Assembly: GCA_003158675.1 (NCBI GenBank) | Contig: PMKN01000072.1 | Coordinates: forward strand, 5,975-47,912 | Reading direction: 5' to 3' | Length of the DNA: 41,938 nt | Source of the DNA: Chloroflexota bacterium | GTDB lineage: Bacteria > Chloroflexota > Limnocylindria > Limnocylindrales > CSP1-4 | Shown here: positions 1 through 41,938 of the stretch, piece by piece | Position numbering within the stretch: the first letter of the stretch is position 1 | Layout of the letters: each line of letters opens with the position of its first letter | Program-made: the position numbers and the translations under genes | Notes under the pieces: generated by a model | Databases searched by the model: none | The model's input: only the letters and a program-made list of their open reading frames with translations | What the model was told of the DNA's origin: nothing

Positions 1-495
1 GATCGGGCCGTACTTCTCGATGACCGCGTCCACTCCCGGGTTCTGCAAGCCGATGGAGTTGAGCATCCCGCCGGGCGTCTCGATGACTCGCGGCGGAGGG
101 TTGCCGGCTCGCGGCCGCAGCGTCGTTCCCTTGCAGCAGATCGCGCCGATCCGCTGGACGTCCACGACTTCCCCGTATTCGACCCCGTAGCCGAAAGTGC
201 CCGAGGCGACCATGATCGGGTTGGGCAGCCGCAGTCCGTGCTCGGCCCCCCGCGCCGGGGCGAGCTCGACCGAAAGGTCGATTCGATCGAGGGCATCCCG
301 CTCCGCCAGCGACAGCCTGGGCGCGACCGGAGCGCCCAGATCGGCCACGGCGGCGTTGCCTACTTCGACTCTGGGCCGGCTGCCGGGCACAACGGCGCTC
401 TTGATCTTGCGCACGGTCGGCGTCCTCTTGGATCGGTGGGAGTCCTGTCCGACTCGCATGTCGCCAAACGTGATGACCGTCTTCTTCGCTTTCAT
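1..495 (-). CDS. pyrD: dihydroorotate dehydrogenase (class 1B catalytic subunit), 3' end outside window
   Basis: Minus-strand reading from ATG at 495 gives [13 protein letters not shown]...[65 protein letters not shown], the typical PyrD N-terminal region; adjacent to pyrK. Confidence 0.9.
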
Positions 496-1355
496 GGGAG
501 CGACTCCCAGGCGATCTCCTCGGCCGCGAAGACGGGTCCCTCGCGACAGACCCGCTGCGGGCCCGCCACGCCGATGACCGTACATCCGAGGCACGCGCCA
601 ACCGCGCATCCCATCGTCTGTTCCATCGAAACCTGCAGGAAGGCCTTGCGCCTGGCGGACGTGGATCCGAGCGGATCCTGCTTGCCGCCGCCCTTCTTTC
701 GACCCAGCTTCGCCACTCCGAGTCGTTCGCGGCGACCGGCGGCAAGCGCGGCGAGCCGCTTGAGCATGGCATGCGGGCCGCACGCGAAGGCCTGATCCGC
801 CCAGGCTTCGTAGTCGGTCACGAGCTCGGTGACGAGGCCGCGATGGCCCAGCGACCCGTCGTCGGTAGCGACGACGTATTCGACCTCGTCGGGCAACAGG
901 CTTGAGGGGTAAACGTGCGCCGCGCTCTGCGCCCCGAACAGAACCACAACTTGACGGCCGTCCCGGACCGCCTCGTCGGCGAGCATCCGGACGCCGGCCA
1001 TCCCCAGGCCCCCGGCGATGAGCAGCAGGTGGCGGCTGCGCGGGTCCACCTCATAGGGGCGCCCAAGCGGCCCGAGCATGTCCAGCCGATCGCCCTCCCG
1101 GGCGCGAGTCAGCCACTCCGTGCCGCGGCCGACCGTCCGGAAGTGGAGCGTGACGATGCCCGTAGCCGCGTCGGCGGTGTTTATCGAGAACGGCCGCCTC
1201 AGGACGAGGCCTGAATAGTCGCCCGTCCTGACGTGGACGAACTGGCCGGCACGAGAGCCACCTGCAAGTTCGGGCGCGTGAAACGACTGGATCCACTGGC
1301 CCGGCAGAATCTGCCGGCTATCGACGAGCTCGGCCGAGACCAGGCGCATCGTCAC
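492..1355 (-). CDS. pyrK: dihydroorotate dehydrogenase electron transfer subunit
   Basis: FAD-binding RPFSIN motif, [20 protein letters not shown]-binding segment, and C-terminal Cys cluster [11 protein letters not shown]...RVCREGPVF; overlaps pyrD start by 4 bp. Confidence 0.92.
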
Positions 1356-2323
1356 CGGCGCCCGCTGTCCTCCGCGTCGCCCTGGCCGGCTTTGCCATCC
1401 CCGGCGCCCTCTTCCTCACCGTCGCCCTCGCCGCCTTCTTCGCTTTCGTCACCGGCCGCTCGGTCTTCGGGATCTGCTCCCTCAGTGTCGTGATCGTCCA
1501 GGTCCGGGAAGGCTTCGGCCAGGGCTTCGGCCAGATCGCCGAAGACATCCGTCGGGTCGTAGAACTTGACGATGTCGTCGGGACCGTCGAGCTTCTGCCA
1601 CCGACCCGACTCGACATCCTCCTCCGAAACGACTTCCCCGCTGAACGAACCGGAAGCTCGCAGCGTCAGGCGCTCGTCCTCGTCGTCGACGATGACGAGA
1701 TCGCCCAGAACGGATGTCAGCGCCGAGGCTGCGCTCTCGAACTGCTCGAGCAGATGCGCTTCGGTCTGCTGGCTGCGTTCCTGGAAGGCCAGGGCGAGGT
1801 CGTACAGGCGCTCGGCGGCCTCCTCCTCCGTCTCGGGAGCACCCTCGAGTTCATGGGCCGCAGCCCAGTCGTCGGCCGCGGCCGCGTACGGGTTCTCGGC
1901 CCCCAGCTGAACCGTGTCCTCCGGGGCGATATCAGCGCTGCCGAGCAGCTCGTTGGTGGCGGTCGGCTCGGGCTCAAGGCCAGCCTGGAGCTTGGTGGCC
2001 TCCGTGAATGCCGCGAAGACGTCGGCGAGGTTATAGAGCTCGACGAGCTCTGCGGCCGTGTCGATCGTCTCGGTCTCGCTGATCCACTTGCCGGTGGCTT
2101 CGTCCTGATAGCGGCTCCGGCTGCGGAAGGTCATGTCCTCGGCTATGGCCAGGTAGTCAACCTCGTCGTCGATCAGGACGACTCCCCCGAGCTCCCGGAT
2201 GCGGGCCTCGTTCCCGTCGAGAAAGCGGCTCAGTTGCGCGGACGCAGACGCCAGGAAGTCGGTCCGCTCAAGGGCGGCGTCCGCGGCGAGTTCGCCGAGC
2301 AGGTCGTTGCGGCTCGTATCCAT
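1352..2323 (-). CDS. uncharacterised acidic protein with two internally duplicated domains, in pyr operon
   Basis: ORF trimmed to MDTSRNDLLGELAAD; two homologous halves (GGVVLIDDEVDYLAIAEDMTF...LYNLADVFAAFTEA and GDLVIVDDEDERLTLRASGSF...FYDPTDVFGDLAEALAEA); acidic low-complexity C-terminus; overlaps pyrK start. Confidence 0.75.
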   Translation of the reverse strand: MDTSRNDLLGELAADAALERTDFLASASAQLSRFLDGNEARIRELGGVVLIDDEVDYLAIAEDMTFRSRSRYQDEATGKWISETETIDTAAELVELYNLADVFAAFTEATKLQAGLEPEPTATNELLGSADIAPEDTVQLGAENPYAAAADDWAAAHELEGAPETEEEAAERLYDLALAFQERSQQTEAHLLEQFESAASALTSVLGDLVIVDDEDERLTLRASGSFSGEVVSEEDVESGRWQKLDGPDDIVKFYDPTDVFGDLAEALAEAFPDLDDHDTEGADPEDRAAGDESEEGGEGDGEEEGAGDGKAGQGDAEDSGRR

Positions 2324-2336
2324 CGCGGTCGTCTCC

Positions 2337-2663
2337 CTATCCCTTGAACTCGAGATCCGGGCCCATGCGCTCCCGGAGGAACATCGAATGATGTCGTTCG
2401 AACATCCACTCGCCGGCGCGGTGACCCAGGGCACGGGTCGCTTCGTCGCGTTCGAGCTTGTCGAGCGTCGCGTAGTCGGGCAGGTCCAGCAGGATCACGT
2501 TATCGAAGTCCCAGCCGTGCGCCACGTTGTACCAGCCAACGAACTTGACCCCGAACTTCTCCTCGTACTGCTTCATCTGGCGCGGCATCAGCGTCTTCAT
2601 GAAGAACTTGAAGAAGGGATCCCGCCCGCGGCGGACCGAGAAGAAGGTCGCAAGGACTGGCAC
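2337..2663 (-). CDS. small NIPSNAP/dimeric alpha-beta barrel-like protein
   Basis: 108 aa complete ORF, collinear in operon; MPVLATFFSVRRGRDPFFKFFMKTLMPRQMKQYEEKFGVKFVGWYNVAHGWDFDNVILLDLPDY. Confidence 0.65.
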   Translation of the reverse strand: MPVLATFFSVRRGRDPFFKFFMKTLMPRQMKQYEEKFGVKFVGWYNVAHGWDFDNVILLDLPDYATLDKLERDEATRALGHRAGEWMFERHHSMFLRERMGPDLEFKG

Positions 2664-2796
2664 TGGTTCTCCGTTCTCCTCACCTGCGGCATCCTTGGCT
2701 CGCGGACGCGGACTCCTATTCTCGCACGAGATGGGGTCGCGCCGAAACCGCCTGCGGCGAACGGGCCAGCGGGATCGATTCGCTCCCCGACCGGTG

Positions 2797-4326
2797 CTAC
2801 TCGTCGCCGGTGGCGGGATCCTCGTAGGCGAGCCGTCCTGCGGCGATCGTGAGCAACACGCGACCGGACAGCTGGCGGCCGATGAGGGGCGAGTTCTTCC
2901 CCCTGGAGAGGAGCGTGTCGGCCGCGACGGTCCAGCTATCGGCCCGGTCGAAGACGACCAGATCGGCTCGAGCGCCCTCAGTGAGGCCTCTCTTGCGGGC
3001 GGCGGAGGTCGCGGCGAGGGCCGGCCAGCTGGCCACGACTGCCGCCGGTCCTGCGGTCAGCGCGGCGATGGCGCGGGCGAGCGGCAGCTTGCCCGCGTCG
3101 ACGAGCGCGAGCAGCACTCCCAGCGCCGTCTCGATGCCGCTGATGCCGTTCAACGCGAGGCCGAACTCCACTTCCTTGTCCACAACCGTGTGCGGAGCGT
3201 GGTCAGTGACGATCGCCGAAGCGGTCCCATCCAGCAGGGCGGCGAGGCAAGCGGCGGAGTCGGCCGGCGCGCGGAGTGGCGGGTTGACGCGCAACGAGGT
3301 GTTGTATGGCGAGGCGGTGAGCGCGCCGTCGGCCCACGGGTCGCGGGCCACGCCGCCGGCGCCGAGCGCTTCCCAAGACCAGCGCCGCGCGCCGGCGATC
3401 CACTCGTCGGCGAGCGCCAGATGGTGAGGCGTCACATCGCAGGTCACGGGCAGGCCCGCAGCCCTGGCCCGGCGGACCAGCTCCAGCGCGGCAGCAGTGG
3501 AGAGATGCGTCAGGTGCAGCCTGGCGCGAGGCTCGTCGTGCAGGGCGTCCGCCAGGACGGCCAGATCGCGCGAGACGGCATTCACCTCGGCTGCCGCAGG
3601 CCAGCCCTGGAGGCCCATGATCGAGGCGACGTATCCTTCGCTCGCCTCCGCCCCTGCGGAAAGCTCCAGGTCTTCCGCATGGTCGACGACCGGCAGACCG
3701 AGCATCCCGGCGTAGAGAAGAGCGCTTCGCAGCAGCTTGGGCGTTCGGACCGGAGCGCCGTCGTCGGAATAGCCGATCACGCCGGCATCGGCCAGCTCGC
3801 CCATGGCCGAGAGCTGCTCCCCCGCCCGCCCCGCCGACACGGCGCCGAAGGCGAGGACCTCGACCGGCGATCCGCCGGTGCGGGCAGCCGACCGGATGCG
3901 CTCGAGTACGCCCGGCTCGTCGAGAGTGGGCGCCGTGTTCGGCATCACCGCAACGGCGGTGTAGCCGCCGTGGGCGGCTGCGGACGAGCCGGTCGCAACG
4001 GTCTCGGCATCTTCGAAGCCTGGCTCGCGGAAATGGGCGTGAAGGTCGAAGAAGCCCGGCGCGACGACGACGCCCTTGTCGTTGACACCCCTGGCCTCAT
4101 CGCCGGCGAGCCACACTACGGATTCGAGTACGCCATCGGCGACCACGATCTCGCCCGGGCCTTCGCGCCCGGCGACCGGGTCGACCAGCCACGCCTTTTC
4201 GAGTTCGAACCGCCCGACGACCTCGCCCACCTTCGGTCCCAGAGGAGCTTTGCCGGCTATGACCTGGGCCGGTCCGGAGGCGCCCCGGGCGCCTCCCAAA
4301 CCGGAGGCTCCGCCTTCGGTCCTCAC
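2797..4326 (-). CDS. pyrC: dihydroorotase
   Basis: APGFFDLHAHFREPGFEDAET, VIGYSDDG, DVTPHHL, AIVTDHAPH motifs; GTG start at 4326 overlapping the pyrB stop (GTGA). Confidence 0.93.
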   Translation of the reverse strand: MRTEGGASGLGGARGASGPAQVIAGKAPLGPKVGEVVGRFELEKAWLVDPVAGREGPGEIVVADGVLESVVWLAGDEARGVNDKGVVVAPGFFDLHAHFREPGFEDAETVATGSSAAAHGGYTAVAVMPNTAPTLDEPGVLERIRSAARTGGSPVEVLAFGAVSAGRAGEQLSAMGELADAGVIGYSDDGAPVRTPKLLRSALLYAGMLGLPVVDHAEDLELSAGAEASEGYVASIMGLQGWPAAAEVNAVSRDLAVLADALHDEPRARLHLTHLSTAAALELVRRARAAGLPVTCDVTPHHLALADEWIAGARRWSWEALGAGGVARDPWADGALTASPYNTSLRVNPPLRAPADSAACLAALLDGTASAIVTDHAPHTVVDKEVEFGLALNGISGIETALGVLLALVDAGKLPLARAIAALTAGPAAVVASWPALAATSAARKRGLTEGARADLVVFDRADSWTVAADTLLSRGKNSPLIGRQLSGRVLLTIAAGRLAYEDPATGDE

Positions 4327-5393
4327 CGGCTGGCCTCGCCCGGATTGCCGGCCTCGTGGGCATGGGCGGCCTCGTGAGCGCCGGCGAGCAGATACAGGAG
4401 CGCCATTCGAACAGCCACGCCGTTCGCCACTTGCTCGGTAATCACCGCTCGGCCGCTGACCGCCACGTCCGGCGCGATCTCCACGCCCTCGTTCATCGGC
4501 CCGGGGTGCATCACGATCGCCTCCGGCTTTGCCAGAGAGACGCGTTCCGCGTTCAACCCGAACCGGGCGGCGTACTCGCGCAGCGACGGCAGCAGCCCGC
4601 CCTGCATGCGCTCGCGCTGGATCCGCAGGGCCATCACCACGTCCGCGTCCCGAAGCGCCTCCTGCACGTCGCTGGTGACGTTGAACCGGCCGTGGCCGGG
4701 TATCGCGCCGCCGTCCCAGGCCGTGGCCCAGCAATCCATTCCCCGCAAGAGAGTGGCCGGGCCGCACAGCCACAGATCCGCTCCGGCCGCGGTGAGGGAC
4801 CAGATGTTGGACCGCGCAACTCGCGAGTGGAGGATGTCGCCCACGATCACGACTTTGCGCCCCCGCAGGTCTCCACTCGGGAGATGCTGGCGCATGGTGT
4901 AGAGGTCCAGCAGGGCCTGCGTCGGGTGAGCGTGCCAGCCGTCGCCGCCATTCAGGACGTGGCCGCCGAAGACCTCGGCCGCGAGATACGGCGCTCCGGA
5001 CACGGAGTGGCGCATCACCAGGATTTCGGCGCCGAGGGCCTCCAGGGTTCGGATCGTGTCAACCAACGACTCGCCCTTGGTCACCGATGAAGTCGCCGTG
5101 GCGACGCTCACGACATCTGCGGATAGGTTTCGGGCGGCCGTCTCGAACGACACTCGGGTCCGCGTCGAGGCCTCGTAGAAGAGCGTCGTGACGCGGCGGC
5201 CGTTGAGGGCCGGGACCTTGCGGATGGGGCGAGCGAGGATGCCCTTCATCTCGTCGGTGGTCCGCATGATCAGGTCGATCTCGGGCCAGCTGACCACGTC
5301 AACGTCGAGCAGGTGGCGATGGCGCCAGACGACGCCTTGCGTCGAAGAGCTGGATCCGCGGACGAGGGCAGCGGCTTCGGTGTCCACGCTCAT
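4323..5393 (-). CDS. pyrB: aspartate carbamoyltransferase catalytic subunit
   Basis: [60 protein letters not shown] motifs. Confidence 0.95.
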
Positions 5394-5959
5394 GGCCGAT
5401 CCGCTGTCGCGGCCTCGCCGACAGGCGGTTGGCGCCCGATCGTGACTTCGTCGCTGCCGTCCGTCTCGTCGACGTGGACCTTGACGATCTCCTCGCGTGA
5501 CGTGGGGACGTTCTTGCCGACGTGATCGGCTCGGATCGGAAGCTCGCGGTGGCCGCGGTCTATGAGGACCGCCAGCCGGATAGCCCGCGGCCGCCCGAAG
5601 TCGATCAGCGCGTCCATGGCGCAGCGGATCGTACGTCCCGTATAGAGCACGTCGTCCACGAGCACGACCGTGGCTCCGTTCAGATCGAACGGCAGGTCCG
5701 TGCCTTTGACGATCGGCTGCTGGGCTACGAGCGAGAGGTCGTCGCGGTAGAAGGTGATGTCGAGCGCGCCAACGGGGAGTCGAACCCCTTCGTGTTCCTC
5801 GATCGCCGCCGCAAGTCGCTGGGCGAGAGGAACGCCGCGGCGCTGGATGCCGACGAGGGCGAGGCCCTGCGTGCCGGCCTGCTTTTCGACGATCTCATGG
5901 GAGATCCGGACGATCGCTCGCCTGATCTCGTCGCCGGTCATTATCTGCCGGTCGGTCAT
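5390..5959 (-). CDS. pyrR: bifunctional pyr operon regulator / uracil phosphoribosyltransferase
   Basis: [27 protein letters not shown]..., PRPP loop [29 protein letters not shown]; first gene of pyr operon. Confidence 0.93.
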
Positions 5960-5997
5960 CGATTCTCGCTGCCCCACATCAGGCGCAGTCCTCCTTT

Positions 5998-6015
5998 CCG
6001 GCCTCACGGTGCCGG
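5998..6015 (-). promoter_or_regulatory. candidate PyrR-binding stem-loop in pyrR leader
   Basis: Minus-strand CCGGC-ACCGTGAG-GCCGG: 5-bp stem with loop carrying CNGNGAGG similar to PyrR anti-antiterminator loops; followed by AGGAGG. Confidence 0.4.
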
Positions 6016-6158
6016 TCATTAAAGGTCGTGCGAAGGATACAGCGCCGGGAGCGCAGCCGCCGGCTCGCCTTCGGGCCGATCGACAGGCAGCACCTGACAG
6101 GGCAAGCGCGGAGAGGCAGGGAACAGCCGAAGGCATCGACCGGCCGGCCGGTCAGCGT

Positions 6159-8324
6159 CTAGTTCCCCGGGCGGTCCGTGGGTATCGGTGCCGCCGAGGC
6201 GGTGGCCGACTGGTCCGGGCCGGAGCCGTTCGTGGAAACGGGCTCGGGAGTCACAGGCGGCGCGGGGGGCGTGGCCGGCAACTGGAAGAGATAGGTCGAG
6301 CCAGCGTCGCCAGGTCCGGGCGACGTATAGACGAACTGCTGGGCATCGAACTGGATATTCGATCGCGCGGCCTTCGACAGCAGCACGCCGACGGTATTGA
6401 GTACCTGATCGCCCGAAGCGACGTTGAGAAGCGTCACGACACCCACGTCCGCGGCGCCGCCACCCGCCACCCAGATGGCCACATACTGGCCGGTCGCGTC
6501 CCAACGCACCACCCAGTTCCTGCCCGCACCCGGGGTCGGGGCGACGCTCAGGATCTGGGGCAGGCCCGCAGGGCTGAACGTCGGCGACGGCTGGCTTTCG
6601 GCCGTGGGCCCGGCCGAGTCCTCCGGCGACGCCGCGATCGAGGGTAACGGAGTGGCCGTGTCGAGCGGTGTCGCGCTCGCTGGGGCGGTCTCGGTAGGGG
6701 TCGCGGTGGACTCAGGCGTTGCCTCGGGAGTCGGCGTCGGGGCGGCTCCGTTCGCCAGGATCACCGGGGAGATCCCAACGTTGGACCAGGCGTCGAGGTA
6801 GAGCTGGCCCTCTCCGGGCCCCCACAGTCCCGTGGATCGGTCGAACACGACCGTGCCCGCCCAGTAGACGAGATACCGGCCCGTCGGGTCAATGACCGGC
6901 ATGAGCATCGGTCGATTGATCCGGTCCACGCTGCCGGTCTGCGGGTCGTACACGAACGAGACGGCCTCGACGGTGGCCGTGCTCGAGGTCGACGGCGAAG
7001 CCGTCGGTGGCTCAGTCGTCGGCGGCTCGGTCGTCGGAGCTGCGGGCGAGTCGGTCGGCTCAGGCGTCGCCACCGGCGTCTCATTCACACTCGGCTGGAC
7101 CGTTGCGAACTCGCTGATGAGGACCCTCGAGCCGAACCAGCCGGCGAAGGCATCGGCGTGGCTGCTCGTCACGGCGACTGCGCTCCCCCACCCCGCGTGC
7201 CAGACGTACACGTCCGGCCCGGTGCTCAGATCCGCCGGCCGCGCCGCGAAAGCCACCCACAGCCCGTCTGCCGAGAACTCCGGGGTTCGGCCGACGATCC
7301 GGTAGCCGTCGAGAATCGCCCGTGGCTCCGAGGCGTTATTGGCCGGAGGTGCGGTCGGTGCAGGAGTAACCGCGCCGGTCGGCGCTGAAGTGACCACGGC
7401 CGTTGGCTCAGCCGTCGGCGTGGGCGTGGACTGGCCCGTGGCTCCGGCCGTGGCGCTCGGCGCTGCCGAAGCGGTGGCCTCCGGGGTCGAAGGGTTCGTC
7501 GCAACCGGGGAGGGCGACGGCGCGGAAGACGGAGACGCCGATGGCGCGGCAGACGGCGCCGCGCTCGGGTGCGGTGTGAGCAGATCGATTGACACGGTCT
7601 GGGGAGCCGTCTGGGTGAGGGGCAGGATGACGATCTTGTCATCCGTCCAGACCGCGGCCTGGCCGGCGTCAGGCGCGATGGCCACCGAGACCTCCGAGGT
7701 GCTAGCGATCGAGCCCAGTACCGTGCCGGTCCCGCCGGTCACGGCGCAGCTCTCGGCCTTGCCGGTGCATTCGGCGGAGCCGGCCCTGATCTGATAGCCG
7801 CCGTCCGCAGGTGCGACCCAGTAGGTATTGCCATCCACGACGGTGACCGGCGCCTCGGCCACGGCGCGGGCGGACGGCGACACGGCTGCGATCTGATTCG
7901 TGACGCTAGGCCGAGAGGGCAGATTGATGAGCGGCCCCTGAGAGAACAGCGACAGGCCCACCACTATGACGGTGAGGCCCACGGCCGCCGCAGAACCTAG
8001 GAACGCGCGATTGCCATAGAGGCCGCGGCGCCAGACCGAGGCCCGTTCCCGCGCCATGGAACGATCCGCCACGTCCAACGCGGCCGCGGTGCGAGCCCAC
8101 AGGTCGCGAGGCGGTTCCGGGAGCGCGAGGCCCCGCAACTCGTAGTGGATGGAGCGATACTCGTCCGCCACCAGGCCGCATTCCTGGCAGTCGCTCAGAT
8201 GCGCCGACAGCCACGTGGCGTCGACGGTAGAGAGTTCTGCGTCGATTGCCTCCGAAGCCAGCCAGCGCGCCCTCTCGTGGGCGCTCGCGGCTGCTCGCAG
8301 CGCGGCGCGATCCTGCCGGTTCAT
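6159..8324 (-). CDS. zf-HC2 anti-sigma factor with single TM and large P/T-rich, TolB/WD40-like extracytoplasmic region
   Basis: N-terminal HLSDCQECG zinc-finger anti-sigma motif, TM segment AFLGSAAAVGLTVIVVGLSLF, long PSPSPAPT linkers, TolB-like stretches (TPEFSADGLWVAFAARP; DPTGRYLVYWAG); overlaps upstream sigma gene. Confidence 0.85.
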   Translation of the reverse strand: MNRQDRAALRAAASAHERARWLASEAIDAELSTVDATWLSAHLSDCQECGLVADEYRSIHYELRGLALPEPPRDLWARTAAALDVADRSMARERASVWRRGLYGNRAFLGSAAAVGLTVIVVGLSLFSQGPLINLPSRPSVTNQIAAVSPSARAVAEAPVTVVDGNTYWVAPADGGYQIRAGSAECTGKAESCAVTGGTGTVLGSIASTSEVSVAIAPDAGQAAVWTDDKIVILPLTQTAPQTVSIDLLTPHPSAAPSAAPSASPSSAPSPSPVATNPSTPEATASAAPSATAGATGQSTPTPTAEPTAVVTSAPTGAVTPAPTAPPANNASEPRAILDGYRIVGRTPEFSADGLWVAFAARPADLSTGPDVYVWHAGWGSAVAVTSSHADAFAGWFGSRVLISEFATVQPSVNETPVATPEPTDSPAAPTTEPPTTEPPTASPSTSSTATVEAVSFVYDPQTGSVDRINRPMLMPVIDPTGRYLVYWAGTVVFDRSTGLWGPGEGQLYLDAWSNVGISPVILANGAAPTPTPEATPESTATPTETAPASATPLDTATPLPSIAASPEDSAGPTAESQPSPTFSPAGLPQILSVAPTPGAGRNWVVRWDATGQYVAIWVAGGGAADVGVVTLLNVASGDQVLNTVGVLLSKAARSNIQFDAQQFVYTSPGPGDAGSTYLFQLPATPPAPPVTPEPVSTNGSGPDQSATASAAPIPTDRPGN

Positions 8325-8956
8325 CGGCCTGCCCTGTCGGAGTCGTCGGCGCGGCGGCGCGGATCGGCTGCCCGGGTCTTCTCGGCGAACGCGACGTCGG
8401 CAGCGGCCTCGCGCTCCTTCTCCTGGCGCTTCTCATCGGCGAGTGCCAGGCGCAGGCTCTCGCGAGCTCGGGTCAGGAGGGCCCGCGCGGCGACGTGGCT
8501 GACGCCCAGGGCGCCCGCCAGTTCGAGGCCCGTCAAGTCGCCAACCTCCGCCAGCAGCAATGCGGCCCGTTGTCGCTCCGGGATCCGGGCGAGAGCGCGG
8601 GCGAGCGGGCCGGAAAGGCGCATCTCCATGGCCAGATGCTCGGCAGATGGGGCGGCCCCGTGAGACTCGACCGTGAGAGGCAGGAATCGGACGATGCGGC
8701 GGTGGCGGATCTCATCGAGCGCGATGCGGTGGGCGATCTGATACAGCCAGGCCCGGGCCTTGGCCCTGTCCTCGAGGCTTTCGATGGCGCGGTAGGCACG
8801 GATGAAGGTGTCCTGCGCCAGGTCGGCAGCGAGATCGGCATCTCGCATCATTCGCATCAGGTAGGCATAGATCTCGGCATGATGGCGGGCGAAGAGATCC
8901 TCTATGAAAGCGCGATCGGCAGACCTGTCGGCCGCGGCCGTCACGCCGATCTCCAT
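8321..8956 (-). CDS. ECF RNA polymerase sigma factor
   Basis: Region 2 DADLAADLAQDTFIRAYRAIESLEDRAKARAWLYQIAHRIALDEIRHR; region 4 IPERQRAALLLAEVGDLTGLELAGALGVSHVAARALLTRARESLR; ORF extends to 9061 but METIG-type start at 8956 preferred. Confidence 0.9.
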   Translation of the reverse strand: MEIGVTAAADRSADRAFIEDLFARHHAEIYAYLMRMMRDADLAADLAQDTFIRAYRAIESLEDRAKARAWLYQIAHRIALDEIRHRRIVRFLPLTVESHGAAPSAEHLAMEMRLSGPLARALARIPERQRAALLLAEVGDLTGLELAGALGVSHVAARALLTRARESLRLALADEKRQEKEREAAADVAFAEKTRAADPRRRADDSDRAGR

Positions 8957-9095
8957 TCGCCAGGTTGTTGCCTCGAGAGCCAAGTCGAGCCCGCCGCTAT
9001 GTCTGAAGCCAGCACGTATGAGCGCGTTGCCGCGCCCTTGGCTGGTTTGACGGCGGCGCACTCACCGCTGTGACGCCGGTGCGATCCCCCTCGTC

Positions 9096-10091
9096 TCATG
9101 GCGGGCCTGCGGATTCCCCTTCGGATCGGTAGCGCAGCAAATGTTCGACCGCTTCCTCCGGAGAGACCGGATTCACGGGCAGACCCGTGCCCAGTTCCAG
9201 GCCGGCGATCTCACGCAGCCGCGGGTGGATCTCCCAGTGCCAATGGTACGTCGTGTCCACCCGCTCGCGGAGAGGCGCAGTATGCAAGACGAGGTTGTAC
9301 GGCGGACCGTCGAGGCTGGCCAGTCGCTGCAAGACATGGCGCAGGGCAGTGGCCGTGGCGGCGATGTCGCCATCTGCTGCGCCGCCGAAGTCCGCGGCAT
9401 GGCGTCGCGGCACGATCCACACCTCGAACGGCGAGCGGGAGGCGAACGGCGCGTAGGCGACGTTCGCCTCGTCCTGCCAGATCAGCCGAGCGCCGGCTTC
9501 CGATTCCTCGCGCGCGATCCTGCAGAACGGGCACTTGCCCTCGCGGATGAGATAGCGAGCGGCGCCGCCGATCTCCTCCGAAATGCGATGCGGTATCTGA
9601 GGCAAATCGTAGAGATCCAGGCACAGGTGGTTGGTTCGGGCGCCGGCTTGGGCGCCCCAGTTCTGGACCACTTGCAGGTACTCGGTCTGGCCGAGCTTGG
9701 TGGCCTCCGCGATGGCCCCGCGGGCGGCCGCAAGCATCTCGCAAAGTAGCTCGCTGCCGACGAGCTGGAGCGATCGATGCTCGCCCGGGGGCGCGACGAT
9801 TGTCCGCCAGCTGCCCGAGGCGCGGGCTTGCGAAAGCGCCACCTGGGCCAGGCTGCGCTCCATCTCCCGAGCCTCTTCGCTCGTGCCGACGACGTGGAAA
9901 GCGTAGTCCTTGAGAATCCGAACTCGGACGCCGTCCCCAGGCGGCTGACCGCAGTTCTGGCACTCGCCGCCGTCGTCGACAGGCTCGGCGCGGAGCGAGA
10001 AGCGACCCCGGTTGAACTGGCGATCGACGACCGTGGCGACCCACCAACCGGTGATGGCGTCGCGGCGTAACTCGAAGAGGCCGGCTCCCAT
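9096..10091 (-). CDS. GalT-family (HIT superfamily) galactose-1-phosphate uridylyltransferase-like protein
   Basis: LRRDAITGWWVATVVDR, CQNC...CPFCRIA zinc ligands, THYHWHWEIHPRL HxH-type motif; ATG overlaps lipB stop. Confidence 0.82.
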   Translation of the reverse strand: MGAGLFELRRDAITGWWVATVVDRQFNRGRFSLRAEPVDDGGECQNCGQPPGDGVRVRILKDYAFHVVGTSEEAREMERSLAQVALSQARASGSWRTIVAPPGEHRSLQLVGSELLCEMLAAARGAIAEATKLGQTEYLQVVQNWGAQAGARTNHLCLDLYDLPQIPHRISEEIGGAARYLIREGKCPFCRIAREESEAGARLIWQDEANVAYAPFASRSPFEVWIVPRRHAADFGGAADGDIAATATALRHVLQRLASLDGPPYNLVLHTAPLRERVDTTYHWHWEIHPRLREIAGLELGTGLPVNPVSPEEAVEHLLRYRSEGESAGPP

Positions 10092-10954
10092 CAGCGCCCG
10101 TCCGGGCCAGTCGCGGCGGCGGCTGCGGGGGAGGCCGCAGGGGCGGTGGCTGACGCCGCAGGGGCGGTGGCTTCGGTACCGAGCAACTCCGCGATCTCTC
10201 GCCGGGATCGGGCCGGATCGGCGCGTGGCGGGAGTGCTCCGACAAGTGGCGCTTGCAGGGTTCTGGCGAGGGCTTGCGCGAACTCGGCCGCCGCTTTCCC
10301 GACCGTTTCGGTGGGCGGCTGGGCGGCTTCGTCTCGCTCGCGTGCGATCGAGGTGGATTCGACGCCGGGCAGGCCGCAGGCGTCGATCAAATCGAAGTCC
10401 GCGAGCCTGACCGAGACGTTGAGCGCGATGCCGTGGTAGGTCACGCCGCGTTCCACTCGAACTCCGACGGCACCGATCTTGCGGCTCCCGTCGGCGCACC
10501 AGCATCCGGGGAACCCATCCTTGGGCCCGGCTTCGACCCCGAAGGCTGCACAGGTCTGCGAAAGGGAGGCTTCGAGGGCCCGCACGAACGACCGAATATA
10601 CAGCCCCCGATCGGCCAAACGGACGATTGGATAGGCGGTCAGCTGGCCCGGGCCGTGATACGTGACCTCGCCCCCGCGCTCGGTCCGGATTAGCTCGATG
10701 CGGCGGGCGGCCAATTCCTCGGGACTCGCGAGGACGTGGCTCGGGTCTGAGTGGCGGCCGAGCGTCAGGACGGGCTCGTGCTCGAGCAGCAGCAGCTGGT
10801 CGCCGATCGCGCCTGCCGCGCGAGCCGCCACGAAACGGTGCTGAAGATCCCAGGCGTCGCGATACGGCGTCCGGCCGAGCCACCAGGCTGCCAGGGGCGC
10901 GGCAGCAGCCACGGCTTCCGACGGGTCCCGGGCTAGATGTTCCACGCCCGCCAC
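10091..10954 (-). CDS. lipB: lipoyl(octanoyl) transferase
   Basis: LLLEHEPVLTLGRHSDPSHVL, RGGEVTYHGPGQLTAYPIV, GRKIGAVGVRVERGVTYHGIALNVSVRL-like motifs. Confidence 0.92.
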   Translation of the reverse strand: MAGVEHLARDPSEAVAAAAPLAAWWLGRTPYRDAWDLQHRFVAARAAGAIGDQLLLLEHEPVLTLGRHSDPSHVLASPEELAARRIELIRTERGGEVTYHGPGQLTAYPIVRLADRGLYIRSFVRALEASLSQTCAAFGVEAGPKDGFPGCWCADGSRKIGAVGVRVERGVTYHGIALNVSVRLADFDLIDACGLPGVESTSIARERDEAAQPPTETVGKAAAEFAQALARTLQAPLVGALPPRADPARSRREIAELLGTEATAPAASATAPAASPAAAAATGPDGR

Positions 10955-10962
10955 GATATCAA

Positions 10963-11066
10963 ACGTACGACCGGCCGCCGGCCGGGTCCCGCAGCGGCGC
11001 GGAGTAGAGCCGCTATGGCACCCGATAAGCCGGTCTCTTCCCGGACGGTTGGCCTTTAGCGGCTGA
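10963..11066. repeat. 104-bp dispersed repeat, copy 1 (covers last codons, stop and 3' flank of CDS 11056..13575)
   Basis: Aligns ungapped with 29651..29754 with about 5 mismatches. Confidence 0.95.
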
Positions 11067-13575
11067 GGATGGCGGTCCCGAAGCGCCCGAGGGTCAGGAG
11101 CGCGCCTCCCCAGGCCCCGCCGGCGAGCAGGCTCAGCATCGCGAAGATCGATCCGTCATCGCCGCTCTTCTTCTGGCCGGATCCGGAAGCGGGATTGGCC
11201 GCGGCCGGCGACGTGGTCACGTCGGGGCTCGGCTCCGCAGTGGTAGTCGACGCCTCGGTCGCCGCCTCGGTCGCCGCCTCGGTCGCCGCCTCGACTGACG
11301 ACATCGCCGCGGCGCTCGCCTGCGGCGTTTGCGTGCGGCCGCTACCGCCCGTATTGGTCGTCGGTCTGCGCGTGGGCGTCGGGGTTCGCTTAAGCGTCGC
11401 AGTCGCAGTAGGTCTCGCAGTCGGCGCAGGTGTCGCAGTCGGCGCAGGCGTCGCCACGAAGGACGGACCGGGGCTGCAGGCAATGTCGACGCCGCCGCCG
11501 ACCGAGGAGACGTCGCTCAAGGTGTCGCCGTAGCTGCCGCTTCGGCCGTCGAGCATGGTGCCGTCGGCGGGCCCGACCGGAAGCCCAAGGTCAGAGTGGC
11601 CGCAGGCCGTGGCTTTGAACGTGACCTGGAGGAAGGTCTGCGCCCCGGCAGCGACATTCGGGTACGCCGACCCCGTCGGCATGAAGGCCGCGGCAACCGT
11701 GCTCAGGCTGCCCGACGAGTTGGCGGCAGTCACCGAAGCCGGGTCTCCACCCGCCTGGATAGGCGCGTTGGCCCAGGGCGCGCCGTAGGCGAGCGTCTGG
11801 ATCTGCAGCTTCGTGGTGTCGAATGTCACCGTCGCCTGAGTTCCGGCCAGTGGCAGCGGCGAGTGCGATACGACCCGGACAGTGAAGACCGTCCCGATGC
11901 CCACCCCGCTCGGGACAGTGGCTTCGAACCAGTCGGGCGTCGATGCCGTCGGCCCGGGAGTCGGTGCACCTGCGGATGTCGGGCTCGGTGTCGCAGTCGG
12001 CGCAGGTGTCGCAGTCGGCGGAGGCGTCGCCACGAAGGACGGACCGGGGCTGCAGGCAATGTCGACGCCGCCGCCGACCGAGGAGACGTCGCCCAAGGTG
12101 TCGCCGTAGCTGCCGCTTCGGCCGTCGAGCATGGTGCCGTCGGCGGCCCCGACCGGAAGCCCAAGGTCAGAGTGGCCGCAGGCCGTGGCTTTGAAGGTGA
12201 CCTGGAGGAAGGTCTGCGCCCCGGCAGCGACATTCGGGTACGCCGACCCCGTCGGCATGAAGCTCGCGGCAACCGTGCTCAGGCTGCCCGACGAGTTGGC
12301 GGCAGTCACTGAAGCCGGGTCTCCACCCGCCTGGATAGGCGCGTTGGCCCATGGCGCGCCGTAGGCGAGCGTCTGGATCTGCAGCTTCGTCTTGTCGAAC
12401 GTCACCGTCGCCTGAGTTCCGGCCAGTGGCAGCGGCGAGTGCGATACGACCCGGACAGTGAAGACCGTCCCGATGCCGACCCCGCTCGGGACAGTGACTT
12501 CGAACCAGTCGGGCGTCGATGCCGTCGGCCCGGGAGTCGGCGTGCCTGCCGATGTCGGAGGGGGCGTCGGGGTCGCAGTCGGCGTCGGGGTCGCAGTCGG
12601 CGCCGGGGTCGCAGTCGGCGGAGGCGTCTGCGAACCGCTGGGGCAGGCGAAGGGCGTGGGACTCAGCGTTGGCGAGGAGCTGGACGACGCTGTTCCCGTT
12701 GAGGTTGACGTCGGGGAAGGCAAGGGTGTTGGAGTCGGAGTCGGGGTCGGCGGTGAGGTCACGAACGGCGTCGAGCATGGATTGAAGCACGGGTCGATCG
12801 TCGGCGTCGGGGTCGGCGTGATCTGGGTCGTCGCGGTGGAAGTGGGCGTCGCGGTGGAAGTGGACGTCGCGGTGGAAGTGGACGTCGGACTCGGACTCGG
12901 AGTGCCGGCGGGAGAGGTGCTCGCGGACGGGTCGCAGCCGGAAGAGCAGGGATCGATGACATAGCCATCGGCGATCGAGTCGACCGGCAGCGAGCCTCCG
13001 TAGGTATCCGTCGGTGACTTGACTTGACCATAGCCAGTGCCGTCGAGCAGGCCACCCACGCCGGGCACGATCAGCGGGGTCAACAGGGTGCTTCCGCACG
13101 AGGTCACGAGGAAGCTCGCTGAGAAGATGGTCGCGTTCAGGCCGGCAGGGGCGGCGCCACCGTTGCGGGCCGCCGTGCTGTCCATGAATGCCCAGGCGAT
13201 CGTCGGGATCTCGCCTGTCGAATTGACCTGGCTCAAATACGTGCTCACCGCGGCCGGATCTGCGGGATTTGGCAAGCCGACGTACATGACGTTGCCGAGG
13301 CTGGTGTTCTGGGCCATGCCCGTCAGCTCGAGGCGTGTCCTGTCGAAATCAAGCCCGGCCCCGGCGCCGCTCAATGGCGAGCTTCCGTTCGCGTAGACGC
13401 TGACCGTGAAGGTGCTGCCGACACCCTGGTTGTTCACGGCAGGGCCGACACCGATCGTGTTCCCGGCCGCGAGGGCTGGCGCCGCAAGCGAAACGCTCGC
13501 GATAATGACGAGTGCCACGAGGGACGCCGCAGCGTACCTCGTGCGAATCCTTCGCGCCTTTCTGACCCGATCCAC
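11056..13575 (-). CDS. surface scaffold-like protein with three cohesin-like domains, P/T-rich linkers and C-terminal membrane anchor
   Basis: GTG start at 13575 with GGGAGG upstream; signal peptide RTRYAAASLVALVIIASVSLAAPALAA; three repeats of cohesin form (xVGSTFTVSVYANGSSPLSGAGAGLDFDRTRLEL; GIGTVFTVRVVSHSPLPLAGTQATVTFDKTKLQIQTLAYGAPW x2); C-terminal TM. Confidence 0.82.
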   Translation of the reverse strand: MDRVRKARRIRTRYAAASLVALVIIASVSLAAPALAAGNTIGVGPAVNNQGVGSTFTVSVYANGSSPLSGAGAGLDFDRTRLELTGMAQNTSLGNVMYVGLPNPADPAAVSTYLSQVNSTGEIPTIAWAFMDSTAARNGGAAPAGLNATIFSASFLVTSCGSTLLTPLIVPGVGGLLDGTGYGQVKSPTDTYGGSLPVDSIADGYVIDPCSSGCDPSASTSPAGTPSPSPTSTSTATSTSTATPTSTATTQITPTPTPTIDPCFNPCSTPFVTSPPTPTPTPTPLPSPTSTSTGTASSSSSPTLSPTPFACPSGSQTPPPTATPAPTATPTPTATPTPPPTSAGTPTPGPTASTPDWFEVTVPSGVGIGTVFTVRVVSHSPLPLAGTQATVTFDKTKLQIQTLAYGAPWANAPIQAGGDPASVTAANSSGSLSTVAASFMPTGSAYPNVAAGAQTFLQVTFKATACGHSDLGLPVGAADGTMLDGRSGSYGDTLGDVSSVGGGVDIACSPGPSFVATPPPTATPAPTATPSPTSAGAPTPGPTASTPDWFEATVPSGVGIGTVFTVRVVSHSPLPLAGTQATVTFDTTKLQIQTLAYGAPWANAPIQAGGDPASVTAANSSGSLSTVAAAFMPTGSAYPNVAAGAQTFLQVTFKATACGHSDLGLPVGPADGTMLDGRSGSYGDTLSDVSSVGGGVDIACSPGPSFVATPAPTATPAPTARPTATATLKRTPTPTRRPTTNTGGSGRTQTPQASAAAMSSVEAATEAATEAATEASTTTAEPSPDVTTSPAAANPASGSGQKKSGDDGSIFAMLSLLAGGAWGGALLTLGRFGTAILSR
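11450..11970. repeat. intragenic direct repeat unit A (cohesin domain module)
   Basis: Near-identical to 12026..12546, period 576 bp. Confidence 0.9.
12026..12546. repeat. intragenic direct repeat unit B (cohesin domain module)
   Basis: Near-identical to 11450..11970. Confidence 0.9.
12829..12885. repeat. 18-bp tandem repeat (P/T/S linker coding)
   Basis: gtcgcggtggaagtggac repeated about three times. Confidence 0.8.
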
Positions 13576-13671
13576 TCGATCTGCCTCCCGTTTGCACGTC
13601 CCGGCCGCCGGTAGCTCATGGGCTTCTGACCGCCAGCGCGGCCCAATGGCCACCGGCCGGAGGCTCAGCCC

Positions 13672-13694
13672 AGTCCCCGCTCGAGACGGGGACT
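13672..13694 (-). other. leader hairpin upstream of cohesin scaffold gene
   Basis: AGTCCCCG-ctcgaga-CGGGGACT, 8-bp perfect stem between pho-box-like array and start codon. Confidence 0.6.
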
Positions 13695-13726
13695 CCTTCA
13701 GTCGCTCCGTAGGTCGGCCGGTCGGC

Positions 13727-13775
13727 ACGATACTTCTCGAATGTGTCCGGATCGTTAGCGGCGTGTTATCAAACA
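13727..13775 (-). promoter_or_regulatory. pho-box-like array (3 x 11 bp) plus -10-like TATCGT
   Basis: Minus strand TGTTTGATAAC|ACGCCGCTAAC|GATCCGGACAC, 10 nt, TATCGT. Confidence 0.5.
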
Positions 13776-14161
13776 GGCGGCGAATGTGCGCGTACTCGCC
13801 CTGGACGCGAAACACTGGCTGCCCGGGCACGAATGCGTTTGTCCGACGGCACTGGGTTGAGGCCTACGGTCGATGGCTTGCCGAGAAGTTCGGCGGCTGG
13901 CTCTGGGTTGGACATCGGGGCGCCCGGCGCGGCATCAGCAGCGCGGGTCGCCGCCCCGGCCGAGGCCAATCCCGCGGCCGAGGAAATGCCCGCGGCCAAG
14001 AAGGAGCGGATCCGAGGTCAGCTCTTGGGCGAGCCGGCTTTGCTTGGCGCGTGCCCGAAGCCAATCGTCGCCGCTGGCCGACGGCTGGGACTTGGGACGC
14101 ATCATCTCGCCCAGAGCTCCCATGGCCGTCATCCTGGCCGCGTGGAACGAGCTCCCGCGGC

Positions 14162-14857
14162 TCACGATGTCGCCTCCGGTCGGGGCATATCGGCCGCGAT
14201 TCGACCGAGCAGGACTGGGAGGGGAGCGAGGGCCAGAACGGCCCCGGCAATCAGGACCAGAGAGACGGCGGGCGAAAGGGGAAGGAAGCCGGCACCGACG
14301 ACAAACACAACCAAACTCTCGAGCACGAGCCGGAACAGGATCGGCCGCGACTTGCGGACGATTAGCGAGAAGCTGAGAAGCGCCGCGTATGCGCAGGTGA
14401 ATCCCGCGATCTCGAAGGCAAGGTACTTGATGGCGTCGAGCTGGCGGAAGTAGAGGACTGTGTCGGAGGAGGCGTTGGCGAACTTGCCGGAGTAGAGCAT
14501 GACGGCGAGCGCAGGCAGGTTGCTGACGATCTCGAGGACGAGCGACATTACGACAAGGCTCACCGCGACGATCACAGCGTAGGGGTTCTCGTTGAACTGC
14601 CGGATGGAGAACATCAGCGCTACGGGCAGGAATGCGAATGCGTAGACGAGAAGGCAGACTCCCTGAGCGACACCGAACCAGTTCGTGCCGGTCGCCACCT
14701 TGTCGGGCACGAGGCCCGAGCCCGGGCTGAAGCTGGGAACCACGAGGAGATAGCAGGCGGCATAGCCGGCCATACCGAGGGCCGCCAGAAACGCCGCTCC
14801 GGCGAAGATCTTCCGCCACCCATCCGAGTTCGACGTCGCCACGTCCGACTTCGCCAC
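14162..14857 (-). CDS. uncharacterised multi-TM membrane protein (DUF4386-like)
   Basis: Several hydrophobic helices (IFAGAAFLAALGMAGYAACYLLVV; GVAQGVCLLVYAFAFLPVALMF; VIVAVSLVVMSLVLEIVSNLPALAVML); GTG start with GGAGGAG upstream is my choice, ORF is open to 15229. Confidence 0.55.
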   Translation of the reverse strand: MAKSDVATSNSDGWRKIFAGAAFLAALGMAGYAACYLLVVPSFSPGSGLVPDKVATGTNWFGVAQGVCLLVYAFAFLPVALMFSIRQFNENPYAVIVAVSLVVMSLVLEIVSNLPALAVMLYSGKFANASSDTVLYFRQLDAIKYLAFEIAGFTCAYAALLSFSLIVRKSRPILFRLVLESLVVFVVGAGFLPLSPAVSLVLIAGAVLALAPLPVLLGRIAADMPRPEATS

Positions 14858-15489
14858 CTTCGTCTCCTCCACACCTTTCGGGCACATACCTGCGGACCAT
14901 AGCCGGGACGCGTTAACATTTTCGCCGGACGTTGATCCCGGAATCGAAAGTGGCGAGTCGTTCGGCGACCAACGCTCCGGCTGCACTTCCACTGCCTGCC
15001 TCAGGAAGGCGGACTCGACTCGGGCTGGGCCAGAAGGGTCGCTCTTGGTCGGACTGCGCAGCTTCTTCGGCGACTCCAGCGGAGTTTCGACCACCCGCTC
15101 AACGGTTGCCCTCACGCGCCCCAGGGTGACCACGATCGGCTTCGGTTTGGCAACGCCCGCCGTCGCGCGGGCACCACGTTCATCTCCCTTGTAGGGAGAG
15201 ACGAGTCTATCGCGCCCCCGGCGGCTCACCGGGAGACGCAGCGCTAGGGGTCAAGCACCCGGGCGCCAAAGGACAGCCGGCAAGCATGCCTCCGCATTGT
15301 TCGTGTTACGGAGTCTGATTTGCAGACGCGGCCCGGGCATCCCAGACGCGATAGGCGGCGGCCTGTCGGATTCCCGACGCACCCATCACGGCGATTGGGA
15401 TCGTGCTGCGGATTCGGACACGAGCATCATTCGGACTGGGCAGTCCCCAAGCGCGCCGGTCGACGGCTGCAGCGTGGCGGCAGGACCGC

Positions 15490-17781
15490 TCAGTTCGGGC
15501 GCACGAAGCCCTTGCTGGCCCAGTGGCTGAGGATCGGGCCGATGTCGCCTAGGCCGACGGCGCCGTCGTTGTTGACGTCCGCGCGGATCCAGCCCTGACA
15601 GGTTGAGGTCTGCCCCCAGTGGCTGAGCAGGCCCGCGACGTCGCCCAGCCCGATCGCGCCGTCGAGGTTGGTGTCGCGGTCGGGGATCGGTTGACCGGCC
15701 GGCACGACCGTCTGGACGAAGCCGTTCTGGGCCAGCGATTGCTGGCCGGCGCTCGTGAGCATGAAGTTGACGAGGTCCTCGGCCTTTACCGTGGGCCAAT
15801 CGGTGAGCCCGGCGCCAGTGAAGGAGTTCTTGCGCATCGCGATGTAGAACGCTCTGGTGGCCGGGTAGGTCGAGTTCTGGACGTTGTACACGTTGGGCGC
15901 CACGCCGTCGAGATTGAGCGGCTTGAGGCCGGCCATGGTGGCGTCCGCGAGGCTCGTGTAGACGATCTGATATGGGCTCGCGGCGGCGGCAGCGGCTTCG
16001 TCGTAGGCAGAGCCCAGTCGGGCCAGCCCCGTCGCGGAGATCGTCGTCTGCTCGGCCGAGTCGGTCACCTTGAAGAGGCGGAGAAGGTCGGCGCGGTCCT
16101 CGGCGTCGATGGCGCCGGAGCGCGCAGCGATGGGCTGGTCAGGCCCTCCGAGGGCGCTCCAGTTGGTGATCGTGCCGCTGTAGATGCCCTGGACCTGGGC
16201 GGAGGTGATGTTGCTGATGAAGCTCATGGCCGGCGAGTTCTGGACGGCGATGACCATTGCGTCGCCCCCGATCTGCCACCCGTACAGGGTGCTCTCTTCG
16301 GTCGACGTCAAAGGTCTCGATATGGCTGCGGCATTGATCGTCCCCGCCTGCAAAGCTGCGATCGCCTGCGGGGTGGTGCCCGACAGGACCGACACGGTGC
16401 ACGCCGCGTTTGCGGCCAGCGCCTGGAACCCGAGTTGTGCCGAGCCTAGGACGGGCATCAACGACCACGAGCTGTCGACCCTGACGATGATCTGGCAGGC
16501 ACCGTAGCTTCGGACGTAGGCGTCCGAGCCGCCGATGCTGGTCTGGCCAGGCAGAGCGCCGGAAGTGGGCCCGGCCACGATAACGTTGCCCGCCCCGTCG
16601 ACGGCAACGCCGAATGCCAGATCGGTTGCTCCCGTGCCGAACTGGACAGTCCAGCTGGAGCTTCCGTCAGGGTGATAGGCCGTGACGAAGGCGTCCGATC
16701 CGCCGGAGCTTGTCTGACCGGGCAGGGCTCCTGCCGTGGAACCGGCAATGACGATGTCGCCGCTGAGGTTCACGGCCACTGCGTCGGCCGCGTCGTCCAG
16801 TGGGCTGCCGAACTGGCGCGTCCATGCGCGATCGCCGAGCGCGGAGTATGCCCGGACGAAGGCGTCCGACCCACCCAGCGCCGCCGAGCCCGGCAGGGCA
16901 CCACCGGCCGTGCCGACCGCAACGACGCCGCCCCCAAATGCCGGGGCGACCCCATTCACCACCGCACCGGCGAAGCTGTCCGTCCAGAGCGCGGAGCCGT
17001 CCTGGGAGTAGAAGCCCACGAAGGCGGATGAAGCGTACGCACCGCCAACGATCACGTGCCCCTGGGCGTCCACGGCCACGGATCTGGCGTCGTCGAAGAA
17101 CGGAGACGCGATAGAGATGGTCCAGCCCGGATTGCCACTGGCTGCCGCGAAGGAGCGCACCCAGCCGTCTTCGTCACCGCTATGCACGTCGAGCGAGTAT
17201 CCAGAGACAAAGACGTTGCCGTAGACATCGGTGGCGATGCTCTGTGCCACGTCGACTTTCGGGCTCCCAAACTGGCTCGTCCATCGTTCGTTGCCATGTG
17301 AGTCGTAAGAGCGGACGAAGGCGTCCATCCCGCCCGAACTCGTCTGTCCCGGGAGAGTTCCGGAGGTGTAGCCGCTCACGTATATGTTGCCGTTGCCGTC
17401 GACTGCGACCGCGAAGGCCACGTCGTCGGCCGAGGTCCCGAACTGAGTGGTCCACCGTTCGGCCCCCGTGAAGTCGTACGAGCGGACATAGGCGTCGTAG
17501 CCGCCCTGGCTCGTCTGGCCAGGTAGAGCGCCAGCCGTGTAGCCCACCACGAACGAATTGCCCAAGTCGTCGACCGCGACTGCCTCGGCCTCGTCAGCGC
17601 CCGACGTTCCGAACTGGTTGGTCCACCGGAGCTGCGGGGTGACGCCAGCCTGGGACGCTATGGTTGCCGACACGAGGTGCGCCGGGGCGCGGCTCGCCAG
17701 AACTGGCGTAGATGCCAACTCTGCCAGCGCCAGCGCAGCTATCGCCGCGAACCCCAGAACCCTTCCCCTGGAACTGGACAT
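15490..17781 (-). CDS. secreted protein: SBBP-type beta-propeller repeats + PstS-like phosphate-binding domain + C-terminal dockerin type I repeats
   Basis: About seven repeats of QFGTSGADEAEAVAVDDLGNSFVVGYTAGALPGQTSxGGxDAYVRSY; PBP segment GWQIGGDAMVIAVQNSP...VQGIYSGTITNWSALGGPDQPI; C-terminal DTNLDGAIGLGDVAGLLSHWG and DVNNDGAVGLGDIGPILSHWA calcium loops. Confidence 0.85.
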   Translation of the reverse strand: MSSSRGRVLGFAAIAALALAELASTPVLASRAPAHLVSATIASQAGVTPQLRWTNQFGTSGADEAEAVAVDDLGNSFVVGYTAGALPGQTSQGGYDAYVRSYDFTGAERWTTQFGTSADDVAFAVAVDGNGNIYVSGYTSGTLPGQTSSGGMDAFVRSYDSHGNERWTSQFGSPKVDVAQSIATDVYGNVFVSGYSLDVHSGDEDGWVRSFAAASGNPGWTISIASPFFDDARSVAVDAQGHVIVGGAYASSAFVGFYSQDGSALWTDSFAGAVVNGVAPAFGGGVVAVGTAGGALPGSAALGGSDAFVRAYSALGDRAWTRQFGSPLDDAADAVAVNLSGDIVIAGSTAGALPGQTSSGGSDAFVTAYHPDGSSSWTVQFGTGATDLAFGVAVDGAGNVIVAGPTSGALPGQTSIGGSDAYVRSYGACQIIVRVDSSWSLMPVLGSAQLGFQALAANAACTVSVLSGTTPQAIAALQAGTINAAAISRPLTSTEESTLYGWQIGGDAMVIAVQNSPAMSFISNITSAQVQGIYSGTITNWSALGGPDQPIAARSGAIDAEDRADLLRLFKVTDSAEQTTISATGLARLGSAYDEAAAAAASPYQIVYTSLADATMAGLKPLNLDGVAPNVYNVQNSTYPATRAFYIAMRKNSFTGAGLTDWPTVKAEDLVNFMLTSAGQQSLAQNGFVQTVVPAGQPIPDRDTNLDGAIGLGDVAGLLSHWGQTSTCQGWIRADVNNDGAVGLGDIGPILSHWASKGFVRPN

Positions 17782-17841
17782 CGTGCTCACCCTCTACCAA
17801 GAACGGCGCTAGCTAAGAGAGCCGTCGGTAAGAGAGCCAGC

Positions 17842-17874
17842 CGCGGGTGAACGGCGTATGAACCCGCCATTAAC
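17842..17874. promoter_or_regulatory. pho-box-like array, three 11-bp direct repeats
   Basis: Minus strand GTTAATGGCGG|GTTCATACGCC|GTTCACCCGCG; similar to PHO-box GTTCACC direct repeats known in actinobacteria. Confidence 0.65.
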
Positions 17875-17931
17875 AGCAGCGGCATGGCCGTCCTCGCAAG
17901 CACAATTCCAGCCCCGCGGTTGCGAATCGGC

Positions 17932-17980
17932 CGAACGTTAACGACAGGCGAACAACCAGATAACGCCGCCGCACGATCTT
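17932..17980 (+). promoter_or_regulatory. pho-box-like array (3 x 11 bp) plus weak -10-like GATCTT, upstream of pstS
   Basis: CGAACGTTAAC|GACAGGCGAAC|AACCAGATAAC, 10 nt, GATCTT. Confidence 0.6.
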
Positions 17981-18035
17981 CCTTGCTCACTGGGAGCCCG
18001 TCTGCTCAGCCGGCCCATGGAGGAGGATCTGTCCC

Positions 18036-18950
18036 GTGAGAAGAATGCGCAGTCTCGTGTTGTTTCTGATGCTTGGCGCAGTTGTGGGCGCCTGCGGATC
18101 GACCGGCGGCTCGTCGACCGCTCCGGGAGGCAGTGCATTGACGTCTGGATCGGGTGACCCAGGCTCCGCCGAGTGCGTGAAGGGTTCGATGGCCCTGGCC
18201 GGCTCCACCGCCCTTCAGCCGCTTCTGTCAGATGCTGCCGAAGCCTATATGAAACACTGCCCCGATGGAGCGATCATGATCAACGGGGGCGGTTCCGGCA
18301 TCGGACTTACCCAGGTCTCCCAAGGAGCCGTAGACGCGGGCTCTTCCGACATCATCGCCGCAGCGAAACTGCCCGCGGGCGATTCGGCGACTCTCGTTGA
18401 CCACGTCGTCTGCCGGCAGGCGTGGGTCGTGGCTACTAACAAAGACGTGACGGGCATTACGAACCTGACAACTGATCAGCAGCGCCAGATCTGGAGTGGC
18501 AAAGTCACCAACTGGTCGGCCGTGGGCGGGCCGGATCTCCCGATCGTCCTCATCGTCCGACCGGCATCATCTGGTACCCGATATGTCTTCCAGCAAGTCG
18601 TGCTGGGCGGCACCGTCATCAACGACACCGTTGGGCAGCTTCTTACAGAGGACTCGAACGGGGCCGTGGTTACGGCGGTCTCCAAGACTTCTGGCGCCAT
18701 TAGCGTCATCGGTCTCGCGTACTACAACGTCCCGGCCAACAAGGCGCAGCTCAACGGACTCCAGCTCGACGGCGTCGACGCGACCATTGCCAATGTCGAC
18801 AACAAGACGTACGAGCTGGCCGCCGAAGGCCACGTCTACACCAAGGGTGAGGCCAGCGGCCTCACCAAGGCGTTCCTCGATTTCATGCTGTCTGACGAAG
18901 TCCAGAAGACGATCGTCCCCAAGGACTCCTACGGCTCAGTCACAGGCTAG
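18036..18950 (+). CDS. pstS: phosphate-binding lipoprotein PstS (no dockerin)
   Basis: Lipobox LGAVVGACGS; GSTALQPLLSDAAEAYM, INGGGSGIGLTQVSQGAVDAGSSDI, WSGKVTNWSAVGGPDLPIVLIVRPASSGTRYVF; GTG start with GGAGGAGG. Confidence 0.93.
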   Translation: MRRMRSLVLFLMLGAVVGACGSTGGSSTAPGGSALTSGSGDPGSAECVKGSMALAGSTALQPLLSDAAEAYMKHCPDGAIMINGGGSGIGLTQVSQGAVDAGSSDIIAAAKLPAGDSATLVDHVVCRQAWVVATNKDVTGITNLTTDQQRQIWSGKVTNWSAVGGPDLPIVLIVRPASSGTRYVFQQVVLGGTVINDTVGQLLTEDSNGAVVTAVSKTSGAISVIGLAYYNVPANKAQLNGLQLDGVDATIANVDNKTYELAAEGHVYTKGEASGLTKAFLDFMLSDEVQKTIVPKDSYGSVTG

Positions 18951-19296
18951 CTCTCCGCAAGAACAGAGCTCCCGTCCCCTGAGGGTCAGGGCCGGAAGCG
19001 CAAAGTGGCGCCGGACCGGTCAAGAGTCAGCAGCGGCCAGAGTGCCGGCTCGGGATCGCTGATCCCGCGGCATCAGCGTCGCGTGGAAGGGCCAAACGTC
19101 AGTACGAGGGATGGTCCGGACAGACTCGCGACCTGCGCACCGACCGCCGCCATTCCAGCTCTGCGGTGGACCTTCTTCGGAGCGAGGACGATCGGCGTTC
19201 GTGTCCGTCGCCTTCGGGAGCACTGGCGAACCGCCGGATGCGGACCCGCATGTCCGGTGGCGTCGGAGGGGCTGAGTAGAAACAGGCCCCTACTCG

Positions 19297-19329
19297 ATCC
19301 GAAGGCGGATTGCCCGCCTAACCCCGGAT
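19297..19329 (-). terminator. stem-loop overlapping 3' end of CDS 19318..19761
   Basis: ATCCG-ggggtta... nested GGCGG-attgc-CCGCC closed by ATCCG/CGGAT; no clear U-tract. Confidence 0.35.
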
Positions 19330-19761
19330 CGTTGCTCGCTGGCGTCGGACCACAAAGAAGCCGATGAGTCCCACCATGAGGCAGACCAGCAGCGCCAGTA
19401 GACCCGACCCGCTCGGATCCGCGAAGACGTCGATCATCGATGTGGTCGGGGGTGGAGTGAGGCGCGGCGCGCCCGTCGCGGCTTCGATGCTTTCCATCGG
19501 TGTGGGCGTGGGCTCGGGCGTGAGCGTGGGCCCGGGGCTGGACGAGATGGAGGGAGCGGGGGTGTTCGCTTCGCCCGTCAGCACGCCTACGACGTTGACC
19601 ACGCTGTTCAGGCTGGCGCTCGGGTCGTAGGTGGGGATTGTGAGGCTGGAGCCGGCTGCGGCGGCGACCGGCTGGCCGGAAGGCGCGTGCGATGACGGCC
19701 CGGCGCCCATCAGAACAACCGAGAGGCAAACGACCGCAAGCGGTATCGCCAGCTTCCGCAT
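19318..19761 (-). CDS. small exported protein with P/T linker and C-terminal TM anchor
   Basis: MRKLAIPLAVVCLSVVLMGAGPSSHA signal; PTLTPEPTPTP; GLLALLVCLMVGLIGFFVVRRQR anchor. Confidence 0.65.
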   Translation of the reverse strand: MRKLAIPLAVVCLSVVLMGAGPSSHAPSGQPVAAAAGSSLTIPTYDPSASLNSVVNVVGVLTGEANTPAPSISSSPGPTLTPEPTPTPMESIEAATGAPRLTPPPTTSMIDVFADPSGSGLLALLVCLMVGLIGFFVVRRQRATIRG

Positions 19762-19973
19762 CTCGTCTCGAACCCTCGCCTCCCAATGATTGGCGACGGG
19801 ATCATAGACGATGGTCGGAAGGGTTGCCACGCGGTCTTCGTCAAGGCCCCTGCCTCGGGAAGCCGTTCCGGGAGCTGCTCAAGTCCGGCTGAGTGAGTGT
19901 GGACATCCTGGTCCCCCGTCAGTCCGGGTAGCTCTGATCCAACCGCTGCCGACAGGAAGAGCTACCAATTGCG

Positions 19974-20022
19974 CTCCCGATAACAACCCGAAAACACTCC
20001 GAGAACAACGCGTCCCTATGTT
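19974..20022 (+). promoter_or_regulatory. pho-box-like array (3 x 11 bp) plus -10-like TATGTT
   Basis: CTCCCGATAAC|AACCCGAAAAC|ACTCCGAGAAC, 10 nt, TATGTT. Confidence 0.65.
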
Positions 20023-20088
20023 CTGGCCGTACGAAGTCTGCGGTATCGCAAGCTGGCCCACCCGGCCGTCACAGGAGGACCGTTCATC

Positions 20089-21015
20089 GTGCGTCTGCGC
20101 CTTCGGAGTCAGGTTGCCCTCGTTTCCGCTATGGCGGTTTGGGCTGCCATCACCGCCACCCCCGTCGCAGCGGCTGATCCCACTCTCAGGATTGATCCGG
20201 GCACACAAAGCGTGGCGCAAGGGAGCACATTCACCGTCCACGTGGTGCAGAACGACGCCGACAAGTCGATGGGCGTACAGGCATCGCTCGCGTTCGACCA
20301 GACGAAGCTGCAGATCCAGAAGGTCAATCGAGGGGCTCCTTGGGCGGACGCTCCAATCGTGGCTCCGGCTGACTTCGCGGCAGCCATCTCGGATGCCAAC
20401 GGGAGCGGCAAGCTCGCCCAGTTCATGGCCGCGTTCATACCTCCAGCCACGGTCGCTTCGGGCGATGAGGACTTCCTCGATGTCACCTTCAAGGCCACGG
20501 GTTGCGGCCAGGTCGCGCTCAGTCTCCCGATCTCGCTCACCGACAGCCTGATGCTGGACGCAACCGGGGGAACTCTCACGATCCAGACCGTCGGCGCCAC
20601 CGTCACGATCAACAACTGCGGCGCAGGCAACGGCGGCAACACCAGCCAGCCAACTGCCACCCCCGCTTCGGGCGCCACCCCGGCCTCGGGCGCCACCCCG
20701 GCCTCGGGCGCAAGCGCGGGCGCAAGCCAGGAAGCGGGCGCCCCCCAGGACACATCCGGCCAATCGTCCCCCGGAGCGACTGCCGCCCCGACCCAGGTCG
20801 CAGGCGACACCTCCGGAGACGGAGGCGGCAATCCCGCCAATCAAACGATCGGAATCGGAGGCGGTGCCGGTCCCGTCAGCAACTCGATCTCAGGGTCGGG
20901 AGCATCCGGGAACGCGACCAACGTTCCAGGGTGGCTGCCGATCGTCCTCGCCATTCCAGCTGTAGCGGTGATCTTGCTGGGGCTGCGGAAATGGCGGCTG
21001 GAGGAGATGCACTGA
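20089..21015 (+). CDS. single-cohesin surface protein with C-terminal TM anchor
   Basis: GTG start after AGGAGG; DPTLRIDPGTQSVAQGSTFTVHVVQNDADKSMGVQASLAFDQTKLQIQKVNRGAPWADAP...FLDVTFKATGCGQVALSL matches the cohesin domains of 11056..13575; WLPIVLAIPAVAVILLGLRKWRLEE anchor. Confidence 0.82.
   Translation: MRLRLRSQVALVSAMAVWAAITATPVAAADPTLRIDPGTQSVAQGSTFTVHVVQNDADKSMGVQASLAFDQTKLQIQKVNRGAPWADAPIVAPADFAAAISDANGSGKLAQFMAAFIPPATVASGDEDFLDVTFKATGCGQVALSLPISLTDSLMLDATGGTLTIQTVGATVTINNCGAGNGGNTSQPTATPASGATPASGATPASGASAGASQEAGAPQDTSGQSSPGATAAPTQVAGDTSGDGGGNPANQTIGIGGGAGPVSNSISGSGASGNATNVPGWLPIVLAIPAVAVILLGLRKWRLEEMH
20665..20715. repeat. 18-bp tandem repeat coding ASGATP linker
   Basis: gcytcgggcgccaccccg in tandem. 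Confidence 0.85.
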
Positions 21016-21224
21016 TGGCTCCCGAGATCACCGGGCCATGCGGCTCAGGGAGCCATGCGACGAAGCCTGACCATCCCTATGACCAACGGTCGCTTTCGGC
21101 GTGCTTGAGAGAACCCGACCGAGAACGTCCGACCAGAAGAATTGGAGGTGATAGCGAGTCCAAGCCTCGACGCATGGCCCCTCAGATTAACACGCAAGAC
21201 AACGACCTCACAGAGAGGATTTCT

Positions 21225-22400
21225 ATGATGTACCAGGTTCTTGGCCGCGTGCAGCGGCTGCCGGCGGTGCTGGCAGCTTCCGCGATCGTGGCGACTTCGC
21301 TCCTGGTGGCGCCGGGCAGCACTTTCGCTGCCGGGACGTGTCCGCTTCCGAGCGTTCTCGAGTCCGGCTCCACCACCGTCTACCCGGCCCTCCAGGCCGG
21401 CAACTCCGCCCTTCAGACCGCGCTGGGCTGCTCCGTGAGCCTCGTGGCCAGCGGTTCCGGTGCGGGCATCAACGACGCCATCAGCGGCGCTTCGCAGATC
21501 GCGGCGTCGTCCACTCCGCTCAGTGGCACCCAGCCCGCCAGCCTCTACGCCTGGCAGATCGGCGGCGACGCGATGGTCATCGCGATGAACGCCAACACCG
21601 CCGCCAGCCTGGGTGTCACCCAGATCACCAAGGCCCAGGTCGCGCAGATCTGGACCTCCACCGCCGCCGGCGGCGTCTCGAACTGGAGCAGCTTCGGCTA
21701 CGGCTCGGGCACGATCGTTCCGCGCGGCCGCGACGGCAACACCTCCGGCTCCTACAAGGACTTCTACCAGAAGTTCGGCATCACCCAGACGGCTATGGAC
21801 GCCACGATCACCGCTACGGGTCTGCCCCTCCTGCAAACCAGCCAGGATGAGGCCACCGCTGCTTGCAATGACCCAAGCGACATCGTCTACACCAGCCTTG
21901 CCAACTTGCAGGCCTTTGGCCCCGCGGGCCAGGGCTGCCTCGTCGCGCTTGCTCTGTCGGCTGACGGCAGCGCTGGCTCGTACGTGATGCCCACCGTCAC
22001 GAGCGTCCAGACCGGGACGTACCCGGTACCGCGCCAGCTCTTCCTCGTCATGAAGAAGTGGAGCCTCATCGGTTCTGCGACCACGACCGACAGCTCTGCC
22101 GAGGTCAAGGCCCAGGACATGCTCAACTTCTACATGAGCAGCGCCGGCCAGGCTTTCGTCGGCCAGGCCGGCTTTGTCCCCGGCACTATCCCGGCTGCCA
22201 AGCCCATCCCCGACTTCGACGTCAACCTCGACGGCGCTGTCGGCCTCGGCGACATCGGCAACATCCTCGGCCGCTGGGGCGCCACGTCGCCCTGCAAGGG
22301 CTGGATCCGCGCTGACGTAGCCAACCAGGGCGCAGTCGGCCTCAGCGGCATCGGCCAGGTCCTCGCCCATTGGGGCCAGAAGGGCTTCGTTGCCCCGTAG
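21225..22400 (+). CDS. PstS-like phosphate-binding protein with C-terminal dockerin module
   Basis: CPLPSVLESGSTTVYPALQAGNSALQ...VASGSGAGINDAISGASQIAASSTPLSG...WQIGGDAMVIAMNANT; C-terminal DVNLDGAVGLGDIGNILGRWG plus degenerate DVANQGAVGLSGIGQVLAHWGQ; ATG 21225 with GAGAGGA upstream. Confidence 0.87.
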   Translation: MMYQVLGRVQRLPAVLAASAIVATSLLVAPGSTFAAGTCPLPSVLESGSTTVYPALQAGNSALQTALGCSVSLVASGSGAGINDAISGASQIAASSTPLSGTQPASLYAWQIGGDAMVIAMNANTAASLGVTQITKAQVAQIWTSTAAGGVSNWSSFGYGSGTIVPRGRDGNTSGSYKDFYQKFGITQTAMDATITATGLPLLQTSQDEATAACNDPSDIVYTSLANLQAFGPAGQGCLVALALSADGSAGSYVMPTVTSVQTGTYPVPRQLFLVMKKWSLIGSATTTDSSAEVKAQDMLNFYMSSAGQAFVGQAGFVPGTIPAAKPIPDFDVNLDGAVGLGDIGNILGRWGATSPCKGWIRADVANQGAVGLSGIGQVLAHWGQKGFVAP

Positions 22401-22441
22401 CCATCGGTTGACTCACAACGCGTCTTGATGGAGGAGAAACA

Positions 22442-23491
22442 ATGAATCGCACTCGACTGGCCGCCCTAGGCCTGGGCGCCATCATCGCAGTCGGCAGCAT
22501 TGCCGCCCCGATGACCATCTTTGCCGCCTCGGGCAACTACTATAAGGTCACCCCGGCGACCACCCCCACGACCTCCGGCGGCACCTTCTCAGTCGGGATC
22601 TACTCGACTAGCAGCGCGGCGATCGCCGGCTCCGGCGCAGGCATCACCTTCGACCCGACGAAGATCCTCCTGCAGTCCGTCACGACCAACTCGACGCTCA
22701 CCAGCGCCACCTGGACGGGCGTCCCGACTGCCGGGGTTATTGCGACCGCCAACAGCACCGGCTCGCTGCCGGACGTGGGCTGGTTCTGGTCCGGCGGCAC
22801 GCAGCCGGCCGGCGACAACCTTCTCTACACCGCCACCTTCAAGGCCGTCAACTCCTACTTCGCTAGCACGTCGATCACCCCGTTCGTGACCGACGGCGTT
22901 GGCGGCATCATGTACGGCGACTACTCCTTCGCGGTTCTCGACCCGGCCGTCGCCGGCACCGTCACCAACCCGGCCCCGACCCCGACCCCGACCCCGACCG
23001 CGACCCCGGTCCCGACCCCGACCCCGGCCGTCACCCCGACCCCGGCTGTCGCGGGCAATGGCACCACGAACGTCACCGGCCAGGTCGACTTCGGTTTCCT
23101 GTCCCTCAGCGTTCCGGCGAACACCACCATCAATCTCGTCCGCAACTCGACGGCCACGGCGAATGTGCCGGTCACCGTCTACTCGAACATCATGTGGAAC
23201 ATGCAGGTCAGCGATCCGAAGACCGCCAACACGGGCTTCATGACCTCGGGCGCCAACGTCCTGCACAACCCGATGCACGTTTGGCAGGGCACGAAGCCGG
23301 ATCCGGCTTACCCGGCCAACTTGCTGCCGCTCTACGACGTCGATCTCAGCTCGACGACCGCCAGCCCGTCGCTGGGCAGCGGCTCGAACAGCATGATCGT
23401 CACCACGACTCTCGCGCAGTACACCGTCGCCCAGGACCTGCCGGGCACGTACGGCATCCAGGTCCTGTACTCCGCGTTCTCGGGCTTCTAG
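22442..23491 (+). CDS. secreted cohesin-like + PT linker + WxL-like C-terminal domain protein
   Basis: SGGTFSVGIYSTSSAAIAGSGAGITFDPTKILLQSV cohesin-like; PTPTPTATPVPTPTP linker; C-terminal GQVDFGFLSLSVPANTTINL...SNIMWNMQVSD...YTVAQDLPGTYGIQVLYSAF resembling WxL domains. Confidence 0.68.
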   Translation: MNRTRLAALGLGAIIAVGSIAAPMTIFAASGNYYKVTPATTPTTSGGTFSVGIYSTSSAAIAGSGAGITFDPTKILLQSVTTNSTLTSATWTGVPTAGVIATANSTGSLPDVGWFWSGGTQPAGDNLLYTATFKAVNSYFASTSITPFVTDGVGGIMYGDYSFAVLDPAVAGTVTNPAPTPTPTPTATPVPTPTPAVTPTPAVAGNGTTNVTGQVDFGFLSLSVPANTTINLVRNSTATANVPVTVYSNIMWNMQVSDPKTANTGFMTSGANVLHNPMHVWQGTKPDPAYPANLLPLYDVDLSSTTASPSLGSGSNSMIVTTTLAQYTVAQDLPGTYGIQVLYSAFSGF

Positions 23492-23513
23492 TCCGCGATC
23501 GCTGAGTTAGCTC

Positions 23514-23539
23514 GGGGAGTGGCGGAAACGCCACTCCCC
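23514..23539 (+). terminator. intercistronic hairpin between 22442..23491 and 23569..24627
   Basis: GGGGAGTGGCG-GAAA-CGCCACTCCCC, 11-bp perfect stem, GAAA loop, followed by ATTTCCCTGCTT. Confidence 0.65.
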
Positions 23540-23568
23540 ATTTCCCTGCTTCAATAGAAGGTATCCGG

Positions 23569-24627
23569 ATGCATTCACTACCTGGACGACTTGGACGCGC
23601 TCTCCTGCTGGGAACCCTTCTCCTCATGGGGCAGGTTTGCGCTTCGAACGCAGCCGATCCCACCCAGACTCAGACCTCGGCCGGGCGAACGGCTCTTCCA
23701 TCCGGGACCCTCACCGTCTCTCCCACCATCGTCAGCGTGTCCATCGCACCCGGAGGATCAGGCTCCGCGGACCTGACCGTACGCTCCGGCGTGGTGCAGA
23801 CGGTCTCGGTTCAAGTAGCCGGGCTCGGCCAGCTCGGCGATGGCTCCTTCAGCTACCTCTCCGCGGCCGCCGACACGAGCGCGTACTCGGCCCGGAGCAT
23901 GGTCACCGTCAGCCCGACCACCTTCCAGATGAATGTGGGCACCGAACAGACGATCAGCCTTAAGGTCGCGGTTCCCCAGAATGCGGGCAACGGCACGCGC
24001 TACGCGGCCCTGCGCATCAGCGGCACGCCGGGCACTGGAAACCAAAACGTAGGCATAGGGGTGGAGATCGGCATACCCATTCTGGTCAGCCTCGCCGATA
24101 CCCAAGCGACCACGACGGGGGCGGTCGCCGGCCTCTCGGTCGCCTCGAACAACCTCGGTCGCTACACCGTGACCGGCAGCGTCACCAACACCGGCAACTC
24201 CCACTACGGGGCGCCTCCCAACCAGGTCAACGTCAACGCGACCGTGTACGACGCCACCAACAAGGTGTTCGCCGGCGGCAAGGAAGTCTTCACAGGGAAC
24301 TCAATCGTCCCTTCCTTCTCGCGCGACTTCTCGCTCGACCTTGGAAAGCCGTTGACCGCCGGCCACTATCGCCTCGAAGTGAGCGCGGTCCTCCAGAACG
24401 GTACTGTCCTCGGTAAGACAGCCCTGGCCTTCGACGTGTCCGGCGACAGCGTCGCGGGCGCGACAAGCGTCGCCGTGATGGGCGGAAACCAGAACAACGG
24501 CAGCGGCTCTGGCCCCGACAACGGAACGCTCCTCATCGCCGTGTGCGGAGGAGTGCTCGCCGGCGCGCTGGTGGCGGCCTTGGTCATCGTCGGAACCAGA
24601 CGTCGCGGCAAGAGCGCCACCGCCTGA
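23569..24627 (+). CDS. DUF916/WxL-interacting-protein-like exported protein with C-terminal TM
   Basis: GTLTVSPTIVSVSIAPGGSGSADLTVRSG...FQMNVGTEQTISLKVAVPQNAGNGTRYAALRISG...VTGSVTNTGNSHYGAP; C-terminal TM GGVLAGALVAALVIVGTRRRG. Confidence 0.65.
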   Translation: MHSLPGRLGRALLLGTLLLMGQVCASNAADPTQTQTSAGRTALPSGTLTVSPTIVSVSIAPGGSGSADLTVRSGVVQTVSVQVAGLGQLGDGSFSYLSAAADTSAYSARSMVTVSPTTFQMNVGTEQTISLKVAVPQNAGNGTRYAALRISGTPGTGNQNVGIGVEIGIPILVSLADTQATTTGAVAGLSVASNNLGRYTVTGSVTNTGNSHYGAPPNQVNVNATVYDATNKVFAGGKEVFTGNSIVPSFSRDFSLDLGKPLTAGHYRLEVSAVLQNGTVLGKTALAFDVSGDSVAGATSVAVMGGNQNNGSGSGPDNGTLLIAVCGGVLAGALVAALVIVGTRRRGKSATA

Positions 24628-24648
24628 GCCTGCCAGGGCCCAACGAGT

Positions 24649-27165
24649 GTGCCCGGATCCCATCCTGCGGAGTTAGTCTTGAAGCCGACCTCCAGGCCAG
24701 ATAGCGACACTGACAGTCCTCCCCACCCCGCGCGGCGTCCATACCGACGCCGCCTGCGCCTGGGCGGAGCCATCAGCGTCCTGATCGCCCTCGCGGTGGC
24801 GGCGTCGCTCGCGCTCGCTCCCCTCGCCGTTTCCGCGGGTGGAATCGGCACTCTGGCGGTTAACCCCACCGACGAGACGGTCGCCGGCGGAGCTCCATTC
24901 TCCATCGACATCGTCCAGAAGGCCGGCGTCGCAACCAGTCAGGTCCAGACCGACCTGACCTTCGATCCGAGTCTGGTTCAGCTCCAGGAGATCAAGGCCG
25001 GGCCGGCGTGGACCGGATCCGTCTTTGCTTTCGGCAATGATGCGGCCACGGCCGCGGACGCGATCGCCGGCGCGAACCAGAACGGGACGGTGACGATCAC
25101 CGTGCTGGCCACCGGGAAGTCAGTGTCCGCCGGTGAGACCACGTTCGTGACCCTGAGATTTGCAGCGGTCTCCGGTCCCGGCGGAAGATCCGAACTCCGG
25201 CTCCGCAACGCGACAATGGCGGATGCCGCGACCCAGGCCACGTTCCCGGTCATCCTGACGTCCGGATCGGTGACGATTACGCCCGGCGGTGGGTCCGTCT
25301 CGAGCCCTATCGCCTCGGGTTCGATCACGCCGTCCCTCCCGCCGTGTCCGTCCGCCACCCCTGCGGAAAGCGGTACCGCAAGTCCGCTGCCAAGCGCCAT
25401 GAAGCCCGGTCCCAAGGGTTCGGCCAAGCCCACCGTTCAGCCCTCGGCTGCGCCCTGTGCTACGCCGGCGCCCACTCCCGCTCCGAGCCCCACGCCGGCC
25501 GGCCCCGCGACGGTCACGCTGTACCTCGTTACCGATCACGACACCGTCGCGGTCGGAGACACGATCACGGCCACGATCCTGGAGAACTCGGACAATCCGC
25601 TCAGCTCGGTCACCTTTGACGTGGGCTTCGATCATTCGCTGCTGCAGGTCGTCTCAGTGGATGCGGCGACGACCTGGCAAGGAGCCACCCTAATACCGTC
25701 CCGGCCGTCGGTGGTTCAGGCTGCTATCGACCGGGCCAACAGCGCCATCCTCGACGTGAACTACCCAAACGAGGGGGTGCTGCAGGGCATTGGGATCAAC
25801 GTGCCGGCCGAGGTCGGGGACGTCTCCGTATCGGGATCGCTTCTGACAGTCACCCTGAAGGCGATTCGAACCGGAAATGTCGACATCCAGGTCACTCCTG
25901 TGGATGCGACCGATGCAACCGGAGTCACGGAGCAGATGGTCGGCAGCTCGGCTGCGGTCATGATCGCCACCTCTACGGGCGGCGCCGGCGGAGGCGGTGC
26001 GACCGGGGGAAAAGGGCTTGACGTCGACTGGGTGCTGCTCGTCTCCGCCAGCGTCCTGTTCGTTGAACTCCTCGCATGCGTAGTCGTGATGCTTCTCCCG
26101 GCTCGCACCCTCAGGTCCGGTGTGCGGCTCCGTCTGCCGTCCTGGCCGTTCGTGGTGTCGCTCCTGCTCGGCCTCATCCCGGTGGGGCTCTTCGCAGGGC
26201 TGGTTGGCCTGATCGTCGTCAACAGCCTGCCGGCGCTGACCAGCCCGGGCATCGCCGCTCTGTTCGACGACCACTTCTCCGGTCATGTCTATAGCAATGC
26301 GACGAGTGGCGCCTTTGGCCTTGCTCCTGCCGTCGCCGGGACGGTCCTGATAGGTATCGTGGCAATGACGATCGCCTTACCGGTGTCACTCGCGCTGGCG
26401 ATCGTGACGACGGAGTTCCCCATGGGTCCGCTCGGTCGCGTTCTGCGACCCGTCGTCGGTCTGCTGTCGGGCATTCCGCCGATCATCTACGCAGTCTCGA
26501 TGGTCGCCTTCGTCAGAATACTCATCATCCCGAAGTTCACGGCCGATTCGACCTTCGCCACCTTCAACGGCGGCGCCGCAATCGGGGTCGATCCGTCCAC
26601 CTGGCCGCCGGCGGGAATTCCCAGCGGGGGACTTCCCGGCCTGTTCCCCTGGGACCTCACCGGGATGGTTGGCTGTACGTTCCTGGCGGGCCTGCTCATC
26701 TCCCTGCTGGTTATCCCGTTCATCACGCCGATGATCGCGGACGCAATTCGGAACGCGCCCACTTCTACGAGAGAGGCCTCGCTGGCTCTCGGGGCGAGCC
26801 GAGCGTACACCCTTCGACATGCCATCCTGCCACGCGCTCTTCCGGCGATCCTGTCCGCGGTGGTCCTGGGCCTGCTGAAGGCTGTCGGCGACGTGGCGAT
26901 CGTCACGTTCGCGGCCGGGGCGGAGGCGGACACGATTCCCAACCCCATCTTCGACATCTTTGAGCACACGCCATCGCTCGCGGCCCACGGGGCCAACATG
27001 ATCGTCCCTTTCACACAACTCTCCACCGGCATGGTGACCCAGAGCAGCGCGGCCAACACGGCGGTCGGCTACGTCTGCGCGCTCCTGCTCCTGGCGCTGG
27101 CCGTGGCCATGATCCTGATCTTGAACAGCCTTCAAGCGCGGTGGCGCCGGAGCCTTGCCGGATGA
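24649..27165 (+). CDS. pstC: phosphate ABC transporter permease PstC with two N-terminal extracytoplasmic cohesin-like domains
   Basis: N-terminal TM, cohesin-like 1 (TVAGGAPFSIDIVQKAGVATSQVQTDLTFDPSLVQLQEIKAGPAWTG), linker, cohesin-like 2 (TVAVGDTITATILENSDNPLSSVTFDVGFDHSLLQVVSVDAATTW), then permease with EAA loop REASLALGASRAYTLRHAILPRALPAILSAVVLGLLKAVGD. Confidence 0.88.
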   Translation: MPGSHPAELVLKPTSRPDSDTDSPPHPARRPYRRRLRLGGAISVLIALAVAASLALAPLAVSAGGIGTLAVNPTDETVAGGAPFSIDIVQKAGVATSQVQTDLTFDPSLVQLQEIKAGPAWTGSVFAFGNDAATAADAIAGANQNGTVTITVLATGKSVSAGETTFVTLRFAAVSGPGGRSELRLRNATMADAATQATFPVILTSGSVTITPGGGSVSSPIASGSITPSLPPCPSATPAESGTASPLPSAMKPGPKGSAKPTVQPSAAPCATPAPTPAPSPTPAGPATVTLYLVTDHDTVAVGDTITATILENSDNPLSSVTFDVGFDHSLLQVVSVDAATTWQGATLIPSRPSVVQAAIDRANSAILDVNYPNEGVLQGIGINVPAEVGDVSVSGSLLTVTLKAIRTGNVDIQVTPVDATDATGVTEQMVGSSAAVMIATSTGGAGGGGATGGKGLDVDWVLLVSASVLFVELLACVVVMLLPARTLRSGVRLRLPSWPFVVSLLLGLIPVGLFAGLVGLIVVNSLPALTSPGIAALFDDHFSGHVYSNATSGAFGLAPAVAGTVLIGIVAMTIALPVSLALAIVTTEFPMGPLGRVLRPVVGLLSGIPPIIYAVSMVAFVRILIIPKFTADSTFATFNGGAAIGVDPSTWPPAGIPSGGLPGLFPWDLTGMVGCTFLAGLLISLLVIPFITPMIADAIRNAPTSTREASLALGASRAYTLRHAILPRALPAILSAVVLGLLKAVGDVAIVTFAAGAEADTIPNPIFDIFEHTPSLAAHGANMIVPFTQLSTGMVTQSSAANTAVGYVCALLLLALAVAMILILNSLQARWRRSLAG

Positions 27166-28589
27166 CAGCTAGGAGCGAGAGCGAATTGGCCCTGGAGAAT
27201 AGCCAGTCCACGGCTGCCGGTCTTGAGCGGTTCTCTCTCGGCCGATCGAGCCAGATTGCCCGGTCCATTCGACTTGTGTATGGCCTGCCCCTGGCAGTGT
27301 CTCTCATGGGGATCGCCGGGGGGATGGCGCTCCTGATTTCCGATCAGCCCGACCCTATCGCTACCCCAGCGTTCAGCCTCCTCGCCCTGGCTCTGCTGGC
27401 GGCGACACTCCACGTTCGGATGGAGACGGCGGTCACCAGCCGATCCGCGCTGGCATTGATCGGCCTGCTCGCGGTCTCTGCGCTGGCCTCGCTTCTTCTG
27501 CCGAAATGGCTATACGGACTTCAGCTGAACGCGATCATCAGCCGAACCGCGATCACGTCACCCCTCCTGCTGGTCCTGTCGACGGCGGTTTGTTCGCACT
27601 CCCTGCGCGCCTTGCTGGGCAATACGCCCGGAGCCGGCGATAAGGCCCTGTATCCCTGGCTGATCCTGCCGATATTCCTCGTTGTGCTGGCCTACGGGCT
27701 GATCTTCTTCAATGTGGTCGTCGACGGACTGCATGGTCTTTCGCTGGATCTGCTGACCAGGGCGTATGACCCAACGGTCGTTGCCAAGAACGTGACGGCC
27801 AACACGCAGTATTCACCGGTCCCCGGGCTCAGGAACCAGATCCTCGGATCGCTCCTGCTGCTGGCAATGTCCCTCTCCTTCGCGGCGCTGCCCGGCATCG
27901 GGGCCGGCGTCTTCATGGCCGAGTATCCCGGTCGGATCGCCACGGTGATCAGCCTGTCACTTCAGATGCTGCGCGCCATTTCGCTCTTCGTCATCGGGGC
28001 AGCGGCCTACAGCATGATTCTGGGCATGACCGGCACGCCCGGTGATGACCTCACATCCAAACTCGTGCGCGGCGTCAGCCTCACGTCCACCGGACTGTCG
28101 CTGCCGGAGCGTGGGTCGTTCTTGCTGGTGTCGGGCCTGGTCGCGCTGGTCGTGGCCCCGGTCATCGCGAAGATGACGGAGGAAGGACTGCGTTCAGTCC
28201 CGCGAGAGTTGCGCGAGGCGTCCGTTGCGCTAGGTGCGGGGGATGGTTTCGGGCTCCGGCGCGTGTTACTGCCCTGGGCCGGACCGAACATCCTTACCGG
28301 CCTCCTCATCGCCGCCGCAGAGACCAGCGCCAGCCTGGCGATCATCATCTTCTTCGCCGGCACTGGTGAGACGGGCGTGGGTCCCGTCAATGGCGTAACG
28401 ACGCTCGACTTCGCCATCTTCGCCTCCCACTGGGGAGGCGGGGGCAACTTCTTTGCAACGGCGATGAATCCGTACCACATGACCGCTGCTCTGCTGCTCA
28501 TCGTGCTGGCGCTCGGAATGACGGTGGCGTCGATGCTCATGCAGCGGCGGATGGGCCGGCGTGCCCGGGGCTCACTGACTGCCATCTAG
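27162..28589 (+). CDS. pstA: phosphate ABC transporter permease PstA (with extra N-terminal TM region)
   Basis: ATG overlaps pstC stop (ATGA); EAA loop REASVALGAGDGFGLRRVLLPWAGPNILTGLLIAAAETSAS; GIGAGVFMAEYPG. Confidence 0.88.
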   Translation: MTARSESELALENSQSTAAGLERFSLGRSSQIARSIRLVYGLPLAVSLMGIAGGMALLISDQPDPIATPAFSLLALALLAATLHVRMETAVTSRSALALIGLLAVSALASLLLPKWLYGLQLNAIISRTAITSPLLLVLSTAVCSHSLRALLGNTPGAGDKALYPWLILPIFLVVLAYGLIFFNVVVDGLHGLSLDLLTRAYDPTVVAKNVTANTQYSPVPGLRNQILGSLLLLAMSLSFAALPGIGAGVFMAEYPGRIATVISLSLQMLRAISLFVIGAAAYSMILGMTGTPGDDLTSKLVRGVSLTSTGLSLPERGSFLLVSGLVALVVAPVIAKMTEEGLRSVPRELREASVALGAGDGFGLRRVLLPWAGPNILTGLLIAAAETSASLAIIIFFAGTGETGVGPVNGVTTLDFAIFASHWGGGGNFFATAMNPYHMTAALLLIVLALGMTVASMLMQRRMGRRARGSLTAI

Positions 28590-28637
28590 GACCACGTTCC
28601 GCGGTCCTGATACCCGGGATAGGAGAGACGAACCGAG

Positions 28638-29516
28638 ATGACCGAGTCGTTCGAGAACCAGTGGCTGCGACGCTCAGATGCCGGTGGCGTGGCCGTCCAG
28701 GACGTGCCGGCTGCCCTCGGGCTACGCAAGGAGCCGACGCCGACGAACGTGATGGAGACGCAGTCTCTGCAACTCTGGTATTCCGGTCGCCAGGTGCTGA
28801 AGGGAGTCTCGGTACCAGTCGTCCAGGGGAAAGTGACGGCGATCGTCGGCCCATCCGGCTGCGGCAAGACCACCCTCCTCCGGAGTCTGAACCGTCTTAC
28901 TGATCTCTCCCGCAACTGCCGGATCGAGGGCAAGATCCTGCTGGACGGCGAGGACTGCATGGCAATGGATCCCGTGGCGCTGCGACGGCGCGTCGGCATG
29001 GTCTTCCAGCGGCCGAATCCCTTCCCAATGTCCATCCGCGAGAATGTGCTCTATGGCGTGCGGGCCCAGAAAAGGAAGAAGGCTCGTTTCGACGAGATCG
29101 TAGAGGCCAGCCTCCGCAAGGCCGTCATCTGGGACGAGGTCAAGGACAGGCTGGACGAAAGCGCTCTCAATCTGTCCGGCGGCCAGCAGCAGCGGATCTG
29201 TATCGCCCGCACCCTTGCCGTCTCGCCCGAGGTGGTGCTGATGGACGAGCCGGCTGCCTCGCTCGATCCACGCTCCACCGCCAAGCTCGAGGAGAGCGTC
29301 ATGGCGATGCGAGGCGAGTACACCGTTGTCGCGGTTACGCACGAGCTCTCGCAGGCCCGGCGCATCTCCGAGAACCTGGTCTTCATCTACGAGGGCCACA
29401 TCGTCGAGTTCGGCGAAACCAAGCAGCTCTTCGAGGACCCGCGCGAGGAAGCCACCCGAGACTACCTGTCCGGTGGCCTCGTGACCTCGATCGAGGAGGA
29501 AGAGGCGGCCTCCTAG
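28638..29516 (+). CDS. pstB: phosphate ABC transporter ATP-binding protein
   Basis: Walker A GPSGCGKTTLLRSLNRL, VFQRPNPFPMSIRENV, signature LSGGQQQRICIARTLA, Walker B VVLMDEPAASLDP. Confidence 0.95.
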   Translation: MTESFENQWLRRSDAGGVAVQDVPAALGLRKEPTPTNVMETQSLQLWYSGRQVLKGVSVPVVQGKVTAIVGPSGCGKTTLLRSLNRLTDLSRNCRIEGKILLDGEDCMAMDPVALRRRVGMVFQRPNPFPMSIRENVLYGVRAQKRKKARFDEIVEASLRKAVIWDEVKDRLDESALNLSGGQQQRICIARTLAVSPEVVLMDEPAASLDPRSTAKLEESVMAMRGEYTVVAVTHELSQARRISENLVFIYEGHIVEFGETKQLFEDPREEATRDYLSGGLVTSIEEEEAAS

Positions 29517-29650
29517 TGTCCCGATTCGCTGACGCTGGAGACTTCCGGACAGAATGTCGTCGGGCAAGTCGAGTCCTTCTGGGCAGATCCGCCGGTGGAA
29601 ACGGCCGACCGGTGACCTCCGCAGGCAGCTCGAATCGGCCTTCACCATTC

Positions 29651-29754
29651 ACGTACGACCGGCCGCCGGCCGGGTCCCGCAGCGGCGCGGAGTGGAGCCG
29701 CTATGGCACCCGATAAGCCGGTCTCTTCCGGGATGGTTGTCCTCTAGCGGCTGA
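29651..29754. repeat. 104-bp dispersed repeat, copy 2 (covers last codons, stop and 3' flank of CDS 29744..31951)
   Basis: Aligns ungapped with 10963..11066 with about 5 mismatches. Confidence 0.95.
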
Positions 29755-31951
29755 TGCTCCTGCGCGAGCGGACGGCAAGCCTAGAAACGGTGAGACCGGC
29801 CACGCTCAGCAGCACCAGCAGCGCCAGGAGCGGAGTCCCGCTGCCGGCACCACCGCCGGAGCCGCCGGTGCTCGTCGGCGGAGCCGTCACCGTCAAGCTC
29901 GGAGCCGGCGTTGGGGTGGCGGTCGGCGCTGAGGTCGGCACCGGGGTTGGAGTGACCGTCGGAGCTGCGGTCGGCACTGGGGTCGGCGTGGCGGTCGGAG
30001 CCGGGGCCGCTACGCCGAGGCCGGCGGTCGCGGTGTTGCCGGTGAAGCCGAAGCCAACCACTGTCGCGCTCACCGTGTTGGTGTAGCTGCCGGCCGCGAC
30101 CGCGATGACGGGCACCGAGAACACGCACGGCGTGCCAACGGCAACCGAGGCAGCCGAGAGGACGATGGTGCCGGGTGCGGTGAGAGTGAGACTACCGACG
30201 CTGCATGTCGTCACCGCCGCGGCGCTGGCCACTGTCAGTCCTGCCGGCAGGGTATCGGTCAGGCCGATGAACCGCAGCGTGTCGGGGTTGCCCGCGGGAT
30301 TGGTGATCGTGAAGGTGAGCTGAGCGGTGGCGCCGACGGCGATGGGATTCGGGTTGAACGCGGCGGCGATTGTCGGGTAGGCATCCACATTGATGGACGC
30401 CGAGGCGGTCCCGCTCGGGCCGCCCTCATTCGATGACACCGGGCTGCTGGTGACCGTGTAGCTGCCCGCCACGTTGCCGGTGATCATGGCCAGGACCCCG
30501 CACGACGCGTTCGGAGCGATGGACCCACCCGAGAGCACGATCCCGCTCGGCGCGGTGCGAGTGACCGCTCCGCCGCAAGCGGCCGTCGTACCGCTCGAAA
30601 CGCTCAGGCCGGCCGGCAGCGTGACGCTGACCCCGACGCCGGTGAACGCGGTGGCCGTGGAGTTTGCCAGAGTGAGGGTGAGCGCAACTGCCTGACCCAC
30701 GTTCATCGAGGGCGCACTCCAGGCAGCGGTGATCGTCGGCGGCACGCCGACGGTGAGGCTCGCGTTGGCCGGGTCACTGGTTCCGCCCTGGGTGGAGGAG
30801 ACCATTATCGAGTTGTTCTTCACGCCGGCCGTGGTCCCGGTGACGTTCACCGCGAACGTGCACGAGCCAGCCTCGGCGATTGTGGCACCCGCGAGGCCGA
30901 TCGAACCGGAGCCTGCCGTGGCGGTGATGGTGCCTGCGCCGCAGGAGCCAGTCAGGCCGTTGGGCGTCGCCACGACCAGGCCGGCCGGCAGCGTATCGGT
31001 GAAGGCGACGCCACTGAGCGCATCGTCGGTGTTGGAGTTGGTCAGCGTGAACGTCAGCGAGGTGGTCCCGCCGACCTGAACCGAGGGCGCACCGAAGACC
31101 ATCGTGGCGGCTACAGGGGCGACGACGGTGATGCTCGCGGTGGCCGGGTCACTGGTTCCGCCCTGGGTGGAGGAGACCATTATCGAGTTGTTCTTCACGC
31201 CGGCCGTGGTCCCGGTGACGTTCACCGCGAACGTGCACGAGCCGGCCGCGGCGAGTGTGGCACCCGCAAGGGTGATCGAACCTGCGCCTGCCGTGGCGGT
31301 GATGGTGCCTGCGCCGCAGGAGCCAGTCAGGCCGTTGGGCGTCGCCACCACCAGGCCGGCTGGCAGCGTATCGAGGAAAGCGACGCCGGTGAGCATCCAG
31401 ACAGCGCTGGGGTTGGTCAGCGTGAACGTCAGCGGGGTGATCCAGCCGAGCGGAACCGTGGGGGCGGCGAAGTTCATCGCGGCGGTCACAGGGGCGAGGA
31501 CGGTGATAGTCGCGATGGCAGTGGCGGCGGGTCCGTCAAGGTCGGAGGCGACCATCACGTTCATTTTCCCGCCGGCCGTGGTCCCTTGGACGTCGACCGA
31601 AAACGTGCACGAGCCGGAGGGCAGCGTGGCATTCGCGAAACTGATCGAACCTGCGCCTGCCGTGGCGGTAATGGTACTGCCGCCGCAGGCCCCCGAAAGG
31701 CCGTTGGGCGTCGCCACAACCAGGCCGGCTGGCAGCGTATCGAGGAGATCGACACTCGTGAGCGGCGAGCCGCTGAGGTTGGTCAGCGTGAAAATGAGCG
31801 GGGTGATCCAGCCGAGCGGAACAGTGGGGGCGGCGAAGTTCATCGCGGCGGTCAGAGGCAGGGCCCCGTAAGCGGGCGCCGGACCGGCGACGACGGTACC
31901 AAACGCGAGCATGAGTGCAACAACGATGAGCGCGCATGATCGGCGGACCAC
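29744..31951 (-). CDS. exported protein of DUF11/Ig-like repeats with P/T linker and C-terminal TM anchor
   Basis: GTG start with GGAGG; repeats TFTLTNxx...LSGVAFTDTLPAGLVVATPNGLTGSCGAGTITATAGxGSIxLAGATxAxAGSCTFAVNVTGTTAGV; PTPVPTAAPTVTPTP; C-terminal TM. Confidence 0.82.
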   Translation of the reverse strand: MVRRSCALIVVALMLAFGTVVAGPAPAYGALPLTAAMNFAAPTVPLGWITPLIFTLTNLSGSPLTSVDLLDTLPAGLVVATPNGLSGACGGSTITATAGAGSISFANATLPSGSCTFSVDVQGTTAGGKMNVMVASDLDGPAATAIATITVLAPVTAAMNFAAPTVPLGWITPLTFTLTNPSAVWMLTGVAFLDTLPAGLVVATPNGLTGSCGAGTITATAGAGSITLAGATLAAAGSCTFAVNVTGTTAGVKNNSIMVSSTQGGTSDPATASITVVAPVAATMVFGAPSVQVGGTTSLTFTLTNSNTDDALSGVAFTDTLPAGLVVATPNGLTGSCGAGTITATAGSGSIGLAGATIAEAGSCTFAVNVTGTTAGVKNNSIMVSSTQGGTSDPANASLTVGVPPTITAAWSAPSMNVGQAVALTLTLANSTATAFTGVGVSVTLPAGLSVSSGTTAACGGAVTRTAPSGIVLSGGSIAPNASCGVLAMITGNVAGSYTVTSSPVSSNEGGPSGTASASINVDAYPTIAAAFNPNPIAVGATAQLTFTITNPAGNPDTLRFIGLTDTLPAGLTVASAAAVTTCSVGSLTLTAPGTIVLSAASVAVGTPCVFSVPVIAVAAGSYTNTVSATVVGFGFTGNTATAGLGVAAPAPTATPTPVPTAAPTVTPTPVPTSAPTATPTPAPSLTVTAPPTSTGGSGGGAGSGTPLLALLVLLSVAGLTVSRLAVRSRRSISR
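30767..31510. repeat. tandem domain repeats within CDS 29744..31951, period about 375 bp
   Basis: ggccgggtcactggttccgccctgggtggaggagacc... at 30767 and 31142. Confidence 0.8.
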
Positions 31952-32166
31952 GCTGGAACCTCCCCGGCGGCGAGATGGCTCGCCAGAATTGTCATTCGTG
32001 ACGGAATGACTGCTTTGGGCAATCTATCACGTCGCCGGGTCGAGCGACAGGCGCGCGCCTACCTGCGCGCGAACGATCCGGGCCGCAGACTGTACGGAGG
32101 ACGGACAAGAGCCTGACGCCTCCCGCCACTCTCGTTCCCTGGACCGATTGGGCGTCGCTGCCGGAA

Positions 32167-33858
32167 ATGGCAGAAGGGAGATCCTCGTTGACTACGGTGA
32201 CTACCTCGGCCGATAGCCAGCCCCCGGCCGTTCTCGAGGCGCGCAAGCAGGATCTCGAAGCCCTCGCGAGGAATCGTTGGGACGTACTTGTGGTGGGAGG
32301 CGGGATCACCGGCTGCGGGATCCTGCTCGATGCCGCGAGCCGAGGGCTTCAGGCCGCCCTGATCGAGTGCGACGACTTCGCCGTGGGGACGAGCAGCCGC
32401 TCCTCGCGCCTCATTCACGGCGGGCTGCGATACCTCGAGCAGTTCCAGATAGGCCTCGTCCGCGAGGCGCTGCGCGAGCGCTCGCTGCTGTTGAAGCTGG
32501 CGCCCCACCTGGTTCGCCTCGAACCCTTCCTGTTCCCGATATACGGCGGTTCTTGGGCGCGCCCCTTCTACGGTGCCGGGCTGACCATGTACGACCTTCT
32601 CGGAGCTTCCGCCGACGGCGGCTTCCATCGGCATCTGTCGGTCGACGAATCGCTGGCCGCTGTCCCCGCGCTACATCGGAAGGGCCTGCGCGGAGCGTTT
32701 CTCTATCACGATGGGCAGGAGGACGATGCCCGGTATGTCGTGAGCGTCGTCCGAACGGCTCGGAGTAAGGGCGCCCTGGCGCTGACCAGGGTCCGGGCGC
32801 TGCGTGGCATCGAGGCTGGCGGGCGCCTTGTAGGTTGTGCCGTCCGAGACGGACTCACGGGCTCGGAGTTCGAAGTCCGCGCGGCGGCGGTGATCGACGC
32901 AACCGGCGTATGGACCGGCCGCGCCGATGGACCGTTCCCGGCGAAAGCTCGTCGGCTGACGCAGCCGAGCCGCGGCGTCCACCTGGTGGTGCCTCGTGAC
33001 CGAATTCCGAGCCGTTACGGCCTGACTTTGCGGATACCGCACCGCGTCTGCTTCCTGGTCCCCTGGCCCGACAACTGGGTCATCGGCACTACGGATCACG
33101 AGGCCGACACTCCTCCGGATCGGCCCGCACCCACGCTGGCGGAGATCGACGAGATTCTCGAGAACGTCAATGGCACTCTGGACGTGGGTCTCGCCCGGAA
33201 CGACGTGATCGGGGCGTTCGTAGGCCTCCGGCCGCTGGCGACCGATCCTGGTGGGACGCCAGGTTCGACGGTGAAAGCGTCCCGTGAACACCGCATCCGA
33301 ACTGAGCCGAATGGACTGGTGCGGATCAGCGGCGGCAAGTTCACAACCTACCGCCTGATGGCGCTCCAGACCGTCAACGCCGCTCTCGGGTCTGCCACGG
33401 CAAAGGCGCGACCATCCAGGACCGCCGAGACCCCGATCGTCGGCGCGGCCGCCCCCGCGGAGCTCGAGGCTCTCGGTGGGCGCATCGCCGCCGATTCCGG
33501 GCTCGACCGTGATCGGGCAGATCATCTCGTCGCCCGCTACGGCACCGAGGCCTCGGATGTCGTCGCCCTCGGGCGAGACCTCGGCTTGCTCCGCCCGCTG
33601 GGACCCGAGGCAGGGCCGCTCGAAGTCGAGGTCGTCTGGTCCGTTCGCCAGGAAAGCGCTCTGTCGGTGGACGACTTCCTTGCCCGCAGGACCAGGCTGG
33701 CTCAGGAGCAGCGCGATCGCGGAGCCGCCGTCGCGGGGCGCGTAGCCGAGCTAATGGGCTCGGAGTTGGGCTGGTCGACGAGCGACCGAGATGGTGCCGT
33801 CAAGGCCTTCCTCGGCGGAGCCCATCACGAGTTCGACGTGCCACAAGAAGCCGTTTGA
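32167..33858 (+). CDS. glpD: glycerol-3-phosphate dehydrogenase (FAD-dependent)
   Basis: DVLVVGGGITGCGILLDAASRGLQAALIECDDFAVGTSSRSSRLIHGGLRYLEQFQ; DNWVIGTTDHEAD; ISGGKFTTYRLMA. Confidence 0.93.
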   Translation: MAEGRSSLTTVTTSADSQPPAVLEARKQDLEALARNRWDVLVVGGGITGCGILLDAASRGLQAALIECDDFAVGTSSRSSRLIHGGLRYLEQFQIGLVREALRERSLLLKLAPHLVRLEPFLFPIYGGSWARPFYGAGLTMYDLLGASADGGFHRHLSVDESLAAVPALHRKGLRGAFLYHDGQEDDARYVVSVVRTARSKGALALTRVRALRGIEAGGRLVGCAVRDGLTGSEFEVRAAAVIDATGVWTGRADGPFPAKARRLTQPSRGVHLVVPRDRIPSRYGLTLRIPHRVCFLVPWPDNWVIGTTDHEADTPPDRPAPTLAEIDEILENVNGTLDVGLARNDVIGAFVGLRPLATDPGGTPGSTVKASREHRIRTEPNGLVRISGGKFTTYRLMALQTVNAALGSATAKARPSRTAETPIVGAAAPAELEALGGRIAADSGLDRDRADHLVARYGTEASDVVALGRDLGLLRPLGPEAGPLEVEVVWSVRQESALSVDDFLARRTRLAQEQRDRGAAVAGRVAELMGSELGWSTSDRDGAVKAFLGGAHHEFDVPQEAV

Positions 33859-33901
33859 CCGGGTTCCCCAGCGGCTCCTTTTCGAAGCCGTTGGCCCTAT
33901 C

Positions 33902-35302
33902 TCAGGACCCGCCGACTGGCGGCCCCGCAGCCGGCGGCTGTGGGGGCATGGGTCGCCAGGAGTACCCATCCCACCACCACCGTCCGTCGGGGGAAAGCGC
34001 CATCGGCCAGCTGGAGGTGACCCCGGGGCGGGGCGAAGTGACGGCGAGGACCATGGCTACGACCCAGCCGACGACGGTCCAGGCGGCGAGGAGGTCAACC
34101 AGCCCGATCAGCCGCCAGCGCTCGGGACGGCGGATCAGGACCACAATGGCGGGCATGAAGTAGACGAGGAAGAAGAGGCAGACGCCCACGAGGACAATCG
34201 CCGCGACCTCAGCGTCACTGGGCCCCGTATTCCACCACCGTAGAGAAGGATCGCTCGTGGCAAAGGCGACCGGTTTGGTCGGGATCCCGCCCGCGAGCAC
34301 GGTGGTGGTCTGGCCGGGCCCGAGCAGGACCGCGCCACGGTGGAACAGGTCGGAGACCTCGATCTGCCCCGCGTAAACCCAGAAGGTGGTCGCCTGCGCC
34401 GAGACCGAGACGGTGAAGTCCGTGCCCATCACGAGAGCGCCGGCCTGTGGAGTGGTCACGGTGCGACATCGCACCCCGATCCAGTCCGCGAGCGTCGTCT
34501 GCGCCGAATAGGGCTGCGTCCACGGTGGGCAGTGGAAGCTGACCAGATCCTCCTGGAGGTGCATCTGCCCAAATCCGACGTCGAGGTTGTAGGGCGGGTT
34601 CGAGACGACCTGCCCTCCGGCCCCCACGTCTACCTGCCCGCCCCCGTCGGTCGCAAAGCGACCAGGGCCGTTCAGAACCTGCGATTTCCCGGGGCTCGGC
34701 TCGCCGCTCGAGCCCGGCCGGGCGGTCAATCCCGGCGACGCGGGTGGTGAGTAGCTGGGCTCCGGCCGGACTGTAAGCCGGTAGACGTTGGAGTAGTGCG
34801 GCGTCAGGCACTCGGTGGGTAGGCCCTTGTTCAGGTAGCTGCAGGCTCGCCCCGTTTGATGGTCCTCGCCGGCCACGGTGACCTGGAGGTAGTAGACGCC
34901 GGGGAGCAGCTCGTCCCATGTCGTGGCGGCTGTGGCACTGTCGGAGACATCCTGGCCCTTGCAGTGCTGCCCATAATCCCACTGGCCTTTGGTCGAGTTA
35001 CCACCGTACGGGTTCCCTGCGAGCGGCTGGCCACCACAATCCACGAGCGGGAGGCCGTAATGCGCGTCCCAGTTCGCATACGGCGCCGCGACGGTCCCGT
35101 CGCCCGTGCTCCACTTGATGGCGGTGGACCCCTGCCAGCTCTCCTTGCTCCACGTCACGACAGCATGGTTGTCGGCGTCGAGCGTGACGCTGACGATGGC
35201 GGGCCGCGCGTCCGCCAGAACCGGCCCCGCGCCCCCGATGGTCAGCAACGCCGCCAGGGCGAGCAGAGGGGCCAGAAGAGGCGCGAACTTGCGGATCACC
35301 AC
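33902..35302 (-). CDS. exported FecR-like domain protein with C-terminal superinfection-immunity-like TM domain and DUF2510-like tail
   Basis: Signal peptide; TTPQAGALVMGTDFTVSVSAQATTFWVYAGQIEVSD (FecR-like); LVYFMPAIVVLIRRPERWRLIGLVDLLAAWTVVGWVVAMVLAV; SPDGRWWWDGYSWRPMP. Confidence 0.7.
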   Translation of the reverse strand: MVIRKFAPLLAPLLALAALLTIGGAGPVLADARPAIVSVTLDADNHAVVTWSKESWQGSTAIKWSTGDGTVAAPYANWDAHYGLPLVDCGGQPLAGNPYGGNSTKGQWDYGQHCKGQDVSDSATAATTWDELLPGVYYLQVTVAGEDHQTGRACSYLNKGLPTECLTPHYSNVYRLTVRPEPSYSPPASPGLTARPGSSGEPSPGKSQVLNGPGRFATDGGGQVDVGAGGQVVSNPPYNLDVGFGQMHLQEDLVSFHCPPWTQPYSAQTTLADWIGVRCRTVTTPQAGALVMGTDFTVSVSAQATTFWVYAGQIEVSDLFHRGAVLLGPGQTTTVLAGGIPTKPVAFATSDPSLRWWNTGPSDAEVAAIVLVGVCLFFLVYFMPAIVVLIRRPERWRLIGLVDLLAAWTVVGWVVAMVLAVTSPRPGVTSSWPMALSPDGRWWWDGYSWRPMPPQPPAAGPPVGGS

Positions 35303-35874
35303 GCCACCTGGTAGTCGGGGGCGGCCTTACGTCGAGTCGCGCCCTGCCGCTAGTATCGACCGCCGTCAGGCCAGCTGGGCAGGCGTACTTTCGAGTCTTG
35401 GCTCACGTCAGACAACTAGAGTCCGCGGCCCAGCTCCGTCAGGAGCCCTTCTGTTTCTGGTGCAAATGTTCGGCTATGTCGAGAGCGGCCTGGCTCGGCT
35501 TGCCGACATCCGCGGGTGGTGCCGTGTCGAACGGCATGTTCAAGGCTGTCAGCGGGCCGACCTGAACGGTTCGAGGCCTGAGTCCGGCAGCAACGCTTCC
35601 CTCGCCAACTGGCGGCCGATCGGACCTTAGGGCCGGGGTCCGCAGCGTGGATTGGCGCGTCGGCGAGACATCGTCGACCCGCAGCGGAACCGAAGGACCC
35701 CATCGGGTCCCCAGATGGTTGGTTGCGGCGAATTGCCTCACGCGTAGACTGGACGCGGGCGCGCTGGGCGGCGTGCCTGACAACGTGCCGCATTGGACGA
35801 TCGCCCTCGCACAACGGAGCATCGATGAACGACTCTAGCCGTAGATCGAGCCCCGGGGCCAGCGCAACGCGAGG

Positions 35875-39093
<3,219 letters not shown>

Positions 39094-39139
39094 ACATCGT
39101 GGCGGCTGTCCCTGACCACGCCGACTGGGGGATATCCCG

Positions 39140-40063
39140 GTGAGGATCCTGATCGCCGACGATGACGTCACGTCACGCCTGCTTCTCACAGGCGTGCTTA
39201 GGAAGCACGGTCACGAGGTGGTAGAGACCGTCGACGGCCTCGCGGCCTGGGACGCAATGAAGCGACCCGACGCACCGAAACTCGCCATCCTCGACTGGGT
39301 CATGCCCGGGCTCGCCGGGGTGGACGTGTGCCGCCGTGCGCGCACCATCGAATCGAATCAGCCTCCTTACATCATTCTTCTGACCTCGCTCGACCAGAAG
39401 GCCGACATCGTGACCGGTCTGGAGGCCGGCGCAGACGACTACCTGGCCAAGCCCTTCGATGCCGGCGAGCTCCTGGCCCGAGTTGACGTGGGCCGACGCT
39501 TGGTCGAGCTGCAAGCGAGGCTGAACGAGGCCAGGGAGGCGCTCGCCCACGAGGCCATGCACGACCCGCTGACCGGCGTCCTGAATCGCCGGGCGTTCGC
39601 GAGCGCCCTGGCCCGCGAACTCTCGCGGAAGCGGCGCTACGAGAACGTTCTGGCTGTTGGAATCTGCGACGTCGATCATTTCAAGCAGATCAACGACACC
39701 CATGGCCACCAGACCGGCGACGAGGTGCTGTGCGGGCTGGTGCGTCTCATTGAGAGCAACCTGCGCGGCCACGATGTCCTGGGTCGTCATGGCGGCGATG
39801 AGTTCGTCGTAGCCACCGAGCACCGCCGAATCGACGGCCCGAGCATGCTATATGAGCGTTTGCGGACGTCGGTCGCGAACAGCCCGATACGCACGGCTGC
39901 CGGAGACATTCCCGTCACGATCAGCTTCGGGGTGACGCTCGCAGCCGCGGGCGATACCGAGGCCGATCTACTCGCGGCTGCGGACAGAGCTCTCTATCAA
40001 GCCAAGAGCAGCGGACGGAATCAAGTTCTGGTATCGGGCGACGCATACCAACCGACCGCCTAG
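39140..40063 (+). CDS. response regulator with GGDEF diguanylate cyclase output
   Basis: REC: LIADDDVTSRLLL, LAILDWVMPGLAGVDVC, LTSLDQKADIVTGLEAGADDYLAKPF; GGDEF: RHGGDEFVVA with RGHD (RxxD I-site) five residues upstream. Confidence 0.94.
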   Translation: MRILIADDDVTSRLLLTGVLRKHGHEVVETVDGLAAWDAMKRPDAPKLAILDWVMPGLAGVDVCRRARTIESNQPPYIILLTSLDQKADIVTGLEAGADDYLAKPFDAGELLARVDVGRRLVELQARLNEAREALAHEAMHDPLTGVLNRRAFASALARELSRKRRYENVLAVGICDVDHFKQINDTHGHQTGDEVLCGLVRLIESNLRGHDVLGRHGGDEFVVATEHRRIDGPSMLYERLRTSVANSPIRTAAGDIPVTISFGVTLAAAGDTEADLLAAADRALYQAKSSGRNQVLVSGDAYQPTA

Positions 40064-40130
40064 GGTGCCCAGGCTAGGACGGAACCCGCAGGCCCGTGGG
40101 CGTCGGTAATTCCGGGCTCGACGCCACCCT

Positions 40131-41480
40131 TCAGGCTTCTGGTGCAGTGTCGACGGCCCAGATGCTCCGGTTGACGAGGTTCTCGAGCCGCTCCTGACCG
40201 CCCGAGACTGGACTCGGATTGATTTCGCCTGACGCCACGCGCGCCTCGAGATCCACGAGGCTCAGCGACCCGCCAAGGATCGTCTTCCCGAACTCACTGT
40301 CCCATCCGGCGTAGCGGGCATCCTTGTTGGCCGCGAGTTCACCGCGCTCTACGAGGTCTGCCGCAACCAGCAATGCCTGGGCAATTGTGTCGAGACCGCC
40401 AATGTGGGCGTAGAACAGGTCGGTCCGGTCGCTGCTTTGGCGACGCAGCTTGGCGTCGAAGTTGAAGCCGCCGGGCGCGATCCCGCCCGCCCGCAGGATT
40501 TCGTACAGGGGCAGCGCCAGGTCCTCGACCGAGTTCGGGAACTGGTCGGTGTCCCAGCCGTTCTGGGGGTCGCCGCGGTTGGCGTCGATGCTGCCCATGG
40601 CTCCGCTTGCAATGGCTGTCGCTACTTCGTGGTGGAAGCTGTGGCCCGCGAGGGTGGCATGGTTGGCCTCGATGTTGAGCCGGAATTCTCCCTCGAGACC
40701 GTTCCGCGCCAGGAAACCGAGCACGGTGGCCGAGTCGTAGTCGTACTGGTGCTTGGTCGGTTCCATGGGCTTTGGCTCGATTAGGAGCTGGCCCTTGAAG
40801 CCGATCCGGGCCTTGTGCTCGGCGACGAGGTGCAGGAATCGGGCGAACTGAGCGCCCTCTCGCTTGAGGTCGGTGTTGAGAAGCGTGTCGTAACCCTCAC
40901 GACCGCCCCACAGTACGTAGTTCTCGCCGCCCAAGCGCAGAGTGACATCCATCATGTGCTTGACCTGTGCGGCGGCGTAGGCGAAGGACGCCGGGTCCGG
41001 ATTCGTCGCCGCCCCGGCCTGATAGCGCGGGTGGCTGAACAGGTTGGCCGTGCCCCAAAGCAGCTTGACGCCCGTGCGCTCCTGGTAGCCCAGGGCGTCG
41101 TCGGCCAGGGCGTCGAGGTTGGAGCGGAACTCGGCGAAGCTGGCACCCTCCGGCGCGACATCGCGGTCGTGGAAGCAGTAATAGGGCGTCCCGAGCTTGG
41201 CAAAGAACTCGAACGCGGCGGCCATCTTTTGGCGCGCGGCTGCCATCGGGTCGAGAGCGTCGTTGAGCCAGGGCCGGTCCAGAGTTCCGAGGCCGAACAT
41301 GTCCCTACCATCCCAGGCGAACGAGTGCCAGAAGCACACGCCCGGACGGAGATGGTCCTCCATGCGCTTGCCCAGGACTATCCGATCGGGCTGATAGACC
41401 TTGAAGGCAAGCGGGTCCGTCGAGCCTAAGCCCCCAAATGGGATCCGACCTGGGACCTTGCTGAAGAAACCTTCGCTCAC
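40131..41480 (-). CDS. xylA: xylose isomerase
   Basis: [101 protein letters not shown]. Confidence 0.97.
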
Positions 41481-41938
41481 CTTACGATCTCCTCTTGAAA
41501 AGTCAGCAGCGCGCCCGTGGTGAAAGCCGCCAGCACATGTCGGCGGTGGTCCAGAGCCGGAAGACTAGCACTACTCGCCGGCGCCGGTCGGTAACGAGCG
41601 GGTCCAGGAAGGCCGCGAAGGAGACATCGGCAACTGCCACGTTCCGGTTGATCTGAGCACGACGCTCCCTCGTGATCTCCACCTCCACTCGGTTCGGCAC
41701 TCGGCCCTGGACAATTGGCCTGTTCGCGTGCCTCGCTCGGCACGCTCATCCTTCCCGTTGCCCGTACCAACCTCCCGGTGACCGAGCACGTTCTGTCGCA
41801 GAGACAACCGCAGGTGAGGTAGGTTCGGACGCTACGCGCGTTCTCCCCATTGGCGCTGGTGGCATAGGGGACTTCGTCGCCAGGAGGCACGAACCAGTCG
41901 GGCCAGCGGCCTTCCGCCCCTCACGCGCGATCTGCTAT

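What the first reader, a model, noticed from the sequence alone, without database searches (positions are those of the whole stretch)
11056..29516. Cohesin-dockerin organised phosphate uptake locus (candidate undescribed surface 'phosphate-scavenging' complex)
Seen: two secreted Pst-type binding proteins end in dockerin-type calcium loops. At least seven cohesin-like domains occur in four neighbouring proteins, including two fused to the PstC permease. These sit with plain pstS, pstA and pstB. Established: cohesin-dockerin pairs assemble cellulosomes through calcium-dependent binding; PstSCAB imports phosphate. Inference: dockerin-tagged phosphate receptors dock onto membrane-anchored cohesin scaffolds and directly onto the transporter, concentrating phosphate capture at the cell surface. 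I know of no described Pst system built this way.
Basis: partly seen in the sequence, partly recalled or inferred. Interest (0 to 1): 0.95.

Follow-up and report, generated by a model that had tools for sequence, protein, structure and literature searches.

The report
Cohesin-dockerin scaffolded phosphate importer
Some uncultured Chloroflexota carry a second phosphate-uptake operon whose phosphate-catching protein ends in a dockerin plug, while neighbouring anchored proteins and the membrane channel itself carry the matching cohesin sockets, so the plug-and-socket chemistry known from cellulose-digesting complexes appears to be used to hold nutrient receptors at an importer.

Summary
Pfam finds cohesin domains above cut-off in three window proteins, including the PstC permease fusion; domain extraction gives seven in four proteins. 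Two PstS-type proteins end in dockerin-like repeats, though these score just below Pfam's cut-off. The seven-gene order cohesin, PstS-dockerin, cohesin+WxL-like, WxLIP-like, cohesin-cohesin-PstC, PstA, PstB recurs in two more species of the genus and in another genus. Among 177 genomes of the class, cohesin hits (5 genomes), dockerin hits (4) and J-type PstC hits (4) fall in the same four genomes, apart from one orphan cohesin. A looser version, with cohesins not fused to PstC, occurs in a complete genome of another Chloroflexota class. PHO-box-like 11-bp repeats precede the operon, the scaffold gene and ordinary pstS genes of the genus. Best reading: a second, probably phosphate-starvation-controlled Pst importer whose non-lipidated receptor docks on anchored cohesins and on PstC. 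Corrections: calcium dependence is doubtful (one species has lost most calcium ligands), and the second dockerin protein (15490-17790) has lost its phosphate-site motifs. Binding is inferred, not shown. No description was found in the open literature held here.

The parts
11056..13575 (-). A: scaffold with three cohesins (nt 13464-12946, 12510-12052, 11934-11476), signal peptide, P/T-rich linkers, C-terminal TM. Start 13575 chosen (GGGAGG Shine-Dalgarno, signal peptide)
   Evidence: Pfam PF00963 2.1e-8; domains; starts; TM
13743..13771 (-). PHO-box-like 11-bp repeats upstream of A: TGATAACACGC CGCTAACGATC CGGACAC
   Evidence: one mismatch each
15490..17790 (-). C: SBBP beta-propeller repeats + PstS-like domain with degenerate anion loops + dockerin with two complete loops (nt 15681-15493)
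   Evidence: Pfam; loops; PBP alignment; found only in the window genome
17936..17953 (+). single PHO-box-like match upstream of D
   Evidence: one mismatch; sequence
18036..18950 (+). D: plain lipoprotein PstS (lipobox VGAC), no dockerin
   Evidence: PBP_like_2 2.6e-37; TIGR02136 2.5e-58; lipobox
19978..20006 (+). PHO-box-like triple 11-bp repeat CGATAAC/CGAAAAC/CGAGAAC upstream of F
   Evidence: 2 overlapping exact matches, 0.05 expected
20089..21015 (+). F: single cohesin (nt 20179-20619) with signal peptide and C-terminal TM
   Evidence: PF00963 1.9e-8; TM
21174..22400 (+). G: secreted, non-lipidated PstS with C-terminal dockerin (nt 22212-22397; first loop complete, second degenerate)
   Evidence: PBP_like_2 7.4e-13; PDB 4gd5 4.6e-21 with its family profile; start; loops
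22442..23491 (+). H: cohesin (nt 22532-22972) + C-terminal domain with one conserved W-x-[LM] motif, no TM
   Evidence: Foldseek; TM scan
23569..24627 (+). I: WxLIP-like two-domain membrane-anchored protein (sub-threshold PF06030 then PF11797, then TM)
24649..27165 (+). J: two cohesins (nt 24844-25284, 25507-25971) fused through an extra TM to a PstC permease (from about 26131)
   Evidence: PF00963 3.6e-11 and BPD_transp_1 2.1e-11; TIGR02138 1.2e-36; conserved fusion
27141..28589 (+). K: PstA permease with extra N-terminal TM region
28638..29516 (+). L: PstB ATPase
   Evidence: TIGR00972 1.9e-102

Best explanation
This is a second, probably phosphate-starvation-controlled Pst ABC importer in which the phosphate receptor is recruited by cohesin-dockerin pairing instead of a lipid anchor. 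The secreted, non-lipidated PstS (G) carries a C-terminal dockerin. Its sockets are cohesins on single-TM proteins (A with three, F with one), on a surface protein without TM (H, possibly held by WxLIP-like I), and two on the extracellular N-terminal part of PstC (J), which with PstA (K) and PstB (L) forms the channel and motor. Receptors held on A, F and H would form a surface pool; receptors docked on J would sit directly over the translocation pore, a non-covalent version of the receptor-permease fusions known in GlnPQ and OpuA. Shown: domains, gene order, conservation, co-occurrence, shared promoter repeats, anchors by sequence. Inferred: dockerin-cohesin binding, phosphate as substrate, delivery to J, the surface pool.
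For: Cohesins above Pfam cut-off in A, F, J; the cohesin profile matches cellulosomal cohesins in the PDB; the dockerin profile's best PDB hits are cellulosomal scaffoldin dockerins, weakly (4u3s E 0.005). PstS identity of G: 4gd5 E 4.6e-21, low-confidence model hits PstS structures, phosphate-loop motifs kept. Seven-gene synteny in G000, G012, G008 and another genus, G072. Cohesin hits in 5, dockerin hits in 4 and J-type PstC hits in 4 of 177 class genomes, the four coinciding. Looser cluster in distant G204 with PstS-dockerin, cohesins, I-like protein, PstC/A/B. G lacks a lipobox and TM whereas plain PstS D has a lipobox. PHO-box-like repeats shared with ordinary pstS genes.
Against: No binding data, and no complex prediction was possible. 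Dockerin scores stay just below Pfam's cut-off (16.9-21.4 against 22.9). In G008 N3, D5 and D12 of the first loop and the matching ligands of the second are replaced, so calcium-driven docking is unlikely there. Most genus members do without the system. Structure models of G and H were poor (mean pLDDT 41 and 44). PstC, PstA and PstB score below the NCBIfam equivalog cut-offs, so a related substrate is possible.
Confidence: 0.72

Rival explanations
1. The cohesins are generic beta-sandwich spacers or adhesion domains and the dockerin is a stabilising EF-hand tail; receptor and scaffolds do not bind each other.
For: Distant cohesins occur in other Chloroflexota proteins with no pst gene within about 1.5 kb; dockerin scores are sub-threshold; G008 lost the calcium ligands.
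Against: Near-exclusive genomic co-occurrence of both modules in the class, confined to these loci; PstS-dockerin with cohesins again in a different architecture in G204; the dockerin domain stays under purifying selection, dN/dS about 0.27 for G012 against G008 (0.14/0.52).
Confidence: 0.15
2. The modules do dock, but the system imports or senses another oxyanion or organic phosphorus compound, or serves as a surface phosphorus sensor, not bulk phosphate import.
For: The paralogous PstC/A/B fall below equivalog cut-offs; an ordinary pst operon, PhoU and a PHO4-family transporter are also present; protein C's degenerate binding domain suggests non-transport roles.
Against: G's best solved relatives are phosphate-binding proteins; the best, 4gd5, has the same S-R motif and was solved with phosphate bound; phosphate-loop motifs are conserved in G and its orthologues; the promoter repeats are shared with ordinary pst.
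Confidence: 0.2
3. The fusion or gene order is an assembly artefact of metagenome bins.
For: The four syntenic loci are from fragmented assemblies; the three with named records are metagenome bins.
Against: The same fusion and order recur in four separate assemblies, with 52-58% identity in the PstC part; a related cluster lies in a single-contig genome.
Confidence: 0.01

Closest known systems
PstSCAB high-affinity phosphate ABC importer
   Same: PstS-type receptor, two permeases, PstB ATPase, PHO-box-like promoter repeats
   Different: Receptor carries a dockerin and no lipid anchor; PstC carries two extracellular cohesins and an extra TM; PstA has an N-terminal TM extension; anchored cohesin scaffolds are in the operon; paralogous to an ordinary Pst in the same genomes
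Cellulosome (scaffoldin cohesins with dockerin-bearing enzymes)
   Same: Cohesin arrays on anchored scaffolds, a dockerin on the cargo
   Different: Cargo is a nutrient receptor, not a glycoside hydrolase; Pfam found no carbohydrate-binding module in the operon; one cohesin pair is on a transporter
Receptor-permease fusions GlnPQ and OpuA (PMC8025302, PMC11065425)
   Same: Substrate-binding domains held permanently at the permease
   Different: There covalent; here the receptor would be plugged in non-covalently and exchangeably
WxL / WxLIP surface clusters (PMC10599100)
   Same: A W-x-L-bearing surface protein next to a two-domain, TM-anchored partner with weak PGBD and HBD matches in the right order
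   Different: Matches are below threshold, only one W-x-L-like motif is present, and the WxL-like protein carries a cohesin

Membership tests
Pst phosphate ABC importer | PstS-family binding protein | tested here: met
   G: PF12849 7.4e-13 above cut-off, 4gd5 4.6e-21; D: 2.6e-37. G scores 80.8 against the TIGR02136 naming cut-off of 206.6
Pst phosphate ABC importer | PstC and PstA permeases and PstB at curated equivalog level | tested here: inconclusive
   Best families are the right ones but below cut-offs: PstC 126/196, PstA 89/193, PstB 341.9/343.2 bits
Pst phosphate ABC importer | imports phosphate | not testable with these tools
   needs a binding and transport assay
Cohesin (PF00963) | profile score above gathering cut-off | tested here: met
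   A, F, J in the window; orthologous scaffolds. H not met in the window, 23.3/24.1 in its orthologue
Dockerin type I (PF00404) | profile score above gathering cut-off 22.9 | tested here: not met
   16.9 (C), 19.5 (G012), 20.8 (G072), 21.4 (G204); no hit for window G or G008. Hence called dockerin-like, not filed as PF00404
Dockerin type I (PF00404) | two tandem EF-hand-like calcium loops | tested here: inconclusive
   Both complete in C, G012 and G072, essentially in G204; one in window G; neither in G008
Cohesin-dockerin complex | physical binding | not testable with these tools
   no complex prediction on hand
Cellulosome | dockerin-bearing carbohydrate-active enzymes | tested here: not met
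   The only dockerin-profile hits in the own genome and the class sit on PstS-type proteins
WxL / WxLIP | PF06030 + PF11797 (WxLIP) and the Pfam WxL domain above cut-off | tested here: not met
   PF06030 E 0.19 and PF11797 E 0.12 only; no WxL hit for H

The most novel reading that the evidence does not exclude
A transporter class in which receptors are plugged non-covalently into the permease itself and into surface scaffolds through cohesin-dockerin pairs: a cellulosome-like nutrient-capture complex with exchangeable receptors, of ancient or horizontally spread origin within Chloroflexota.
Probability: 0.62. Interest if true: 0.93.

Novelty: new variant of a known kind. Interest (0 to 1): 0.88.

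Why it matters
It would be, as far as the searched literature shows, the first ABC importer whose receptor is recruited by cohesin-dockerin pairing, extending this interaction from carbohydrate digestion to nutrient uptake. It offers a way for a bacterium to retain a non-lipidated receptor and raise its local concentration at the pore, makes the question of how receptor tethering sets ABC import rates testable with a natural plug-in system, and gives new cohesin-dockerin pairs, one of them (G008) possibly calcium-independent.

Tried and rejected
First genome-contig scan with the whole J protein found no confirmed relatives, probably because its patterns were taken from one sequence; the PstS-dockerin alignment then found three loci. 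AlphaFold models from 4-5 sequences were poor; Foldseek on them is supportive only. PDB profile searches for I and H gave nothing, so the WxL/WxLIP reading stays a lead. Phylum-wide cohesin hits outside the class were checked for nearby pst genes in loci of about 2-3 kb: none there; G204 surfaced only through its PstC. In the class and family of G204 no second PstS-dockerin was found at the thresholds used. Neighbours M (DUF7933/DUF11), B and E were left out because no counterpart was seen at the other loci. Literature searches for cohesin/dockerin with PstS, transporters or Chloroflexi found no description.

Full report
Observation. Gene calls and Pfam confirm the listed genes. Cohesin PF00963 is above its gathering score in 11056-13830(-), 20089-21015(+) and the PstC fusion 24649-27165(+). 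Extraction by hand gives seven cohesin domains in four proteins. The two dockerin-bearing PstS-type proteins are 15490-17790(-) (C) and G, whose start is corrected to 21174 because the MAxxINT start is shared with G012. The scaffold A most likely starts at 13575, after a GGGAGG site and before a proper signal peptide. Dockerin scores are below Pfam's cut-off, but C has two complete calcium loops and G one.

More than chance. Three other genomes hold the same seven genes in the same order: G012 (L044/L045) and G008 (L046/L047) of the same genus, and G072 (L103) of another genus in the family. Orthologue identities over the aligned stretches run from about 36% (I in G072) to 75% (PstB in G012). 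In G072 the operon runs directly into ordinary pstS-pstC-pstA-pstB. A custom cohesin profile over 177 genomes of the class hits five genomes; in four (G000, G008, G012, G072) all hits lie in or beside these loci, and G001 has one orphan H-like protein on a 3.6-kb contig. The dockerin profile hits exactly those four, and J-type PstC at E below 1e-25 exactly those four.

A second architecture. In the phylum sample, G204, a single-contig 1,725,728-bp genome of another family and class, has a J-like PstC and a cohesin about 4 kb apart. Its locus L119 encodes PstS-dockerin, a cohesin+CARDB protein, an I-like protein (E 6.6e-23 to the I profile), cohesin+fn3+TM, a lone cohesin (PF00963 2.3e-7), a second PBP, an unfused PstC, PstA matching K from its residue 121, and PstB. 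No other member of its family (11 genomes) or class sample (275) gave the PstS-dockerin at the thresholds used. From memory only, its size and G+C fit Dehalogenimonas sp. WBC-2; not verified.

Parts and how they fit. G is PstS by profile (4gd5, E 4.6e-21) and keeps the three phosphate-loop motifs (GSTT, GSGAG, SGS), as do its orthologues; 4gd5 shares the S-R motif. C has lost these motifs (SSWS, TTPQA, AED) and is probably not a phosphate receptor. D is a lipoprotein (VGAC); G and C have neither lipobox nor TM beyond the signal peptide, so docking would explain how G is kept at the surface. A and F have C-terminal TMs, I a C-terminal TM, and J has an N-terminal hydrophobic segment, two cohesins, an extra TM at 462-480 followed by a basic stretch, then PstC; this places the cohesins outside by the positive-inside rule (inference). 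H has no TM but a conserved C-terminal domain with a W-x-[LM] motif, next to I, which weakly resembles WxL-interacting proteins (family described in PMC10599100). The WxL reading is a lead, not a filed membership.

Regulation. Upstream of F lie three 11-bp-spaced repeats, CGATAAC/CGAAAAC/CGAGAAC: two overlapping exact matches to CGNNAACNNNNCGNNAAC, where 0.05 are expected in the window. The same repeats precede F in G012 and G008 exactly, and A in the window, G012 and G008 with one mismatch. Exact matches occur in 12 of the 18 ordinary-pst loci examined in the genus, and in 8 of the 17 with a pstS they lie within 160 nt upstream of its estimated start; typical sequence CGTTAACGAACCGCCAACAC. 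The motif was derived from the F promoters, so the A and ordinary-pst matches are the independent ones. None was found upstream of F in G072. An 11-bp direct repeat is the usual form of a PHO box (established knowledge), so Pho control is likely but inferred. A PhoB-type regulator (response-regulator plus Trans_reg_C domains), PhoU and a PHO4-family transporter lie near the genome's ordinary pst.

Calcium. The window G keeps only its first loop; G008 has lost N3, D5 and D12 in the first loop and the matching ligands in the second, while the rest of the domain stays conserved (dN/dS about 0.27 against G012). If docking is general it cannot be uniformly calcium-driven.

Mechanism. Shown: domains, synteny, restricted co-occurrence, anchors by sequence, shared promoter repeats. 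Inferred: binding, phosphate transport, delivery. The most likely working model is a receptor pool on A/F/H plus receptors docked on PstC itself, the non-covalent counterpart of GlnPQ and OpuA, whose binding domains are covalently linked to the translocator (PMC8025302, PMC11065425).

Known or new. Searches of the open literature for cohesin/dockerin with PstS, substrate- or solute-binding proteins, permeases, Chloroflexi or Dehalogenimonas found no description; papers of most subscription journals are not covered. Parts belong to known families; the combination appears new.

Noticed in passing
L119 (G204:C1:155001-175000) 1976-14593: Second architecture of the system in a single-contig genome of another class: cohesins separate from PstC, PstS-dockerin with two loops, a CARDB-bearing H-like protein.
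   Followed up: partly
L046 7944-9119 (-): Dockerin of G008 with calcium ligands replaced in both loops while the rest of the domain is conserved; possible calcium-independent dockerin.
   Followed up: partly
window 15490-17790 (-): SBBP beta-propeller fused to a PstS-like domain with lost phosphate motifs and a complete dockerin; seen only in the window genome, possibly bringing a propeller module onto the same scaffolds.
   Followed up: partly
L017-L033, upstream of ordinary pstS: Conserved repeats CGTTAACGAACCGCCAACAC..CGTTAA upstream of ordinary pst operons across the genus; a candidate Chloroflexota PHO box.
   Followed up: partly
window 27141-28589 (K) and L119 12066-13799: PstA with an extra N-terminal multi-TM region in both architectures (DUF6962 hit in the distant one).
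   Followed up: no
window 29744-31951 (-): Secreted protein with five DUF7933/DUF11 repeats and a C-terminal TM next to the operon; no counterpart seen next to the other loci.
   Followed up: no
window 33902-35302 (-): Surface protein with a C-terminal superinfection-immunity-type membrane domain (PF14373).
   Followed up: no
L048 22-1362 (G001:C75): Orphan H-like cohesin protein on a 3.6-kb contig in a genus member in which no dockerin was found.
   Followed up: no
L045 9015-19121: Very large ORF (3368 aa, possibly a secreted protein) downstream of the system in G012.
   Followed up: no
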